NCBI GenBank assembly: GCA_947382625.1
Contig: CANDAG010000014.1
Coordinates: forward strand, 1 to 64,000
From: an uncultured Lachnospiraceae bacterium
GTDB lineage: Bacteria > Bacillota > Clostridia > Lachnospirales > Lachnospiraceae
DNA length: 64,000 nt
Direction: 5' to 3'
In this document: piece after piece, positions 1 to 64,000 of the stretch
How the letters are laid out: each line of letters starts with the position of its first letter
How positions within the stretch are numbered: position 1 is the stretch's first letter
Notes under the pieces: generated by a model
The model's database searches: none
What the model saw: the letters and a program-made list of their open reading frames with translations, nothing else
What the model was told of the DNA's origin: nothing
Translations under genes and position numbers: made by a program

Positions 1-4
1 TGAC

Positions 5-50
5 ACCCCCTTATAGGGGGAGGACAAACCACCCGTTTTACGGGTGGTCC
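5..50. repeat. Paired stem-loops, possible end of an IS200/IS605-like element
   Basis: Two hairpins follow each other: CCCCC/GGGGG with a TTATA loop (6-20) and ACCACCCG/CGGGTGGT with a TTTTA loop (28-48). Subterminal hairpins of this kind are what Y1 transposases of the IS200/IS605 group recognise, and this pairing resembles ends I associate with Clostridial IS200 elements. No transposase lies inside the window, so this may be an element end cut by the window edge, or just the terminator of the adjacent histidine kinase gene (no T-run follows on the minus strand). Confidence 0.4.
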
Positions 51-87
51 TGATTGTGTGCAGACCCGTGCAGATGCTGTACTAAAA

Positions 88-1887
88 TCAGCCTTCCAGG
101 TATGGAATTCGCAAAAATGCCGTGGTTCCTTCTCCGGGGCAGCTCTCATAAGTTAAACCGTACTCTGCTCCGTAGTAGAGCCGGATACGTTCCATGATAT
201 TCCAGATTCCATATCCGGTGGAAGCAGTCTTATCAGATGGATGAAGCAACGCTTCCAGCTGGGATTCATCCATTCCAATACCATCATCTGCGATTTCAAG
301 ATGCAGGATGTTTTCCGATACAAAGGCGCGGATAGTTACAGTGCCGGTCTGACTTTCTTTTTCCCGGATTCCGTGCAGGATCGCGTTTTCCACAATAGGT
401 TGCAAAATAAGATTTAAAATACCACAATTGCGGATTTCTTCCGGAACCTGAATTTCCAAAGATACAGGCTGGTCAAAACGGAAGTTTTGTAGCCGGATAT
501 ATACCTCGGTATGGGTGAGGGCGTCTCTTAAGGAAACAATGTCCAGCCCTCTGTTCAGGCTTAGCTTATAAAAACGCGACAGGAGAGAGACGATTTCGGA
601 AATTTCGTCTGCACCGTAATCGACGGCAAGCCAGTGGAGCAGGTCCAGTGTATTGTAAAGAAAATGTGGATTGATCTGCGCCTGAAGGGTCTTTAACTCA
701 GAGTTTTTCAAGGCGATTCCCTGCTGGTACTGGGATGCTGCGTAGGCGTTTATTTTGTCTAACATATGATTGTAGCTGTTGACCAGATCGCTGACCTCAT
801 CGGTTCCGGCAGGAACGGGGATGGGATCATAATTGTGAAATTGAACTTCCTTCATGCGTTTGGCGAGGAAGCGGATTGGTTTTGTGACCAGTCTGGATAT
901 GAACCATGCAGTGAAAAGGAACAGAATGCTGACCAGCAGCATGGTAAGGAGCATGCGGTTTCTGGTTTCGATGCTGGGTTCCAGAATTTTGTCATAAGGA
1001 TTGGCAGAGACCAGGATCCATCCGGAATCGCCTACGGATGTGTGGTTTAGCAGAATGGTATTATTCTGGATCGTAAGGGTAGTGAGACCAGAGTCGATAC
1101 CTTCAAGAATCCTGTCAGCTGTCAGTCCATAGCTTTGAAGCAGCGCTTCATCGGAAACGGACATGGAATTTCCTGTGTTATCAAAGAGCAGAGAAACGCT
1201 GCCGGACAGAGTGGAGGCGCGGCTGATGATTGCGTCCAGCTGATGTTGGGGGATATTTACGGTGATGATACCGATGTTGCGGTTAGTGGGTGTCACCTTC
1301 ATATAACGTGCTCCGGTGATGACAACAGTTTCTTTTTGAAAAACTGCATCTTTGATGATGTGGGGTGGAAACCACAGAATTTTCCCATGAAAGTCCTTTA
1401 AACTTTCGTCCAGCATTTGTGCCTGGGCACTGTTTAAGTTGATAAAGGAAAGTCCTTCTATGCCTTTGCTGTTTGCAAAGGTGAATTTCCCGCTGACAAA
1501 AATTTCTGCAGAATGAATATCCTCCGAGGAAAAAATACCGCCAAGGACATCGGATGCAGTCCGGTAATCCTGATAACGCATGAGGAGTTGTCCGGCAGGC
1601 GCATTTTTTTGATAAATGTTTGCCAATGTCTTGTGGTAGGCAGCTTGCTGGGTTGCATCGATAACTTCCCGAAGAACCCGGTCCAGGTAGGCGCTGGTCT
1701 GCTGCAGAGAAATATCTGAGGAATCCTGAAACTGGCGGATCAGCATTTTTGATACATGGGCGTAGGATAAAAAGGTGAGAAAGAGCAGAGGAATGATGAT
1801 CAGAACGGCATAGGAAAGCAAAAGCTTTGCCGAAAGCTGCGTCCGGTATACAAACAGGGTATAAAATTTTTTTATCAGTTTTTTCAT
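88..1887 (-). CDS. YesM-type sensor histidine kinase
   Basis: Membrane sensor kinase of 599 aa, expected to phosphorylate the response regulator encoded just upstream in the same operon. A first membrane segment lies near residues 20-42, an extracytoplasmic dCache-like sensor region follows (about 50-305), a second membrane segment is at 312-332, then a HAMP linker. The His_kinase (LytS/YesM) box QINPHFLYNTLDLLHW carries the phospho-acceptor His408, and the ATPase N-box reads QPIVENAILHG. The start ATG overlaps the stop of the regulator gene (ATGA), implying translational coupling. It is divergent from an LplB/LplC/LplA-type importer, the usual YesMN context, so it probably senses the sugar or oligosaccharide imported by that system. 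The family is clear; the ligand is unknown. Confidence 0.93.
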   Translation of the reverse strand: MKKLIKKFYTLFVYRTQLSAKLLLSYAVLIIIPLLFLTFLSYAHVSKMLIRQFQDSSDISLQQTSAYLDRVLREVIDATQQAAYHKTLANIYQKNAPAGQLLMRYQDYRTASDVLGGIFSSEDIHSAEIFVSGKFTFANSKGIEGLSFINLNSAQAQMLDESLKDFHGKILWFPPHIIKDAVFQKETVVITGARYMKVTPTNRNIGIITVNIPQHQLDAIISRASTLSGSVSLLFDNTGNSMSVSDEALLQSYGLTADRILEGIDSGLTTLTIQNNTILLNHTSVGDSGWILVSANPYDKILEPSIETRNRMLLTMLLVSILFLFTAWFISRLVTKPIRFLAKRMKEVQFHNYDPIPVPAGTDEVSDLVNSYNHMLDKINAYAASQYQQGIALKNSELKTLQAQINPHFLYNTLDLLHWLAVDYGADEISEIVSLLSRFYKLSLNRGLDIVSLRDALTHTEVYIRLQNFRFDQPVSLEIQVPEEIRNCGILNLILQPIVENAILHGIREKESQTGTVTIRAFVSENILHLEIADDGIGMDESQLEALLHPSDKTASTGYGIWNIMERIRLYYGAEYGLTYESCPGEGTTAFLRIPYLEG

Positions 1888-3461
1888 AAGGCGTGCCTTT
1901 CCCGATATTCCGATGGCGTCATTCCAACCTGCTTTTTGAACTGTCTGGTAAAATAGTTCGGGTCGCTATAACCGACACAGAAGGAAATCTCATATAGTTT
2001 TATATCCTCTGTCAGCAATAATTCTTTGGCTTTCCCGATTCGAAAGCTGTTGATATAGGCGTTGATGGTGTCGCCGGTTTCGTTTTTAAAGCTTCGGCAC
2101 AGATAAGCCGTTGAAAAATGCAGATCAGCCGCCAGTTGATTGACGGAAAGATTCGGTTCTTTAAAGTGTTCTTCTACATACTGCCGGATATGATAGATCA
2201 GCAAAGACGAGCCCTCTCTGCCTAAGAGGATGTCAAAGTAGAAGGTGAGACGGTCTGTCAGACAGGTATGCAGGGAAAAAACAGTATCACTTTGGGAGAT
2301 ATTCTCCCAGATGAAATCGCCGTCATGGGGGAGTACATCGGACAGCCCGCGTTTTTGACAGACGGAATCCAGTGCAAGCAGCAGCCGGTGATAAACGTTT
2401 TTGATACTGTTTATTTCAAAACATGTCATTTGGCGTATTTCCCTAAAAAGCTGTGTGACAATGGCATCAGCTTTTTGTCGGTCTCCCTCCTGAAGCGTCC
2501 GGATAAATTCCAGATAAAGGGTTTCATCGGGACAAAAGGGAGTCTCTGCGGAATTGTCCATACCCTTAAAATAGCTGATATGATCAAAGCCCGTGAAAAA
2601 AAGCTGTTTCAGGCAAACAACTGCATCGGCATAGGAATGATGGAGTTGTCCGGGACTGGGCACAGGGCGTCCCACCGCTAAAAAGAGCTCAGAAAGGGAT
2701 GAAAGAGCAGTGCGCATTTTTTCAAAGAGCCGGTCCATCCGGATGTGGAAGGTATCAGTCTGATTTTGCTCGATGCCACACACATGCAAAATAAAAAGAC
2801 CGGGCTTTTGGGCAGCCAGCAGATAGGGATTGCTGTATTTTCCAAGAACGGTTTCCAGAGCATCCTGGGCCCGGGGCATTTCTCCTTCTTTATCATTGAG
2901 ACAACAGATCAGGGTACAGTAGCAGGGATGCTCCCAGAAATCCGGATGGAGTGAGGAGAGCATGGAAAGATCCTGCTGGTCAGTCCCAGGCCTGATGAAC
3001 TCCAGTGCGGCCTTTGTGCGGAGCATGTCCTTCTGTTGCTTTTGCAGAAGTTCATTCTGTTTCAGTATATTCGATTTTTGTCTGTTTTCCTCTATATTAT
3101 GGATGGCGTTCGTAAGAGCACCTATAATTTCCTGTTCCTCGATGGGTTTTTCCACATAACTGACTGCCTTTAAAGAGATGGCGGCCTTCAAATATTCCTT
3201 ATCGGCGTATCCGCTGATGAAAATAATCTGGCAGTCGGGTGAGAATTTTTTGACCTCTGAGGAGAGTCGGATGCCATCCAGCCTTGGCATGCGGACATCC
3301 GTGAGAATAATGTCAGGAAGCAGGGATTTCGCCAAAGAAAGCCCTTCTTCGCCATTTGCGGCAATACCAACAATTTCTATGGGAAGGCGGCTTTTTGCAA
3401 TAAGAGAAGAAAGCCCGGTCCTTGTTCTGGATTCATCATCAACAATCAACAGTTTGACCAT
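1884..3461 (-). CDS. YesN-type response regulator, AraC output domain
   Basis: Transcription factor of 525 aa, partner of the YesM-like kinase with which it overlaps by 4 bases. The receiver domain covers about residues 1-125 with the acidic pocket at D8/D9 and the phospho-acceptor Asp55 in LTDVRMP. A long middle region (about 130-410) is typical of YesN proteins. Two AraC helix-turn-helix motifs fill the last 100 residues, including AADLHFSTAYLCRSFK and YSDPNYFTRQFKKQVGMTP. The start at 3461 has an AGGAGA ribosome site. It most likely activates the divergent permease operon at 3666, whose promoter has a good -10 but a poor -35, as expected for an activator-dependent promoter. Confidence 0.93.
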   Translation of the reverse strand: MVKLLIVDDESRTRTGLSSLIAKSRLPIEIVGIAANGEEGLSLAKSLLPDIILTDVRMPRLDGIRLSSEVKKFSPDCQIIFISGYADKEYLKAAISLKAVSYVEKPIEEQEIIGALTNAIHNIEENRQKSNILKQNELLQKQQKDMLRTKAALEFIRPGTDQQDLSMLSSLHPDFWEHPCYCTLICCLNDKEGEMPRAQDALETVLGKYSNPYLLAAQKPGLFILHVCGIEQNQTDTFHIRMDRLFEKMRTALSSLSELFLAVGRPVPSPGQLHHSYADAVVCLKQLFFTGFDHISYFKGMDNSAETPFCPDETLYLEFIRTLQEGDRQKADAIVTQLFREIRQMTCFEINSIKNVYHRLLLALDSVCQKRGLSDVLPHDGDFIWENISQSDTVFSLHTCLTDRLTFYFDILLGREGSSLLIYHIRQYVEEHFKEPNLSVNQLAADLHFSTAYLCRSFKNETGDTINAYINSFRIGKAKELLLTEDIKLYEISFCVGYSDPNYFTRQFKKQVGMTPSEYRERHAL

Positions 3462-3587
3462 AACACACTCTCCTTATAACTGATAATGTGAATTTTAATT
3501 ATACATATTATATAAAAAGATAGCATCAAAAGAAACAAAATAAGGAAAAAAGGACAAAATAGTGCTGGAAATAATAATTTTATCGGG

Positions 3588-3616
3588 TTTTGGCGATTGG
3601 ATGGCGCGTTTATAAT
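3588..3616 (+). promoter_or_regulatory. Activator-dependent promoter of importer 1
   Basis: A TATAAT -10 box lies at 3611-3616, 50 bases before the permease start. The matching -35 position (TTTTGG near 3588-3593) is poor. This fits activation by the divergent AraC-type regulator. The AT-rich stretch 3480-3560 also holds a TATAAT on the minus strand that may serve the regulator gene. Confidence 0.45.
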
Positions 3617-3665
3617 AAAACAAGAATCTAATGAGGGGCCGGTTAGCGGCAGGAAAGGAGAGAAC

Positions 3666-4580
3666 ATGAAAAAAAAGAATCTGACGCAGGAAATCTGGAA
3701 AGCACGCTATTTGTATCTGTGTCTTCTGCCGTTATTTGTCTGGTTGATCATATTTCAGTACGGACCGATGTATGGGGTTATTCTTGCCTTTAAAAAGTAC
3801 AATGCACGGCTGGGAATTCTGGGAAGTGAATGGGTAGGACTTTCTAATTTCAAGCGTATTTTTATTACGCCGATCGCAAAGCAGGCAATAATAAACACGT
3901 TGCAGATTAGTGTGAGTCGTCTGATCTGGGAGTTCCCTATGGGAATTGTTGTGGCTATCCTATTGACGGAGATGCCGGGAAAGAAAGGCAAAAAGGTGGT
4001 ACAGACGGTTTTGACTTTTCCTCATTTCCTTTCATGGGTGGTGGTTGCCAGTATTCTGCGGAACTTTTTGGCCACTGATGGTGCTATAAATGTATTACTT
4101 GACAGTCTGAGAATCGGAAAAGTAAATTTCCTGGGCAATGAAGCCCTGTTTCGTCCGCTTCTGTACGCAACAGCGAACTGGAAGGAAATGGGCTGGTCTG
4201 CCATCATCTATATGGCCGCCATTGCAGGGATTGACCCGTCCCTCTATGAGGCGGCGGAATGCGATGGGGCGTCCCGGCTACAGAGAATTTGGCATATTAC
4301 TCTGCCGGGAATTCGGACAACCATTGCAATCATGTTTATTCTGGCGGTGGGCGGCATTATGAGCGCAGGCTTTGATCAGATTTTTAATTTGAATAACGCC
4401 ATGGTTGAGAATACCGCACGGATTCTGGATATTTATGTGTATGATCTGACCTTCCGGTCGGTTCCTGACTATGGATTTACTACTGCGGTGGGGATGTTTA
4501 CGGCGGTGATCAACCTTGTCATGCTACTCGGAGCAAATCAGGTGGTATATAGGCTCACCGGAGAAAAGATGTTTCGTTAG
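3666..4580 (+). CDS. ABC importer permease, LplB/YtcP-like (importer 1)
   Basis: Inner-membrane subunit of 304 aa of a CUT1-type carbohydrate ABC importer. Six membrane segments are visible, starting with YLYLCLLPLFVWLIIF. The EAA loop that docks the ATPase is at about residues 194-215 (YEAAECDGASRLQRIWHITL). I chose the ATG at 3666 because a GGAAAGGAG ribosome site precedes it and the N-terminus MKKKNLTQ matches the family; an upstream in-frame start at 3597 has no such site. It is first in an operon with a second permease (57 bases on) and a binding lipoprotein. No ATP-binding subunit is nearby, so it probably shares an MsmX-type ATPase. Confidence 0.93.
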   Translation: MKKKNLTQEIWKARYLYLCLLPLFVWLIIFQYGPMYGVILAFKKYNARLGILGSEWVGLSNFKRIFITPIAKQAIINTLQISVSRLIWEFPMGIVVAILLTEMPGKKGKKVVQTVLTFPHFLSWVVVASILRNFLATDGAINVLLDSLRIGKVNFLGNEALFRPLLYATANWKEMGWSAIIYMAAIAGIDPSLYEAAECDGASRLQRIWHITLPGIRTTIAIMFILAVGGIMSAGFDQIFNLNNAMVENTARILDIYVYDLTFRSVPDYGFTTAVGMFTAVINLVMLLGANQVVYRLTGEKMFR

Positions 4581-4598
4581 AGGTGATTATTAACGCAG

Positions 4599-4621
4599 TA
4601 TCGCAAGCGAGGCTTGCGATA
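4599..4621 (+). other. Intercistronic stem-loop between permease genes
   Basis: A perfect 10-bp inverted repeat, TATCGCAAGC (4599-4608) and GCTTGCGATA (4612-4621), is separated by GAG. It lies between two co-directional permease genes, right before the ribosome site of the second, and no T-run follows. It may stabilise or process the mRNA, or limit translation of the second permease. Confidence 0.55.
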
Positions 4622-4637
4622 TGCAGGAGGTATAAGA

Positions 4638-5522
4638 ATGAGAAAAATTAAAATACGCAGAAAAAGATGGGATGGCGTTCAAATTGTGTCAACGGTACTG
4701 TTGCTTTTCTTCACCGTGATTATCCTGATTCCTTTTTGGAATGCTGTGGTGATTTCGCTGGAGACCGCGAGGGCATACAGCCTGCATCCTTTTTCATTCC
4801 TTCCAATGGAATTTACCTTGGACAATTATAAGGAAATGTTCGAGAAGGGGGATGGGCTTTTGTTAGCCTATCAGGGAACCCTGATCACTACAATTTTTGG
4901 AACTGTAGCAGGAATGACAATTTCCGTTCTGGCAGCGTTTGCCTTTTCACGGCAGTTTCCCGGAAAAAAGCTTTTCTTCCGTGTGATGCTTTTTACCATG
5001 TTTTTTGGAGGCGGTTTGGTGCCTACTTATTTGCTATACCGAAATTTGGGTCTCCTTAATACTTATGCAGGAGTGATTATTGTCAGCCTGGTGTCGGTTT
5101 ATAATATTATCATCATGAAAAACGGCTTTGAGGGCACACCCATGGAACTGCAGGAAGCGGCAATGATTGACGGGGCCAATGATCTGGTTATTTTTGGACG
5201 GGTGATGCTTCCGTTGCAAAAGCCAATCATTGCAACCTTTACCTTGTTCAGTATGGTAGGATATTGGAATAACTGGTATTGGCCGATGTTGATGTTGACG
5301 AAGGGAAATAAAAATGTTCTTCAGCTGTTTTTGAGAGGTGTTGTGAATGGAACGATTTTAAACAATACATCCGGAACGAGTATGGCTGCAGAACAGCAAC
5401 AATTTCCGCAGGGGATAAAAATGGCATCGGTATTTATGGTCATGTTGCCAATCATGTTGGTGTATCCCTTTTTACAAAAATATTTCACCAAGGGAATCCT
5501 TTTAGGGGCGGTGAAGGCTTAA
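4638..5522 (+). CDS. ABC importer permease, LplC/YtcP-like (importer 1)
   Basis: Second membrane subunit of importer 1, 294 aa with six membrane segments. The EAA loop reads LQEAAMIDGANDLVIFGRVM, and the C-terminus LQKYFTKGILLGAVKA is typical of the CUT1 LplC/MalG branch. The start at 4638 follows AGGAGG at 4625-4630; a TTG at 4614 in the same frame falls inside the stem-loop and is unlikely. It would pair with the upstream permease to form the translocation pore for the lipoprotein encoded downstream. Confidence 0.92.
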   Translation: MRKIKIRRKRWDGVQIVSTVLLLFFTVIILIPFWNAVVISLETARAYSLHPFSFLPMEFTLDNYKEMFEKGDGLLLAYQGTLITTIFGTVAGMTISVLAAFAFSRQFPGKKLFFRVMLFTMFFGGGLVPTYLLYRNLGLLNTYAGVIIVSLVSVYNIIIMKNGFEGTPMELQEAAMIDGANDLVIFGRVMLPLQKPIIATFTLFSMVGYWNNWYWPMLMLTKGNKNVLQLFLRGVVNGTILNNTSGTSMAAEQQQFPQGIKMASVFMVMLPIMLVYPFLQKYFTKGILLGAVKA

Positions 5523-5531
5523 GGTTTCCAT

Positions 5532-5546
5532 CCCCGAAAAACGGGG
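5532..5546 (+). other. Small stem-loop before the binding-protein gene
   Basis: CCCCG (5532-5536) and CGGGG (5542-5546) close an AAAAA loop in the 74-base gap between permease and binding-protein genes. It could help set the different expression level usually seen for binding proteins. The stem is short, so this is weakly supported. Confidence 0.3.
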
Positions 5547-5596
5547 TTGCGATACAGGAAACAACATAAAAGGAACTGGAATAAGGAGGGTTAGAA

Positions 5597-7222
5597 ATGA
5601 AAAACAAATTGATTGCACTGCTGTTAGGCGGTGCCATGGTAGTCTCCCTGCTTGCCGGATGCGGCAACACATTAACGGATGAGGGAACAAGTGCAGAGGC
5701 GGACAACTCAGTGCAGGAAAAAGAAGAAGCTACGGATGATCAGGCTGTGGGGGAGGAAGTACAGGAGACAGACAAGTATGCAGAAAAGATAACCTTTACC
5801 ATGACAGGCGTCAATACGGAGGCAGGAGTAGATTATGATACATCGGCGGTTGGTCCGTATATCCGGGACAAATTCAACGTTGATTTTGAAATACTACCCA
5901 ATGGCGCTGATGGGGCGGCAGAACGTTTCGCGATTGAGGCAACCAGCGGAGAACTGGCAGATTTGAACATGTGGGGAGGCTTTGACTGGCCGTCCTACTA
6001 TGAATATGTGAATCAGGGGCTTTTTGCACCATTGCCGGATGGCTGGGAGCAGCGGTGGCCGAATCTTTACAATATGGTAGGAAAAAGCGGATATTTGGAA
6101 TCTCTGGAAGTGGATGGAAAGACTTATGGATATTTGCATTCCATTTATGGAATGATGACGGATGTGGAGGTAGCGACAGCCCACAACTCGCTTTATCTGC
6201 GCCGTGATCTGGCAGAGCAGGTGGGCATGAATGATCTTTGCGCGGACGACACCATAACGATCAGCGAGTTAAAGGAGTATCTACAGAAGGTGAAGGACGC
6301 AGGGTTAGTAGACCGTCCGGTGCTTGGCGGTATCAATGCGGATATCCTGCTCATGTTCCGTCGGGTATTCGGGATTCCGGATGACGATTTCTATGTGGAT
6401 GGGGGAAGCTATGAATGGCAGCCGAACCATGCAAACTATGCGGAAATGATATCCACAGTGCAGGAATGGTATCAGGAAGGATTACTGGATCCGGATTATT
6501 ATAATGATACAACTGTTGATTATGAGAGAGAAACCTTTTACAGTGGGCAGACGCCTTGCATGTACAGCCCCGCAGATCCGGGCAGTATACAGGCAGTGAC
6601 GCAGTTAGAGGGCTATGAAGAGGGATCCGGTTTCGGCGATGTGGCGGTTATGTGTGTGACAGATGACAACGGAAATATTTTTGCGAGCCAGATTGGTAAT
6701 TACTGGCTGTGCACGGTATTTTCACCGAACACCGATGAAGCCACCATGGAGCGGATGCTGGATATCATAGACTGGGCCTGCACGGAGGAAGGGTCCGTGA
6801 TTACCCATGTCGGTGTTGAGGGCAGCGAATGGCAGTACGCAGAGGACGGAACGGTAGAGTCGCTTACAGGGGAAGAGTATTATCCGGGATTCCTTGCATA
6901 TTTTATGCTGGGTTGGTGTGCGGATGATCTGGTTGCAAGCGGAATGATGACGCCTCCGGATAAAAAGCCGTTAGTAGAGCATTGCAGGGAGTTGTATGCG
7001 GTACGTTCCAGCGGAACGGTATTTCCACTTCCGCAGGAGTATATGGTTTACAGTGGAGAATTGAAGACAGCATATTATGGAGCGGTCAATCTGAAAAACA
7101 TGGCGGTACAGATTATATGTAACGGGGAAGACGTGGAGAGCGCCATTGCGGAGTATAAAGAGGCGAATAGAGATATCTGGGAGCCGTTGCTGAATGACTT
7201 AAATGCACAGGTTGGTAACTGA
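5597..7222 (+). CDS. Extracellular solute-binding lipoprotein, LplA-like (importer 1)
   Basis: Substrate receptor of importer 1, 541 aa, exported and lipid-anchored. The signal peptide ends in a lipobox LLAGC with the modified Cys22, followed by an acidic low-complexity linker (to about residue 60) and a large family-1 binding domain. The length is normal for LplA/YtcQ proteins, which bind oligosaccharides. The ribosome site AAGGAGGG is well placed. It is last in the operon, and a strong terminator follows at 7239-7280. The sequence does not tell the ligand. Confidence 0.92.
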   Translation: MKNKLIALLLGGAMVVSLLAGCGNTLTDEGTSAEADNSVQEKEEATDDQAVGEEVQETDKYAEKITFTMTGVNTEAGVDYDTSAVGPYIRDKFNVDFEILPNGADGAAERFAIEATSGELADLNMWGGFDWPSYYEYVNQGLFAPLPDGWEQRWPNLYNMVGKSGYLESLEVDGKTYGYLHSIYGMMTDVEVATAHNSLYLRRDLAEQVGMNDLCADDTITISELKEYLQKVKDAGLVDRPVLGGINADILLMFRRVFGIPDDDFYVDGGSYEWQPNHANYAEMISTVQEWYQEGLLDPDYYNDTTVDYERETFYSGQTPCMYSPADPGSIQAVTQLEGYEEGSGFGDVAVMCVTDDNGNIFASQIGNYWLCTVFSPNTDEATMERMLDIIDWACTEEGSVITHVGVEGSEWQYAEDGTVESLTGEEYYPGFLAYFMLGWCADDLVASGMMTPPDKKPLVEHCRELYAVRSSGTVFPLPQEYMVYSGELKTAYYGAVNLKNMAVQIICNGEDVESAIAEYKEANRDIWEPLLNDLNAQVGN

Positions 7223-7238
7223 ATAAAATAGTATAGAT

Positions 7239-7280
7239 AAAAATACTGTTGAGGAAATTTTTCCCTCAACAGTATTTTTT
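7239..7280 (+). terminator. Rho-independent terminator of importer 1 operon
   Basis: A 14-bp stem, AAATACTGTTGAGG (7241-7254) with CCTCAACAGTATTT (7264-7277), runs into six T residues at 7275-7280. It ends the first importer operon and separates it from the LacI gene, whose -35 box begins two bases later. Confidence 0.92.
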
Positions 7281-7281
7281 C

Positions 7282-7310
7282 TTGACATTTCCTTAGTATA
7301 TGTGTACAAT
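7282..7310 (+). promoter_or_regulatory. Promoter of the first LacI-type regulator
   Basis: TTGACA (7282-7287) and TACAAT (7305-7310) are 17 bases apart, which is near consensus for the vegetative sigma factor. A LacI-type dyad lies 8 bases downstream of the -10 box, covering the likely start of transcription, so the gene is probably autoregulated. Confidence 0.85.
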
Positions 7311-7318
7311 CTAAACAA

Positions 7319-7334
7319 GCTAAAACGAAATAGC
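7319..7334. promoter_or_regulatory. LacI-type operator O1
   Basis: GCTAAAACGAAATAGC is an imperfect 16-bp dyad with GCTA/TAGC arms and a central CG, as common for LacI/GalR operators. The first 12 bases recur exactly at 8481-8492, before the next gene of the same operon. The most likely binder is the LacI protein encoded at 7352. Confidence 0.65.
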
Positions 7335-7351
7335 AAATCAGGGGGAGTATA

Positions 7352-8398
7352 TTGGCAGGCAAAGGGAACATTCAAATTAAAGAGATTGCAGAAAAGCTGG
7401 GACTTTCTGCGGGCACGGTTTCCATCGTTTTGAACGGACGCGGTGATAAGATGCGTATCTCAAAGGAAACCCAGAAGAAGATCAAGGATATTGCCAGAGA
7501 AATGGGTTATCAGCCAAATATATATGCACGCAGATTGAGAAATGCGGGCGTAGAAGGTACTGGAAGAGTGATTGCCGTCTTTTGGAATTCCGGTTATGCC
7601 GATGAAATTATGGGCAGCTTTTTCCGCGGATTGCAACGGACTGTAGAAGAAACGGAGGAGCATGTAGAGTTTTATATCCATATGTTCGCCTATGGACAAC
7701 TGGTTGATTGTGAACAGATGATGACTCCCTCCAGATACAGCGGTATTATCGTCTGTGGAATATCAGATGCCGATGCCGAATTTTTAAATACCCATACATT
7801 TGAAATACCTATTGTGTGTGTTTTTCGAAATGAAAAAAATTATCCCTGTGTTTATGTGGATGATTATGCGGTTGGTTCTGATTGTGCCGCATTGTTTGCA
7901 AAAAGAGGCCATAAGAGGGCAGGATTTATCGGAAGCAGCCAGAACGGACCGAACTCTATACTGCGTCAGATGGGCTTTATCAATAAATGCAGGGAACTGG
8001 GGATTGAGGTTAAAAGAGACTGGATCAGGGAGGAAGATGAGAGAGATTTTCATTCCGGTCACAGAGCAATGGACAGCATTCTTAAGTGTGAAGAAAATCC
8101 TACGGCAGTTCTGGTCAATGTGCCGGATCAGGCAATCGGTGCGGTAGTGGCCTGCCGGAACAATGGTATGCAGTTTCAAAAGGATATAGAGGTTCTTGCC
8201 GCCGGAAGCAGCAAGGTTTTTGAATATTTTTCTCCTTCTATCAGTACCGTTTGCACGCCGGTGGAGCTGGTGGCTGAAAATACATTGAATCTTCTGCTTC
8301 TGATCATAGAAAAGGATATCAGGATGCCTATGAGCCGGGTGCTGGATGCTGAATATGTCTTTGGCGATACCTGTCAGAGTCCGGAGGAAACAAGATGA
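7352..8398 (+). CDS. LacI/GalR-family transcriptional regulator (system 2)
   Basis: Repressor of 348 aa. The N-terminal helix-turn-helix reads IKEIAEKLGLSAGTVSIVLN (about residues 6-25), followed by hinge sequence and a periplasmic-binding-like effector domain. The start is a TTG at 7352, 5 bases after AGGGGGAG; no ATG gives an intact DNA-binding domain. It heads a cluster with an MFS transporter, binding protein, two permeases and two serine hydrolases, and its own promoter carries a matching dyad. The second LacI protein in this window (26020) has a very similar recognition helix (STVSIVLNG), and the operators of both systems look related. Confidence 0.92.
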   Translation: MAGKGNIQIKEIAEKLGLSAGTVSIVLNGRGDKMRISKETQKKIKDIAREMGYQPNIYARRLRNAGVEGTGRVIAVFWNSGYADEIMGSFFRGLQRTVEETEEHVEFYIHMFAYGQLVDCEQMMTPSRYSGIIVCGISDADAEFLNTHTFEIPIVCVFRNEKNYPCVYVDDYAVGSDCAALFAKRGHKRAGFIGSSQNGPNSILRQMGFINKCRELGIEVKRDWIREEDERDFHSGHRAMDSILKCEENPTAVLVNVPDQAIGAVVACRNNGMQFQKDIEVLAAGSSKVFEYFSPSISTVCTPVELVAENTLNLLLLIIEKDIRMPMSRVLDAEYVFGDTCQSPEETR

Positions 8399-8424
8399 TA
8401 AAGTTATATGGCCGGTCCTGATGC

Positions 8425-8470
8425 TATAATATATTTTAAATTCTCTTTGTAATCAGGGAGAATTTAAAAT
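8425..8470 (+). promoter_or_regulatory. Internal promoter and leader stem-loop before the MFS gene
   Basis: A TATAAT lies at 8425-8430 without a clear -35. Directly after it is a perfect 13-bp inverted repeat, ATTTTAAATTCTC (8433-8445) and GAGAATTTAAAAT (8458-8470). No T-run follows. It sits 11 bases before operator O2, so the 113-base gap looks like a regulated leader rather than a plain operon joint. Confidence 0.45.
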
Positions 8471-8480
8471 TTACCAAGTT

Positions 8481-8496
8481 GCTAAAACGAAAATGC
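8481..8496. promoter_or_regulatory. LacI-type operator O2
   Basis: GCTAAAACGAAAATGC matches O1 (7319) at 13 of 16 positions, the first 12 being identical. It lies between the LacI gene and the MFS start at 8512, downstream of the TATAAT at 8425, where a bound repressor could block elongation. Confidence 0.6.
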
Positions 8497-8511
8497 AGAA
8501 AGGCAGGGAAG

Positions 8512-9684
8512 ATGAAAAAGGAAAAGCTGTTTAACCATAATTATATTTTTTTGACACTTGCAGGCCTGATCATTTCCTTTGGTTACAGCATGATAGCGGC
8601 CTTGATCAGTCCCTACGGCGTTACCCTGGGTGCGAAGCTGACAGTGGCCGGTTCTCTGGCCGGGATTTATTCTATTGCAGCTCTGATGATACGGCCTTTT
8701 GGGGGATTTATAACAGACAGCTTTAATAAACGGAGTATCTGTATTTTATCGACTATGTTGATCTGTATTGCAATTTTGGGCTATTCCTTTGCTCCGGGTA
8801 TCAAGACAATGTTTATTGTCCGGATCCTGCATGGGTTAGCATTTGGTATTAACGGAACAGCCAATATAGCGATCCTGTATGATTATATACCGAAAGAGAG
8901 GCTTGCAGAGGGGATTGGCTTTTATAGCTTAGGACAGGTGGTATCGCAGGTTTGCGGTCCCGGTCTTGGTATAGAGATCAAAGACAGGTTTGGCTATCGG
9001 TTTTTGTTTCTTCTGATAGCGGTTCTTACGGTTCTGGCAGTTGTATTTCTTTTTTTGACAGACAGAAAAGAAGCAGCTGAAGGTTCAGAGAAGAAAAAAA
9101 TTCGTTTTACCTTTGACAGGCTGATCTGTACTCCATGCATAGTATATGCACTGGTGGGCGGACTGTTTTCTCTTCAAAATGGGATCATTAATTCCTTTTT
9201 GCTGCTTTTGTCCGAGGAGAGAAGTATTGCCGGGATATCCCTGTTTTTTTCTGTAAACGCCGCCATATTATTTTTTATACGAATGTTTGTTGGAAAAATT
9301 GTAGACAGGCATAATATTACTGTGATAGTAAATGTTTCTTTGATCACCAGTATAGTGGCTATGGCAGCTGTGGGCGGTGGAAAATATTTGTGGGTATTTC
9401 TTGCCGCAGCTGTTCTGAAGGCAGTAGGGCAGGGAAGCGGGCAGATTTCTCTGCAGACAGCCTGTATGAAAAAGGTAGATGCTGCAAGTGTAGGGATAGC
9501 TACCAGTACATTTTATATAGGAGCAGATTTAGGGCAGGGACTTGGTCCGATCATTTGCGGAAGGATTTCCGATCAATTTGGCTATGAGGTTATGTTCTAT
9601 TGGGTGGCTGTTTTGATTTTTCTTTCTATGATCGGGTTCAATCTATATCAAAGAAGAAAGGAGACCATAAGCGAAAAAAAATAA
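8512..9684 (+). CDS. Major facilitator superfamily transporter
   Basis: Membrane transporter of 390 aa with about 12 membrane helices in two halves, joined by a basic cytoplasmic loop (around residue 190, SEKKKIRF). The loop RPFGGFITDSFNKR between helices 2 and 3 is the MFS signature region. It resembles the drug- or metabolite-efflux branch more than sugar/H+ symporters, but that is a judgement from overall look. The start at 8512 is preceded by AGGCAGGGAAG; a TTG at 8479 would overlap the operator. Since an ABC importer for the same locus follows, this protein may export a product of the imported compound. Confidence 0.85.
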   Translation: MKKEKLFNHNYIFLTLAGLIISFGYSMIAALISPYGVTLGAKLTVAGSLAGIYSIAALMIRPFGGFITDSFNKRSICILSTMLICIAILGYSFAPGIKTMFIVRILHGLAFGINGTANIAILYDYIPKERLAEGIGFYSLGQVVSQVCGPGLGIEIKDRFGYRFLFLLIAVLTVLAVVFLFLTDRKEAAEGSEKKKIRFTFDRLICTPCIVYALVGGLFSLQNGIINSFLLLLSEERSIAGISLFFSVNAAILFFIRMFVGKIVDRHNITVIVNVSLITSIVAMAAVGGGKYLWVFLAAAVLKAVGQGSGQISLQTACMKKVDAASVGIATSTFYIGADLGQGLGPIICGRISDQFGYEVMFYWVAVLIFLSMIGFNLYQRRKETISEKK

Positions 9685-9711
9685 AAAGTTACTTTGGAGG
9701 AAGGAAGTTTC

Positions 9712-9746
9712 AGATTCAAAAAGCTGGATCGCGAAGCGTGACAGTA
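9712..9746 (+). repeat. Dispersed palindromic element, copy C
   Basis: On the minus strand this reads GTCACGCTTCGCG followed, without gaps, by a GCTTTTTGAAT block. It aligns with two 38-bp elements at 44907-44944 and 54440-54477; the 13-bp core is identical to copy A. It lies just downstream of the MFS gene, in the same orientation relative to the upstream gene as the other copies. It is the most diverged of the three and its outer stem is broken. Confidence 0.5.
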
Positions 9747-9769
9747 CATGATTTTGTCAGGAGGTATGT

Positions 9770-11353
9770 ATGAAAACTATATTAAAAAAATTAACCGGTA
9801 TTCTTTTGGCGGCGTCTTTGGTTTTTTCAGTAACTGCATGCGGCAGTGAAGCGCCGGAAAACACAGAGGATAATGAAAATGCCAATACGGCAGTCAGTGA
9901 GCAGGACGGAGAAGCTGCAGAAGAGGCGCAAAACGAACAGACTTCTCAGGAGACGAAAGGAGAGTCAGAAAAGATCGTGGTTCCCTATATGCTGACTATG
10001 AATGCAGCAGAGGAAAGGGAAATGGTTCAGGATGCGATCAATGAGCTTACCATCCCGGATATCGGAGTGGAGGTAGAGCTTTTATGCATTGACTTTGCAA
10101 GCTGGTCCGATCAGCTCAATCTTCTTTTGACAGATGGGGGAGTAGATCTGTTTAATTGCTGCTTTATGTCTCCGGTATCTACCTATGTGGACAGCGGCGC
10201 GATAACAGAGCTGGATGATCTTCTGGAGGAATATGGCGCAGGGATCAGGGATTGTCTTGGTAAATATATCGAAAGCGGAAGATTTGACGGCAGTATTTAC
10301 GGCGTACCTAAGGTTGACGCCTACAGTAATCGCCCCTGTGTGGTAATGGATGCGGAAATCTGCGATGAGTTAGGGATATCGCCGGATGATATCCACAATT
10401 TTGAAGATCTGACGCAGGTTGCTCTTAAGGTAAAGGAAGCCCATCCTGATCTGGCGATTTTCCCTACCGGGACAAATGGAGATTTTATGGGACCTATCGG
10501 GTTCGATCCCTTAGGAACCACCGGAAATAATGTCTTCGGCGGACTGGTTCTTGCGGACAACAATCTGGAGGTAGTGAATATTTTTGAAACGGAAGCATTT
10601 GAGACAATGATCGGTTATACGAATCAGTGGATGGAAAAGGGGCTCTTTGTCAATGATCCCATGAACTCCCAGGACGGCGCTGTTTCTTATCTTTCCAACC
10701 GACAGGCTTTCTGTTATATGGGAGGCGGATTTGACCCTGCAGTAACGGCTGAGGTACAGCAGAACAATTGCGGTATGAGGCTTTATGGTGCGGAGCTTGC
10801 CGATACAAATTATGCCACCACGGACTCTGTGTCAGGCATGATGTGGTGTATTCCTGCTCTGAGCGAGCATAAGGAAGCTGCTATGAAATTTTTGAATGCA
10901 TTGTATACAGACAGCGAACTGGCGAATCTTGTCTGCAGCGGGATCGAGGATGTCCATTATGTAAAGCAGGAGGATGGAACCATTGATTTCGCGGAAGGTC
11001 TGGATGCTTTTACAACAGGATGGCCCTCCGGTATGGGAACATTCTGGCCGAATATAACTATCACGGATCCATGGAAGCCTAACAGTCCCGATTACTATCA
11101 GACCTGGATCGATTCCAACGATCATGCGGTATTGTCTCCGGCAATGGGATTTACTTTTAACCCGGCAAATGTAACGGATGAGATTGCCGCATGCACAAAC
11201 GTAGTTTCCCAGTACTATAATGCCATTGTATTGGGACTGGATGATACAGAAAGCCTGCTTGAAACATTCCGTTCAGAGCTAAAGGATGCCGGCATAGACC
11301 GGATCATTGAAGAAAAACAGGCGCAGCTGGATGCATGGGCTGCTGAAAAATAA
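9770..11353 (+). CDS. Extracellular solute-binding lipoprotein (importer 2)
   Basis: Lipid-anchored receptor of 527 aa for importer 2. The signal peptide ends in VTAC with Cys24; an acidic, Glu/Gln-rich linker runs to about residue 65 and the family-1 binding fold follows. The ribosome site is TCAGGAGGT. It precedes two permease genes, the reverse order of importer 1. A strong stem-loop lies just after the stop codon, as often seen where binding protein must outnumber permease. The ligand is not evident; the regulator and hydrolases around it suggest an esterified or amide-containing substrate. Confidence 0.92.
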   Translation: MKTILKKLTGILLAASLVFSVTACGSEAPENTEDNENANTAVSEQDGEAAEEAQNEQTSQETKGESEKIVVPYMLTMNAAEEREMVQDAINELTIPDIGVEVELLCIDFASWSDQLNLLLTDGGVDLFNCCFMSPVSTYVDSGAITELDDLLEEYGAGIRDCLGKYIESGRFDGSIYGVPKVDAYSNRPCVVMDAEICDELGISPDDIHNFEDLTQVALKVKEAHPDLAIFPTGTNGDFMGPIGFDPLGTTGNNVFGGLVLADNNLEVVNIFETEAFETMIGYTNQWMEKGLFVNDPMNSQDGAVSYLSNRQAFCYMGGGFDPAVTAEVQQNNCGMRLYGAELADTNYATTDSVSGMMWCIPALSEHKEAAMKFLNALYTDSELANLVCSGIEDVHYVKQEDGTIDFAEGLDAFTTGWPSGMGTFWPNITITDPWKPNSPDYYQTWIDSNDHAVLSPAMGFTFNPANVTDEIAACTNVVSQYYNAIVLGLDDTESLLETFRSELKDAGIDRIIEEKQAQLDAWAAEK

Positions 11354-11375
11354 AAGCAGGATTCTATGAAGCAGG

Positions 11376-11428
11376 GCCCCGCCGTAACCGGCGGGGCATA
11401 TAAAAATAGATACGCCGCTTTTGGCGGC
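11376..11428 (+). other. Twin stem-loops between binding-protein and permease genes
   Basis: A strong GC-rich hairpin, GCCCCGCCG (11376-11384) with CGGCGGGGC (11389-11397) and a TAAC loop, is followed by a smaller one (GCCGC 11414-11418 with GCGGC 11424-11428). Neither is followed by a T-run, so full termination is unlikely. Such elements commonly protect the 3' end of binding-protein mRNA and lower permease expression. Confidence 0.65.
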
Positions 11429-11444
11429 AGAAATAAGAGGAATC

Positions 11445-12356
11445 ATGAATACAAGGAAACTGAAAAGAGCTCTCCCCCTTTACCTGATGATGCTTCCGGG
11501 GCTGGTGTATCTGGTGATCAACAACTATATTCCCCTTGCAGGCCTTCAGCTGGCGTTTAAAAAGTTTAAGTATGTGGAAGGAATCTGGGGAAGTCCCTGG
11601 GTAGGGCTGAAAAATTTTGCTTTTTTGTTTAAAACCAGAGACGCCTTTAATCTGTTTCGGAACACAGTAGGATATAATCTGGTATTTCTGATCATCAATA
11701 CTATTTTGGCTATTGTGGTAGCCATAATGCTCAATGAAGTCCGCTCCGGAATGGTCCGTAAGGTATCTCAGACCCTGATATTGATCCCCTATCTCCTGTC
11801 CTATGTGGTCATCAGCTATATTGTCTATGCGCTTTTGGGCCAGTCCAGCGGAATGATCAATAACAGTATTTTAGTCCCTTTGGGGATTGAAAAAATTTCA
11901 TGGTACACCAGGCCTGAGTACTGGCCTTTTATCCTGACGTTCGTTCAGGCATGGAAGAGCTTTGGATATCATTCTATTATTTACTATGCTACCATTATAG
12001 GATTTGATAAATCTCTATATGAGGCAGCGGCTGTGGACGGTGCGGGAACATGGAAATGTATCAGAAGTATTACACTTCCTTTGCTGAAGCCCACGATCAT
12101 AACCCTTACCCTGATGAGCATAGGAAGAATGTTTTACTCAGATTTCGGTCTGTTCTTCCAGGTGCCTATGAATTCGGGAATGCTGCAAAAGGCAACTACC
12201 ACCATCGATACCTACGTTTACCGGGGACTGATGGAAAGCAGCGATATCGGCAGAGCGGCGGCAGCAGGATTTTTGCAGTCAATTTTGGGATTTGTGACGG
12301 TACTTGCTGCAAATATGATCGTGAGACGTGTAGAATCCGAAAACGCTTTATTCTAA
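11445..12356 (+). CDS. ABC importer permease, LplB-like (importer 2)
   Basis: Membrane subunit of 303 aa with six predicted helices. The N-terminal segment LPLYLMMLPGLVYLVINNYI and the EAA loop LYEAAAVDGAGTWKCIRSIT identify the CUT1 LplB/YtcP branch. The ATG at 11445 follows AAGAGG; an in-frame TTG at 11421 lies in the upstream hairpin. It is 24 bases from the next permease and would pair with it. Confidence 0.92.
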   Translation: MNTRKLKRALPLYLMMLPGLVYLVINNYIPLAGLQLAFKKFKYVEGIWGSPWVGLKNFAFLFKTRDAFNLFRNTVGYNLVFLIINTILAIVVAIMLNEVRSGMVRKVSQTLILIPYLLSYVVISYIVYALLGQSSGMINNSILVPLGIEKISWYTRPEYWPFILTFVQAWKSFGYHSIIYYATIIGFDKSLYEAAAVDGAGTWKCIRSITLPLLKPTIITLTLMSIGRMFYSDFGLFFQVPMNSGMLQKATTTIDTYVYRGLMESSDIGRAAAAGFLQSILGFVTVLAANMIVRRVESENALF

Positions 12357-12380
12357 GGAAAATCAAGAAAGCGAGGAATT

Positions 12381-13271
12381 ATGAATTCAAGATCCGACAA
12401 AATATTCAGCAGGGTTTCCACAGCCCTTATGATCCTTCTGGCTCTGATATGTGTTTTTCCTATCGTGCTACTATTTATGTCATCTATTACCTCAGAAGGT
12501 GCACTTCTGAAAAACGGATATTCGATCTTTCCTGAGGAATTTGGATTCGACGCCTATCAGTATCTGTGGTTCAGCAGGGAAAAGATCCTTCGTTCCTATG
12601 TAATGACTATAGCTTCTACTACGGTTGGAACCAGCTTAAGCGTGATCATAACCACACTTTTTGCATATCCGCTTTCCAGGAAAAACCTGCCCGGAAGGAA
12701 TTTTTTTGCCTTTTTTGTATTTTTTACCATGCTTTTCAATGGAGGTATGATCCCTTCCTATATGATGTGGGTGCAGACCTTTCATATTAAAGATACATTT
12801 TGGGCGCTTATCTTTCCCTCTCTGCTTCTCAGTGGTTTTGCCGTTATCATGATGCGGACCTATTTCAGCACAAATATACCGGATAATATCCTGGAGGCGG
12901 CTATGATCGACGGCGCTTCGGAATTCCGTATCCTCATTTCTGTTGTAGTGCCAATGTCCAAACCGATCCTTTCAACGGTAGGTCTGATGACGGCGTTAGC
13001 TTACTGGAATGACTGGATGAACGGACTCTACTACCTGACGAAGAGGACAGATCTTTATACGATCCAGAATCTGCTGAACAGGCTGATCACCAGCGCGGAC
13101 TTTTTGAGCAATAATCAGGCAAACAGTATGATCGCCGCAAATATACAGGTGCCCAGTGTAGGCGTGAGAATGGCTATCGCAGTGATAGCGATCATACCTA
13201 TTTTAGTCATTTATCCTTTTTTTCAAAAAGGATTTATTAAGGGTATTGTTATTGGAGGAGTTAAGGGGTAA
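12381..13271 (+). CDS. ABC importer permease, LplC-like (importer 2)
   Basis: Second membrane subunit of importer 2, 296 aa, six helices, with the EAA loop LEAAMIDGASEFRILISVVV and the C-terminus FFQKGFIKGIVIGGVKG typical of the family. The ribosome site GCGAGGAA is well spaced. The next gene starts 17 bases on, placing a serine hydrolase in the same transcript. Confidence 0.92.
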   Translation: MNSRSDKIFSRVSTALMILLALICVFPIVLLFMSSITSEGALLKNGYSIFPEEFGFDAYQYLWFSREKILRSYVMTIASTTVGTSLSVIITTLFAYPLSRKNLPGRNFFAFFVFFTMLFNGGMIPSYMMWVQTFHIKDTFWALIFPSLLLSGFAVIMMRTYFSTNIPDNILEAAMIDGASEFRILISVVVPMSKPILSTVGLMTALAYWNDWMNGLYYLTKRTDLYTIQNLLNRLITSADFLSNNQANSMIAANIQVPSVGVRMAIAVIAIIPILVIYPFFQKGFIKGIVIGGVKG

Positions 13272-13288
13272 AAGAAAAGGAGTTTATA

Positions 13289-14779
13289 ATGGAAAAATCT
13301 GCTTTAATGGATGGGATCATTACAGAAGCTATGCCGGAAGCTGTGGGGATTGCTTCGGAGCATATTGCAAATTATCTGAATTGTTTAAGAGAAATGGATT
13401 ATGATATTCACAGCTTTCAGATCGTAAGAAATGACAGGCTTGTTTTTTCTGCGGCGGCAGAGCCTTATACGTTACAAAGCCCTCATCGCCTTCTTTCTGC
13501 GGCAAAGGCGATCATTGGGGCAGCAGTGCTTTTTGCCATTGATGAGGGAAAGCTTTGCTTTGAGGACAGGATCACGGATTATTTTGAGGATAAGCTTCCT
13601 CCTGATCTTGACGAACGTTTCAGACGGATCACAGTTTACGATCTTCTGACAATGCAGACAGGGCAGGAAACAGATGAAGCGTTCCTGCACTTTCTGGAAA
13701 ATCCCGATGAGGATTTATGCGAAAGCTTTTTCCGCACGCCAATGACATGCGAACCGGGCACTCATTTTTTTTATAATAATTCGGTTCCTCATCTGTTGTT
13801 TTTCCTTGCTGAAAGAGCGGTAGGCAGGGATATTGCATCCTGGCTTAAGGAGAAGCTCTGTAAGCCTTTAGGGATAGATATCATTGCCCAATATAATGAC
13901 GATCATATTTATGACCCGGTTACAACTGTCGTTACGGCAGACGGCTTTTTGAAGCTTGCATTGTGGTTTCTGAAAGAGGGTGAATGGAAAGGAAGGCAGC
14001 TGATCGATTCGGCGCTGATCCGGCAGGCCTGTACCCGGCAGGTATGGACAAACAATGAGGAGCCGGGCTATCACAATGGAAAAGGGTACTGTATGCAGCT
14101 TTGGAAAAATGCATTTGGAGGATGCCGCATGGACGGAGGCGGCGGACAGATAGCGCTTATCCTTCCGGAAGAGAATATGGCAGTTACGATCATGGGAAAT
14201 GAATCCAGAGGCGATCAGGCTGTCAGATTATTTTATGAGGAAATTTATTCTAAAATGTGTGGCAGGCCTCTTCCGGAAAACACGGAAGGAAAACAAATTT
14301 TAGAGCGGGCAGCCCAAAGGATGAGCAGAGCGCCCAAACATGTAAAGCCGCACAGTCCGGCAGAAACGCTTCTAAAAAACAGGATTTGGAGATTTGATCC
14401 CAATGAGTGGGGAATAGAGGAGATTGCCTTTGATTTTGAAGAAAAAGAAGGAAAGCTTCATGTAAAGCAAAAAAACGAAACCTGCATCTACCATGTTGGC
14501 CTTAAGGCCGAGTGGGGCAGTAATCTGTCTCCATTTTTATTGGAGCCTGATTTAAGTATCCAAAACCGTATTTATGGTCCGGATCCGGAGCATTGCTTTT
14601 TGTCCGGTGGCTGGCAGGATGATGAGACCTTTGTTATCCTGTGCAAAAGTCTGGCAGCAATGGGAGAGTATCCGTTTTGCTGTACTTTTAAAGACAATAA
14701 ATTGACTTTACAGATTCCAAAGGGGATCAGTGCGGGGATGAAACCGGAAGCCGGATGGTCCTGTCTGAAATCCATATAG
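13289..14779 (+). CDS. Beta-lactamase-fold serine hydrolase (cytoplasmic)
   Basis: Class C beta-lactamase/esterase-like protein of 496 aa. The catalytic tetrad S70-A-A-K73 and the second motif Y162-N-N164 are intact, and a DGGGGQ stretch stands in for the KTG motif. The core covers about residues 30-330; the last 150 residues form a separate beta-rich tail (DUF3471-like in position; not identified). No signal peptide or membrane segment is present, so it acts in the cytoplasm, unlike true beta-lactamases. Lying in an importer operon and followed by a second such gene, it more likely cleaves an ester or peptide bond in the imported compound than an antibiotic. Confidence 0.85.
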   Translation: MEKSALMDGIITEAMPEAVGIASEHIANYLNCLREMDYDIHSFQIVRNDRLVFSAAAEPYTLQSPHRLLSAAKAIIGAAVLFAIDEGKLCFEDRITDYFEDKLPPDLDERFRRITVYDLLTMQTGQETDEAFLHFLENPDEDLCESFFRTPMTCEPGTHFFYNNSVPHLLFFLAERAVGRDIASWLKEKLCKPLGIDIIAQYNDDHIYDPVTTVVTADGFLKLALWFLKEGEWKGRQLIDSALIRQACTRQVWTNNEEPGYHNGKGYCMQLWKNAFGGCRMDGGGGQIALILPEENMAVTIMGNESRGDQAVRLFYEEIYSKMCGRPLPENTEGKQILERAAQRMSRAPKHVKPHSPAETLLKNRIWRFDPNEWGIEEIAFDFEEKEGKLHVKQKNETCIYHVGLKAEWGSNLSPFLLEPDLSIQNRIYGPDPEHCFLSGGWQDDETFVILCKSLAAMGEYPFCCTFKDNKLTLQIPKGISAGMKPEAGWSCLKSI

Positions 14780-14835
14780 ATTTCCATAGTGGTGATTGTT
14801 TTGGTCCGCCTGCCGGCGGAGGAAGGTGAGGGATT

Positions 14836-16383
14836 ATGTACAAAAAAGAACTGAAAAGGGTAAGGCCGGAGGAAGTGGGATTATCCAGCAGAAATCTGCT
14901 TGCTATGCTCAGGGAGCTTGAGGCCTGTGGCACGGAAATGCACGGACTTATGGTGGTAAGGCATGGAAAGGTGGCTGTTGAGGGATGGTGGGAGCCTTAT
15001 ACCTCCTCTACGGCACATATCTGTCACTCTATGGGAAAGTCTTATGTGGCCACTGCAGTAGGACTGGCATGTACACAGGGACTTCTAAATGTAGAGGATA
15101 AGATCGTGGATCTGCTTGCGGAGGAGATCAGGCAGTATCATGTTAATGTCAATGAAAATCTGGAACAGCTTACAGTGGAGCATGTACTGATGATGGCAAA
15201 CGGAATGTCCATTCATCCGGCTTCCGGAGAGTATCTCCTTAAAAATTATCTGACCAGTATCTTTGATCATGCGCCCGGGACAAGGTTTTTTTATAATACT
15301 ACCGGATCCTGTCTGCTGGGCGCCATTGTAATGAAGATGACTGAAAAAACAGTACGTGAATATTTAACAGAAGAAATATTTGATAAGATCGGATTGGAAT
15401 CCGACCAGCTGGAGTGGCTGACTTTTCGCGGAAATCATGTCCATGCGGCACCCGGCGTGGCTTCAAGCACAGAAAACAATCTGCGTCTGGGTATGCTGTA
15501 TCTGCAGAACGGCTCCTGGGAGGGAGAACAGCTTATTTCGGAGGAATGGATCAGAAAGGCCACTACCCGCCGCATCAGGACCGATGTTATCAATAAGGAA
15601 TCCCATTTAGATGACGGTGCAGGATATGGATATCAGTTGTGGATATGTCCGGAGGAGGAAACCTTTAAATTTGCAGGCGGACATGGGCAGGATGTTGTAA
15701 TGAGCCGAAAAAATGATCTTGTGATATCCCTTAACCAGGCTGCAAACGATGGGGCCTCCCGTGCAGAAAATGAGATTATAAGCCGTTATCTGTTGGCACC
15801 GGAGCTTCCGGATTCTCCGCTTCCTTCTGATGAGGAAGGCTTCAGGGAGCTTGATGAGTATATTCATTCCCTGAAGATCAAGGACAGAAGGAAGGAATCT
15901 GTACCAGACAACATAGACCTGTGGAATGGTATCTACCGTGTGGCAGAAGGAAGCTTTCATATTAACACGGAGCTCCGTCCCATGGATGACAGCAATGTAT
16001 ATACAGATTTTTATGATCATGAGGATGTGGATGTAAAAGAGATTTCCATTTACCATAAGGGAGAATTTTTGGAGCTTGTTTTTGATGACGGTACTTACAG
16101 AGCACGGATAGAGGCTTATTTAGATGGCAGTCTGCGTCCGGTTTATACAAAAGGGGCTATTCCAATCTATACACAAACTGTGTCTGCTGCATGGGCTGAA
16201 GAAAATGTGCTGACGGTGGAAACCAAATTTCTGCAGACCTGCTTCTGGACCAGACTGACATTTCACAGGGAAAAAGACAGTGTAGCGGTTCAGATTCAAA
16301 AGGAGCGGCTTCATGAGGATGATCCGTGGATTTCCGGTCAAGTCCGTCTGAAAAAACTATTGCCTGAAAGCGTTGAATATTAA
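14836..16383 (+). CDS. Beta-lactamase-fold serine hydrolase (cytoplasmic), second copy
   Basis: Class C-like hydrolase of 515 aa with S65-M-G-K68, Y153-N-T155 and a late FAGGHGQ motif. Only the general fold is shared with the preceding gene, so this is not a recent duplication. There is no signal peptide. A beta-rich C-terminal part (about 330-515) follows the catalytic core. It is 56 bases downstream of the first hydrolase, last in the operon, and ends before a terminator at 16431. Together the two suggest stepwise removal of two acyl or aminoacyl groups; substrate unknown. Confidence 0.85.
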   Translation: MYKKELKRVRPEEVGLSSRNLLAMLRELEACGTEMHGLMVVRHGKVAVEGWWEPYTSSTAHICHSMGKSYVATAVGLACTQGLLNVEDKIVDLLAEEIRQYHVNVNENLEQLTVEHVLMMANGMSIHPASGEYLLKNYLTSIFDHAPGTRFFYNTTGSCLLGAIVMKMTEKTVREYLTEEIFDKIGLESDQLEWLTFRGNHVHAAPGVASSTENNLRLGMLYLQNGSWEGEQLISEEWIRKATTRRIRTDVINKESHLDDGAGYGYQLWICPEEETFKFAGGHGQDVVMSRKNDLVISLNQAANDGASRAENEIISRYLLAPELPDSPLPSDEEGFRELDEYIHSLKIKDRRKESVPDNIDLWNGIYRVAEGSFHINTELRPMDDSNVYTDFYDHEDVDVKEISIYHKGEFLELVFDDGTYRARIEAYLDGSLRPVYTKGAIPIYTQTVSAAWAEENVLTVETKFLQTCFWTRLTFHREKDSVAVQIQKERLHEDDPWISGQVRLKKLLPESVEY

Positions 16384-16430
16384 GAGAGACAAATATAAAT
16401 TTCCCGTTCGACATTTAAAGTGATACAAAA

Positions 16431-16469
16431 AGCCGATAGCCACATAAATGCTGTGGTGTCGGCTTTTTT
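16431..16469 (+). terminator. Terminator of system 2 operon
   Basis: AGCCGATAGCCACA (16431-16444) pairs with TGTGGTGTCGGCT (16452-16464) with small imperfections, then six T residues. A run of A before the stem would let it also serve the convergent MATE gene on the minus strand. Confidence 0.85.
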
Positions 16470-16528
16470 GAAAGTTAAAAATGTTGTAAGTGATTTAATG
16501 ATAAAAATTAGTCATTTTCTGATAATAT

Positions 16529-17875
16529 TCAAATCTGCTTCATCCATTTTCTGCTTTTTAATCTTCCAAGACACCAGAATGATTTAATAATAACATCAAT
16601 ACGAAGAGACAGATAGATATAAAAAGGAGATAATTTAAGGATCCATGCTGAGAGGATACCCAGTGGAACAGATGCAACCCAGAGGAAGAGAATATCTGCT
16701 ATCATGAGAAAATGAGTGTCTCCGCCGGCACGTAGTACCCCTTTTGTCAGAACAGACTGAAGGCAAGTGAAGATTGTACAGAAGGCTACGGCTGCCAAAA
16801 GCTGATTGGCAATCTCTTTTGTCTGTATTGTGACATTATAAAAGGAGAGAATAAAGGGGTTGATCGTATAGACAATTAAGGAGGCAACAATTCCAACAAT
16901 ACCGCTGAGAGCCACTAAGGTTACTCCCTGTTCATATGCTTTATCAAGATCTCCCTCTCCGATAGTGTTTCCGGTGATTGTTGCACTTGCGCTTGAAATG
17001 CCCTGTGCAAATACGGTAGTTAACTGGACGGTAATACCGCAGATAGAGTTTGCGGTTACAAAAAGCTTTCCGAGACGTCCTATAATGATTGCTACCATAT
17101 TATTTCCTATGGCTAGAAGAGAATCGCTTGTAACAACTGGCATACTATAATGTAGATAATCTTTGTAAAAGGCTTTACAGTTAAGGAAAAGATCCGACAA
17201 ACGATATCTTATTTTTTGGTCTATGCAGAGAAAATATCCTACAATAATGATAAATTCTACAATTCTTGAAATAAGAGTTCCAAGAGCTGCTCCTGTAATT
17301 TCCATACATGGAAATCCGAACTTTCCGAAAATAAAAATCCAATTGCTGAAAATATTTACAAAAAAGCTTATGATAGAGCTGATCAGTGGGATTTTGACGC
17401 AGCCATAGCTTCTTAATATTAATGTTGTGACCTGTGAAAGCCCCATAAAAAGATAAGTATAAGATAAAAAAGAAAAATATTTGACTCCGCTTTCTATAAT
17501 GTCCGGTTCGGAGGCATAAATTCCCATGATCTGACGTCCGAAAATCATACTTACCCCCATAAAAAGAAGAGATGCTATGATCGTAATACGATATATAATT
17601 GTAACTACTCTTTTAAATGAAAATAGATCTTTTTTTCCCCAAAACTGAGCAGTCATAACAGTTCCCCCGCCTCCTATACCCATGCAGAGAATAGTGAACA
17701 GGCTGTAGAAATTAGTGGCGAGGGATGAAGCTGAAAGCTGGGCTTCCCCGAAGGCACCCAACATGATAGTATCCACAAGATTAACCCCTATGGATATGGT
17801 ATTCTGTAATGCTACAGGCAGAGCAAGTAATAGGACAGTTTTGTAAAAATTTTTGTCTTTTATGAAAAGGGACAT
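16529..17875 (-). CDS. MATE-family efflux transporter
   Basis: Exporter of 448 aa with about 12 membrane helices in two related halves; the first helix region reads LLLALPVALQNTISIGVN and the motif around GGGGTVMTAQFWGKKD is typical of NorM/DinF-like MATE proteins. These use Na+ or H+ gradients to expel drugs and organic compounds. I chose the ATG at 17875, which follows AAAGGAG by seven bases; a longer reading frame to 17980 overlaps the upstream esterase gene. It is 14 bases from that esterase and must be co-transcribed, linking ester cleavage to export of a product. Confidence 0.9.
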   Translation of the reverse strand: MSLFIKDKNFYKTVLLLALPVALQNTISIGVNLVDTIMLGAFGEAQLSASSLATNFYSLFTILCMGIGGGGTVMTAQFWGKKDLFSFKRVVTIIYRITIIASLLFMGVSMIFGRQIMGIYASEPDIIESGVKYFSFLSYTYLFMGLSQVTTLILRSYGCVKIPLISSIISFFVNIFSNWIFIFGKFGFPCMEITGAALGTLISRIVEFIIIVGYFLCIDQKIRYRLSDLFLNCKAFYKDYLHYSMPVVTSDSLLAIGNNMVAIIIGRLGKLFVTANSICGITVQLTTVFAQGISSASATITGNTIGEGDLDKAYEQGVTLVALSGIVGIVASLIVYTINPFILSFYNVTIQTKEIANQLLAAVAFCTIFTCLQSVLTKGVLRAGGDTHFLMIADILFLWVASVPLGILSAWILKLSPFYIYLSLRIDVIIKSFWCLGRLKSRKWMKQI

Positions 17876-17889
17876 AGTATAGCTCCTTT

Positions 17890-19908
17890 CTATTTTTTGA
17901 ATAAACGTTTGGCAAATTCGCAGGCGCTGAATCGCCATACAGTCCACTCGTGATATCCTGGTGTTACATATTGGGCACAATGATAACCTCTGGCACTTAA
18001 TGATGAAATCTTATCATGATTAATCTCTGTAAGGTCTTTTTCTTTATCTCCGGAACAAAAAAGAGCAAGCTGAAAATAGTGATTAAAAGTTTCTGGTGAT
18101 GAAAAAAGAAAAGAGAAATCATGTTCTCCGATATGAGTGCGCAAAAATACACTAAACATTCCTAAATAGGAAAAATAGTCCGGATGACTAAATGCTGTTA
18201 GCATTGTCTGGATTCCTCCCATAGACAAACCACTGAGAGCCCGGTTTTTAGAGTCGGGAATAGTCCGGAATTCCCGGTCAATAAAGGGTATACAGTCATA
18301 AATAAGGACATCAGGAAAGGCGCTACATCCCTGATCATAGGAAATATTATCAGGGAAAGCATAACCTTCGTTCATGACCACGATCATTTTGGGACATTGG
18401 CCTGTGGCTATGAGGTTATCCAACATAAAGGAAAGCTTTCCTTGCCAGATCCATCCGGTTTCGTTTTCTCCTCCTCCATGCTGGAGATACCAGACAGGGT
18501 AGCGTTCGTCCGGGGATTCCTCATATCCGGGAGGTGTATAGACCAGACAATTGCGCAGATAGCCTGATACAGGGGAAGGATAATATTCCATACGCACTGT
18601 GCCATGGCCAACATTATGAATATGATAAAAAAGCGAATAAGCATCAGGCTTTTCAAAAAAATTTATGGCTTTAAAAGCGCCGTATCCTATGGGCATAGCG
18701 GGGTTGAGAACGAGATTTCCATCTACGTAAAATGTGCAGTAATGAAATCCGGGAGTAATATCAGGAACAGAAACACTCCATATCCCATTGTGGTTTTGTG
18801 TTAATTCATAGCGCATTGTGCCCATAGCGCCTCCGATTCCCGAAATCTGAACGCGGGAGGCATTGGGCGCGTAAATATGGAAGGTTACATCTCGAGAGGA
18901 GACTTCAACTGCTTTTATAGATTGATGTCCGGAATGTAAAAAATCAGGATGAAAAGAAAGAGCGCACATTTCGTTAACCTGATTTTTATAAATGTCATCA
19001 ACCATCAAAGAAAACCTTGAATCCTTATTTTGAATTCCGTAGTATAGGCAAACAGGATATAGATCGTCCGGATTAATAAGATCATCTGGAGATTTGAGGA
19101 TTTTGGATATAAGTGAACATATCTGATTCCGTCTTAAAATCCAGTCTTTTGGATATTGATAATTTTCAGGGTATATAAAAATATTGTTGATTTTGTATTT
19201 TGATTGTATGAAAGAAACGCAATCCTGAAGAAGGTCTGAAAAAAGATTCACCCCCATAACAATTAGAATACCCGGGCACTGATTGTCAAAAATAGGTCCG
19301 TCGACAGCAAAATTTAGTTTTCCTTGCTGAAACCATGCGGTTTCGGATTCTCCATTCTGTGAGGACAGAATCAGGACAGGAAGAGACTGGCTGTTGTGTG
19401 TATCATAAGCGTATGGCGTATAGATCCAACAGGAGTGGAGATGGTTTGTTTTGGAGGATGGAAAAAATTCAAGCCGGATGCTCCCATGAGGAACAGCCTT
19501 CTGAAACAGATTGATGCCGGGATACTCAAAATAATTTTTCAGGCGAAAAGAATCATAGCCTATCGGCGCTTCGGGATTAACACAGATCTGCCCGTCGGCT
19601 TCAAATTCATAATAGTAAAAACCTGGTGTTATATGAGGTAATTTTACAATCCAGTTTCCATCGGGGTGCTTTTCCATAGGAATGGGATCTGCGGACAAAC
19701 CTTCGGAAATAAGGCGGACATAATTAGCGGCAGGAAGATAAAAACGCAGAGTAATAGTAGCATCCTGAATCTCCGCAGCTGGTGTTGCTTTTTTATAGTA
19801 AATAGGAGGCTTAGTATTATCGGAAGAAAAATGGATACTACGATTGAGAGGATGGAAGTATAGCATATGGGATTGAAAATAAAAATTAAGCCGATCAAAA
19901 TTGTTCAT
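17890..19908 (-). CDS. Double-length CBM48/CE1-like esterase with decayed N-terminal half
   Basis: Protein of 672 aa made of two copies of the same unit. The C-terminal half (about 335-672) has an E-set/CBM48-like domain and an alpha/beta-hydrolase of the CE1/EstD type: nucleophile Ser562 in GLSMGG, oxyanion region QHGGGENETGWIWQGK and catalytic His653 in GYHEWTVWR. The N-terminal half (about 10-330) keeps the E-set domain and the early hydrolase strands (HSCWIYTPYAYD, QNGESETAWFQQGK) but lost the GxSxG nucleophile and shows no equivalent His. It matches the single-unit esterase at 23366. CBM48-CE1 proteins include feruloyl esterases. No signal peptide. It is divergent from the importer at 20180, with operator-like dyads between them. 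Confidence 0.85.
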   Translation of the reverse strand: MNNFDRLNFYFQSHMLYFHPLNRSIHFSSDNTKPPIYYKKATPAAEIQDATITLRFYLPAANYVRLISEGLSADPIPMEKHPDGNWIVKLPHITPGFYYYEFEADGQICVNPEAPIGYDSFRLKNYFEYPGINLFQKAVPHGSIRLEFFPSSKTNHLHSCWIYTPYAYDTHNSQSLPVLILSSQNGESETAWFQQGKLNFAVDGPIFDNQCPGILIVMGVNLFSDLLQDCVSFIQSKYKINNIFIYPENYQYPKDWILRRNQICSLISKILKSPDDLINPDDLYPVCLYYGIQNKDSRFSLMVDDIYKNQVNEMCALSFHPDFLHSGHQSIKAVEVSSRDVTFHIYAPNASRVQISGIGGAMGTMRYELTQNHNGIWSVSVPDITPGFHYCTFYVDGNLVLNPAMPIGYGAFKAINFFEKPDAYSLFYHIHNVGHGTVRMEYYPSPVSGYLRNCLVYTPPGYEESPDERYPVWYLQHGGGENETGWIWQGKLSFMLDNLIATGQCPKMIVVMNEGYAFPDNISYDQGCSAFPDVLIYDCIPFIDREFRTIPDSKNRALSGLSMGGIQTMLTAFSHPDYFSYLGMFSVFLRTHIGEHDFSFLFSSPETFNHYFQLALFCSGDKEKDLTEINHDKISSLSARGYHCAQYVTPGYHEWTVWRFSACEFAKRLFKK

Positions 19909-19951
19909 ACATCCTTTTCCTTTCTATAATGAATGTTATTGTGAAACAGTT

Positions 19952-19965
19952 GCTAAATATTTAGG
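19952..19965. promoter_or_regulatory. LacI-type operator O3 (esterase/MATE side)
   Basis: GCTAAATATTTAGG contains a perfect 12-bp palindrome CTAAATATTTAG (19953-19964). It lies 25 bases downstream of the minus-strand -10 box, inside the leader of the esterase gene, and resembles the dyads at 20142 and 28807. A partial copy, TTTAGCTAATTTAGT, lies within the promoter spacer at 20001-20015. Confidence 0.55.
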
Positions 19966-19989
19966 TTTAACGAAAAACAACACACTAAA

Positions 19990-20018
19990 ATCATATAATA
20001 TTTAGCTAATTTAGTCAA
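19990..20018 (-). promoter_or_regulatory. Promoter of the esterase-MATE operon
   Basis: On the minus strand TTGACT (20018-20013) and TATGAT (19995-19990) are 17 bases apart. A GCTAAAT half-site lies in the spacer and a full dyad downstream, so repression by the LacI protein at 26020 is likely. Confidence 0.7.
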
Positions 20019-20088
20019 TAAAATTATAATAAATGTTTAAATATTTTTGGTTAGAAATAAAAAAATGGGTAAATATATTAAAAATGGA

Positions 20089-20117
20089 TAGACAAAACAA
20101 TATAAATATGATAACTT
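20089..20117 (+). promoter_or_regulatory. Promoter of importer 3
   Basis: TAGACA (20089-20094) and TAACTT (20112-20117), 17 bases apart, fit a moderate vegetative promoter for the binding-protein gene; a dyad follows 24 bases further on. Confidence 0.5.
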
Positions 20118-20141
20118 AAAGGCATATAAATCAAATGAATA

Positions 20142-20155
20142 GCTAAAATAATAGC
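20142..20155. promoter_or_regulatory. LacI-type operator O4 (importer 3 side)
   Basis: GCTAAAATAATAGC is a 14-bp dyad with GCTA/TAGC arms, flanked so that TAGCTA occurs on both sides. It lies just upstream of the AGGAGG ribosome site of the binding-protein gene. It is close to O5 at 28807 (GCTAAATAATTAGC). Confidence 0.6.
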
Positions 20156-20179
20156 TAAATTAAATTAGGAGGAATGCTT

Positions 20180-21558
20180 ATGAGGATAAGTAAAAAATGG
20201 AAAAAAGTGATGACGTGTATTTTGTCAGCCGGAATGACTGTTTCTTTAGCCGCTTGCGGGGGAGCTGGGATAGATTCTCCGCCTGTGTCACAGGATGAAC
20301 CTGTAGAAGAAGCGGCTGAAGAAGCAAAGGAGGATTCCAGAGAGCCGGAAAAGGCTGAGAAAGAACCTGTTACTATCCGTTTCTGGAATGGATGGACGGG
20401 AGTGGATGGAGAAGTGCTTAAAGAGATGGTTGCCCTCTATAATGAGCAGAATCAGGATAATGTAACCGTAGATATGGATATTATGGAGTTTTCTTCATTG
20501 GAAGAAAAAATGAATATGTCTATTGCAAGCAATACAAATCCGGAGCTTCACCTAGGAGTGGCGGTCGGGGATTATTCCAGGGACGGAATATATATACCTA
20601 TTGACGATATCTGGGAGAAGACAGATCTGGAAAAATCAGATTTTAATGAGGATATTTTAGATGCCTGTACTTTAGACGGCAAGCTTTATGGTATGCCTTT
20701 CCAATTATCCGGAACATTTCTGTATTGGAATAAAGACTTGTTTGAGGAGGCCGGGCTTGATCCGGAGACTCCTCCCAGGACATGGGAAGAGCTGGCAGAA
20801 TTTGCAGAAAAGCTTGAGGATCCTTCCAGGAATATTGTGGGTGGCGGGTTTTTTATGATAATCAGTTTTGTGTCGCGGAAATGCTTTTGAGCTATGGTGG
20901 AGGTATCGTTTCGGAGGACGGCGAAAATATTTTAACAGATCCGGAATATATTGATGGAAATCTCAGAGCATTGGAGGTCTACAAAAAATATATTGATTAT
21001 AGCGAAACAAGAAAGTATACTACAGCGGATTATGAATCTATGTTTCTGGCAAATACCTGTGGTATGATCTGCACCGGAGGATGGTTTGCAACTGCATGTA
21101 AGACAAATGGAGCAAACTTTGGAGTTTCTGTTTTGCCGGCAGGTGATGAGAGAATATCGACTGTAGCATGGCCTATGTCTATATGTGTTATGAAGAATAC
21201 GGAAGGACGTGAGCTGGAGGCATGTTATTCTTTTATGGAATTTTGGAATGATAATATCCATAATAAGGTTACAGGAGATGGAAAGTCACCTGTTTACCGC
21301 TGGACGGAGATTGGATATCAGCCCTACTTGAAATCTGTTGCGGAAGATGAAGAGCTAAATGCGGATCCTGTTTATGCGATAACAAGTACTTTTCTTGATT
21401 ATTATGATCCCTATTTTCCTACCGGTTATGTATATTCAACACCATTGCAATATGATGTACTCAGTCCTATGCTGGAACAAATTACGTATGAAAACGCGGA
21501 ACCTATGGAAGCTCTTCAGTGGGCGTCTGACGAGTTGGATACCATTGCGGGAAAATGA
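20180..21558 (+). pseudogene. Frameshifted solute-binding lipoprotein (importer 3)
   Basis: Binding-protein gene split by a one-base deletion. The first part starts at ATG 20180 (TAGGAGGA seven bases before; an ATG at 20174 is too close), has a lipobox SLAAC with Cys26, and runs to a stop at 20890. The rest continues one frame back to 21558. Adding one T to the six-T run at 20849-20854 restores an unbroken frame reading GGGFFYDNQFCVAEMLLSYG, which aligns with the intact paralogue at 24597 (GGGFYYGNHNTIGSMMVSMG). Either a real mutation, compensated by the paralogue, or a homopolymer sequencing error. The downstream half shows no sign of decay, so the event is recent. Confidence 0.88.
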
Positions 21559-21587
21559 TATGACAAGATAACAGAGAGGTATAAATT

Positions 21588-22496
21588 ATGCTGAAGAGAG
21601 TGTTGAAATACTGGAACAAACCGAATCACGCGGCCTATTTGTTTGTAGCACCGGCTTTTACTGTGCTTTTGTTATTCAGTCTGCTGCCGCTGATAATTTC
21701 CTTCTTTATCAGTACGCTGGATGTAACCACATATTTCAGTAATATAAAGTTTATCGGCATAGACAATTTTATCGAGGCCTTTCATGATAAGCGATTTATC
21801 AGATCCTTCAAAACCACAGGGTTATTTATTCTTTTTGATGTGCCGGTAGGAATGCTATTTGCCATGCTGGTAGCAGCGTTGGTCAGTGGGACAGGTCTTC
21901 GGGATAAATTTTTCCGTACGGTTTATATATTACCCATTATCTGTTCATCAACGGTAGTAGCTATCATGTGGAAGCTTTTTCTAAATCCTAATGTAGGGTG
22001 GGGAGTTTACTTTTTGGAGAGACTCGGATTTCCTAAATTAGCTATTTTTTCAAACAGGGATCTGGCAATTTATGGAATTATCTTTATATCGATCTGGAGA
22101 GGGTTTGGAATTACGTGTATTATACTGGTAGCGGCTATGCAGGGGGTTGCAGAGGATCTGTATGATGCGGCTGTTTTGGATGGCGCGGGGAAATGGGCTC
22201 AATTCTGGAGTATTACAGTTCCTGGTATTAGCAGCACTCTCTGGTTTTTATTTATTACCAGAGTAGTAGGCTCTTTTCAGGTGTTTGACCTGATATATAC
22301 GATCACAAACGGAGGACCAAATCATTCCACGGAGACAGTGGTAAGCTATATTTACAGTGTGGCCTTTAATACAGATAACAGGCTCGGATATGCAACAGCA
22401 ATGTCGCAAATCCTGTTTGTCATTATTCTGGCAGTATCCATCATTATGTATGCAAAAATGATCAGTCAGGAGAAGGAAGGAGGAAATGGAAAATGA
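21588..22496 (+). CDS. ABC importer permease, MalF/UgpA-like (importer 3)
   Basis: Membrane subunit of 302 aa with six helices, beginning with a typical AAYLFVAPAFTVLLLFSLLP. The EAA loop is LYDAAVLDGAGKWAQFWSIT, followed by TNGGPNHSTETVVSYIYSVA, a hallmark of MalF/UgpA/LacF permeases. It thus belongs to a different CUT1 branch from importers 1 and 2. Its stop overlaps the start of the next permease by 4 bases (ATGA). Confidence 0.92.
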   Translation: MLKRVLKYWNKPNHAAYLFVAPAFTVLLLFSLLPLIISFFISTLDVTTYFSNIKFIGIDNFIEAFHDKRFIRSFKTTGLFILFDVPVGMLFAMLVAALVSGTGLRDKFFRTVYILPIICSSTVVAIMWKLFLNPNVGWGVYFLERLGFPKLAIFSNRDLAIYGIIFISIWRGFGITCIILVAAMQGVAEDLYDAAVLDGAGKWAQFWSITVPGISSTLWFLFITRVVGSFQVFDLIYTITNGGPNHSTETVVSYIYSVAFNTDNRLGYATAMSQILFVIILAVSIIMYAKMISQEKEGGNGK

Positions 22497-23353
22497 AAAA
22501 AAGGAAGAAGAGGATTTCTCCTGTAGCGCAGGCTTTATCGGTATCCTGCAGAGCCTTTACTATATTGTTTTTGATCTTGCTTGTCCTTCTGATCCTGGCA
22601 CCGGTGGTCTGGATGTTTTTTTCGGCTTTTCGGCCGCCGGATCAGATTGTAGAGTATCCGCCGCGTTTTTTTCCGAAGAATTATGTCATTCAGAATTTTA
22701 GAGATGTATATAAAATGATTCCGGTCAACAAATACATCCTGAATTCATTTATTTTTTCGGGATCGGTAACGTTGGGCTCCACTTTACTTAATTCAATGGC
22801 GGGATATGCCTTTGCAAGAATGGAGTTTAAGGGGAAAAATGTATTATTCATGATGTTCATGGCATCCATGATGATACCTTTTCAGGTGATTATGATACCT
22901 CTGTTTATGATAGTGTTTTACATGGGAATGCTGGATACTTACAGGGGACTGATCATTCCCCAGCTTGCCGGAGTGGGCGGGATTTTCTTTCTTCGTTCTT
23001 TCTTTATCACTCTTCCCGCACAGCTTGAAGAAGCCGGACGTTTGGATGGATTGACAGAATTCGGGATATTTTTCCGAATCATGCTTCCTTTGTGTAAGAC
23101 TGCATTGATGACGCAGGCCGTATTATCATTTTCGGGATGTTGGAATAACCTTCTCTGGCCGCTTCTTATTACGAGCAGTAATGATAAGAGGATGCTGGCG
23201 AATGGAATTATGTATTTTGTAGGACAGAATACGGTAAATTATGGTCCTGCCTTTGCTGCAGGCGTGATATCAGTCCTGCCTTTGCTTATACTATTTGTAT
23301 TTGGTCAGAAATATTTTGTAAATAGTATCGTTTCATCGGGTATTAAAGGATAG
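22493..23353 (+). CDS. ABC importer permease, MalG/UgpE-like (importer 3)
   Basis: Second membrane subunit of 286 aa, six helices, translationally coupled to the first. The EAA loop is LEEAGRLDGLTEFGIFFRIM, with Gly in place of the third conserved Ala-type position, still within family range. The C-terminus VFGQKYFVNSIVSSGIKG is typical. An esterase gene follows after 12 bases, in the same transcript. Confidence 0.92.
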   Translation: MKKRKKRISPVAQALSVSCRAFTILFLILLVLLILAPVVWMFFSAFRPPDQIVEYPPRFFPKNYVIQNFRDVYKMIPVNKYILNSFIFSGSVTLGSTLLNSMAGYAFARMEFKGKNVLFMMFMASMMIPFQVIMIPLFMIVFYMGMLDTYRGLIIPQLAGVGGIFFLRSFFITLPAQLEEAGRLDGLTEFGIFFRIMLPLCKTALMTQAVLSFSGCWNNLLWPLLITSSNDKRMLANGIMYFVGQNTVNYGPAFAAGVISVLPLLILFVFGQKYFVNSIVSSGIKG

Positions 23354-23365
23354 AGAGGAAATAAC

Positions 23366-24547
23366 ATGAAAAATACACAGAAAAATAATAAAAATCAGGC
23401 CTATGCTTCACATATGCTCTATTTTGATCCGTTTTACTGGAAAAAAACAGAAAAAGGGCTGTCGGGAGAGCTGAGAAATTATCCGGGTATCATGGTGAAG
23501 GAGGATGGCTCTGTACATGTAATGTTTTATGCACCGAATGCAGAGAAGGTTGAGATCACGGGGATCGGCGGACATATGCAGGGAAAGCTGAAAGGAACGT
23601 TTCCTTTGGTCAGATGTGTTGAAAAAGAAAAGGAAGGATATTGGGAAACGATACTATCGGGAATAAAACCTGGATTCCATTATCACAGATATCTGGTAGA
23701 TGGGCAGGAAATGTTGAATACTATCGCCCCTGTTGGATTTGGCTGTGGCGAGGCTATTAATTTTTTTGAAGTTCCTGATCCGGATTTTGACGACTATCTT
23801 CTGACGGATGTCCCCCATGGAACTGTGCGCATGGAATTGTTTTCGTCATCTGTTACGGGAAAGGTTCGTTGCTGCTGGGTATATACACCTCCGGGTTATG
23901 ATGAGGAAAAGAAGGAATATCCGCTATTGTTTCTGCAGCATGGAGGAGGAGAAAATGAATGTGGATGGATCTGGCAGGGCAAGATAAACTATATTATGGA
24001 TAATCTGTTGGCAGCTGGGGCGTGCCGGAAAATGATCGTGGTAATGAATTGCGGAGATTATTTTACGGAGCAGGAGGATGGGACTTATACAGCTGTTGAT
24101 ATGGATGAAATTGTGATTCGGGATTGCCTGCCATTTATTGAAAGGCGATACAGAACACTAAAATGCCGGTTGGCAAGAGCCTGTGCAGGGCTTTCTCTGG
24201 GAGGGACTTATGCCCGCCGGGTGGTGTTCCGTCATCCGGAAACATTCTGCTCGTTAGGGATGTTCAGTTCAGGGGCAGGATTTCAGGTAAAGGGAACCGA
24301 GCTTGATATGCCTTATGATTATACAAGCTTATTTGAGGATCTTGAAAAATATAATCAGGATATGAAGCTTACCTTTATAAGCTGCGGGGAACAGGATTTC
24401 AGGATAGAATATACGGGTCCTCAGGTAAAAGAGCTTACAGATAAGGGATTTCGCATAGAGCTTCATACGTATCCCGGTTATCATGAATGGGATGTTTGGA
24501 GAAAATCGGCAGCGGATATGATCCGCAGGCTGTTCACCTGGTTATAA
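23366..24547 (+). CDS. CBM48/CE1-like esterase, single unit
   Basis: Alpha/beta-hydrolase of 393 aa. An E-set/CBM48-like domain (about 35-140) precedes a CE1-type catalytic domain with oxyanion segment QHGGGENECGWIWQGK, nucleophile Ser277 in GLSLGG, and His373 in GYHEWDVWR. Known relatives remove feruloyl or acetyl groups from plant oligosaccharides. It lacks a signal peptide, so it should act on imported, small substrates. It is the functional counterpart of each half of the 672-aa protein at 17890. Position between permeases and a second binding protein ties it to importer 3. Confidence 0.88.
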   Translation: MKNTQKNNKNQAYASHMLYFDPFYWKKTEKGLSGELRNYPGIMVKEDGSVHVMFYAPNAEKVEITGIGGHMQGKLKGTFPLVRCVEKEKEGYWETILSGIKPGFHYHRYLVDGQEMLNTIAPVGFGCGEAINFFEVPDPDFDDYLLTDVPHGTVRMELFSSSVTGKVRCCWVYTPPGYDEEKKEYPLLFLQHGGGENECGWIWQGKINYIMDNLLAAGACRKMIVVMNCGDYFTEQEDGTYTAVDMDEIVIRDCLPFIERRYRTLKCRLARACAGLSLGGTYARRVVFRHPETFCSLGMFSSGAGFQVKGTELDMPYDYTSLFEDLEKYNQDMKLTFISCGEQDFRIEYTGPQVKELTDKGFRIELHTYPGYHEWDVWRKSAADMIRRLFTWL

Positions 24548-24596
24548 ACTATAAGACAAATTATATAAAAGCAGAAAACACGGAGGAAAGCAGGAT

Positions 24597-25919
24597 ATGA
24601 AAAAGGGATGGATTTTATTTCTGATCATAATGATTCTGGTTGGGACAGCTGCGTGCGGGGAACAGAAAGAAAAAAATGATGAAGCTCTTGGAAAGAGTAA
24701 CATGGATGTAGCAAAGGAACCAGTTACAATTCGTTTCTGGAATGGGTGGACAGGAAAAGATGGAGAGCTTCTGAAAGAGATGGTAGCTCTCTATAACGAA
24801 AAAAATGAAGATAATGTGACTGTTGAAATGGATATCATGGAATTTTCGATATTGGAGGAAAAAATGAACATGGCAATAGCCAGTAGTACAAATCCTGAAA
24901 TGCATATTGGGTCTGCTGTTGGTGATTATGCAAAAGACGGGGTCTATATCCCCATAGATAGCATATGGGATGCAACTGATCTGGAAAAAGAGGATTTTGA
25001 TGAAGAAATCCTTAAAAACAATTACTATCAGGGAAAGCTTTATGGGATGCCGTTTCAAATTTCTCCTACTTATTTGTTCTGGAATAAGGATGTTTTCAGG
25101 AAGGCTGGACTTGACCCGGAAAAACCGCCTGAAACATGGGAGGAGCTGGTAGAGTTCTCTGATAAGATTGAAGATCCGGCTCAAAATATTGTAGGAGGAG
25201 GGTTTTATTACGGAAATCATAATACAATTGGAAGCATGATGGTCAGTATGGGAGGCGGTGTGATTTCTTCTGATAATAAAAATTTGTTGACGGATCCGGA
25301 ATGTATAGAAGGAAATTTAAAAGCGCTGGAATTGTATAAAAAGTATGTGGATGGTGGTGAAACAAGAAGGTATTCTGATGCGGATTATCAAAATATGTTT
25401 TTGGCAAATACCTGTGGGATGCTGACGTCAGGATCCTGGTTTGCGTCCAGCTGTGAGGAAAATGGAGTAGATTATGGGTTAAGCCTACTTCCGGCCGGAG
25501 ATAAGGGAATATCCATGTGCGGGTGGCCTCTTTCAATTTGTATCATGAAAAATACGGAAGGACGCAAATTGGAAGCCTGCTATTCCTTTCTTGAGTTTTG
25601 GAATGATAATTTGCATAATAAGATTATGGGTGACGGAATGTCTCCGGCTTATAAATGGACAGAGCTGGGGTATCAGCCATATCTGAAATCCGTAGCCAGA
25701 GATGAAAAATTAAATGAAAATCCAATGTTTTCGATTACCAGCAGTTATACAGAGTATTATGATCCCTATTATCCGGGAACATTTTTGGAATCTACTGCAC
25801 TATGCTATGATGCCCTTTTGCCAATGTTCGAGAATATCACTTTTGATGAGATGAGTGTAGAAGAAGCTTTAAGAGAATGCTCTGATCATATGGACAAGGT
25901 TTTGGAAAATATGAAATAA
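24597..25919 (+). CDS. Extracellular solute-binding lipoprotein (importer 3, intact paralogue)
   Basis: Binding protein of 440 aa with lipobox GTAAC (Cys20). The mature part starts with EPVTIRFWNGWTGKDGELLK, nearly the same as in the frameshifted gene at 20180, and the two stay closely similar throughout. Its short signal peptide and linker differ more than the binding domain. It can supply receptor function for the permeases at 21588-23353 if the first copy is inactive. The ribosome site is CGGAGGAAAG. Family: extracellular binding protein family 1, sugar type. Confidence 0.92.
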   Translation: MKKGWILFLIIMILVGTAACGEQKEKNDEALGKSNMDVAKEPVTIRFWNGWTGKDGELLKEMVALYNEKNEDNVTVEMDIMEFSILEEKMNMAIASSTNPEMHIGSAVGDYAKDGVYIPIDSIWDATDLEKEDFDEEILKNNYYQGKLYGMPFQISPTYLFWNKDVFRKAGLDPEKPPETWEELVEFSDKIEDPAQNIVGGGFYYGNHNTIGSMMVSMGGGVISSDNKNLLTDPECIEGNLKALELYKKYVDGGETRRYSDADYQNMFLANTCGMLTSGSWFASSCEENGVDYGLSLLPAGDKGISMCGWPLSICIMKNTEGRKLEACYSFLEFWNDNLHNKIMGDGMSPAYKWTELGYQPYLKSVARDEKLNENPMFSITSSYTEYYDPYYPGTFLESTALCYDALLPMFENITFDEMSVEEALRECSDHMDKVLENMK

Positions 25920-25955
25920 TTTCAGTAACAGATTCATTGCAAAAGGACTTTAGAG

Positions 25956-25984
25956 TTGAGATTTCTGACAGTACCCTGTATAAT
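25956..25984 (+). promoter_or_regulatory. Promoter of the second LacI-type regulator
   Basis: TTGAGA (25956-25961) and TATAAT (25979-25984) are 17 bases apart, 36 bases before the GTG start of the regulator. No GCTAAA dyad is visible here, unlike at the first LacI gene, so autoregulation is not evident. Confidence 0.75.
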
Positions 25985-26019
25985 AAAAAAGGTATTTTAT
26001 GGAATAAAGGGTGAACTGA

Positions 26020-27075
26020 GTGAAAAGAGGAAGAAAAAGTACCGGAGTCAAAGAAATAGCAGAAAGACTGAATATATCACCTTCTACAGTATCTATTGTT
26101 TTAAATGGACAGGGAAGAGAACTTCGGATATCCAAAGATACACAGAATAAAGTCTGGAGTGTGGCTGAAGAGTACGGATTTTGTAAACGGGAAGGATTAT
26201 TGTCAGAAAAATCAGGCCAGGCTCGTATGCCAAGAGTGGTGGTGACGGTATTCATGCCTTTTATGACAGATATCAAAGTAGTCAGCCGTATTCTGTATGG
26301 TTTTCAGAAGGCAATCGTAGAGGGCGGATTGGAAGTCAAAATAGTTATGCAGACCTTCCTGGTCGGGGAGTTATATAAGTATGCGGATGAAATAAGCGGA
26401 CGTGTATGTGACGGAGCGATTATTCTGGGTATGGAAGAAGGGGATGTCTCCTTTTTGCGGGAGAATAATTTTGATGTTCCGGTTCTTCTGTTTAACAGGG
26501 TGACAGAGAAGTATAGCACGGTATATGTGGATGATTATGAAGTAGGCAATAAGGTTGCCCGCCTTTTTAAAGCCAGAGGGCACAAAAACGTAGGATTGGT
26601 GTTGCCCGCACAGAGAGGAAAGGCTGGCAATATGAGAAAACTGGGGTTTCTGGATGGATGCCAGGAGTGTGGTCTGGATATCAATCCTCTTTATATCTGT
26701 GAGGATATTCTGCATGTAAACGGCGGTAAGAATGCAGTGGATGAATTGATCGCACGATGCGAAAAGGCAGGTGTGGTTCTTCCAACGGCAATGTTCGTAT
26801 TCATAACTGAAATGACAGTAGGGGTAATGCATGAACTGGCGCTAAATGGAATCAGGGTTCCGGAGAATATGGAAATTGTGTCATATGGCGATAATTTTAT
26901 GGAAGAGCAGATGTTCCCGTCTGTCACAGCAGTAAAAATGGAAGTAGAGGAAATGGGGAAAAGGTGTTTGGAAATTATTGTGCAGTTGATTCGACTTGGC
27001 ACAAAGGAGCCTTCTGTCAGCCTGTTTCCTACACCACTTGTTGTGCGTATGAGTTGTGGAGGGTTTCCGGAATAA
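26020..27075 (+). CDS. LacI/GalR-family transcriptional regulator (system 3)
   Basis: Repressor of 351 aa. The helix-turn-helix VKEIAERLNISPSTVSIVLN is at about residues 9-28, followed by a hinge and a sugar-binding-like effector domain ending near residue 345. The start is GTG at 26020, after AAAGGGTGA. Its DNA-reading helix (STVSIVLNGQG) nearly equals that of the first LacI protein (GTVSIVLNGRG), which fits the related dyads before both systems. It probably represses importer 3, the divergent esterase-MATE pair and the esterases at 27119 and 28856. Confidence 0.92.
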   Translation: MKRGRKSTGVKEIAERLNISPSTVSIVLNGQGRELRISKDTQNKVWSVAEEYGFCKREGLLSEKSGQARMPRVVVTVFMPFMTDIKVVSRILYGFQKAIVEGGLEVKIVMQTFLVGELYKYADEISGRVCDGAIILGMEEGDVSFLRENNFDVPVLLFNRVTEKYSTVYVDDYEVGNKVARLFKARGHKNVGLVLPAQRGKAGNMRKLGFLDGCQECGLDINPLYICEDILHVNGGKNAVDELIARCEKAGVVLPTAMFVFITEMTVGVMHELALNGIRVPENMEIVSYGDNFMEEQMFPSVTAVKMEVEEMGKRCLEIIVQLIRLGTKEPSVSLFPTPLVVRMSCGGFPE

Positions 27076-27105
27076 AGGGGTGAAGCAGGAGTCTTCGTTA
27101 AAAAA

Positions 27106-27136
27106 GCAGCAGGTAATTTTACCTGCTGCCTTTTTT
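27106..27136. terminator. Bidirectional terminator, overlaps the carboxylesterase stop codon
   Basis: GCAGCAGGTAA (27106-27116) pairs perfectly with TTACCTGCTGC (27119-27129). Six T follow on the plus strand and an A-run precedes it, giving a T-run on the minus strand. The last codons and the TAA of the minus-strand carboxylesterase form one arm. Confidence 0.9.
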
Positions 27137-28660
27137 AATGAGGGCGTTTTTGGCTTCTGCTACTTGCTGTCGGATCATAAATTTCATAAATGGGGATTGC
27201 CCTGTGTCCTCCATTTGCGGTACATCTCCGAAGTGCATACAATTTTCGGAATCTGCAGTATAAGGTTTCCACAGGGGAAGAGGATCTTTATTATTGTCCT
27301 CGCCGTTGGGATTTCCTGTCTTTGCAAAATTAGTCCAATAATTGCACATCTGTCGTGCCAGATCGTAATGTTTTCCCTGAAAAGGTCTCCAGCATTTAGC
27401 AAGTGTCTCGAAAATAAACCATAACTCTGATGAATGGAATGCTCCGGCGTTATCCCCGGGAAGATCGGCGTCAAAGCGATAAATGTAGAGAGGATGATTT
27501 TGCTCCGCTGCAAGTGTTGCCCAGGTCTTGGCACCAAGTTCGCTTAGATTGTAGGAGAAATGGAAGCCTTTTTCTCCTTGGCTCATCCTGGATTTCGCCA
27601 GGGAAAGGAAGGTATCGGCATTTTCTCCGAAGGATTCTTTTGCGTAAGCGTCAAGTTCGGTGCGGGAGTTGAAGTGGAGAAATCGGTTCATCTCTGCAGT
27701 AGTGCTTCCTGTCATGCACTGAAACGTGTTCAGACGGCCTGCGGCAATGGATAAAATGGGATCCTCCTTAAGATACCATCCGTCAATGACAGGACCCCAG
27801 CGGACATCGTGGAGAATAAATTCCATAGATTTATCCCGAAGGGTGCAGGCGTCAATCTGACGTGCCTGCGCTATACTGTCAACCTTAAGAAAAGAAAGAA
27901 AACGTTTCCCGGTCTCCTCGGCTTCTCTGAGAGAAGGATACAAGGGACGGCAGCACAGACCGGCACCTCCTGCGCTTTGTGATATCGCACGGACAAAGGT
28001 ATCCTTTGCAAGAGGAGAGGAGAGATGACACAAAACGCTGCGTCCTCCTGCGGATTGTCCGAAGACAGTCATATTTTTCGGGTCACCGCCAAATGCGGAG
28101 ATATTTTCTTTGACCCATTTGATTGCGGCAAGTTGATCGAGAAAGCCATAATTTCCACTGGAATGGAATTCACTCTCCTGTGTAAGCTCCGGATGGGCAA
28201 GGAAACCAAATCCATTGACTCTGTAATTGACACTTACAAGTATTACTCCTCTTCTTGCAATACGCTCTCCGTCGAATTCCATCTCGGAAGGATAACCGCA
28301 ACACATACCGCCTCCAAAGATCCAAATCATTACCGGAAGCTTTTCGGAAGTGTTCCTGGCCGGACTCCAGATGTTTAAATACAGGCAATCCTCGCTCATG
28401 GGAATATCGGGATCCACGTGCCATTCTTTCGTGTAAATATCATCCGGTGCATTTAGTCCGGGAATTTCCTGCATGGAAATGGGGGCAAACATCTCTGCTT
28501 CCAAAACACCTTTCCAGGGGGCGAGGGGCTGTGGGGCTCTCCAGCGGAGCGCGCCTACAGGCGGTGCAGCAAAGGGAATACCTTTAAAAGCAGTGATCCT
28601 GGGATCGGCGGCTGGAATTCCCCGGATGACTCCATAGTGTGTAGTGACCTGTCTTAGCAA
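27119..28660 (-). CDS. Type-B carboxylesterase (para-nitrobenzyl-esterase-like)
   Basis: Alpha/beta-hydrolase of 513 aa with normal family length. The oxyanion segment IWIFGGGMCCGYP (about 112-124), the EDCLYLNIWSP signature (90-100) and nucleophile Ser203 in FGQSAGG are all present, and FHSSELWFIF near residue 405 likely holds the catalytic His. These enzymes cleave many carboxylic esters. The start is TTG at 28660, nine bases after AAAGGAG. No signal peptide. The promoter on the minus strand (28742-28714) and a GCTAAAT sequence in the leader suggest joint control with the divergent esterase at 28856. Confidence 0.92.
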   Translation of the reverse strand: MLRQVTTHYGVIRGIPAADPRITAFKGIPFAAPPVGALRWRAPQPLAPWKGVLEAEMFAPISMQEIPGLNAPDDIYTKEWHVDPDIPMSEDCLYLNIWSPARNTSEKLPVMIWIFGGGMCCGYPSEMEFDGERIARRGVILVSVNYRVNGFGFLAHPELTQESEFHSSGNYGFLDQLAAIKWVKENISAFGGDPKNMTVFGQSAGGRSVLCHLSSPLAKDTFVRAISQSAGGAGLCCRPLYPSLREAEETGKRFLSFLKVDSIAQARQIDACTLRDKSMEFILHDVRWGPVIDGWYLKEDPILSIAAGRLNTFQCMTGSTTAEMNRFLHFNSRTELDAYAKESFGENADTFLSLAKSRMSQGEKGFHFSYNLSELGAKTWATLAAEQNHPLYIYRFDADLPGDNAGAFHSSELWFIFETLAKCWRPFQGKHYDLARQMCNYWTNFAKTGNPNGEDNNKDPLPLWKPYTADSENCMHFGDVPQMEDTGQSPFMKFMIRQQVAEAKNALIKKGSR

Positions 28661-28713
28661 ATGAATCTCTCCTTTCTACAATTAATTTAGCAAATAAATA
28701 CTACCATGGTTTA

Positions 28714-28742
28714 ATTATACACTAAAATATTGTGAAAGTAAA
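28714..28742 (-). promoter_or_regulatory. Promoter of the carboxylesterase gene
   Basis: On the minus strand TTTACT (28742-28737) and TATAAT (28719-28714) are 17 bases apart. A half-site GCTAAA follows at 28691-28686. The sequence ACTAAAATATTGT overlaps this promoter (28721-28733) and recurs in the divergent promoter (28772-28784). Confidence 0.65.
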
Positions 28743-28760
28743 CAAATATTAAAGTTAATG

Positions 28761-28789
28761 TTGACTGTATAACTAAAATATTGTATAAA
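28761..28789 (+). promoter_or_regulatory. Promoter of the PHB-depolymerase-like esterase operon
   Basis: TTGACT (28761-28766) and TATAAA (28784-28789) are 17 bases apart. The spacer carries ACTAAAATATTGT, also present in the divergent promoter 51 bases away, and operator O5 follows. Confidence 0.7.
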
Positions 28790-28806
28790 TAAAGAGAGAA
28801 ACATTA

Positions 28807-28820
28807 GCTAAATAATTAGC
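28807..28820. promoter_or_regulatory. LacI-type operator O5
   Basis: GCTAAATAATTAGC is a 14-bp dyad with five-base arms (GCTAA/TTAGC), 17 bases downstream of the -10 box. It is the best match to O4 at 20142 and suggests one regulator controls both transcripts. Confidence 0.65.
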
Positions 28821-28855
28821 AAAAACATCAGGGGTATATAGAAAGGAGAAGGAAG

Positions 28856-30253
28856 ATGAATACGGAAAGTCAGTTTACAGAAGTGTATCCGATTATGTAT
28901 CGGGATTTTGAACAATTTAACAGACTGCCAAAATGTGGTTGTGTTAAGGAACAAAGGGAAGAAATTGTACAAGGTTATCAGAATATCTGGTATGAATATA
29001 TTCCCTCCAATTATTCAGAAGAAAAGAAATATCCATTGATCGTCCAGCTGCACGGGGGAGGTAATGATGGAAGGAGATGGGTGGATTTTACAATCTGGAA
29101 TCAGATTGCAGAAAAAAACGGATGTATTGTGATATATCCAAATTCAATCAGTTTTGAAAGATGGGGATGTACGGATGAGGAAATACAGTATCTGTATGAT
29201 CTGATTATGCTGATGCAGAAAAGATATGCGATTGACAGTACAAGGATTTATATGCAGGGAATGTCGAATGGTGAAGTGATGACTCTTGCGTTTACAATGA
29301 AACATTCCGATCTGCTGGCAGCGGCAGGTAATATTACAGGTCCTTCCCCGGCGGAGATGATAGAAGAGGACGATATTGCGCCGGCGCCATTACCGGTTTT
29401 ACAGATGCGGGGGGAGAAAGATGTATTTTACTGGCTTCCGGATCCTCTTCCAAAGGATATTTCTGATATACGCTATGCTATGAATGATATAAACCGTGAG
29501 ATTTGGGAGCGTGTGAACGGCAAGGATAATACGCCATGGCTCATGATACGGGGAAAAGATAATTTCATGCAGTTTAATGGTACCAATGCACCTATTATTC
29601 ATTGGGAGATTAAAGATATGGGACACAGGGAGCCTCCGGAAGGAGCCCAGGTGCTCTGGGACATGCTCTACTCCGGGTGCAGAAGAGTGGATGGAAAATC
29701 TCTCTGGGAAAACCCCATAACCGCGATTAAGCCGGATAAGGATTTGTTTGTAATGGCTCTTGGAAGTAATAAAGTATATGTTGGGGGAGAGATTAAAAAA
29801 ATAGGATCTTCGGATTCACATCAGGTCAGACTTATCCGTACCCTGGCACAGCTGGATTCTTTTCATTCCGTGCATATAGGAGAAATGTTTGATACGGATA
29901 GCCTTTATGCGCCCATTGAATTTCTTGAAAGTGTCATGGGGGCAAAAGTAGATTATATAAATCCGGGGGATGAAATTGACATTACTATGAAGGATGGGCA
30001 AAAAATTCATATGTGGGCATCTTCTCTTCTGGTGGAGACAGCCGGGCAATATAAGGGATTGAAAAAACCCTGTATTTTGATCTGTGGACAGTTTTTTGTC
30101 CCATTGGTGTCTTTCTGTGAAGATGTTCTGAATCTCCATGTTTCTGAAAATGCAAATGTGGTGGCTGTGGCAAGACATTCCATACAGTTGGGCGCTTATA
30201 CAGCCCGTATTATGAGGACATTGCTGGATGGATATAAATATGACGGAGATTAA
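28856..30253 (+). CDS. PHB-depolymerase/LpqC-like esterase with C-terminal CuAO-N-like domain
   Basis: Protein of 465 aa in two parts. The first (about 40-285) is an alpha/beta-hydrolase with oxyanion motif QLHGGGNDGRRW, nucleophile Ser137 in GMSNGE and His257 in DMGHREP, as in PHB-depolymerase- and feruloyl-esterase-like CE1 enzymes. The second (about 296-460) includes APIEFLESVMGAKVDYINPG and resembles the stalk domain found at the N-terminus of copper amine oxidases and in many Clostridial surface proteins, here in an enzyme without a signal peptide. The ribosome site AAAGGAGAAGGA is strong. A serine hydrolase follows after 38 bases. Confidence 0.8.
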   Translation: MNTESQFTEVYPIMYRDFEQFNRLPKCGCVKEQREEIVQGYQNIWYEYIPSNYSEEKKYPLIVQLHGGGNDGRRWVDFTIWNQIAEKNGCIVIYPNSISFERWGCTDEEIQYLYDLIMLMQKRYAIDSTRIYMQGMSNGEVMTLAFTMKHSDLLAAAGNITGPSPAEMIEEDDIAPAPLPVLQMRGEKDVFYWLPDPLPKDISDIRYAMNDINREIWERVNGKDNTPWLMIRGKDNFMQFNGTNAPIIHWEIKDMGHREPPEGAQVLWDMLYSGCRRVDGKSLWENPITAIKPDKDLFVMALGSNKVYVGGEIKKIGSSDSHQVRLIRTLAQLDSFHSVHIGEMFDTDSLYAPIEFLESVMGAKVDYINPGDEIDITMKDGQKIHMWASSLLVETAGQYKGLKKPCILICGQFFVPLVSFCEDVLNLHVSENANVVAVARHSIQLGAYTARIMRTLLDGYKYDGD

Positions 30254-30291
30254 TATCTGTAATTGTACAATAGAAAAAGGAGTGATATGGC

Positions 30292-31467
30292 ATGGAAGAT
30301 TTTACTAAACTGGACAGGCTTCTTGAAAGATTCGCACAAGAGACAGTTCCCTGCTGTGGTTGCGCAATTATGCGTGGAAATGAGATCCTTTATGAAGGGT
30401 ATAAGGGATATGCAAACTTAGAACAAAAAATACCATTAAATAAAAATCATATGTTTAGGCAGGCATCTACGACTAAGCTTTTTACCTATACAATTATGGG
30501 AATGCTGTTTGAAGAGGGAAAATTACTGTTTTCAGATCCTATCGGGGAATATCTTCCGGAATGGAAAAATACGATGAAATATGTACGCAAAGCAAATGGA
30601 GATTTTGAAGTTGTTCCTGCGAAGAATCCGATTACAATCAAAGATGCAGCTTCAATGTCCTGTGGTCTGCCTTACTGTATGTTTCCGGATGAGAACGCAA
30701 AAATTCCGACTTTGGCAGACATGAGCAGGAGAATCAAAAAGCTTTTAGAGGAAAAGGGAACCCCTGCGCTTCGCGATGAAGTGAGGGTGATGGCAGATGT
30801 GCCTGTTATGTTTGAGCCGGGTACACATTGGCTGTATGGTTTCGGAAGTGAGATAATCGGAGCGTTGGTAGAAGTGATTGAAGGTAAACCTCTGCGCAGG
30901 GTATTCGAGGATAGGTTGATAGTCCCATTGGGACTGAAAAATACGGCTACCTATTGTACAGATGAAAATCGGGACAGGGTTTTGGGAAATTACCAAAAGC
31001 TGCCAGATGGTACGTTGCGTCCTTTTCCGGCAGGGAATAACAGTGATGTGAATCCGGAGATCAGTCCGGAGGGGGCAAGACCCAATCTGTTGAGTTCTCC
31101 TGCGGACTTTGCCGTTTTTATGCAAATGTTGGCAAATGGCGGAACCTGGAAAGGAGAGAGATTTTTGGGGAAAGGGACAGTGGAGATGATGACAGCAAAC
31201 TGTCTGAATGTGGAACAACTCAGGGATTTTTCAGATACGTATTTAAATGGTTATGGCTATGGATTGGGTTTTCGTACATTGATCGATAAGGCAAAAGGCA
31301 GCCATAATGGAAATCTGGGAGCCTTTGGATGGACGGGAGGAGGAGGAACATGGGCTGAAGCCGATCCGATAAGAAAAGTTTCTCTTGTATATATGCATAA
31401 TATGTTTCCGAATGAAGAGCTTTATCATCACCATAGATTCAGGAATGTGGCATACGGATGCTTATAA
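30292..31467 (+). CDS. Beta-lactamase-fold serine hydrolase (EstB-like, cytoplasmic)
   Basis: Class C-like hydrolase of 391 aa, shorter than the two at 13289 and 14836 because it lacks their C-terminal extension. The catalytic motif is S59-T-T-K62; the second motif reads Y182-G-F, as in EstB-type esterases rather than true beta-lactamases; a GWTGGGGTW stretch supplies the third. No signal peptide. It shares a transcript with the esterase at 28856 and is the seventh ester- or amide-cleaving fold in 18 kb. Confidence 0.88.
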   Translation: MEDFTKLDRLLERFAQETVPCCGCAIMRGNEILYEGYKGYANLEQKIPLNKNHMFRQASTTKLFTYTIMGMLFEEGKLLFSDPIGEYLPEWKNTMKYVRKANGDFEVVPAKNPITIKDAASMSCGLPYCMFPDENAKIPTLADMSRRIKKLLEEKGTPALRDEVRVMADVPVMFEPGTHWLYGFGSEIIGALVEVIEGKPLRRVFEDRLIVPLGLKNTATYCTDENRDRVLGNYQKLPDGTLRPFPAGNNSDVNPEISPEGARPNLLSSPADFAVFMQMLANGGTWKGERFLGKGTVEMMTANCLNVEQLRDFSDTYLNGYGYGLGFRTLIDKAKGSHNGNLGAFGWTGGGGTWAEADPIRKVSLVYMHNMFPNEELYHHHRFRNVAYGCL

Positions 31468-31481
31468 AAATTTCATAATAG

Positions 31482-31511
31482 TTGTCAGCCAATAGAAATC
31501 CGTGATAAAAT
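31482..31511 (+). promoter_or_regulatory. Promoter before the GRAM-like gene
   Basis: TTGTCA (31482-31487) and TAAAAT (31506-31511) are 18 bases apart, 48 bases before the start. No GCTAAA dyad is present, so the esterase regulon probably ends at 31467. Confidence 0.5.
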
Positions 31512-31559
31512 AATATGGCTTCATAAGTTATTTGATCAAAAAATGTGGAGGAAATATTC

Positions 31560-31901
31560 ATGGCAAAGCAAGTATTTGAGGCACGTGCAAATGAGACTGT
31601 GTTTGCGGAAAAGGTATCGGCAGATACATGGAAGTGGCCAGGGCAGACAATAAGTAGTCAGATATCCGGTAAAATATACTTTACGGATCAAAGAATCGTA
31701 TTTCTGGCCTCCGGACTGATCGGAACGGCAAGTGCGAGCTGGGAAATTGAGATGAAGGATATTCAATCGGTTAAGAGCTGCCTGACGCCCCCTTTCTTTC
31801 CTTTTGGTATCTTTATTACGATGAAAGATGGAGGTAAGTACAAAATTGCAATGATAAAGCGCGGCAAATATCTTGATTGGATTTCGCAGCATATTTCCTG
31901 A
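31560..31901 (+). CDS. GRAM/PH-like domain protein
   Basis: Small soluble protein of 113 aa. The pattern GKIYFTDQRIVFLASG followed by an amphipathic strand run (WEIEMKDIQSVK, GIFITMKDGGKYKIAM) and a last helix is that of a bacterial GRAM/PH-like domain, a fold that can bind lipids or peptides. Function is unknown. The ATG at 31560 follows GGAGG; GTG 31545 would put that site inside the gene. It has its own promoter and is followed after 41 bases by egsA, possibly by read-through. Confidence 0.7.
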   Translation: MAKQVFEARANETVFAEKVSADTWKWPGQTISSQISGKIYFTDQRIVFLASGLIGTASASWEIEMKDIQSVKSCLTPPFFPFGIFITMKDGGKYKIAMIKRGKYLDWISQHIS

Positions 31902-31942
31902 AATCATGGAACCATAAATCATACATTTTGGCTGACAAAACA

Positions 31943-33349
31943 ATGGTGGCAAAAAAGAAAGAAATTGAGGAAATCCTTATGCAAAGCCGATCGATCGATC
32001 CCTATTTAAACAGCAGCTTTGAATGCAGCTGCGGGCGGACACATAAATCCCTGTTCGCACATTATATTTTTGAACCGGAGGCTATCAGGAAGCTGCCGGA
32101 TCTTCTGAAAAGGTTAGGGTATACAAGACCCTATCTGATCTCGGACACCCATACTCATGAGATTGCAGGAATCAAAGCGGAGGAGGTACTGCAAAGGGCA
32201 GAGATCCGCTTCACCTCCCATGTGCTGCAAAGTCCGGAAAACGGAGATATAGCGGCAGATGAGTACGCACTTGGCAGCATTGCCATGGCAAATGATAAAG
32301 AAGCGGATATTATCATCTCTATAGGTACCGGTACGATCAATGACCTTGGCCGTTATTTCAGTTATATTACAGGCAGGCCTTTTTTGCTGATCGCCACGGC
32401 GCCTTCTATGGACGGGCTTGTAAGCGGCGTAGCGCCGCTGATCTTTCATAATATGAAGATCACCTTCCCTGCACAGGAGCCTTTGGCTCTTATCTGTGAT
32501 CCGGAGATCATGGCGGCGGCTCCTCTTAAAATGCTGGCGGCAGGGGCAGCGGATATCCTTGGAAAATATAACTGCCTTCTTGACTGGAAGCTTTCCCATA
32601 TCGTGAACAACGAGTACTACTGTGATACCATTGCCGGTATTATGCGCAGGGCGGTAGACCAGACAATGGAAAGTACAAAGGGACTTGCATCCCATGACAA
32701 AGAAGCTGTTTCCGTGCTTACGGAGGCGCTGGTGCTTTCCGGTATTGCCATGGATTTTTCCGAAAATTCACGTCCGGCCTCCGGAGCGGAGCACCATCAG
32801 TCCCATTACTGGGAAATGCAGTTTCTATTTGACGGTATCCCGGCGGTACTCCACGGGACTAAGGTTGGTATCGGCACAGTGCTGATGTTAGAACTCTATA
32901 ACGCATTAGCAGAGATGGAAAAGCCGGACTTTGACAGGATACGCGGGGAAATTTCGTGTCGTCCTTCTTTGGAAGAATGGGAAAAAGAAATGCGCCGTTG
33001 TTATCGGGATGGCGCGGAAGGGATTATTGAGCTGGAGAAAAAATCCGGAAAGAATGAACCGGAGGGGCTGTTAAAACGGCTCTCTGTCATCGAAGAAAAG
33101 TGGGATGAAATTCGTTCTCTGGCCCAAACGGCTCCGAAAGCGTCCGAAATTTATCAAGTACTGGAGAAAATGGGCGCGGCAAAAATTCCTGCAGATGTCG
33201 GCATTCCGAGACAATATGTTTATGACAGTATCCGTTACGGAAAAGAGCTACGCGACCGCTATACCATTCTGCAGCTTATGTGGGATATCGGAGAACTGGA
33301 CAAAGCCGCAGAAAAGCTTGTAGAAAAGTATTGTGATGAAAATGAATGA
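31943..33349 (+). CDS. egsA: sn-glycerol-1-phosphate dehydrogenase (AraM/EgsA)
   Basis: NAD(P)H-dependent enzyme of about 468 aa that reduces dihydroxyacetone phosphate to sn-glycerol-1-phosphate. The N-terminal ECSCGRTHKS, the cofactor loop IGTGTINDLGRY, the stretch TAPSMDGLVSGVAPLI, and metal ligands in AGAADILGKY, AEHHQSHYW and LHGTKVGIG are all present. The start is uncertain: ATG 31943 keeps a conserved leading helix but has no clear ribosome site; ATG 31979 has GAGG eight bases before it. It overlaps araB by 8 bases. In Bacillus the same gene sits in the arabinose operon, which fits its partner here. The product can enter archaeal-type ether-like or heptaprenylglyceryl lipids. Confidence 0.88.
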   Translation: MVAKKKEIEEILMQSRSIDPYLNSSFECSCGRTHKSLFAHYIFEPEAIRKLPDLLKRLGYTRPYLISDTHTHEIAGIKAEEVLQRAEIRFTSHVLQSPENGDIAADEYALGSIAMANDKEADIIISIGTGTINDLGRYFSYITGRPFLLIATAPSMDGLVSGVAPLIFHNMKITFPAQEPLALICDPEIMAAAPLKMLAAGAADILGKYNCLLDWKLSHIVNNEYYCDTIAGIMRRAVDQTMESTKGLASHDKEAVSVLTEALVLSGIAMDFSENSRPASGAEHHQSHYWEMQFLFDGIPAVLHGTKVGIGTVLMLELYNALAEMEKPDFDRIRGEISCRPSLEEWEKEMRRCYRDGAEGIIELEKKSGKNEPEGLLKRLSVIEEKWDEIRSLAQTAPKASEIYQVLEKMGAAKIPADVGIPRQYVYDSIRYGKELRDRYTILQLMWDIGELDKAAEKLVEKYCDENE

Positions 33350-34991
33350 TAAATATGTAATCGGGCTGGATTACGGCACTCTCTCGGCAAGAGCGGTTTT
33401 GGTTTCTGTATGCGGCGAAGTGATTGCGGAAAGTGTCTATCCATATCCTCATGAAATACGCAGAGTGATGCCGGGGACAGAAAAGAAGCTCCCTACAGAT
33501 TTTGCACTTCAGGAAATAGATGATTATGTGGAGGCGATGTTTTTTACGATCCGTGAAGCGGTAGAAAGATCCGGGTGCCGGGCGGAGGATATCATTGGCA
33601 TCGGGATCGACGCCACATCCTCCACCTTTTTGCCCCTTTTGGATCAGGGCAGGCCGCTTTGCAAGACAGAGCAGTTCCAGGCAGAGCCCCATGCACAGCT
33701 AAAGCTCTGGAAGCATCATGGCGCCCAGGAGGAGGCAGACTGTATCACAGAGCTTGCCGCCATGCGGAACGAAAAATTTCTTACGCGCTGCGGCGGAAGG
33801 GTAAATGCAGAGTGGATGCTGCCGAAGCTTTTGGAGATCATCCGAAAAGCGCCGGATGTATATGAAGCAACAGACAATTTCATGGAGGTAAGCGATTATC
33901 TGGTCTATCTGCTGACAGGAGAGACCACGCGTTGTATGTGTCACGCAGGCTACAAGCTTCTGTGGAATGAGGAGGATGGTTATCCTTCAGAGGAGTTCTT
34001 AAAGGAGCTTCATCCCGGTCTTTCTTCCCTGAAAACGAAGCTGAAGGGAAGAGAAGTACAGGTTGGGGAATGCGCCGGAGGACTGACGGAGGATGCGGCT
34101 GCAAGATTGGGGCTGAAAGCGGGAACAGCAGTGGCGGCGTCCATGATCGACGCCCATGTGGCGGTGCCCTCGGCAGGGATCGACGGCCCAGACAAAGCGT
34201 TGATGATCCTCGGAACCTCCTGCTGCATGCTGCTCTGCTCTGAAAAGCTTTCCTATATAAAAGGGATTTCCGGCTGCGTCAAAAATGCGGTGCTTCCGGG
34301 GCTCTATGCCTATGAGGCAGGACAAAGCGCTGTGGGCGATATGTTTGACTGGTTTGTAAAAAATTGTGTGCCGGGCAGCTATGAAAGAGAGGCTTCAGAA
34401 AAGGGCATCTCAGTCCATACTCTGCTCAGTGAAAAGGCGGCAGAGCTCGCTCCCGGAGAGAGCGGTCTGATCGCGCTGGACTGGTGGAATGGTAACCGTT
34501 CCTGCCTTGCAGACGCCAATCTTTCGGGAATGATATTGGGACTGTCGCTTCGGACGAAACCGGAGGAAATTTACCGGACGCTTCTGGAGGCAGCAGCCTT
34601 TGGGATGCGTGCCATTTTTGAGGAATTTGAAAAGGGTGGTATCACAGCAAAGGAGCTGTATGCCTGCGGAGGCATTGTGTCTAAGAATCCATTTATGATG
34701 CAGATTTATGCGGATGTGCTGGGAAAGACAATTTACACCTCTTCCACGCAGCAGGGCTCGGCGTTTGGCGCTTCTGTCTATGCAGCGGTGGCAGCAGGTA
34801 CGGCCGCAGGCGGATATGGGTCTGTAAACGAGGCGGCAAGAGCAATGGGAAAGGTGGGAGATCAGAGATATGAGCCGATTTCCCGGAATGTGGAAGCTTA
34901 CCGTAGGCTTTATGGGGAATATAAAAGGCTTCATGACTATTTCGGTGCGGGAGGTAATGAAGTGATGCATCGGATGAAAGAAAAATGCTGA
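33342..34991 (+). CDS. araB: Ribulokinase (FGGY family)
   Basis: Kinase of about 549 aa that phosphorylates L-ribulose in L-arabinose breakdown. The N-terminal ATPase motif YVIGLDYGTLSARAVLV, the substrate-side SMIDAHVAVPSAG, and the AraB-specific ALDWWNGNRSCLADANLSG support ribulokinase over xylulo- or glycerol kinase; the ACGGIVSKNPFMMQIYADVL stretch is the second FGGY signature. The start may be 33336 or 33342, both inside the end of egsA. No araA or araD is in the window, so the pathway must be completed elsewhere. GC is clearly higher than in the esterase block upstream. Confidence 0.9.
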   Translation: MNDKYVIGLDYGTLSARAVLVSVCGEVIAESVYPYPHEIRRVMPGTEKKLPTDFALQEIDDYVEAMFFTIREAVERSGCRAEDIIGIGIDATSSTFLPLLDQGRPLCKTEQFQAEPHAQLKLWKHHGAQEEADCITELAAMRNEKFLTRCGGRVNAEWMLPKLLEIIRKAPDVYEATDNFMEVSDYLVYLLTGETTRCMCHAGYKLLWNEEDGYPSEEFLKELHPGLSSLKTKLKGREVQVGECAGGLTEDAAARLGLKAGTAVAASMIDAHVAVPSAGIDGPDKALMILGTSCCMLLCSEKLSYIKGISGCVKNAVLPGLYAYEAGQSAVGDMFDWFVKNCVPGSYEREASEKGISVHTLLSEKAAELAPGESGLIALDWWNGNRSCLADANLSGMILGLSLRTKPEEIYRTLLEAAAFGMRAIFEEFEKGGITAKELYACGGIVSKNPFMMQIYADVLGKTIYTSSTQQGSAFGASVYAAVAAGTAAGGYGSVNEAARAMGKVGDQRYEPISRNVEAYRRLYGEYKRLHDYFGAGGNEVMHRMKEKC

Positions 34992-34996
34992 TTTCC

Positions 34997-35396
34997 TTAA
35001 TAACAGAATAAAGTAAATGTGAAAGACAGATACAAGTTTGATAACAGCGGTTTTGAGGTAATGATCAAAGCCGCTGTTATCAAACAGTTCCTGTCAGGCA
35101 AATTTTTTAGTCTGTATTCTGGCTTTCTGCCATAGACAGATATCCAGACGGTTTTATTCTCATTGGTGCGTTCTTCTTTCGCCTCGTACCATATAGGGTG
35201 AAATGTTTTTATAATGTAATCAGATAAGATATATAATTTGTCCAATGACATTTTATCGTTCTCAACATTAATATCAAGATCGTTCCACGCCATCATATCC
35301 ATGCGATAACTTCCGATGATGTGTGGACGGCCGTATTCCTTCAGTTTTTCCAATAAGCCACATTGATGCAAAGTCAGCCTGCTCTTTTCGCGTCAT
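34997..35396 (-). pseudogene. Broken nucleotidyltransferase-like gene
   Basis: A good ribosome site (GGAGGAG) and ATG at 35396 give MTRKEQADFASMW, but the homologous body LLEKLKEYGRPHIIGSYRMD lies one frame over, from about 35360 on. Removing one base in TGGC near 35356 joins them. The HIIGSYRMDMMAWNDLDINV segment resembles the Gly-Ser and Asp-x-Asp core of minimal nucleotidyltransferases. The C-terminal part after KTVW looks unrelated and runs into a large stem-loop at 35036-35085, so the gene is also truncated. A dead gene in all likelihood; the exact family is a guess. Confidence 0.65.
35036..35085. repeat. Long inverted repeat (21-bp arms)
   Basis: Arms 35036-35056 and 35065-35085 pair along 21 bases with a single G-T wobble; the core is TTTGATAACAGCGG with CCGCTGTTATCAAA, loop GGTAATGA. 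No T-run follows on either strand, so a terminator is unlikely. It lies exactly where the nucleotidyltransferase gene loses homology, which suggests a small palindromic insertion or a deletion scar. Confidence 0.75.
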
Positions 35397-35519
35397 ACCA
35401 TTACTCCTCCACAAAATTTCAATTTGTTAGTACAATTATAACCTGTCTTTCACGAACACACAATTTCGAAAAGGAAGAAAAACTATTATTAAGATGGATA
35501 GAATCCCATGAGAAGTTAC

Positions 35520-35577
35520 TTGACTTATAATACTACAAATGTAATAATATTTGATATTACACTTGTAGTATTATAAG
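35520..35577 (+). promoter_or_regulatory. Twin BlaI/MecI-like operators over a promoter
   Basis: Two 16-bp dyads, TACTACAAATGTAATA (35531-35546) and TATTACACTTGTAGTA (35555-35570), match the TACTACAnnTGTAGTA pattern of BlaI/MecI repressor sites. They are themselves mirror images, so the whole stretch 35524-35577 is one long inverted repeat with one mismatch. A TTGACT at 35520-35525 is a fitting -35 box; the -10 would fall inside the first operator or just after it. The downstream lipoprotein is therefore probably repressed by a BlaI-family protein encoded elsewhere. Confidence 0.7.
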
Positions 35578-35616
35578 CCAAATATTTTACGATTTAAAAT
35601 ATTATCTGGAGGGATT

Positions 35617-37899
35617 ATGAAAAATAAAGCAAAAAAATATCTGTTAATGATGATAAGCATTCTGATTTTCACATCGACAGGATGCAATAATGAGTCTCAG
35701 AAAACACCGGATTTACCAAAAACAGAAAATACCATAGAACAATACCCTGAATACCCTGGAGATGAGGGCGTGTTTTCCGAAGCAGACCACATAGCGGCTC
35801 TTTATCAGGACATTCTTGATCAGGCAGCAGAGGCAGGTGCAATGGGCAATTTGGAAACAATGCATAGGATCATTAAAAGGCTTGGAGAAAACGGATACAT
35901 TGCAGTGGATGAGAAAAACCAGGTCAATATGGAGGGATTAGAGCAGGTGATGCAGTTTTGCAGATCAGTAGAAGAAAAAGAGCAGGCGGAGCTGACGGTC
36001 ATAGCTGTTGCCTGGTCAGGTGGATTTACAAAATACGACTTGAAAACCACAGACGGAAGGGTAGATGTTATCAGAGGATATTATCAGAATATAAATGGAG
36101 AACTGAAAAATATGAGTACGGTCAGTTACCCTGCGGAAGAATGGCAATATACAAAGGAGGGCTATCTGTTGTTTGAGGGCAGCTACTATTCCGAAAGCTA
36201 TTATACCCTTTCTCTAAGCGACATGACAGAGCATGTTGCTCTGAGAGTGGAGCCATTAGACGAAAAATGCAGGGAATTGAACCGGCAATATATAATGCCC
36301 ATTGGTTACAGCAACAATAATATGTTCCTTACAAAATGGAGTGAGGAGGAATTTGGAGAGCTGGATTTTTATGATCTGTTTGACAAATTTTATCCGATTG
36401 TATACGAAGAGGCGATTCCTTATACAGCGGCTGAAAATGCAGGGATTGGGACAATTTATCGGGTGCCTGCCGATATATTTGAGGGCGCTGTCAGGGAGTT
36501 TATAGCAATAGACGCTCAGAAATTGCAGCAAAGGACAGTCTATTATCCGGAGGATCTATCCTATGAGTATAAGCCCAGAGGATTTTATGAGAATGGATAT
36601 TCAGATACTCCTTATCCGGAGGTGACAGACTATACAGAGAATGGTGACGGAACATTGACACTTACTGTGAATGCCGTATTTCCGGAAGAAAACACATCCA
36701 GGGCATTTACACATGAAGTGGTGGTTCGTCCTCTCTATAACGGGCGTTTTCAGTATGTATCGAATCAGCCGGTTTTATTGGAGGATGTGGGGGAGTATGA
36801 TGCATGGTGGTATTCGGAAAGACTGACGCAGGAGCAATGGAAAGAGATATATGGAGGACAGGAAAAGGGATTGTCCCTGTATTTTTCTCAGGAGGCAGAA
36901 AGCCTGATCAGTGAAAATGAGAAAGCAGAGCTTAAAAATATGGCATTAAAGGCGGCGGAAGAAGTAAAAGAAGTATATAAGGACGCAGAGACGTCAGAAG
37001 GACCTGATGCCGGTAAGGTCAGGGATTTTTCGAGAGAGCAGCAGATGAAAGCAGTCGCATTGCTGGGTGAAGCCGGATATACAAGCGTTGCTGATCATAT
37101 CAATATGGAAAACTATGATGCGGTAGAGGAGTTCTATTCCGCTTATCTGGAAGAGAGAAATGCTATGGTCACCATATTTCATATCACTTCAGATGGACTT
37201 ATAAGAGTATATACCTTTATATACAGAGAAGACAGACTACAGGCCTATTATGTTGAGGTCGGATGGAGGGAAGGAGGAACACCGGAGATTACGTCTACTC
37301 TGGTCAGCGACATTGCGGAAATAAAGCTGACGGAAAAAGGATATTTTATTTACGCTTACAAAGCATTAGTCCATCACTCAAGCCTGCGTCAATATTGGAG
37401 GATAAAGCCGCTTTCGGAGGAATGCAGGAAATTGACCAGGAAATATATTTCCGGTCTGAGTTACATGAACTACAATATGCTTGTGACTAACTGGAGCAGC
37501 GGCAATGCAGAAGATATTTTGATGCCGTGTATGTTTGAGGATATTTACCGTATTGATACGGGAGAAGGCTTACATGTGGAAAATGATGAGATACCTGCTG
37601 AAGTTTATGAGAGGATAATGACCACATATTTCCCGGTGACGAGAGAGCAGGTAAGAGCAAAGTGCGGATATGATGCAGAGAAAGACAGCTACCCCTACGA
37701 AATGATTGTTTCCAGTCCCTGTCCGCCTTTTGGGGAAGTGGTCGATTATACGGAGAATCCGGACGGCACTCTGACGCTCTTTGTAGATGGGGTATGGCCG
37801 GATTATAATACTGACTGTGCGTTTAAAAATGAGATTGTTGTGGAATGCTTTGAGGATGGAAGCTTTCGGTATCTGGCTAATTTCATACACGCCATATAA
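35617..37899 (+). CDS. Duplicated-domain lipoprotein of unknown function
   Basis: Exported lipoprotein of 760 aa; lipobox TSTGC with Cys23. The mature part contains two diverged copies of one unit of about 330 residues (about 45-375 and 415-758). Landmarks that repeat are YSNNNMFLTKWS / YMNYNMLVTNWS, VPADIFEGAV / IPAEVYERIM, and EVTDYTENGDGTLTLTV / EVVDYTENPDGTLTLFV. I do not recognise an enzyme motif. The ribosome site is TGGAGGG. Control by BlaI-like operators suggests a cell-envelope stress or antibiotic response role; that is inference from the operator only. The frame stays open for 45 codons after the TAA, perhaps by chance. Confidence 0.85.
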   Translation: MKNKAKKYLLMMISILIFTSTGCNNESQKTPDLPKTENTIEQYPEYPGDEGVFSEADHIAALYQDILDQAAEAGAMGNLETMHRIIKRLGENGYIAVDEKNQVNMEGLEQVMQFCRSVEEKEQAELTVIAVAWSGGFTKYDLKTTDGRVDVIRGYYQNINGELKNMSTVSYPAEEWQYTKEGYLLFEGSYYSESYYTLSLSDMTEHVALRVEPLDEKCRELNRQYIMPIGYSNNNMFLTKWSEEEFGELDFYDLFDKFYPIVYEEAIPYTAAENAGIGTIYRVPADIFEGAVREFIAIDAQKLQQRTVYYPEDLSYEYKPRGFYENGYSDTPYPEVTDYTENGDGTLTLTVNAVFPEENTSRAFTHEVVVRPLYNGRFQYVSNQPVLLEDVGEYDAWWYSERLTQEQWKEIYGGQEKGLSLYFSQEAESLISENEKAELKNMALKAAEEVKEVYKDAETSEGPDAGKVRDFSREQQMKAVALLGEAGYTSVADHINMENYDAVEEFYSAYLEERNAMVTIFHITSDGLIRVYTFIYREDRLQAYYVEVGWREGGTPEITSTLVSDIAEIKLTEKGYFIYAYKALVHHSSLRQYWRIKPLSEECRKLTRKYISGLSYMNYNMLVTNWSSGNAEDILMPCMFEDIYRIDTGEGLHVENDEIPAEVYERIMTTYFPVTREQVRAKCGYDAEKDSYPYEMIVSSPCPPFGEVVDYTENPDGTLTLFVDGVWPDYNTDCAFKNEIVVECFEDGSFRYLANFIHAI

Positions 37900-38183
37900 A
37901 AAGGCATTGATCCCAGGCTGTATGTGAATTTGAAATATACGATTGTTAAATATTCAAAAATACAGAATTCCACCATCAAGGAATCAGATGCTGGAGTTTA
38001 TGATTGGGAAAGCAATCCGTGGGTATGGGTGATATAGATAGGGATAAGAAAGAAATTGGTGAATATTTGAACATATACAGAATATGCATTAATATATTCT
38101 GTAATATGCAATATAATAAAGACAATTAAGGGAGATACATAAAACCCATAACAAATAACTGGGCGGCAGGGAAAGGAGAAAGT
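37900..38183. other. Gene-poor stretch after the duplicated lipoprotein
   Basis: No complete gene is visible. The lipoprotein frame continues without a stop to 38038 after its TAA, ending in GVYDWESNPWVWVI, which may be a remnant of a longer C-terminus. An AT-rich segment (38060-38130) could hold a promoter for the small ORF at 38184, for example TAATAT-like -10 boxes, but none is convincing. Confidence 0.4.
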
Positions 38184-38324
38184 ATGGACGAGGAAATGAA
38201 TGTAGGCGAGCTGCTTAAAGAGACAGCTGAAGAAAACCAGACAAGGAAAATACTCGAAATACTCAATGAGTGTAAAGATCTTGAAGAGGCTAAAGAAAAA
38301 GTAAGAGCCTTACTTAAAAAGTAA
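38184..38324 (+). CDS. Small helical protein, 46 aa
   Basis: ATG at 38184 follows AAAGGAG by six bases and encodes MDEEMNVGELLKETAEENQT and onward to EKVRALLKK, a charged, fully helical peptide. It ends in TAA at 38324, and a GC-rich stem-loop follows (38341-38366). Codon use and the excellent ribosome site argue that it is real. Function unknown; small proteins of this look occur near mobile or toxin-antitoxin genes in Lachnospiraceae. Confidence 0.6.
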   Translation: MDEEMNVGELLKETAEENQTRKILEILNECKDLEEAKEKVRALLKK

Positions 38325-38340
38325 AGCGGAGAGATAGAAA

Positions 38341-38366
38341 GGGCGGTGGACTTGCCAAAGCCGCCC
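38341..38366 (+). other. GC-rich stem-loop after the 46-aa gene
   Basis: GGGCGG (38341-38346) pairs with CCGCCC (38361-38366) around a 14-base loop. No T-run follows, so it would be a weak terminator at best. Confidence 0.35.
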
Positions 38367-38418
38367 CAACTATTTAAAAGAATTATATATCATAAGGTAA
38401 GAGAAAGAAAGAGGCAAA

Positions 38419-38517
38419 ATGCAGAAAGAAGTTGTCAAGCAAAGGGCAAAGGCAGCAGGACAGAGTATAAGCGAGTATATTAATTCTGCGATTACAGAGA
38501 AGATGCCCAGAGAATAA
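38419..38517 (+). pseudogene. Fragment of a ribbon-helix-helix antitoxin-like protein
   Basis: A 32-codon frame reads MQKEVVKQRAKAAGQSISEY followed by INSAITEKMPRE. This is the helix-turn-helix end of an Arc/MetJ-type ribbon-helix-helix domain (pattern RAKAAGQSISEYI), but the first strand that contacts DNA is missing and an in-frame TAA lies seven codons upstream. An AGAGG site precedes the ATG, so expression as a mini-protein is not excluded. Confidence 0.5.
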
Positions 38518-38520
38518 GAC

Positions 38521-38840
38521 ATCAGATTGTTTCATATCCTGAGGCTTTCTGATCACTCATTACCTGCTTCTGCCTGATTTGCAACAAGCATTTCACGGTT
38601 TCTTCCTGTTCAATTCCAGTTCTTCCTTATCAATCCTCATAAGCGGATTAGGCACAATAAGCTTCATGGGTCTGTCTTCATAATATAAATCATTCAAATA
38701 TCCTTCTTCCCTTCACTATAGTTGCCTCCATATCATTCATAAAATAATCCTGCATCACTACATTTTTTCAAAAAGTCCACGGCCAGCTCATTTTTCTTGT
38801 ATAGCCTCCCTTTATACTAATATCGTGTACTTACAAGCTG
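38521..38840 (-). pseudogene. Decayed coding remnant, minus strand
   Basis: Read on the minus strand, short open pieces in shifting frames look protein-like: NELAVDFLKKCSDAGLFYE, then MNDMEATIV, then DRPMKLIVPNPLMRIDKEEL, each ended by stops or shifts. The last piece lies roughly at 38605-38710. I do not recognise the family. The stretch is best seen as a dead gene next to the antitoxin fragment. Confidence 0.4.
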
Positions 38841-38892
38841 GATTTGGCAAGAAACTGTTTATAAGTTCAATTTAAATTTTTATGAATATATA

Positions 38893-38920
38893 TTGCATAA
38901 AAAATAAAATATAATATAGT
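38893..38920 (+). promoter_or_regulatory. Promoter of the EndoQ-helicase fusion
   Basis: TTGCAT (38893-38898) and TATAGT (38915-38920) are 16 bases apart in an AT-rich stretch, 65 bases before the start. A TATAAT at 38910-38915 overlaps and could serve with another -35. Confidence 0.45.
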
Positions 38921-38985
38921 AAAGAGAAAAGGAATGTACGGATATTGGAAGACTAACAGATAATTAAAGAAAGAGGTAAGGAAAA

Positions 38986-41900
38986 ATGTACATAGGAGAT
39001 CTTCATATCCATTCCAGATATTCCCGGGCAACCAGCAGGGACTGCACGCCGGAATATCTGGATCTGTGGGCAAGAAAAAAGGGAATCGATATTGTAGGGA
39101 CAGGAGATTTCACCCACCCGGCATGGCGAAGTGAGCTGATGGAAAAGCTAGAGCCGGCAGAGGATGGCCTGTATGTCCTGAAAAAGGAATATCGGCTGGA
39201 GAAGGAGGGAGTGCCGGATACCCATCCCCGCTTTGTGGTGACCGGAGAGATCAGCTCCATCTACAAAAAAGGGGAGCGGGTGAGAAAGGTACACAGCCTT
39301 CTGATCCTGCCGGGGCTGGAAGAGGCAGACGCATTGGCAAGGCGGCTGGAGCTGATCGGCAACATTCACTCTGACGGACGCCCTATTTTGGGCCTGCCAT
39401 GCAGGGATCTGCTGGAGATCATGCTGGAGACAAGCCAGAAGGGGATTTATGTACCTGCCCATATATGGACGCCTCATTTTTCCCTGTTCGGCGCCTTTTC
39501 AGGGTTTGATACAATGGAAGACTGCTTCGAGGATTTAACGCCCCACATTCATGCACTGGAAACAGGGCTCTCTTCTGATCCGCCCATGAACTGGCGGGTC
39601 AGCGCACTGGATCGTTTCAATCTGATCTCCAATTCAGATGCCCATTCACCGGCAAAGCTGGGAAGGGAGGCAAATCTGTTTGACATAGAGCTTTCTTATG
39701 AAGGACTTGCCAGAGCAATTCAGGAGGGAGAAGGCCTGGCAGGAACCATAGAATTTTTTCCGGAGGAGGGAAAATATCATTTTGACGGACATCGGAAATG
39801 CGGATTATGTATCAGTCCGTCGGAAACAGCAGAGTATGGTAATAAATGTCCCGTATGCGGAAAGAAGATAACAATAGGAGTGCTTAACCGGGTGGAACAG
39901 CTTGCAGACCGGGAGGAAGGATATGTTCTGAAGGAAGGGCGTCCTTTTGAAAGCCTTGTGCCGCTTCTGGAGGTGATCGGTGCTTCCATGGGAATTTCTC
40001 CGGCAGGAAAAAAGGCCGGGGAGCAGTATGAATCTATGACAGGAGTTCTCGGCTCAGAATTTTCCATTCTGCGGAAAATTCCAATTGAGGATATCAGAAA
40101 GGCAGCAGGCCCCCTCATCGCAGAGGGAATCAGCAGGCTCCGCAAAGGAGAGGTAGAACGAACGCCGGGATTTGACGGGGAATATGGAAAGATTGGCCTG
40201 CTGACACCGGAGGATATCAGTAACCTGGAAGGGCAGATGTCATTTTTTTCAGCAGATGAGCTTCGTGAGATGGAAAAGAGCCAGAAAACGGAAGTGCAGA
40301 AAGAGGAAACAGATAAGCCGGTGGATGGCTCTAATGCTTCAGATGGGGAGACAAAGAACCGGCAGGCAGAAAAATCCCCTTCATTTCCCGAAGGTTTAAA
40401 TATTCGCCAACGGGAAGCTGTTGAAAAAACCGGCCGCGGAATTGCTGTGATCGCAGGGCCTGGTTCAGGAAAAACCAGAACACTGATCGCCAGGCTGCGT
40501 TATCTTATAGAGGAGAGAAAGATTTCTCCCGGGGAAATTACGGCAGTCACCTTTACCAATAAAGCTGCCGAGGAAATGCGTACCCGAATGATGGAAGAAA
40601 ATGCGGAAAAGAGAGGAACGAAGAAAACAGATCTCTGGATAGGAACCTTTCATGCGATCTGCAGCCGTTTTCTGCAGGAAGCGGGCCGCAGCTTTATTGT
40701 GGCGGATGAGGGGCTTCAGGTTGAACTGGCAGAAAAAGCACTTCATGAGTTTGAGAAGAAAGGTTCCTCTGCTCAGCTGGTGAAGAAATACTCTCAGGTG
40801 AAGAATGGACTTGCAGAAGCGGACGAAAAGGACAGGCGTGTATATGCTTATTATCAAAAGCTGTTGCAGGAGGCAGGAGCCCTGGACTACGATGACCTTC
40901 TTATAGAAACATTGAAAGTATTGGAGAATATGCCGGAGGATGCGCCGGAGCGGAAGCGCTTTTCCTATCTTCTCATTGATGAGTTTCAGGATATCAATCC
41001 TCTTCAGTATCGTCTGGTGAGAGAATGGGGGCGTGGCAGCAGGGAGCTGTTTGTGATAGGAGATCCGGATCAGTCGATCTATGGGTTTCGGGGATGTGAT
41101 CCCGAAATATTTTCCCGTTTGGCGGAGGAATATCCGGAGCTTGTCACTGTCCGCCTGGAAGAAAACTACCGTTCCTCGCAGAATATCCTTCAGGCTTCCC
41201 TTGGCCTGATCTCCCATAATAAAGGGGAGGAGCGCAGGATGGAAGCCAGGCAAAAGGATGGAATACCAATCCGGATCATATCTACAGAGGATGAGAGAAG
41301 GGAAGCCATCTTTGTAGCAAAGGAGATTAACCGTCAGATCGGTGGGATTGATATGCTGGATACAGATGAAAATGGATCAGGTGATGGGCATATAATACGG
41401 GGATTTTCTGATATTGCAGTGCTTTACCGGACTCACAGACAGGCGGCATTATTGGAAAAGTGTCTTCGGCAGGAGGGAATTCCTTATCTGGTAGCGGGTC
41501 GGGAAGACTTTTTGGCAGAGCGGGAAGTGAGGGCAACCCTGTATTTCTTCCAGCATATTTTATATGCCAGTGAGGAAGCGGCAGGAGTACTGTGCCAGAA
41601 GCTTTTATCTCCCTGGCTGGGTGAAGCGAAGGAAGAAAAGCTTTCTTATCTGACCCAAAAGTATTGCAAGAAAAGTAAGAAAACCCGTCCGGTGAAGCTT
41701 TTGGAGGAATGGTGCAGGGAGATTTCCTTCGATAATGAGGATGCCATGAAGAAGCTGGCAGATATGTCAGTGCTTTACCCCACCATGGAGGCCTTTCTTC
41801 ATACCCTTTCCTTTGGAGAGGAGGGGGATGTGAGAAGAAACGGGAGCAGGAAGTTTTCAGCGGATGCAGTAACTCTGATGACTCTTCATGGATCCAAGGG

Positions 41901-42189
41901 ACTGGAGTTCCCTCTGGTATTTCTTTATGGAATGGATAAGGGGAGTATTCCTCTGGAATTTGGCAGCAGGGAACAATCTGCTGTTAAGACAGATATGGAA
42001 GAGGAGCGCCGCCTGTGCTATGTGGGCATGACCAGGGCAAAGGAAGAGTTGATCTTAGTCTGCGGCCAGCAACCATCCCGGTTTCTGGATGAAATCCCGG
42101 AGGAAAACTATAAATGGGAGCAGGCAGAAAGGATAAAGGAAACAGAAGGAGAACAGGCAGTCCAATTGAGTATGTTTGACTTTATGTGA
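38986..42189 (+). CDS. EndoQ-like PHP nuclease fused to UvrD/PcrA helicase
   Basis: Fusion protein of 1067 aa. Residues 1-400 match the PHP-domain family of endonuclease Q, which nicks DNA 5' of deaminated bases: D5-L-H7-I-H9, the late NSDAH motif (216-220) and a four-Cys zinc knuckle (C272, C275, C288, C291). An acidic linker (about 420-468) leads to a superfamily 1 helicase: Walker A GPGSGKT (491-497), Walker B LLIDEFQD (D665, E666), GDPDQSIYGFRG and TLMTLHGSKGLEF. The design suggests unwinding coupled to incision during repair of uracil or hypoxanthine. Ribosome site AGAGGTAAGGA. A HipA-like gene follows after 8 bases. Confidence 0.9.
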   Translation: MYIGDLHIHSRYSRATSRDCTPEYLDLWARKKGIDIVGTGDFTHPAWRSELMEKLEPAEDGLYVLKKEYRLEKEGVPDTHPRFVVTGEISSIYKKGERVRKVHSLLILPGLEEADALARRLELIGNIHSDGRPILGLPCRDLLEIMLETSQKGIYVPAHIWTPHFSLFGAFSGFDTMEDCFEDLTPHIHALETGLSSDPPMNWRVSALDRFNLISNSDAHSPAKLGREANLFDIELSYEGLARAIQEGEGLAGTIEFFPEEGKYHFDGHRKCGLCISPSETAEYGNKCPVCGKKITIGVLNRVEQLADREEGYVLKEGRPFESLVPLLEVIGASMGISPAGKKAGEQYESMTGVLGSEFSILRKIPIEDIRKAAGPLIAEGISRLRKGEVERTPGFDGEYGKIGLLTPEDISNLEGQMSFFSADELREMEKSQKTEVQKEETDKPVDGSNASDGETKNRQAEKSPSFPEGLNIRQREAVEKTGRGIAVIAGPGSGKTRTLIARLRYLIEERKISPGEITAVTFTNKAAEEMRTRMMEENAEKRGTKKTDLWIGTFHAICSRFLQEAGRSFIVADEGLQVELAEKALHEFEKKGSSAQLVKKYSQVKNGLAEADEKDRRVYAYYQKLLQEAGALDYDDLLIETLKVLENMPEDAPERKRFSYLLIDEFQDINPLQYRLVREWGRGSRELFVIGDPDQSIYGFRGCDPEIFSRLAEEYPELVTVRLEENYRSSQNILQASLGLISHNKGEERRMEARQKDGIPIRIISTEDERREAIFVAKEINRQIGGIDMLDTDENGSGDGHIIRGFSDIAVLYRTHRQAALLEKCLRQEGIPYLVAGREDFLAEREVRATLYFFQHILYASEEAAGVLCQKLLSPWLGEAKEEKLSYLTQKYCKKSKKTRPVKLLEEWCREISFDNEDAMKKLADMSVLYPTMEAFLHTLSFGEEGDVRRNGSRKFSADAVTLMTLHGSKGLEFPLVFLYGMDKGSIPLEFGSREQSAVKTDMEEERRLCYVGMTRAKEELILVCGQQPSRFLDEIPEENYKWEQAERIKETEGEQAVQLSMFDFM

Positions 42190-42197
42190 GGTGCAGA

Positions 42198-43091
42198 ATG
42201 ATAACCAAAGATATGAACAGTATACTGAAAACAATTCGTTTGGAAAGCCAGAAGAAAAATAACAAAGGTAAACCCAAATTGATATCAAAGGATGTACTGG
42301 AAACAGAAGATTTTAATTTTTCCCCGATTAATCCATTGAACCGTATAGGAGACAGTGGAGAACTTCTGCTTGCGTCATCCAGAAAAGATGATACAGAAAA
42401 GTATTTGATCAAGCATGAATATTGTGACTGTGCCGCCAATGAGTTTGTATACTCGAAGCTGGCTCGGGCAATGGGGTTGCATATTCCTGAATCCCGCTTA
42501 TTCAAGATTTCAGAAAATGAGAGCAGGGATTGCTTTAAAAGCGGTTATACGATAGGTGCGGTTTATCTTGATGTTAAGGATCCGGATCCGTCTTATGAAA
42601 AGATTCGGAATTGTTCGTCAAATTGGGAAGAGTACTATTCTTTTATGGCTCTTTATTATTTCTTTTTGGAGTCTGACAGCTTTGAAATCCTGTTGACAGA
42701 TGAAGATTTGATTTACCGTGTTGACACTGCAGATGCATTTTTATTGAGCGAGTTTTTCTTGAGTCAGGCAGGTCTGGATGTAGATACCCCAAGTGGCAAT
42801 TTGCAGGAAATCATGAAAAAGACATTAATGGAAAATCACCAGAAGGAAGATTTCTGGCAATATGTGGATTTTTACAAAAAGATGGAAGAAAATATAGAAA
42901 AATATGGAAAAGAGAGTAGAAAAGGGTTTCTTTGTCCTTTTTATGAGATTCAGGGAATCAGTCAGATATATATTGATGATTTTTTGAATACGCTTTGTTA
43001 TTTTTATCCGGATTTCATTGGGGACTGCTATAAACTGTTTATCGGTGCCGCTCAAAAGAAAGCCAAAAGTTTTCTGGATTCACTGGTATGA
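42198..43091 (+). CDS. HipA-like protein, probably lacking kinase residues
   Basis: Protein of 297 aa. The segment KYLIKHEYCDCAANEFVYSK plus LARAMGLHIPESRLFKI has the Lys, the NEF and the LAxxxGI-P pattern of the HipA kinase N-lobe. I see no clear catalytic HxxxN or DFD motif later, and the C-terminal half (about 140-297) is not recognisable. The start at 42198 follows GAGG. It lies 8 bases behind the helicase fusion, in the same transcript, and has no HipB-like partner. It could be a divergent toxin-kinase, a pseudokinase, or an unrelated fold. Confidence 0.5.
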   Translation: MITKDMNSILKTIRLESQKKNNKGKPKLISKDVLETEDFNFSPINPLNRIGDSGELLLASSRKDDTEKYLIKHEYCDCAANEFVYSKLARAMGLHIPESRLFKISENESRDCFKSGYTIGAVYLDVKDPDPSYEKIRNCSSNWEEYYSFMALYYFFLESDSFEILLTDEDLIYRVDTADAFLLSEFFLSQAGLDVDTPSGNLQEIMKKTLMENHQKEDFWQYVDFYKKMEENIEKYGKESRKGFLCPFYEIQGISQIYIDDFLNTLCYFYPDFIGDCYKLFIGAAQKKAKSFLDSLV

Positions 43092-43427
43092 TACTTCTGT
43101 GGGAAGAGGAAGAAATATTTTTTCTTTCAAAGAATAAAAGTATCGGGAAGTTAAAGTAAATTGTGAGAAAAAAGGTATTTTTTGGATATGGCTGACAGTT
43201 GGCGTAAGTACTAAAAAAATATTTTCTCTTTCCATCCATCTAAGCATGGAATGAAAACCAGGGCGTTCCGGGCAGGAAATAGAATATCCGATGTCCTGGA
43301 ATTGGCCTGTAATTTCGCACTGATATTTTTTGGCGCAGAAAAAAAGCTGATCAATCTGGTGTGATAAAATCTGTTCTGGAGCAGATCTGGGGGTATCAAG
43401 ACGAATATAAATAGCTGCTGGAATCAT
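43080..43427 (-). CDS. Serine-recombinase N-terminal-like small protein
   Basis: 115 aa. AAIYIRLDTPRSAPEQILSH and QDIGYSISCPERPGFHSML follow the resolvase/invertase N-terminal pattern (YxRvS...Q...D-G-S...RPxf). The usual catalytic Ser after YIR is replaced (YIRLDT), and no DNA-binding part follows. It is thus either a remnant or a stand-alone inactive domain. The ATG at 43427 has a weak AAGGAA site. It converges on the HipA-like gene with a 12-base overlap. Confidence 0.5.
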   Translation of the reverse strand: MIPAAIYIRLDTPRSAPEQILSHQIDQLFFCAKKYQCEITGQFQDIGYSISCPERPGFHSMLRWMERENIFLVLTPTVSHIQKIPFFSQFTLTSRYFYSLKEKIFLPLPTEVSYQ

Positions 43428-43510
43428 ACGGTGGCGTTCCTTAAAAAATGCGGAATAATTTATTTTTAATATATTCAGTTAAAAGGAAAAAAGAACAGGA
43501 AACTGAGTCG

Positions 43511-43540
43511 GGATTTTTCCATGCTCCGGTGCATGGCTGA
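43511..43540 (-). pseudogene. Remnant of a histidine kinase N-box
   Basis: Bases 43511-43531 are identical (21 of 21) to 45232-45252 inside the histidine kinase gene at 44960. Read on the minus strand it gives FSHAPEHGKI against ISYTPEHGKI in the kinase. The flanks are not similar. It looks like the trace of a second, deleted kinase gene or a partial duplication. Confidence 0.5.
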
Positions 43541-43544
43541 ACTG

Positions 43545-44342
43545 TTATATTTTACCGGATTTCCGCAATAAGGAACAAATAATGATGCTCACTGCCGCCA
43601 GAACGATCTGGGAAAGCGCCAGTTCATGTGCTGCCCGCAAATAGGAATCCGGCGTATCCATATGATACAGCCAGTCATTTGCATACGCAAGCTGACTCAG
43701 GGCAGCAATATTTAATATGGAAGCACATGCGTTTTTGTGCCTGCCGAAAGTATTCTGCATGAGTGCGATCACTACGATTAAAGCGATGATTTTGAGAATA
43801 GTACTATAAAACGGTCCTACCTGATGCAGTTCTATTCCAAGGAAAGGAAAGGGGGCTTTTAAGTTTATGAGATTCTGTGCTACATATTCGTTTATCAGCA
43901 AACAAAAAATAAATACTGCACCGGAAATGCCTGTTCCTGCTATGGTGGCTTTTCTGTTATCTGAAAACTGCCAGTTTCCCGCAAGTCCCGCAGCGCAAAG
44001 GAGCAGAATACAGAAAACCACAGAGGGAATCTGTTCATAATTGATCAGGCCGCCATATCCCACAAAAAATCCTATATATGTGATGCCCACCAGAAGTACC
44101 AGTATAAGCTTTCCAAGCCGCTCTTTGTGCAGGATCATACTGCGAACTTTTTTCAGGTAGTCAATCTGTTTATCAGCCGCCTTTCCTGTTGTGATTACTG
44201 TGTTTTTCATCTGCTCCAGCTTTTCTCTGCATTCACTGCATTCTGCAATATGTTCATCTACCAGCTCTCGTGTATCCTCTGAGCAGATCTCGTCCGCATA
44301 GGACGGCAGAAGATCCTGTATGATATTACACTTCATTTTCAA
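43545..44342 (-). CDS. Anti-sigma factor with zf-HC2 domain
   Basis: Membrane protein of 265 aa. The N-terminal zinc-binding anti-sigma domain has the H31-x3-C35-x2-C38 motif in DEHIAECSECREKL, preceded by LLPSYADEICSEDT. About six membrane helices follow (from residue 77, LGKLILVLLVGITYIGFFVG). It should hold the partner sigma factor inactive at the membrane until a signal arrives. Its start overlaps the end of the sigma gene by 17 bases, typical of coupled pairs. Confidence 0.88.
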   Translation of the reverse strand: MKMKCNIIQDLLPSYADEICSEDTRELVDEHIAECSECREKLEQMKNTVITTGKAADKQIDYLKKVRSMILHKERLGKLILVLLVGITYIGFFVGYGGLINYEQIPSVVFCILLLCAAGLAGNWQFSDNRKATIAGTGISGAVFIFCLLINEYVAQNLINLKAPFPFLGIELHQVGPFYSTILKIIALIVVIALMQNTFGRHKNACASILNIAALSQLAYANDWLYHMDTPDSYLRAAHELALSQIVLAAVSIIICSLLRKSGKI

Positions 44343-44838
44343 ATTTTTCTCCTCTCTTTCTTCCCTTCAGCAGGCGTTCCTTACCCCGGTAAAAGGTCAC
44401 TCTTGACCAGTTTTCGCTTTTTCCCAGGATTTCTCCGATCTCCTTAAAAGAAAGCTCCGCCATAGTTCTCAAATAGATTACCTCCCGCATCTGTTCCGGA
44501 AGGCTTTGCATATCCTTCAATACATCAAGAAGGTCATAACGCCTGATCAGTTTCTCCTCAATTCCTTCTTCATGAGGACTGTTTGTGGTTATTTCATCTA
44601 AATGAATCTCCTCGGAGGGAATCTCCTTTCCATGTTTCCTCAGATATTGCAGATAAATATGTTTGGCAATCTGACAGAGCCATACGCTGATTTTACAGCT
44701 ATGATCATAACGGTTTATGGAATTCATTGCCCGCAAAAAGGTCTCCTGCGTCAATTCCTCAGCAAGCTGTGGATCATGGCAGTATTTTAAGAGAAAGCGA
44801 TATACCAATTTCGCGTTTTCCTGGTATATTTCCTCCAT
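44326..44838 (-). CDS. ECF-type RNA polymerase sigma factor
   Basis: Sigma-70 family protein of 170 aa. Region 2 (about 5-75) includes AEELTQETFLRAMNSINRYD, and region 4 (about 105-165) contains the helix-turn-helix MAELSFKEIGEILGKSENW. It lacks regions 1 and 3, as ECF factors do. The start at 44838 has an AGGAGG site. Its signal and regulon cannot be read from the window; extracytoplasmic stress is the usual role. Confidence 0.92.
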   Translation of the reverse strand: MEEIYQENAKLVYRFLLKYCHDPQLAEELTQETFLRAMNSINRYDHSCKISVWLCQIAKHIYLQYLRKHGKEIPSEEIHLDEITTNSPHEEGIEEKLIRRYDLLDVLKDMQSLPEQMREVIYLRTMAELSFKEIGEILGKSENWSRVTFYRGKERLLKGRKRGEKFENEV

Positions 44839-44906
44839 AGCCCTCCTCCTTTCTGCTTATATATCCGTTTGGGAGCCCGTTCGTTACACTTACATATAAA
44901 ATTAAT

Positions 44907-44944
44907 CGCCGTCACGCTTCGCGGGGCGGCTGATTGGATTAAAA
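44907..44944 (-). repeat. Dispersed palindromic element, copy A
   Basis: A 38-bp element that is identical at 32 of 38 positions, without gaps, to copy B at 54440-54477. The core GTCACGCTTCGCG also occurs in copy C (9712-9746). It folds into a stem with GCCG/CGGC outer arms and a TTC-type loop. It lies 15 bases past the stop of the histidine kinase and may act as its terminator or mRNA end signal. Confidence 0.65.
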
Positions 44945-44959
44945 TAGGATATTGTAATG

Positions 44960-46282
44960 TTATGATTTCGCGGGCAGATTAACCGTAAACAGGGCGCCCC
45001 CTTCTTCTGAATCAGCAACCGTGATGCTTCCGTGATGGGCATGAACAATTTCAAAGGCAATAGACAATCCCAGTCCGAAATGCCCTTTGGCGCTTCGGGA
45101 TTTCTCTGCCCGGTAAAATCGGTCAAATATTTTTTTCTTATCATCATCGGAGATACCGATGCCGCTGTCTGAAACAGAGAAGCAGAAATTCGCTTTCCCG
45201 GAGGCTTTTCCGGTATACAAAAGAGATACATGGATTTTTCCATGCTCCGGTGTATAGCTGATGGCATTGTGCAGCAATATGGAGATCACCTGTCTGATCC
45301 GGTCGGGGTCACAGTCGCAGGAGGGCAGAGCGTCATCCGGCAGGCTCAGAGAAAGAGAAAGGGATTTCTCTTTTGCCAGGGTTTCAAATGCTTCACAGGT
45401 ATTTAATAAAAGGGTATCCAACTCTACCGGTTTTTTGTGGATAGAAAAACGATGATTGTCGGATTCCGTCAGGGTGAGCATATCCTCAATCAGCCGTGAC
45501 ATACGCTTTCCCTCCTGGCGGATCGTCTTTAGGAAGCTTACCTGCTGGTCATGGCCTACATTGTCAAAGCATTCTGCAGAGGACAGGATAACTGCTAAAG
45601 GAGTGCGTAGCTCGTGAGAGGCGGAGGCGATGAAGCTGGTCTGCTTTTGCTGGCTTTCCTGTATGGGCTTCAAAAGAATGCCGGTAAAAATCCAGGAAAA
45701 AACAATAAATATGAAGATAGAACCCAGATCAATGAAAAGAAAACGGATTCGTTGCTGCAGGATTTGCTTTTCCATCAGGCTTAAAGGTGAGATAACAACT
45801 ATTTGTAATAAGGAAGATTTTTTTTCGATGGTGATCACCGAACCAAAATAGTACTTGCCCACAGAGGGAGACAGGAAGCGGTACTCTGTGTGATAGGATA
45901 CATACGGGGAGGAAGGAAGCTCCGAACCCTCTGATATGCGAAAGCTCTGGCGGTAGAAGTCCAGACTCTCCTGCAAAACAGTATCGCTGGAAGCTTCGGA
46001 AGGCTGGGACAGGCGGTTGTACAGGAAGGGGATATCATTATCCAGTACCAGAAAGGCATAGTTCCCCTGGGCTTCCATTTTGGAGAGCCATTCCATGGAG
46101 ATCACGGATTGCTGCTCCAAATTGGTAGCAATAGTGTTGATATCATTTTTAAAAGAATTATATTGGTTTCTGTAAAGGCTTGTCTCGGAAATATACAGAT
46201 AACACAGGGACATGACGATCATGAGAGTGGCGGTGATCCCTGCACACAAAACGGTAAGCCTCAGGTGAACCTTCTTATACAT
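44960..46282 (-). CDS. OmpR-partner sensor histidine kinase
   Basis: Membrane kinase of 440 aa. A first helix (about 8-30), an extracytoplasmic region (about 31-175) and a second helix (about 185-205) precede the dimerisation box SASHELRTPLAVILSSAE with the phospho-acceptor His, then N-box LLHNAISYTPEHGKI, G1 box DSGIGISDDD and G2 box GHFGLGLSIAFEIV. Its start is 28 bases after the response regulator. With the divergent lipoprotein and transporter cluster it likely senses an envelope-active compound. Confidence 0.93.
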   Translation of the reverse strand: MYKKVHLRLTVLCAGITATLMIVMSLCYLYISETSLYRNQYNSFKNDINTIATNLEQQSVISMEWLSKMEAQGNYAFLVLDNDIPFLYNRLSQPSEASSDTVLQESLDFYRQSFRISEGSELPSSPYVSYHTEYRFLSPSVGKYYFGSVITIEKKSSLLQIVVISPLSLMEKQILQQRIRFLFIDLGSIFIFIVFSWIFTGILLKPIQESQQKQTSFIASASHELRTPLAVILSSAECFDNVGHDQQVSFLKTIRQEGKRMSRLIEDMLTLTESDNHRFSIHKKPVELDTLLLNTCEAFETLAKEKSLSLSLSLPDDALPSCDCDPDRIRQVISILLHNAISYTPEHGKIHVSLLYTGKASGKANFCFSVSDSGIGISDDDKKKIFDRFYRAEKSRSAKGHFGLGLSIAFEIVHAHHGSITVADSEEGGALFTVNLPAKS

Positions 46283-46310
46283 AGGTATTTCTCCGATACA
46301 ACTAAATTTA

Positions 46311-47003
46311 TTACTTTTTGGAAGCCGGAGTATCCTGCAGACGATAACCGATTCCGCGGATGGTTTTGATCTGCAGATTGCTTCCGGCGCCTTTTAAGCG
46401 TCTTCTGAGAAAATGGATATAATTATCCAGATTACCATCCTCCACGTCGCTGTCCGGGCCCCATACCTTTAATAGAAGAAGGCTTCTGGAAAGGGTCTGG
46501 TTTTTTCTTCTCAGGAAGGTTTCCATTAAAGCCGCTTCCCGTTTGGATAAGGTACAGCTTCCCAAAGGCCCTTCCAGCCGGTCCTCGTTCATATACCAGA
46601 TAATATCAGATACAGATAAAATATCGTCATCATCTGTGAAAGCGGAAGGCCGTCTTGTGATACAGCGGATCCTGGCAAGAAGCTCTTCCGTCTCAAAAGG
46701 CTTTACCAGATAATCATCGGCGCCTGAGTCAAGTCCTGTCACCTTATCATTTAAAGTCCCCAGAGCTGTCAGAAAAATAACCGGCGTAGAGACACCTTTT
46801 TTGCGGAGTCTGGTGAGCACCTCCGTGCCGTCCAGATGAGGGAGCATTCTGTCTAACAATATAATATCGTGAATATTCTGTTCACCATAATAAAGGGCTT
46901 CCTCACCGTCAAAACAGCAGTCTACAGTAAAGCCCTCTAACTCCAGTGAAATGGCAAGTGTCTGATTGAGTTGTCTGTCGTCCTCTGCAAGTAAAATTCT
47001 CAT
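46311..47003 (-). CDS. OmpR/PhoB-family response regulator
   Basis: Transcription factor of 230 aa. Receiver domain: E-D-D at the N-terminus (LLAEDDRQL), phospho-acceptor Asp in IILLDRMLPHLDG and the switch Lys in LVKPFETEE. A winged-helix output domain fills residues 130-225 (LSKREAALMETFLRRKNQTL). The start is ATG 47003 after GAGGTGAAC; longer frames to 47051 add non-family residues. Two pairs of 7-bp direct repeats in the divergent intergenic region are its probable binding sites. Confidence 0.93.
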   Translation of the reverse strand: MRILLAEDDRQLNQTLAISLELEGFTVDCCFDGEEALYYGEQNIHDIILLDRMLPHLDGTEVLTRLRKKGVSTPVIFLTALGTLNDKVTGLDSGADDYLVKPFETEELLARIRCITRRPSAFTDDDDILSVSDIIWYMNEDRLEGPLGSCTLSKREAALMETFLRRKNQTLSRSLLLLKVWGPDSDVEDGNLDNYIHFLRRRLKGAGSNLQIKTIRGIGYRLQDTPASKK

Positions 47004-47041
47004 GTCGTTCACCTCGTCAAAGTAATGTTGATATGGAAGGT

Positions 47042-47074
47042 ATTCTATCATAAAAATCTTTAAAAATCCTCTAA
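47042..47074 (-). promoter_or_regulatory. Response-regulator box and promoter, autoregulatory side
   Basis: On the minus strand TTAGAGG (47074-47068), 4 bases, TTAAAGA (47063-47057), 9 bases, TAGAAT (47047-47042). This has the same layout as the plus-strand site at 47158: two 7-bp half-sites 11 bases apart, then a -10 box with no usable -35. It is the classical direct-repeat arrangement for OmpR/PhoB activators. Confidence 0.65.
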
Positions 47075-47157
47075 GACAATACTACTATATTTGGTAGTGG
47101 ATGTTCAAGTTAATCGAAGGGTAAAGCGACTGTTGTAAATAGTTAGTTTTAACATTT

Positions 47158-47190
47158 TTAGAGAAATCTTAGAGATTTAGTTGCTATATT
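47158..47190 (+). promoter_or_regulatory. Response-regulator box and promoter, transporter side
   Basis: TTAGAGA (47158-47164), 4 bases, TTAGAGA (47169-47175), 9 bases, TATATT (47185-47190). The half-sites replace the -35 element, as in Pho-box promoters. The downstream lipoprotein starts 32 bases after the -10 box. Confidence 0.7.
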
Positions 47191-47221
47191 ACTTAAAACG
47201 GATTAAAAGGAGTGGACGATT

Positions 47222-47791
47222 ATGAAAAAAAGAAAAATGATTTTATGTTTATGCTTTTCGGTATTGCTTTTTGGATGCGGTGATCGTGAGGGTGAGGAGA
47301 TTGCAGAACAGGAAGTGATTAATATGGAAGAGAGTGGAAACAATGAGTCTGTAGAGGATAAAGATGCAAGTGTTGTAAATGATACAGAGGTTAAGGAGGA
47401 AGGGGACACCGGAAAAGAAGACACAGACAGCAAAACAGATGAAAAATCCTTCTCAGATATGGAAGAAGCGCTGGAGGGAATGGTACAAAAGGTCGAAGAG
47501 AATTCTGTGGTGATCAGCAGGATTTTTTCAGGAGAATCAGAAGAGGATGGACTTTATTATGCCTTCAGTCCGGGAGAGGGCAGTGAAGAGGAGGAGCTGA
47601 TCACAGTGTATGTCACAGATGATACCAGGTATCAGTATCAAACCATAAAAAACGGGGGCGAGGATGTTACGGAGACAGAGGGAAGCTTTACTGATATCAA
47701 GAAGGATTTAATGGTAAAGGTAACAGGGAATATGAATGAGACGAAGGATGAGATGCAGGCGAAGGAAATTGTAATTATAGAGGTAGTTTGA
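47222..47791 (+). CDS. Small lipoprotein with OB-like domain
   Basis: 189 aa; lipobox LLFGC with Cys19, then a strongly acidic linker (about 20-80). The rest (EGMVQKVEENSVVI, then TVYVTDDTRYQYQ, then KKDLMVKVTGN) has the beta-strand rhythm of an OB-fold/DUF5666-like domain. It is the first gene behind the two-component-controlled promoter and is 34 bases before the fusion binding protein. A role in sensing or in protecting the surface is possible; nothing in the sequence settles it. Confidence 0.75.
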   Translation: MKKRKMILCLCFSVLLFGCGDREGEEIAEQEVINMEESGNNESVEDKDASVVNDTEVKEEGDTGKEDTDSKTDEKSFSDMEEALEGMVQKVEENSVVISRIFSGESEEDGLYYAFSPGEGSEEEELITVYVTDDTRYQYQTIKNGGEDVTETEGSFTDIKKDLMVKVTGNMNETKDEMQAKEIVIIEVV

Positions 47792-47825
47792 TAAATAAAA
47801 AAGAGACAAAAAGAAAGGAGTTATT

Positions 47826-50270
47826 ATGGTACATAAAATGAAGAAACACAAAAAAATCTGGTCATTGCTTCTGGCGACAGCACTTAGCATTTCTATGCTT
47901 TCGGGATGCGGAGGCAGTCCGGCGGACAATGCAGGAAGCAGCAATGCAGACTCTCCGGCAGCGGAGACAGAAGATTATAATGGCGGCAGTGATCAGAGCA
48001 GTGAGACAGAAGAAAAGAAATCCCCGAATATGGAAGATACTTCCGATGATAATGGCGGTAATACAGCGATGGGACGCTATGTGGAAACCATTTCGGATTT
48101 ATCTGAGTTCTGTGAAAGGGTAAGCGGAGTTACCAGAACGCAGGATGGCTCCCTGGTAGTGACGGACTATAACGGAACCCAGATGATATCCAAAGATAAC
48201 GGCGCAGAGTGGGAACCGGACAAACTAAGCTGGTTCAAGGATCTGGATATGAGCTATGTATTTAGTCTCGCCTACGGACCTGACGGTACGGCCGGTATTA
48301 TCTATAAGCCGGAAAAAGAAGAAGCTGAAGGCACAGAGGAGGATGAGAAGGGAGATTTCTGGGCGGACGCCCAATGTCTTGTCATTAAGCCGGACGGAAG
48401 CCGGATCCAGGTGGAAGCAGGCGGCGCGGAAGAAGGGTATCCTGAGAATGTCTTTGTCACAGATAGCGGGGATATTTTTGTAAGTACGATGAATGGCGTG
48501 ATCCGTCAGGTAAAGGATGATGGCAGTACGGAGAAGATCCTTACCGTAAATAAAAGACCGGAACAGATATGCTTTCAGGGGAATCTGATGATCATGGATG
48601 CGGAGAGATATGACGGTTTTCTTATCTATGATCTGGAGAAAAAGGAGTATGTAGAGGATGAGGTTTTGCACGATTTTGTGCAGGAGAATTATAAAGACAG
48701 AAGCTACAGTACTTCAGACACCTTTGAGGTAGTCTTTTTTCCGGGAGAGGATGGCGTGCTTTATATCGCAGGAGAAAAAGGCCTGCACCGTCATGTGATC
48801 GGCGGAAGCGTTATGGAACAGGTGATCGATGGGGCGCTTTCCTGTTTTGGAAACCCTTCCTACAGCCATTCCCTGATACAGATGATCGAGCTCCCGGATC
48901 ATGAGTTCCTTGCGGTATTTTACGGAGGAAAGGCGGCGCACTTTGTCTATAATCCGGATGTCCCTACAGTGCCGGATGAAAGGCTTAAGGTATATAGTCT
49001 GAAGGAAAATAGTACCCTGCGTCAGGGAGTCAGCATTTATCAGACAGGTCATCCTGAGGTTTATGTGGATTATGAGGTAGGGATGGATGAGGGTGATTCT
49101 GTCACAAGAGATGATGCTCTGAAAAAATTAAATACTCAGATCATGGCGGGAGAGGGGCCGGACGTGATCATTCTGGATAATATGCCTCTCAAATCCTATA
49201 TTGAAAAAAATCTGCTTCTGGATCTGAGCGAATGCCTTGGAAGCCTTCAGGGAGAGGACGCCCTTTTTGAGAATATAGTAGGAGCCTTCAGGACGGATGG
49301 AAAGGTGTATGCGGTGCCCTGTGAGATTCAGCTGCCTTTGATGGCAGGAAAAGAAAAGTACATTTCCATGGCAAAGGATCTTGGAGGGATCGCGGATATG
49401 ATGGAAGAGCTCAGGGCGGATAATCCTGAAAAGCCCCTGCTGCGTATCTGTTCCGAAAAGGGGATCATGCGGTTTTTCGCCATGACCTCGGCTCCTGAAT
49501 GGATTAATGAGTCCGGTGAGCTTGACACAGAGGCGGTAAAGGAATTTTTAAAGCAGACAAAGCGGATCTACGATGCCCAGATGGAAGGGCTTCCTGCCCA
49601 GTATGTAGAGGATTATATGACCAGCAATGTGAATTATTCCAGCTATTTCGGCGGTTCCAGAGAGGATTCGGATTATTTCAGGACGCCCTATGAAATGGGA
49701 TATCTGGCAGGAGAGGCTCAGCTGGCCATGGGAACCACTTATTATCACAGCGGGATCTGTGAGATGTTCTCCATCAAAAAGGTGGAGGGCTTTGAGGATG
49801 ACATGATCCTTCCTATGAGCGGGATGAGCAGCGATGTCTTTATTCCCAAAACCCTGATCGGAATCAATGCAGGTTCATCCAATATAGATACGGCAAAGGA
49901 AATGTTAAGAACCCTTCTGGGAAATGAAAACCAGAGCAATCTGTATTCCGGCTTTGCCGTAAATAAGGGAGCATTCCCCAAAATGTATGATATTAATGAG
50001 GAATGGATCAGTGAAGAAGGCATATTCAGCTCTATAGGATCGTCGAGTCCTGATGGCAAATCTTTTCATATGAATATTTATATGCTTTCAGAGGAGCAGC
50101 GTCAGACCGTACAGAAGTGGATGGAAACAGTTTCCACTCCCTATCTTGAGGATACTGTGGTGGAAACGGCTGTGTATAATGCAGGGATTGAGTATTTTCG
50201 TGATCTTGCCAGCCTTGACGAGGCGGTAGAGGCGGTTGCCCGGGGGCTGGAAATTTATATGTCGGAGTAA
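47826..50270 (+). CDS. Lipoprotein: beta-propeller fused to solute-binding domain
   Basis: 814 aa; lipobox MLSGC with Cys28 and a low-complexity acidic linker to about 75. Residues about 85-380 consist of repeated blades (TRTQDGSLVVTDYNGTQMIS, YPENVFVTDSGDIFVST, DGVLYIAGEKGLHRHV) like a sialidase or YCF48-type propeller. From about 385 a family-1 binding fold starts (VYSLKENSTLRQGVSIYQT, then GEGPDVIILDNMP) and runs to the end. Ordinary sugar receptors are 420-550 aa and lack the propeller. It precedes two importer permeases. The ribosome site AAAGGAG supports ATG 47826; ATG 47838 is possible. Confidence 0.85.
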   Translation: MVHKMKKHKKIWSLLLATALSISMLSGCGGSPADNAGSSNADSPAAETEDYNGGSDQSSETEEKKSPNMEDTSDDNGGNTAMGRYVETISDLSEFCERVSGVTRTQDGSLVVTDYNGTQMISKDNGAEWEPDKLSWFKDLDMSYVFSLAYGPDGTAGIIYKPEKEEAEGTEEDEKGDFWADAQCLVIKPDGSRIQVEAGGAEEGYPENVFVTDSGDIFVSTMNGVIRQVKDDGSTEKILTVNKRPEQICFQGNLMIMDAERYDGFLIYDLEKKEYVEDEVLHDFVQENYKDRSYSTSDTFEVVFFPGEDGVLYIAGEKGLHRHVIGGSVMEQVIDGALSCFGNPSYSHSLIQMIELPDHEFLAVFYGGKAAHFVYNPDVPTVPDERLKVYSLKENSTLRQGVSIYQTGHPEVYVDYEVGMDEGDSVTRDDALKKLNTQIMAGEGPDVIILDNMPLKSYIEKNLLLDLSECLGSLQGEDALFENIVGAFRTDGKVYAVPCEIQLPLMAGKEKYISMAKDLGGIADMMEELRADNPEKPLLRICSEKGIMRFFAMTSAPEWINESGELDTEAVKEFLKQTKRIYDAQMEGLPAQYVEDYMTSNVNYSSYFGGSREDSDYFRTPYEMGYLAGEAQLAMGTTYYHSGICEMFSIKKVEGFEDDMILPMSGMSSDVFIPKTLIGINAGSSNIDTAKEMLRTLLGNENQSNLYSGFAVNKGAFPKMYDINEEWISEEGIFSSIGSSSPDGKSFHMNIYMLSEEQRQTVQKWMETVSTPYLEDTVVETAVYNAGIEYFRDLASLDEAVEAVARGLEIYMSE

Positions 50271-50274
50271 GGCA

Positions 50275-51183
50275 ATGCATAGACGAAAAAGCAGGAGATC
50301 TATCAATCATTTAAATCGAAAGAATTTAAGTCGAAAAAAACTGGGGGCCTTCTTAAGCTTTATGGCTCCCAGCCTTCTGGGAGTTACGGTTTTTGTGTTG
50401 CTCCCTTTCGGGGATGTGGTGAAAAGATCCTTCACCACGGCAGTGACGGGACAATTTACAGGCATGGCAAACTATGGGACGATCTTTCAGAATCAGGCGT
50501 TTCTGATCGCAGTCAGAAATACGCTGAAATTTACATTGGTGTGTATCCCTCTTCTGGTGTTGATCGGGTTTTGCATTGCATGGCCGTTAAGTAAGCTAAA
50601 GGAAGCAGGGCTGATCAAATCGGTGTATCTGTTTCCTCTTGCCATGCCTACAGCAACCATTGTTATGGTATGGAAAATGGTATTTTACAAACAGGGCTTC
50701 TTAAATCTGTTTTTATCCCGGCTGGGAGAGCTGACGGGGATGTGGGGGGAGATACATACGGATTACCTGGGAACGGAGGCTGCCTTCTGGGTGCTTGTGG
50801 GCAGCTATATCTGGAAGAACACAGGCTACACAGTGGTACTGTGGCTGGCAGGTATCATAGGCATTCCCACGGGACAGCTTGAAGCGGCAAGAGTCGACGG
50901 AGCAGGAGGCTTTCAGAGACTCTGGTATATTGTCCTGCCAAATTTAAAAGGAAGTCTTTATACGATTGTGATCTTATCTTTTTTGAATTCCTTTAAGATT
51001 TACAGGGAAGCCTATCTGGTGGCGGGAGCCTACCCCCATAAAAGCATTTACCTGCTCCAGCATCTGTTCAACAACTGGTTTGTGAATCTGGAATTTGACA
51101 AGATGGCAGCGGCGGCAGTGTGTACCGGTGGATTTTTGCTGGTGGTGATATTATTATTACAGAGAGTTTGGGATAAGGAATGA
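50275..51183 (+). CDS. ABC importer permease, MalF-like (importer 4)
   Basis: Membrane subunit of 302 aa. A basic N-terminal tail (MHRRKSRRSINHLNRKN) precedes six helices, with the EAA loop QLEAARVDGAGGFQRLWYIV. The start at 50275 follows GGAG that overlaps the stop of the fusion gene. Its end overlaps the next permease by 4 bases. It should form the pore for the propeller-linked receptor. Confidence 0.9.
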   Translation: MHRRKSRRSINHLNRKNLSRKKLGAFLSFMAPSLLGVTVFVLLPFGDVVKRSFTTAVTGQFTGMANYGTIFQNQAFLIAVRNTLKFTLVCIPLLVLIGFCIAWPLSKLKEAGLIKSVYLFPLAMPTATIVMVWKMVFYKQGFLNLFLSRLGELTGMWGEIHTDYLGTEAAFWVLVGSYIWKNTGYTVVLWLAGIIGIPTGQLEAARVDGAGGFQRLWYIVLPNLKGSLYTIVILSFLNSFKIYREAYLVAGAYPHKSIYLLQHLFNNWFVNLEFDKMAAAAVCTGGFLLVVILLLQRVWDKE

Positions 51184-52043
51184 AAGAAAAAGCTTCAGTC
51201 AGCCTTAAAAAGGCAGTTACAGTATTTTCACTGATCTTACCGGGAATATTTGTGGTACTTCCCGTGCTGCTTTTGGTCACGGGATCCGTGATGGATCATT
51301 ATGAGCTGAAAGGGTATCTTACTTCCGTATTTATGGACGGGACAGAGTTTATAGGCTGGAAGCTGATACCGGATTATCCTTCCTTTGAGAATTACGGGAA
51401 GCTGCTGTTTATGACGCCCCAGTTCTTTGTACTATTCTGGAATTCTGTAAAAATGGTGCTTTGCATTCTGGCAGGGCAGCTCCTTGTGGGGGTGCCTGCG
51501 GCCTGGGCCTTTGCGGTGTATAAGGTGCGTGCGGGAAAATTTTTGTTTGCCTTTTATGTGGTGCTTATGCTTCTGCCGTTTCAGGTCACTATGCTTTCAA
51601 GCTATCTGGTCCTTAACAGACTTTCTCTTCTGAATACCCAAAGGGCGGTGATCCTGCCTGCAGTCTTTTCTACCTTTCCTGTTTTTCTCACCTACGGAGG
51701 CTTTCGGAGTATTCCGGAGCAGCTCTTTGAGGCGGCCAGAGTGGACGGTGCAAGAGAATGGTATATCTTTTTCAGAATGGGCCTTCCCCTTGGCAAAAGC
51801 GGGATCCTGTCGGCAGTAGTGCTGGGATTTCTGGAATACTGGAATATGATGGAGCAGCCTATGGCGTTTATTGATGATAAGGCCTTATGGCCCTTGTCCC
51901 TGTACCTGCCGGAAATCGTCTGGGGGCAGGCAGGATACGCCTTTTGCGCATCGGTGATCACGCTGATCCCAGCGGCTTTTGTGTTTGTGATGGGACAGGA
52001 CTATCTGGAGCAGGGGATCGTTTATTCAGGACTGAAGGAGTAG
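51180..52043 (+). CDS. ABC importer permease, MalG-like (importer 4)
   Basis: Second membrane subunit of 287 aa, coupled by an ATGA overlap. The EAA loop is LFEAARVDGAREWYIFFRMG; the C-terminus MGQDYLEQGIVYSGLKE is family-typical. A HlyD-like gene starts 48 bases on in the same direction, an unusual neighbour for an importer. No ATPase gene is present. Confidence 0.9.
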   Translation: MKEKASVSLKKAVTVFSLILPGIFVVLPVLLLVTGSVMDHYELKGYLTSVFMDGTEFIGWKLIPDYPSFENYGKLLFMTPQFFVLFWNSVKMVLCILAGQLLVGVPAAWAFAVYKVRAGKFLFAFYVVLMLLPFQVTMLSSYLVLNRLSLLNTQRAVILPAVFSTFPVFLTYGGFRSIPEQLFEAARVDGAREWYIFFRMGLPLGKSGILSAVVLGFLEYWNMMEQPMAFIDDKALWPLSLYLPEIVWGQAGYAFCASVITLIPAAFVFVMGQDYLEQGIVYSGLKE

Positions 52044-52091
52044 AGGCAGTGGGACGTCGGGTAAGGGTAAATATTTTTCAGGAGGCAGGCT

Positions 52092-53405
52092 ATGGTTAAG
52101 AAAAAAACATGGGCAGGTTTATGCTTGTTTATGATAGGAATGTGGATCTGTACGGTGGTTTCTAAGAGTATGTATACTACCAGGCTCCCGGTGGTGAATA
52201 CGGTATTTGGGGAGGAGAAGTATGTGGAGCATGTGGTGGAGGCAGAAGGGATCGTGGTGGAGGGTGGAAAGAAGGCGGTGTCGGCCTTAAGCGGGCTTAA
52301 GGTAAAGGATATTCTGGTGCATGCGGGGGATAAGGTGGAAGTGGGAGATGTGCTTTTTACCATTGATCTGGATGATCTGAAGGCGATCATGGATGAGAAG
52401 CAGTCAGCCATTCATGAGCTGCAGCTTCAGGTAAATGCAATTGAGCAAAACAAGGCTCTTGCAGCACAGAGAAAGGAGATAGAGGAGGCCCGGGCAAGAG
52501 AGGATTATGATACCACAGCCAGACAGAAGGATACGGATGTAGGACGGGCCATGGACAGGTATGTCCGGGCTTTGGAGGAGCTGGAAAATGCAGAGGGGGC
52601 AGATGAGGAAGAGCAGCAGAGATTAAAGGATGAGCTTCAGAGCGCCGCCTATGAGGAGGCAGATGCCATGCGGGAAAGGGATGCCGCAGTGAAGGAGGCA
52701 GGCAGGGATGTGGAGGATATTCTTATGCCGGAGAACGCAGATGCCGCCCTTTCGGTTTATCAGGCTCAGATTGCAGACCTTAAGGAGGGGCTTTTAGTCT
52801 ATCAGCAGGTTCTTGATGTCCAGGGAAATGTGGCAGCGGAAAACCAGGGAATGATCACAGATATTAATGTGGAAGAAGGGGGACGGGTACCGGATGCGGC
52901 GGCCATGATGATGACAGATGAGAGTATTCCCTGCCAGTTTAAGGTAAATCTTGATAAGGAACAGAAGAAATACGTAGGGTATGGAGATGAGGTTTCCATA
53001 AGACTAGATGGCAGCAGTGCCAGGATAACGGCAAAGATCGACTATCTTTCCGAAAGCCAGTCTGTGCCGGGCGGATATGAAATTCTTTTTGATCTGCCGG
53101 AGGATATGGGCTTTCCGGGGCTTTCTGGTACGATGGAGCATACGGAAATGGGAGAAAAGTACAGATATTGTGTTCCTGCCAATGCTGTCTATGAGAATCA
53201 GAAAAGAAATTTTGTTTATGTGGTGAGGGAGAGGGAGGGCATCCTGGGTTCTGAATATTATGTAGAGGAAGTAACGGTGAAGGTACTGGATTACAATGAA
53301 TCCTGGATGGCTCTGGATGCACCGGCTCTTGACAGTAACAGTAAGATCGTCACTTATGCAGATAAGGAGTTTGGCAAGGGAGATGTGGTGAGATGGGTGG
53401 AATAG
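52092..53405 (+). CDS. HlyD/RND-type membrane fusion (adaptor) protein
   Basis: 437 aa with an N-terminal membrane anchor (about 7-24). The split lipoyl/barrel-sandwich domain is seen as SALSGLKVKDILVHAGDKVE (about 60-95) and, after a long Glu/Arg/Ala-rich coiled coil (about 105-240), as VQGNVAAENQGMITDIN. Beta-barrel and membrane-proximal parts follow to the end. In Gram-positives such adaptors normally work with MacB-type exporters; no exporter subunit is here. The gene may be an assembly or signalling partner of importer 4. Ribosome site CAGGAGG. Confidence 0.85.
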   Translation: MVKKKTWAGLCLFMIGMWICTVVSKSMYTTRLPVVNTVFGEEKYVEHVVEAEGIVVEGGKKAVSALSGLKVKDILVHAGDKVEVGDVLFTIDLDDLKAIMDEKQSAIHELQLQVNAIEQNKALAAQRKEIEEARAREDYDTTARQKDTDVGRAMDRYVRALEELENAEGADEEEQQRLKDELQSAAYEEADAMRERDAAVKEAGRDVEDILMPENADAALSVYQAQIADLKEGLLVYQQVLDVQGNVAAENQGMITDINVEEGGRVPDAAAMMMTDESIPCQFKVNLDKEQKKYVGYGDEVSIRLDGSSARITAKIDYLSESQSVPGGYEILFDLPEDMGFPGLSGTMEHTEMGEKYRYCVPANAVYENQKRNFVYVVREREGILGSEYYVEEVTVKVLDYNESWMALDAPALDSNSKIVTYADKEFGKGDVVRWVE

Positions 53406-53446
53406 ATTTTTAATGATCCAAAGTAGTACAATCCGGATAAATGTGG

Positions 53447-53452
53447 TATGAT
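53447..53452 (+). promoter_or_regulatory. Extended -10 promoter of the exonuclease gene
   Basis: TGGTATGAT (53444-53452) is an extended -10 element 45 bases before the exonuclease start. The -35 region (TAGTAC near 53424) is poor, which extended -10 promoters tolerate. Confidence 0.4.
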
Positions 53453-53497
53453 GCATATAGTTACGGGAAAAATGTTTATTGACAGGAAATTTAGTAT

Positions 53498-54475
53498 ATG
53501 GATTATATCGTATTGGATTTGGAATGGAATCAGAGCAATACAGGAAGAGAGCCTGAGGTTAAGGAAATCCCTTTTGAGATCATTGATATAGGCGCAGTGA
53601 AGCTGGACGGGGACAGAAAAGAGATCGGAAGATATGACCAGCTGGTGAAACCGGCAGTATATAAGCAGATGCACAAGGTGACTGGAAATCTGATCCACCT
53701 TCAGATGAAGGATCTGCAGGCGGGAAAGCCCTTTACAGAGATGATCCCGGAGTTTCTTTCATGGTGCGGGGAGGATTATATTTTCTGTACATGGGGACCT
53801 CTTGACCTGTTAGAGCTTCAGAGAAATATGCATTTTTATCATATGAAGCCTTTAAGTGAGAGCTCTGTCAGGTTTCTGGATGTGCAGAAGCTTTTCAGCA
53901 TCGCCTTTTTCCCCGGGCAAAGCGCGGGTCAAAGGCACAATCTGGAATATGCCATAGATTTTTTTGGAATAGAGAAGGATGTTCCGTTTCACAGGGCTTA
54001 CAGTGATGCCCATTATACGGCGCGGATATTGGAGCTGCTTCCCCGGGAGGTTTTGCTCAACTATTCCATTGATACCTATGTACTCCCCAAAACCAGGCAG
54101 GAAGAGATCCATGTGATATTTCATGATTATATGAAATATATTTCCAGAGAGTTTGAGGATAAACAGACAGCACTGGCGGATTGGGAGGTTATCAGTACAA
54201 AGTGTTATTTATGCCACAGGAATCTGCGCAAAAAAATCCGTTGGTTTTCGCCCAACGGAAAGCATTATTACAGCGTTGCCCTTTGCCCTGTCCATGGATA
54301 TATGAAGTCCAAGATCAGGATACGCAAGTCAGAAAGCGGCAAGGTCTATGTGGTCAAAACCTCCAAGTTTATCAAGGAGGAGGACTTCCAGAAGCTGCTC
54401 CAGAAAAAGGAACAGGCAAAGGAGCTGCATAAGATCAAACGCTGTCCCGCCTCGCGGGCCGGCTTATTGAATTAA
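53498..54475 (+). CDS. DEDDh 3'-5' exonuclease with C-terminal zinc motif
   Basis: 325 aa. The exonuclease domain (about 1-185) has all four acidic residues and the His: D7 and E9 in VLDLEW, D103 in WGPLDLLEL, H165 and D170 in FHRAYSDAHYTA, as in KapD/ERI-1-like nucleases. A second part (about 230-275) carries C236-x2-C239 and C263-x2-H266, a likely zinc knuckle for nucleic-acid binding. RNA trimming is a plausible role. Its last 12 codons are made by the dispersed repeat element B, and its stop overlaps the dacA-type gene on the other strand by 4 bases. Confidence 0.88.
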   Translation: MDYIVLDLEWNQSNTGREPEVKEIPFEIIDIGAVKLDGDRKEIGRYDQLVKPAVYKQMHKVTGNLIHLQMKDLQAGKPFTEMIPEFLSWCGEDYIFCTWGPLDLLELQRNMHFYHMKPLSESSVRFLDVQKLFSIAFFPGQSAGQRHNLEYAIDFFGIEKDVPFHRAYSDAHYTARILELLPREVLLNYSIDTYVLPKTRQEEIHVIFHDYMKYISREFEDKQTALADWEVISTKCYLCHRNLRKKIRWFSPNGKHYYSVALCPVHGYMKSKIRIRKSESGKVYVVKTSKFIKEEDFQKLLQKKEQAKELHKIKRCPASRAGLLN

Positions 54476-54477
54476 AA
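54440..54477 (-). repeat. Dispersed palindromic element, copy B
   Basis: A 38-bp element matching copy A (44907-44944) at 32 of 38 positions. Its inner stem is perfect (CCCGC, loop CTC, GCGGG at 54446-54458). It encodes the last residues of the exonuclease on the plus strand and lies at the stop of the carboxypeptidase gene on the minus strand, so it may end both transcripts. Confidence 0.65.
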
Positions 54478-55989
54478 GAAACGGTTAGACCGGGAGGATG
54501 AGAAATCAGGACCATCCTTCCGGTTTCGTTTACGCAGCCATCTGCGGCGTTTTTTAAAGGACAGACCGGTTACTGAGGCATGACGGCGTCTTACGGTTTC
54601 AGTGCGGCTGCTGCGGAAGCTGTAGCTGCCTGCAAGGGAGCGTATCGTAAATATAGCGATGAGAGCTGCCGCAACGGCGAGAATGATCATAAGCACCAGC
54701 TTGATATTGACGATGATCACATGAGAGTCTGCCTCCTCTTCTATTTCCGGAGATTTTTCTGTAAATTCATAGCCGGCAGCTTCCCGGGGCACAAGATCCA
54801 CAGTGGCAGTCCCCACATAAGCGTCATGGTAGCTGTAATTGATAACGGCAACCTCATCCTCCCGGGCAGTATCATAGGAAATCCGGGAATCCAGTTCATC
54901 GAAGGCGGCTGTCTTGGGCATGATCAGATAGCTGTCCCCATTCAGTGCAAGGATAGGATTGGAGTTCCCGAAAATATCGTTGGAGGTATTAAAAAATCCG
55001 GAGCGCTGAATGGAATATTTGGTTTCGTTTTCTACCACATTCACCACAGAAAAGTTGGTAAATCCATAATCAAAAAGCTTCACGGTATCATTAAACTGTT
55101 CCGGAGATTCCTCTTTCATGACGACACAGATCAGCTTCATACCATTCTGCTCTGCACATGTGACAAGAGTCTGCCGGGCCTGACTGGTAAATCCGGTTTT
55201 TCCCCCTTTGATCCCCTTGTAGGCAATGTCTCCGGTGATCAGCTGATGCTTGTTTCTCTTGATAAAGTCATCAGGCTGGGTTTCGGTAGCCTCGAAATGG
55301 TGGGAGGCCGTATTTCCCATCTTGGAGAGAAACTCATTCTGAAAAAAAGCTCTGGCGATCAGGGCCAGATCATAGGCAGAGGTATAATGGTTCTCATCAT
55401 GAAGCCCATGGGCGTTAACAAAATGAGTATTTTTACAGCCAAGCTCCTTTGCCCTTTCATTCATCATATCGGCGAACCCGTCAAGGCTTCCGGCAATGTG
55501 CTCGGCCACAGCATTGGCAACCTCGTTGGCAGAAGCCGTGAGGATACCGTAGAGGCACTCTTCCATGGGCATGGACTGTCCCGCATCGATCCCGATATGA
55601 GAGCTTCCGGGTTCGATGCTGAAAACAGCATTGCTTGAAAAGGTGATCATCTCATCGATTTTCAGATTTTCTGCGGCAAGCAGGCTTGTCATAAGCTTGG
55701 TGGTACTGGCAGGGTATAGTCTTTCATCGATATTTTTGGCATAGAGGATAACGCCGGTGTTGGCCTCCAGCAAAATGGCGCCCTCAGCTCCGATGGCCGG
55801 ACCGGCAGGCCAGTTTTCAATCTGGTTGGTCTGGATGGGGAGAGATTTGCGTTCTTCTGCCTCTGCCTGAAAGTCTTCAAGGGTAACAGGCTCCGCTAAG
55901 GCATCGATCCCGGAAAAAAACAGGGTGTTAAACACTATTAATATAGAAAAAAAGGCAGATAAGCTCCGCCGGATTTTGTTGGCAGACAT
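54472..55989 (-). CDS. D-alanyl-D-alanine carboxypeptidase (DacA/DacF-like)
   Basis: Low-molecular-weight penicillin-binding protein of 505 aa that trims peptidoglycan stem peptides. Export signal at residues 8-32. The S11-peptidase motifs are S95-T-T-K98, S153-A-N155 and K264-T-G266. The C-terminal part has a membrane helix at about 425-447 and a very basic tail (SFKKRRRWLRKRNRK), a longer tail than in typical DacA, placing the anchor as a true transmembrane segment. The ribosome site is AAGGAG. The promoter lies at 56100-56072. Confidence 0.93.
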   Translation of the reverse strand: MSANKIRRSLSAFFSILIVFNTLFFSGIDALAEPVTLEDFQAEAEERKSLPIQTNQIENWPAGPAIGAEGAILLEANTGVILYAKNIDERLYPASTTKLMTSLLAAENLKIDEMITFSSNAVFSIEPGSSHIGIDAGQSMPMEECLYGILTASANEVANAVAEHIAGSLDGFADMMNERAKELGCKNTHFVNAHGLHDENHYTSAYDLALIARAFFQNEFLSKMGNTASHHFEATETQPDDFIKRNKHQLITGDIAYKGIKGGKTGFTSQARQTLVTCAEQNGMKLICVVMKEESPEQFNDTVKLFDYGFTNFSVVNVVENETKYSIQRSGFFNTSNDIFGNSNPILALNGDSYLIMPKTAAFDELDSRISYDTAREDEVAVINYSYHDAYVGTATVDLVPREAAGYEFTEKSPEIEEEADSHVIIVNIKLVLMIILAVAAALIAIFTIRSLAGSYSFRSSRTETVRRRHASVTGLSFKKRRRWLRKRNRKDGPDFSSSRSNRFF

Positions 55990-56071
55990 AAATAAGCTCC
56001 TTGTTAAATTTATGGGTTCTTACGGGCTTTGCAGCAGATGCAAGATCCTGGGATGAACTGTCATGACTATT

Positions 56072-56100
56072 AGTTTACATTTTGCCGAATCTCTTGACAA
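56072..56100 (-). promoter_or_regulatory. Promoter of the D,D-carboxypeptidase gene
   Basis: On the minus strand TTGTCA (56100-56095) and TAAACT (56077-56072) are 17 bases apart, 83 bases before the start. Confidence 0.6.
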
Positions 56101-56134
56101 GGGTTATTTCCTTAAAGGTTCCTTAAATTTATCC

Positions 56135-56163
56135 TTTCCATCTGACAAAAAATGTTGTAGAAT
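56135..56163 (+). promoter_or_regulatory. Promoter of trmB
   Basis: TTTCCA (56135-56140) and TAGAAT (56158-56163) are 17 bases apart. A short hairpin GGGCA/TGCCC-like follows near 56178-56190 in the leader. Confidence 0.4.
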
Positions 56164-56232
56164 AGGTGGTTGTAATAGGGCAGTTTGCCCGGCAGATTGC
56201 CCGGATAGAGAATAAAAATAAAGGATGAAGCA

Positions 56233-56871
56233 ATGAGGCTTAGAAATATATCGGGAGCCAGAGACGCGATAGCGGAAAGTCCGCTGGTGGTCCATGAACC
56301 GGAGAGCTTAAAGGGAAGATGGCAGGAACGCTTTGGAAATGATCATCCCATCCGGATCGAGATCGGTATGGGAAAAGGAAAGTTTATTCACGAGCTGGCC
56401 GGGAGAAATCCCCGGATCAATTATATCGGGATCGAAAAGTATTCAAGCGTTCTTCTTCGCGGATTGCAGAAGATGGAGGCAGAGCCCTGCTCTAATCTGC
56501 TGTTTATCAGAATGGATGCGGAGGAGATCGGCGAGATTTTTGCGCCGGAGGAGGTAGACAGGATCTACCTTAATTTTTCCGACCCATGGCCCAAGGATCG
56601 ACACGCCAAAAGAAGGCTTCCCTCCAGAGAGTTTCTGGAAAGATATGACAAAATCCTGAAAAAAGACGGCGTTCTGGAATTTAAGACGGATAACAGGGCT
56701 TTGTTTGATTTTGCGCTTGAGGAATTACCGGCAGCAGGATGGGAGGCTCTGAAGGTTACCTTTGATCTGCACCATGAAGAGGAGATGATGAGGGATAATG
56801 TGATGACAGAATACGAAGAAAAGTTCTCATCACAGGGAAATCCCATTTATAAATATATCATTAAGAGGTAA
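56233..56871 (+). CDS. trmB: tRNA (guanine-N7-)-methyltransferase
   Basis: SAM-dependent enzyme of 212 aa that makes m7G46 in tRNA. The SAM loop IEIGMGKGKFIHELA, the acidic IGIEKYSSVLLR, and the family signature LNFSDPWPKDRHAKRRL followed by LEFKTDN are all intact. Length is normal. The start has an AAGGA site eight bases upstream. Confidence 0.96.
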   Translation: MRLRNISGARDAIAESPLVVHEPESLKGRWQERFGNDHPIRIEIGMGKGKFIHELAGRNPRINYIGIEKYSSVLLRGLQKMEAEPCSNLLFIRMDAEEIGEIFAPEEVDRIYLNFSDPWPKDRHAKRRLPSREFLERYDKILKKDGVLEFKTDNRALFDFALEELPAAGWEALKVTFDLHHEEEMMRDNVMTEYEEKFSSQGNPIYKYIIKR

Positions 56872-56955
56872 CAATAATAGAGAAATCCGGAATTCGTTAA
56901 GAAAATGATAAATTATAAAAAGCATATTGCATATAGCTTAAGAAAGGAGTATTAT

Positions 56956-57276
56956 ATGGAACTGAAAATTACAGACAGCAATTTTGAGGCAGAGGTAAAG
57001 GGAAGCGATGTGCCGGTTTTGGTGGACTTTTATGCCGACTGGTGCGGTCCCTGCAAGATGATGAGTCCATTGGTGGCAGACCTGGCAAAGAGCTACGAAG
57101 GAAAATGCCGGATAGGAAAGTGCAACACGGATGAGAATCCAAAGCTGGTAAATGAGTTTAAGATCATGTCGATCCCTACTTTTATCTTCTTTAAGGAGGG
57201 AAAGGCAGTAGAGACTGCAATTGGCGCCATATCTAAAAATGAATTAGAAGAAAAAATTAAACAGGTGTTGGCGTAA
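56956..57276 (+). CDS. trxA: Thioredoxin
   Basis: 106-aa cytoplasmic thioredoxin with the active site WCGPCK in VDFYADWCGPCKMMSPLVAD and the cis-Pro loop SIPTFIFF. The ATG at 56956 follows AAAGGAG; frames to 56905 add 17 unrelated residues. A terminator overlaps its stop codon. Confidence 0.96.
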   Translation: MELKITDSNFEAEVKGSDVPVLVDFYADWCGPCKMMSPLVADLAKSYEGKCRIGKCNTDENPKLVNEFKIMSIPTFIFFKEGKAVETAIGAISKNELEEKIKQVLA

Positions 57277-57289
57277 GCCCACCTGTTTT
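57260..57289 (+). terminator. Terminator of trxA
   Basis: AACAGGTG (57260-57267) pairs with CACCTGTT (57280-57287), with an inner GGC/GCC pair closing a GTAA loop; four T follow. The trxA stop codon lies inside the loop. The T-run is short, so termination may be partial. Confidence 0.65.
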
Positions 57290-57357
57290 CCATTGCGGAA
57301 TTTCAGGCAATAGAAGTTCCTGCAATAGAAGATCAAAAAGAAAGGACATGATAGAAA

Positions 57358-57822
57358 ATGTTTTTGCTGTTTTTTTTAGTCTGGATCATATTTAACGGAC
57401 AGCTGACATGGGAGATCGCCGCATTCGGAGTGGTGATATCCGCTTTGATCTACTGGTTCACCTGCCGGTTTCTGGGATATGACCCAAGAACGGATAAGCT
57501 GTTTTTTAAAAAGATGTTTCAGGTCCTGCAATATGCTTTTATTCTGGTCAAGGAGATCATCAAGGCGAATTTTGAGGTGATCCGTATGATCACCTCCTCC
57601 AGATATGAGATCGAGCCTGCCGTAGTTCGGTTCAAGACAGATCTTAAGACCACGCCGGCCAGGATATTGCTTGCAAATTCTATCACATTGACACCGGGCA
57701 CCATCACCGTATTATTGGAAGAGGATGAATATGTGGTGCATTGTCTGGACAAAAGCCTGGCCGAGGGCATAGACAGCTCGGTTTTTGTCTCAATGCTGAG
57801 AAAGCTGGAAAGGATGGAATAA
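57358..57822 (+). CDS. mnhE: Mrp/Mnh antiporter subunit E
   Basis: 154-aa membrane protein, the first gene of a cation/proton antiporter operon. N-terminal helices (FLLFFLVWIIFNGQLTWE) and the conserved LLANSITLTPGTITV region identify MrpE. The start is the only one giving the full N-terminus, but its ribosome site (AAAGGAC) is about 12 bases away, further than usual. MrpA, first in Bacillus-type mrp operons, is absent here. Confidence 0.92.
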   Translation: MFLLFFLVWIIFNGQLTWEIAAFGVVISALIYWFTCRFLGYDPRTDKLFFKKMFQVLQYAFILVKEIIKANFEVIRMITSSRYEIEPAVVRFKTDLKTTPARILLANSITLTPGTITVLLEEDEYVVHCLDKSLAEGIDSSVFVSMLRKLERME

Positions 57823-57823
57823 C

Positions 57824-58177
57824 ATGGCGACTCTGGAAATGATTTATGAGAAGATGTACATAGCGGTTCTTGTGATCCTTGCGGTCATGCTGTTTGTCTG
57901 TCTGATCCGGGCAGTGAGGGGACCGCGGGTGGCAGACCGGATCGTGGCGGTCAACATGATGGGAACTATGGTCATAGTTATGATCGCTGTTTTGTCCCTT
58001 CTGCTGGAGGAAGGGTTTCTGGTGGATATCTGTCTGATTTATGCCATGGTGAGCTTCCTGGCGGTAGTGGTGATCTCTAAGGTTTATATGGGAGTTTATG
58101 CAGAGAGGTATCAGCGATATCACAGAAATGAGAACAAAGAAAACGGGGAGGGGGTTCATGAACATGGAAATCCTTGA
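57824..58177 (+). CDS. mnhF: Mrp/Mnh antiporter subunit F
   Basis: 117 aa with three membrane helices. VCLIRAVRGPRVADRIVAVN is the MrpF signature between helices 1 and 2. Starts two bases after mnhE and overlaps mnhG by 20 bases. The hydrophilic tail (about 90-117) is longer than in Bacillus MrpF. Confidence 0.92.
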   Translation: MATLEMIYEKMYIAVLVILAVMLFVCLIRAVRGPRVADRIVAVNMMGTMVIVMIAVLSLLLEEGFLVDICLIYAMVSFLAVVVISKVYMGVYAERYQRYHRNENKENGEGVHEHGNP

Positions 58178-58559
58178 ATGGATCCGACTGCTTGCAGGAG
58201 GCGCGCTGCTTTTGAGCGGTCTTATTATTTTTCTGATAGAGCTTTATGGAGTGTTCCACATGAAATATGTGCTTAACCGGATGCATGCGGCGGCTATGGG
58301 CGATACTCTGGGCATCAGCTTTTCTCTGGTAGGGCTTATGATTTTGTCGGGGATTAATTTTACCACCCTGAAAATGATGTTGATCGTTATATTCTTGTGG
58401 TTTGCGTCCCCGGTTTCATCCCACCTGCTTGCAAGGCTGGAAGTGATGACCAATGAAAATCTGGAAAATCACTGCAGGAATTACAGTGATCTTGCGGTTC
58501 TTGAAAAGGAACTGAAGGAAGAAAAAGAAGAAGAGAAGACGGGAGGGGAAGAGGTATGA
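58158..58559 (+). CDS. mnhG: Mrp/Mnh antiporter subunit G
   Basis: 133 aa, three helices, with the MrpG hallmark LNRMHAAAMGDTLGISFSLV. The tail from about 105 is highly charged (KELKEEKEEEKTGGEE). ATG 58158 follows GGGAGGGG; the ATG two codons on is also possible. Overlaps the next gene by 4 bases. Confidence 0.92.
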   Translation: MNMEILEWIRLLAGGALLLSGLIIFLIELYGVFHMKYVLNRMHAAAMGDTLGISFSLVGLMILSGINFTTLKMMLIVIFLWFASPVSSHLLARLEVMTNENLENHCRNYSDLAVLEKELKEEKEEEKTGGEEV

Positions 58560-58918
58560 CATTGTTTCAATGCATCTTGATGGGATTTTTGATCGTGTGT
58601 GCCATATCCGTGAGCTTTTCCAAAAATCTGCTCAATTCCATATTGATCTATATGTCCTACAGTCTGGTCATGTCCGTCATCTGGGTGTGTCTGCAGTCTC
58701 CGGATCTGGCCATTACAGAGGCGGCGGTAGGAGCAGGGGTGACAAGTATTCTGTTTTTTGCCACATTGAAAAAGATACATGCCATTCAAATAGAAAAGGA
58801 TAAGGATAAAGAAGAAAATACCGGTACGATTTCTTTGGAAGAGAGTGTGGAGATCCCCGGTGACGAGAAGAGGGAGGCGGAATATCATGAGCAGGCTCAA
58901 ACCTCAAAAGGAATATGA
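58556..58918 (+). CDS. MbhD-type subunit (DUF4040)
   Basis: 120 aa with three helices. LNSILIYMSYSLVMSVIWVC followed by SPDLAITEAAVGAGVTSILF is the DUF4040/MbhD pattern, in Bacillus part of the C-terminal domain of MrpA. A separate gene for it is characteristic of membrane-bound hydrogenase (Mbh/Mbs)-like antiporter modules. Overlaps the next gene by 32 bases. Confidence 0.88.
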   Translation: MTLFQCILMGFLIVCAISVSFSKNLLNSILIYMSYSLVMSVIWVCLQSPDLAITEAAVGAGVTSILFFATLKKIHAIQIEKDKDKEENTGTISLEESVEIPGDEKREAEYHEQAQTSKGI

Positions 58919-59852
58919 AAAGACAGGGGCGTTTCATTTTTTCAGATGGCTTTCCGGAAGTAAGGATCCTTACATAGGGGAAGTGGAGATGAAGCCCCAG
59001 AAGCAGATAGAGACATCTGTTGACACTATTCTGGACCGGATGGATGAGAGGCAGATGATCCGGGAAAAGGTTTACGAGGATTCACACAAGGGAAAGCTTG
59101 CGGTTTTCCACAGGATTTATGTGGTGTCGGCGATTCTGTTTTGTATTGCACTGGTGGGGATCCTGCTGTATACGGTCTCTTACCTTCCAAGGACGGGAAA
59201 TCCTTCCAATCCGGATAATAATGTGGTTTCTCAGCGGTATATCGAGCAGGGGCTCCAGGAAACCGGCGCTGTCAATATTGTTTCCGGTATGATCCTTACC
59301 TACAGGGCCTTTGATACCTTTGGGGAGACTAATGTGCTTTTTATAGCTACCTGCTGCGTCATGATCCTTTTGATGCTGGACGAGGCGATCCTGAAGAAGC
59401 TGGAGGTCAATCACGGTGACAGGAGTTTTGAACCCAAAAATGATGCGATCCTGCAGGGCAGCGCATTTATCCTTTGCCCGATCATCTTTATTTTCGGGAT
59501 CTACATTATTTTAAACGGACACCTCTCCCCGGGGGGCGGATTTTCCGGAGGAGCCATCTTAGGAGCGGGTTTGATCCTGTATACCAGCGCTTTTGGCTTC
59601 CGCAAAACCCAGAAGTTTTTTGACGAGCATGTCTATAAGATCGCCAAGATCACAGCGCTTTGCATGTACGGGATCATAGGCTCTTACTTTTATATCACAG
59701 GCGCCAACGGCATAGAAAATCATATTCCCTTAGGCCAGCCGGGACATATCCTGAGCGGCGGTATTATCCTGCCTATTGATATCTGCGTGGGCCTGGAGGT
59801 GGCCTGTACCATGTATGCGTTTTATGCTCTGTTTCGGAGAGGAGGGCTTTAA
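58887..59852 (+). CDS. mnhB: MbhE-MrpB fusion subunit
   Basis: 321 aa. After a hydrophilic N-terminus (1-70) comes an MbhE-like region (about 70-165, GILLYTVSYLPRTGN, then IVSGMILTYRAFDTFGETNV), and then an MrpB domain with NGHLSPGGGFSGGAILGAGL. The two are separate genes in archaeal mbh operons and parts of MrpA and MrpB in Bacillus. ATG 58887 follows AGGGAGG. Confidence 0.88.
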   Translation: MSRLKPQKEYEKTGAFHFFRWLSGSKDPYIGEVEMKPQKQIETSVDTILDRMDERQMIREKVYEDSHKGKLAVFHRIYVVSAILFCIALVGILLYTVSYLPRTGNPSNPDNNVVSQRYIEQGLQETGAVNIVSGMILTYRAFDTFGETNVLFIATCCVMILLMLDEAILKKLEVNHGDRSFEPKNDAILQGSAFILCPIIFIFGIYIILNGHLSPGGGFSGGAILGAGLILYTSAFGFRKTQKFFDEHVYKIAKITALCMYGIIGSYFYITGANGIENHIPLGQPGHILSGGIILPIDICVGLEVACTMYAFYALFRRGGL

Positions 59853-59853
59853 A

Positions 59854-60228
59854 ATGGGTGCAAACCTTTTTAATAATTACGGGGAGGCAGTGGCCATGAT
59901 CCTGTTCGGCATAGGATTCGGAAACCTGCTGCTTCAGAGCAATCTGATCAAAAAGATCATCGGTTTGAATATCATGGATACGGCGATCTATCTGTTCCTG
60001 GCGGAAAAAGGCTATATTGCAGGCAGGGTGGCGCCTATCGTGACAGACGGAGTGCAGGATATGGAGGCCTATATCAACCCTATTCCAAGCGGCCTGGTAC
60101 TCACAGGTATTGTGGTGTCGGTATCAGTCAGCGCCCTGATGCTGTCAATTACCATTCGTTTGTATCAGCGCTATCAGACACTGGATCTGGATGAGATTTC
60201 CTTCCGGTTAAAAAAGGAGGGATTGTAA
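59854..60228 (+). CDS. mnhC: Mrp/Mnh antiporter subunit C (NuoK-like)
   Basis: 124 aa with three helices, related to NuoK. IGLNIMDTAIYLFLAEKGY and PSGLVLTGIVVSVSVSALML carry the MrpC pattern. Starts two bases after the preceding stop, and the next gene begins directly after its stop. Confidence 0.92.
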   Translation: MGANLFNNYGEAVAMILFGIGFGNLLLQSNLIKKIIGLNIMDTAIYLFLAEKGYIAGRVAPIVTDGVQDMEAYINPIPSGLVLTGIVVSVSVSALMLSITIRLYQRYQTLDLDEISFRLKKEGL

Positions 60229-61722
60229 ATGGATTTCGTACAGAATTTTCCTGCGGTCTCTATTCTGCTGTGTCTTTTTGCAGGGATCATAAGCTCCGGT
60301 CTTAAGAAAAACGCGGCAAGATTTCTGAACCGGATATTGCTGCTTACAGAATTGTTTTTGAATGGGTGTACTCTCGGATATGTGCTGCGGACAGGGGAAT
60401 CCTATGTCTATGTAATGGGGAAGTTCCCGGCCCCATGGGGAAATGAGATCCGGGCAGGGGTGCTGGAAGCGTTTATAGCACTGTTCTTCTGCATCATTAT
60501 GCTTTTGTCCCTGGAAGGGGGCGTAAAGAAGCTGGCAGATGAGGTAGAGAAAGAAAAGACCTTTCTCTATTATGTACTGTGTGATCTGCTTCTGGCCTCT
60601 CTGCTGGCCCTTGTTTATACCAACGATCTGTTTACGGCCTATGTTTTTGTGGAGATCAATACCATTGCTGCCTGCGGGCTTATTATGATCAGGCAGAACG
60701 GAAGGACCATAGAGGCGGCGGCCCGTTATATGATCATGAGCCTTTTGGGCTCCGGCCTTCTGCTTATGGGACTTTGTATGCTCTATGATCTGACAGGGCA
60801 CCTCCTTATGAGCAACATCAAGGAGCAGATCGCGGTGATTTCCGAAATGGGAGAATACAGGATTCCGCTTCTGGTGGCGATCGCCCTGATGTCGGTGGGA
60901 CTTTCCATCAAAAGCGCGCTGTTTCCTTTCCATGCGTGGCTGCCGGATGCCTATGGATACTCGACGGTATCCTCTGCCGCCATTTTATCCAGTCTGGTAT
61001 CAAAGGGCTACATATTTTTGTTGCTCAAGATCATTTACAGGGTGATCGGATTCGAGCTTTTCTGCTCCAGCCGTATTACGGATATCCTGTTTCTCTTTGG
61101 CCTGATGGGAATGATCTTTGGTTCCTTAAGCGCTATCAGGGAAAACGATGTGAGACGGATGATCGCTTTTTCCTCTGTGGCGCAGATCGGGTATATTTAT
61201 ATGGGTATTGGAATGGGAACCCAGGCGGGAATGACTGCCGCCGTTTTCCACATTCTTTCCCATGCGGCAACCAAGTCTTTGTTGTTTATCGCGGCCATCG
61301 GTCTTACGGATGTGTCTGATGGCAGCCGGCAGTTCATAAAGCTTACCGGAGCCGCCTATCGGAATAAATGGGCAGGGGTGGCATTTACCATAGGCTCTCT
61401 TTCCATGGTAGGTGTGCCGCTGTTTTCGGGATTTATCAGTAAGCTTATGTTTGCCCAGGCGGCAGTGCAGAATCAGATGAAAATGCTTCCGGCCCTGATC
61501 GTGTTGGGGATCAGTACCATCCTAAATGCCATCTATTTTATGAAGACTGTGATCCGTATCTATACGCCGGTGGAGGAGCTTAAATACGAAGGGATCACCT
61601 TTAAAAATATGAAGATTTACGCGGCTGCACTGGTCTGCTTTATGGTCTTGAATGTGTTTTTGGGTGTAAGCTCTCAGCCCATTGTGGATCTGATCGAGCA
61701 GGGCCTTGCCATGTTCTCTTAA
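60229..61722 (+). CDS. mnhD: Proton-translocating antiporter subunit D (NuoN/NuoM-like), first
   Basis: 497 aa with about 14 helices. The motif KSALFPFHAWLPDAYGYSTV, with the ion-path Lys, and AIRENDVRRMIAFSSVAQIG identify the MrpD/NuoN family. It should carry a proton or Na+ channel. It is the first of three such proteins in the operon. Confidence 0.92.
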   Translation: MDFVQNFPAVSILLCLFAGIISSGLKKNAARFLNRILLLTELFLNGCTLGYVLRTGESYVYVMGKFPAPWGNEIRAGVLEAFIALFFCIIMLLSLEGGVKKLADEVEKEKTFLYYVLCDLLLASLLALVYTNDLFTAYVFVEINTIAACGLIMIRQNGRTIEAAARYMIMSLLGSGLLLMGLCMLYDLTGHLLMSNIKEQIAVISEMGEYRIPLLVAIALMSVGLSIKSALFPFHAWLPDAYGYSTVSSAAILSSLVSKGYIFLLLKIIYRVIGFELFCSSRITDILFLFGLMGMIFGSLSAIRENDVRRMIAFSSVAQIGYIYMGIGMGTQAGMTAAVFHILSHAATKSLLFIAAIGLTDVSDGSRQFIKLTGAAYRNKWAGVAFTIGSLSMVGVPLFSGFISKLMFAQAAVQNQMKMLPALIVLGISTILNAIYFMKTVIRIYTPVEELKYEGITFKNMKIYAAALVCFMVLNVFLGVSSQPIVDLIEQGLAMFS

Positions 61723-61736
61723 GGAGGTGTGCTGTT

Positions 61737-63209
61737 ATGTATTACATCATATTAGCTGTCTTTTTCCCCATATTGGCAGGGACTTATCTGCTGATACGAA
61801 GGGAAATGAAAACCCGAAAAAGCCTGCTTATAACAGCAGGAGTCAGTCTGGCCGCCACGGCAGTGTTTGCAGTACTTGCTCTCTGTATGACCGGAGATGA
61901 GATACTGACCCTGTTTAATATGACAGACCGGCTTCCGATCTTATTTAAGGTGGATACTGTCAGTGCTGTTTTTTCTGTTATGACTGTGATCATATTTGTG
62001 GGGGCAGGATTCTTCTCCTTTGAATATATGAAGCATGAGCAGAAGGAAAAAAGATATTACGGCTTTTATCTGATCGTGTTTGGCGTACTTTTAGCCCTTT
62101 GCTTTGCAGGAAATCTGATCACCTTTTATCTGTTTTTTGAGCTGCTGACCTTATCCTCCATGCCGCTGGTGCTCCATAACGGGAGTAAGGAGGCCATTAT
62201 GGCCGGGCTTAAGTATCTGTTTTATTCCCTGTGCGGAGCTTATATGTCTTTGTTCGGGCTGTATTTTATCGAGAGCTATGGAAATACTCTTACCTTCAGT
62301 CCCGGAGGAGTGCTCAGCGCCGGAGCGGTGACAGAACACGGAGGCATTTTGCTGGTGACGGCAATGCTGATGCTGATCGGATTCGGGGTAAAGGCGGGAA
62401 TGTTTCCCATGCATGCCTGGCTGCCCACCGCTCATCCGGTGGCTCCCGCACCTGCCTCTGCGGTTCTTTCCGCAGTGATCGTAAAAGCCGGTGTGCTTGG
62501 AATTGTAAGAGTGGTCTACTATATTTTCGGGGTGTCCTTCCTGAGAGGAAGCTGGGTACAGACCCTCTGGATGGTTCTTACGCTTCTTACGGTCTTTATG
62601 GGGTCTATGCTTGCCTACAGGGAGCCGGTACTGAAAAAGCGGCTGGCCTATTCCACGGTGAGCCAGTTATCTTATATTTTGTTCGGACTTTCCGTGATGG
62701 ACACAGGGGCGCTGACCGGCGGGCTTCTTCATGTGCTGTGTCATGGCTTTATCAAGGCCGCTCTTTTCCTCTGTGCAGGAGCCATCATTTTTAAGACCGG
62801 AAAAACCAGAGTGGAAGAGCTTCGGGGGATCGGTAAGGAAATGCCCCTTTTGATGTGGTGTTACACGATCGCGTCCCTGGGGCTGATCGGAATCCCTCCC
62901 ACGGGAGGCTTTGTCAGCAAGTGGTATCTGGCAGAGGGAGCCCTTTCTTCGGGAATTCCTGTTTTTTCCTGGCTGGGGCCGGTCATTTTGCTGATCAGCG
63001 CGCTTTTAACTGCCGGGTATCTGCTTCCCCTTTCCATCAGAGGATTTTTTCCGGGAACGGATTTCGATTATGGGACGCTTGAGAAAAAGGAGCCCTCGCT
63101 TCTTATGACAATACCGGTGTTGATACTTACTCTGTTGTCTGTGTTGATCGGTCTGCTTCCGGGGGGACTGCTGGAGCTTCTGCAGCAGATAGCCGGAAAG
63201 GTTTTGTAG
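61737..63209 (+). CDS. Proton-translocating antiporter subunit D-like, second
   Basis: 490 aa, about 14 helices. VKAGMFPMHAWLPTAHPVAP and KKRLAYSTVSQLSYILFGLS are the conserved channel motifs of the MrpA-N/MrpD/NuoL/M/N superfamily. The N-terminal LIRREMKTRKSLLI resembles the NuoL/M side. It starts 14 bases after the first D subunit with an AAGGAGG site. Confidence 0.92.
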   Translation: MYYIILAVFFPILAGTYLLIRREMKTRKSLLITAGVSLAATAVFAVLALCMTGDEILTLFNMTDRLPILFKVDTVSAVFSVMTVIIFVGAGFFSFEYMKHEQKEKRYYGFYLIVFGVLLALCFAGNLITFYLFFELLTLSSMPLVLHNGSKEAIMAGLKYLFYSLCGAYMSLFGLYFIESYGNTLTFSPGGVLSAGAVTEHGGILLVTAMLMLIGFGVKAGMFPMHAWLPTAHPVAPAPASAVLSAVIVKAGVLGIVRVVYYIFGVSFLRGSWVQTLWMVLTLLTVFMGSMLAYREPVLKKRLAYSTVSQLSYILFGLSVMDTGALTGGLLHVLCHGFIKAALFLCAGAIIFKTGKTRVEELRGIGKEMPLLMWCYTIASLGLIGIPPTGGFVSKWYLAEGALSSGIPVFSWLGPVILLISALLTAGYLLPLSIRGFFPGTDFDYGTLEKKEPSLLMTIPVLILTLLSVLIGLLPGGLLELLQQIAGKVL

Positions 63210-63225
63210 GAAAGGAGAGACTGAT

Positions 63226-64000
63226 ATGATTTTATTAGTGATTTTGATCCCGGTCATAGCGGGTGCCCTGGCATTTCTCATTCCTTTCAAAAAACGGAGT
63301 CATATGGAAATTTTTCTGGAGGGTATGGTGATACTGAACAGCATTCTGGTCTGGTATCTTCTGCTTCACCGGCCCCAGAGTATTTTTACGCTGGCAAACT
63401 TTACGGGAAATCTTTCGATCAGCTTTGCGGTGGACGGAATGAGCATGGTTTTCGGCGGCCTGGTCTCTGCGCTGTGGCCCTTTGCAACCCTGTACGCCTT
63501 TGAGTATATGACAAAGGAAGAGCATGAAAAGGTTTTCTTTCTCTTTTATACCATTACCTACGGCGTGACGCTGGGGATTTCCTTTGCGGCGAATTTGCTT
63601 ACCATGTATTTTTTCTACGAGCTTTTGACTCTGGTTACGGTTCCTCTGGTCATGCACACGCTGAAAAGGGAGGCGATCCTTGCCAGCCGTAAGTATCTGT
63701 ATTACTCCCTGGGAGGGGCGGCTTTTGCTTTCATTGGTCTGATCTTTGTGATCATTTACGGCAGTACTACGGATTTTATTTTGGGCGGAGTACTGGATCC
63801 GGGCAGGATCGGTGACAGAACGAACGTATTGCTGCTGGTCTATGTGATCGCCTTTATGGGGTTTGGTGTAAAGGCAGCTGTTTGCCCGTTTAATTCCTGG
63901 CTGCCGGATGCAGGTGTGGCGCCTACGCCGGTGACTGCCCTTCTTCATGCAGTGGCCGTGGTAAAATCCGGGGCGTTTGCTATCATCCGCCTGACCTATT
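63226..64000 (+). CDS. Third proton-translocating antiporter subunit (partial at window end)
   Basis: An open frame from ATG 63226 (AAAGGAG site) to the window edge gives 258 residues with no stop. It contains YFFYELLTLVTVPLVMH, GFGVKAAVCPFNSWLPDAGV and APTPVTALLHAVAVVKSG, the same channel motifs as the two genes before it. It is closest to NuoL/M-type subunits. The C-terminal half lies outside the window. Confidence 0.92.
   Translation, partial: MILLVILIPVIAGALAFLIPFKKRSHMEIFLEGMVILNSILVWYLLLHRPQSIFTLANFTGNLSISFAVDGMSMVFGGLVSALWPFATLYAFEYMTKEEHEKVFFLFYTITYGVTLGISFAANLLTMYFFYELLTLVTVPLVMHTLKREAILASRKYLYYSLGGAAFAFIGLIFVIIYGSTTDFILGGVLDPGRIGDRTNVLLLVYVIAFMGFGVKAAVCPFNSWLPDAGVAPTPVTALLHAVAVVKSGAFAIIRLTY

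Follow-up and report, generated by a model that had tools for sequence, protein, structure and literature searches.

What does a bacterium take up through a gene cluster that combines sugar-type importers with a large set of esterases, and in which no glycoside hydrolase is recognised? The question is raised by positions 7352-31467 of the window, by which we mean the whole analysed stretch of 64,000 nucleotides from an uncultured Lachnospiraceae bacterium; its left edge is a contig end. Searches with Pfam and NCBIfam profiles identified seven hydrolases with ester-cleaving folds in this range, together with two ABC importers of the sugar type, one MFS protein, one MATE protein and a pair of LacI regulators. 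The sequence-only reading had named the two importers, two multidrug-type exporters and two LacI proteins, all of which were recovered, and had counted seven hydrolases with ester- or amide-cleaving folds, which correspond to three PF00144, two PF00756 and one PF00135 protein and one PHB-depolymerase/feruloyl-esterase-like protein (28856) that scores below the profile cut-off. Glycoside hydrolases were absent among the 32 window ORFs profiled with Pfam and/or NCBIfam, while the other window ORFs, most of which lie to the right of 43 kb, were assessed by eye. The observation of an esterase-rich import locus without glycoside hydrolases among the profiled ORFs is therefore confirmed. The hydrolase genes are clustered above chance, as three of the five PF00144 and two of the four PF00756 matches of the 4.18 Mb assembly sit in these 24 kb and as both importers are followed by hydrolase genes, which start 12-17 bases downstream.

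Genes are named here by their start positions, which were taken from a simple ORF caller, and lie on the forward strand unless stated otherwise. The locus begins with the first LacI-family regulator (7352..8398; PF00356/PF13377) and an MFS exporter-like protein (8479..9684, likely ATG at 8512; PF07690, 176.5 bits). Importer b comprises a lipoprotein substrate-binding protein (9770..11353; SBP_bac_1 and DUF3502) and two PF00528 permeases (11421..12356 and 12381..13271), followed after 17 bases by the PF00144 gene 13289 and, after a further gap of 56 bases, by the second PF00144 gene 14836. On the reverse strand, the MATE exporter (16529..17980, likely internal ATG near 17875; PF01554; TIGR00797, 202 bits, cut-off 147.4) is arranged head-to-tail with the CE1 tandem gene 17890. 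Importer c has a frameshifted substrate-binding protein, seen as two overlapping ORFs (20174..21558, frame broken near 20850-20890), and two PF00528 permeases (21588..22496 and 22493..23353), and the CE1 gene 23366 starts 12 bases behind it. The two halves of the frameshifted protein share 62% and 61% identity with an intact paralogue, the second substrate-binding protein next to importer c (24597..25919; PF13416/PF01547), which precedes the second LacI-family regulator (26020..27075; Pfam profile). The locus is adjoined by araB, coding for ribulokinase (33333..34991; TIGR01234, 628.9 bits, cut-off 583.25; NF003154, 655.3 bits, cut-off 428), with a gene for an AraM-like glycerol-1-phosphate dehydrogenase homologue in between (31877..33349; NF002022, 200 bits, below the cut-off of 413). 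A further importer is located just outside the range, at 3597-7222. A histidine kinase and an AraC-type response regulator (88-3461) stand beside an importer other than b and c; the esterase units adjoin LacI genes.

Both PF00756 proteins resemble feruloyl esterases of the CBM48-CE1 type. Protein 23366 (23366..24547) is a predicted CBM48-CE1 esterase, and protein 17890 (17890..19908, reverse strand; 672 aa) is a tandem in which CBM48, a CE1 copy without nucleophile, CBM48 and a CE1 module follow one another. PF00756 scores above its cut-off, and the serine and histidine motifs (GLSLGG/GLSMGG and PGYHEW) are present in 23366 and in the C-terminal copy of 17890. The CBM48 module is clear in 17890 (44.1 bits, cut-off 22.4) and borderline in 23366 (21.5 bits, just below the same cut-off). 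The best NCBIfam family for both is NF041944 (xylanase/feruloyl esterase), yet the esterase half alone aligns, with 239.3 and 169 bits against an equivalog cut-off of 1200. The nearest solved structures are CBM48-CE1 enzymes, several of them deposited as ferulic acid esterases, and include DmCE1B of Dysgonomonas mossii (PMC8040265) and wtsFae1A/B (6rzo/6rzn), with which both proteins share their modules. The Dysgonomonas CE1 enzymes belong to a polysaccharide utilization locus, for which a figure legend marks predicted signal peptides (PMC8040265). In contrast, no signal peptide is seen here, and in 17890 the region of the catalytic serine is missing from the N-terminal CE1 copy.

The other hydrolases have ester-cleaving folds as well. 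The three PF00144 serine hydrolases all score above the profile cut-off and carry an SxxK motif, read from the sequence as SAAK in 13289 (13289..14779), SMGK in 14836 (14836..16383) and STTK in 30292 (30292..31467; 160.8 bits). The best PDB matches of 30292, over nearly its full length, are the PF00144-fold esterase 7pp3 and the carboxylesterase 4ivi, both of them family VIII esterases, so that 30292 is a candidate member of this type. For 14836, the best, moderate matches are Lsa45 and a class C beta-lactamase-related hydrolase, followed by weaker matches to 6-aminohexanoate-dimer hydrolase. As a further candidate function, 3-succinylated cholic acid synthase (NF045925) was considered for 13289 and 14836 and rejected, with 139.6 and 142.7 bits against a cut-off of 800. 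The type-B carboxylesterase 27119 (27119..28660, reverse strand; PF00135, 337.8 bits) best matches 8s6d and then other carboxylic ester hydrolases. Protein 28856 (28856..30253), which has a C-terminal domain resembling Cu-amine-oxidase-N1, reaches 22.5 bits with the PHB-depolymerase/feruloyl-esterase-like Pfam profile, just below the cut-off of 23, and its catalytic half best matches 3wyd (LC-Est1C) and the feruloyl esterase 9j07; for this protein and 17890, the fold is assigned at the sequence level.

A strongly hydrophobic N-terminus is absent from all seven hydrolases, in agreement with the earlier claim that none has a signal peptide: by a hydropathy heuristic, used in place of SignalP, their N-termini peak at a mean hydropathy of 0.06-1.41, compared with 1.80-3.45 in four binding-protein genes. 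Import followed by ester cleavage in the cytosol is well supported as a prediction, because the gene order, the lack of obvious signal peptides and the recurrence of the set elsewhere all argue for it. Expulsion of a product, the third step of the earlier proposal, is suggested by gene neighbourhood.

A related import system has been described in Ruminiclostridium cellulolyticum, in which the Xua operon combines an ABC importer with two intracellular esterases for the use of arabinoxylo-oligosaccharides, one removing feruloyl and p-coumaroyl groups in the cytosol and the other acting on acetyl groups, and in which GH51 and GH43 are also involved; cytosolic removal of ferulate within such a system was reported in 2024, as a first, for one organism (PMC11127375). 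Like Xua, the locus has a sugar-type importer (importer c) and a CE1 esterase without obvious signal peptide in one unit, with a gap of 12 bases. It differs in that the Xua operon contains GH51, GH43, GH8 and GH39 enzymes, none of which was found among the 32 profiled ORFs, and in that Xua is controlled by a two-component system of the LytS/AraC type and includes only two esterases, whereas here seven esterase-fold genes, LacI regulators and two exporters are present. Furthermore, XuaH has 265 residues, whereas the CE1 proteins described here have a CBM48 module and one of them is built as a tandem. In Butyrivibrio proteoclasticus, cytosolic Est1E and the two-domain Xyn10D de-esterify assimilated xylo-oligosaccharides, and the parts of that report used here present them as single cytosolic enzymes identified by proteomics and describe no cluster like the present one (PMC5217386).

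The locus is best read as an esterase-heavy variant of Xua-like systems. We propose, with moderate confidence, that it imports acylated arabinose-containing oligosaccharides and de-esterifies them in the cytosol, with glycoside hydrolases encoded elsewhere and the exporters possibly expelling acids. In this reading, the two CUT1-like importers, which might share an ATPase, would take up the acylated oligosaccharides, and an esterase set of four families would strip feruloyl, p-coumaroyl and acetyl groups inside the cell. The bare oligosaccharide would then be cut by arabinofuranosidases encoded at other sites in the genome, AraB and others would channel the freed arabinose into metabolism, and the two exporters, MATE and MFS, may remove the released acids from the cell; the units might be regulated jointly.

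The sugar-cutting enzymes are probably encoded elsewhere in the genome, which has seven PF06964 (GH51-type) and 16 GH43 matches, on other contigs only; the contig itself carries GH4 (C14:76451-77932) and, at its right end, GH13 (C14:84001-86028), and, as a point against the proposal, no GH10 xylanase was detected in this assembly, which is 88% complete. The sequence-only reading had placed emphasis on the missing glycoside hydrolases and had named their presence in homologous loci as a refuting result. Such enzymes are indeed found in four of the ten most esterase-rich clusters, which contain GH51 (three) or GH43 (one), and the emphasis is weakened for this reason and because the genome holds many such enzymes elsewhere. 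It is not erased, since none was recognised in six of the ten, including the richest, by BLAST against GH51, GH43, GH10, GH2 and GH5 references, a set that could miss other families. The state without glycoside hydrolases is thus a variant within such clusters. In this comparison, S15 and CE4-like proteins were counted as hydrolases and L063 and L160, being one locus, were entered once; some dependence among the ten clusters remains, as several of the 47 loci fetched through CE1 share a genome according to their titles (L051/L059/L091; L050/L062/L095; L057/L067; L055/L073; L065/L077) and L067 and L073 have an identical layout. The earlier idea of an arabino-oligosaccharide substrate gains from these results and remains a prediction as to the substrate itself: the link to arabinose is stronger because GH51 and GH43 are the families to which the glycoside hydrolases found in the most similar clusters belong, and because L186 has an importer, GH51 and GH43 followed by a homologue of 30292. 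On the other side, GH51/GH43 were present in only two of the seven stretches fetched around 30292 homologues, and the genes around the homologue second in similarity (59%, L182) are unrelated to the system.

Acylated small plant molecules, such as acyl sugars, hydroxycinnamoyl glycosides and similar multi-ester compounds, could be imported instead of hemicellulose fragments, with the esterases stripping one scaffold and the exporters removing toxic aglycones or acids. We regard this as possible, if rather unlikely. The two multidrug-type exporters would fit, as would the patchy distribution, with close 30292 homologues (E <= 1e-60) in eight and matches to CE1 17890 (E <= 1e-30) in 16 of 194 genomes, own genome included in both. 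So would the expansion of esterases without recognised glycoside hydrolases in L142, which has COesterase-GDSL, PF00756, CE4-like, PF00144 and 28856 types, and in L063/G194, the clearest relative, in which 12 hydrolases, two importers, an MFS, a MATE and three LacI proteins are encoded in 29 kb and BLAST against the same references found no glycoside hydrolase. However, the importers appear to be of the sugar type, the CE1 modules carry CBM48, the glycoside hydrolases of similar clusters are GH51 and GH43, and araB lies beside the locus. We only tentatively entertain, and on balance doubt, that such loci form a distinct type, present in several lineages of Clostridia and serving multiply acylated compounds, combining import, esterases of at least four families and two dedicated exporters without glycoside hydrolases, in which the release and export of acids such as ferulate would be the main outcome and not a side reaction of polysaccharide breakdown. 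A literature search returned no work on PF00144 sugar esterases with importers or on esterase clusters without glycoside hydrolases. If an esterase-only form with paired exporters truly recurs, removal of decorations may be a separate module, uncharacterised PF00144 and PHB-like proteins would become candidate sugar esterases, and it would help to predict which Clostridia free hydroxycinnamic acids from fibre.

The locus might also be a mosaic of independent units with different substrates, namely importer b with two PF00144 proteins, importer c with CE1, the CE1 tandem with MATE, the carboxylesterase, and 28856-30292. It consists of five blocks of alternating strand and has two different LacI regulators, and no LacI operator motif common to the units emerged when 16 intergenic stretches were screened for palindromes centred on CG. 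Among 47 loci retrieved through protein 17890, 22, some of them short contigs, had none of the window's 11 other key families. These findings also weigh against the single system proposed above. Against a mosaic, one or more of these families occurred in 25 of the loci and two or more in 16, and the set recurs in other Clostridia, as a search prompted by the sequence-only reading revealed: the mix of CE1, PF00144, COesterase, 28856-like protein, MFS, MATE, importer c and LacI is found in several genomes in differing order, with neighbourhoods labelled by BLAST against the proteins of this analysis and by Pfam for selected ORFs. For the xylan-like loci (such as L069, L070, L076, L079-L082 and L084-L089), these labels stop short of a gene-by-gene annotation. 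MFS homologues with 39-51% identity occur in eight of the 47 loci. Moreover, homologues of the seven hydrolases were found in five of 13 MFS-seeded stretches (one, L147, a weak positive at 22% identity and 45 bits), with none in the other eight, compared with 0/20 control stretches (p = 0.0017; Fisher 0.005), the controls being hand-placed, not random, in eight MFS-homologue genomes other than those of L115 and L151-L154. The MFS-seeded set excludes L113 and L116, which have MFS homologues and were fetched through CE1. We therefore consider a mosaic improbable.

That the locus serves peptide, amide or drug detoxification, with PF00144 peptidases or beta-lactamases and MFS and MATE drug pumps, is highly improbable, for although D-aminopeptidases, beta-lactamases and 6-aminohexanoate-dimer hydrolases also belong to PF00144 and the L071 cluster includes an S15-type (PF02129) protein, scores with the NCBIfam models for beta-lactamases and peptidases stay far below the curated cut-offs, 30292 is nearest to esterases, CE1 and COesterase proteins are not peptidases, and obvious signal peptides are absent. 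What stands of the earlier concern that the hydrolases might be peptidases is that PF00144 includes amidases and peptidases.

A further observation concerns the N-terminal CE1 copy of 17890, in which the matched segment (8-239) stops before the serine. In a survey of 84 CE1 ORFs, with L063/L160 counted twice, the serine region was missing in four of 107 CE1 copies, and the other three are at contig or ORF ends.

The cluster at 7352-31467 opens with genes for a LacI regulator and an MFS protein, followed by the sugar-type ABC importer b (9770-13271) and the PF00144 hydrolases 13289 and 14836. The MATE exporter 16529 and the tandem CBM48-CE1 protein 17890 are encoded on the minus strand, and a second sugar-type importer, importer c (20174-23353), precedes the CBM48-CE1 gene 23366, a second binding protein gene (24597), a second LacI gene (26020), a minus-strand type-B carboxylesterase gene (27119) and the genes for a PHB/feruloyl-esterase-like protein (28856) and a third PF00144 protein (30292). 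An AraM-like gene (31877) and araB (33333) come after the cluster. Profile-library matches and ORFs bear out the gene list of the sequence-only reading as well as its observation of an esterase-rich import cluster without glycoside hydrolases (GHs), none being found among the 32 window ORFs searched against profile libraries. The seven hydrolases had also been described as lacking signal peptides and, by a heuristic, none shows the hydrophobic N-terminus seen for four binding-protein genes. No ATPase for the importers was seen at the locus; importers b and c presumably use a shared one. The left edge of the window (C14:1-64000) is the end of contig C14 (86,232 bases) in an assembly of 4.18 Mb and 113 contigs that is 88% complete; at this end (88-7222), genes for a histidine kinase and an AraC-type response regulator diverge from a further sugar-type importer (3597-7222).

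Three of the five PF00144 matches and two of the four PF00756 matches in the whole assembly fall inside 7352-31467. The hydrolase genes that follow importers b and c are set off from them by 17 and 12 bases, respectively, and 17890 and MATE 16529, both on the minus strand, are closely spaced (the MATE start used was 17878, with the probable ATG near 17875). When genome contigs were scanned with protein 17890 as query, 47 loci came up, in which CE1 is present by construction. When the other 11 key families were counted by BLAST (>100 bits), at least one occurred in 25 loci, at least two in 16 and at least three in 7, and all were absent in 22. MFS homologues (39-51% identity) were present in 8 of the 47 loci, MATE homologues (43-56%) in 7, 30292-like proteins (at least 40%) in 9 and 27119-like proteins (48-56%) in 6. 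The best relative is L063, which was followed further along the 124 kb contig that carries it (G194:C8); its cluster covers about 28.8 kb and encodes 12 hydrolases (five PF00144-like, four further PF00756-type, two CE1 and one PHB-like), two importers, an MFS protein (49%), a MATE protein (50%), a second distant MATE protein (24%) and three LacI regulators. These labels are from BLAST, by which no GH was recognised in the cluster; Pfam also confirmed the PHB-like protein and three of the PF00756 type.

The MFS protein served as a second seed; at E <= 1e-40 it matched 18 of 194 related genomes, its own among them. Proteins homologous to the seven hydrolases were found in 5 of 13 stretches around MFS matches, mostly of 20 kb, compared with 0 of 20 control stretches from elsewhere in eight of the same genomes (Mann-Whitney p = 0.0017; Fisher 0.005). 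The positive stretches contained one (L140), seven (L142), two (L146), one weak (L147) and three (L115) such homologues; L115 was also retrieved by the CE1 search, and the Mann-Whitney p is 0.0037 without it. L142 is very esterase-rich, with a COesterase carrying a GDSL domain, two PF00756 proteins, a CE4-like deacetylase, two PF00144-like and three 28856-like proteins. In L140, a GH5 gene adjoins the MFS gene.

The sequence-only reading had treated GHs in homologous loci as evidence against it, and here the outcome was divided. Of ten different clusters that each have at least four hydrolase genes (L063 and L160, being one locus, entered once), four carry GHs, namely GH51 in L066, L074 and L062 (two genes) and GH43 in L072, and in six (L063, L142, L071, L053, L067 and L073) none was recognised among the ORFs tested, which were all but a few. 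One L062 GH51 protein matches the intracellular arabinofuranosidases 1pz3 and 5o7z. Beyond these clusters, L061 encodes a GH10 with dockerin, L098 and L099 encode GH2, and GH43-like proteins are encoded in L149 and L150, two of the three stretches surrounding 13289 homologues. Seven stretches with 30292 homologues (L182-L188) were also examined. In L186 the order is importer, GH51, GH43 and 30292 homologue; L187 contains a GH43 of beta-xylosidase type, L184 a MATE protein (46%) and a PfkB kinase, L183 two and L185 three 30292-like genes, and nothing was recognised in L188. The closest 30292 homologue is in L098 (66%) and the second in L182 (59%), amid genes that are unrelated apart from one weakly 13289-like neighbour. 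PF06964 matches occur somewhere in all eight host genomes checked, and the own genome has 7 PF06964 and 16 GH43 matches but no GH10 in its 88% complete assembly. Since some relatives carry GHs, and the own and host genomes hold PF06964, a cluster lacking GHs represents one variant of the module; where GHs occur in the ten clusters, they belong to families that include arabinofuranosidases.

Going by gene content and order only, the most likely mechanism is one in which an acylated oligosaccharide would enter through the sugar-type importers, hydroxycinnamoyl groups would be taken off by CE1 enzymes and other acyl groups by those of the PF00144, COesterase and PHB-like types. The remaining sugar would be processed by arabinofuranosidases whose genes lie elsewhere in the genome, and the MATE and MFS proteins might expel the acids. 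The earlier idea of import, internal ester cleavage and product export is thereby partly supported, whereas its emphasis on missing GHs is weakened by the GH-bearing clusters. The published Xua operon, an arabinoxylo-oligosaccharide import operon of Ruminiclostridium cellulolyticum, follows the same import and de-acylation scheme with GHs inside the operon (PMC11127375). As GHs were searched for and not found among the 32 window ORFs, the window cluster is a variant of the Xua kind, not a member. The general principle of the locus is already known; the new part is its esterase-only, exporter-paired recurring form.

The CE1 set comprised 107 copies in 84 ORFs, the window's two included. The nucleophile serine is missing in four copies. 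Three of them are found where a contig or ORF ends, which leaves the N-terminal copy of 17890 (17890-19908, minus strand) as the only internal loss of the catalytic serine region. Both copies keep the serine in 21 other tandem CE1 proteins. Three weaker CE1-like ORFs lie outside the 107, two with GxSxG and one a short split-ORF piece without it. A poorly active partner module has some precedent in DmCE1B of Dysgonomonas, whose C-terminal CE1 domain is weakly active (PMC8040265), whereas the serine-less copy of 17890 is N-terminal. Adjacent CE1 genes stand in a row in L053 (three, 236-3817) and L062 (four, 2500-7215), which suggests local duplication as a source of fused CE1 tandems.

In protein 28856 (28856-30253), a PHB/feruloyl-esterase-like domain is joined to a Cu-amine-oxidase-N1-like domain at the C-terminus. 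Two proteins of L142 and one of L146 share this C-terminal domain; homologues without it (L063, L066, L053 and the second of L146) have an N-terminal extension instead. In the first binding-protein gene of importer c (20174-21558), a frameshift at a T run leaves two overlapping ORFs and may reflect real decay or an error of assembly; the paralogue at 24597 is intact and shares 61-62% identity. Further along, 35617-37899 encodes a lipoprotein with two DUF6070 stretches, and 38986-43091 a 1067-aa protein whose second half contains a UvrD helicase, then a protein that matches HipA_C weakly. The 470-aa first half of the 1067-aa protein had no Pfam match at 1e-4; we take it to read like a PHP-type domain. 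Outside the esterase cluster, 47826-52043 contains a large (814 aa) binding-protein-like gene and two permease-like ORFs.
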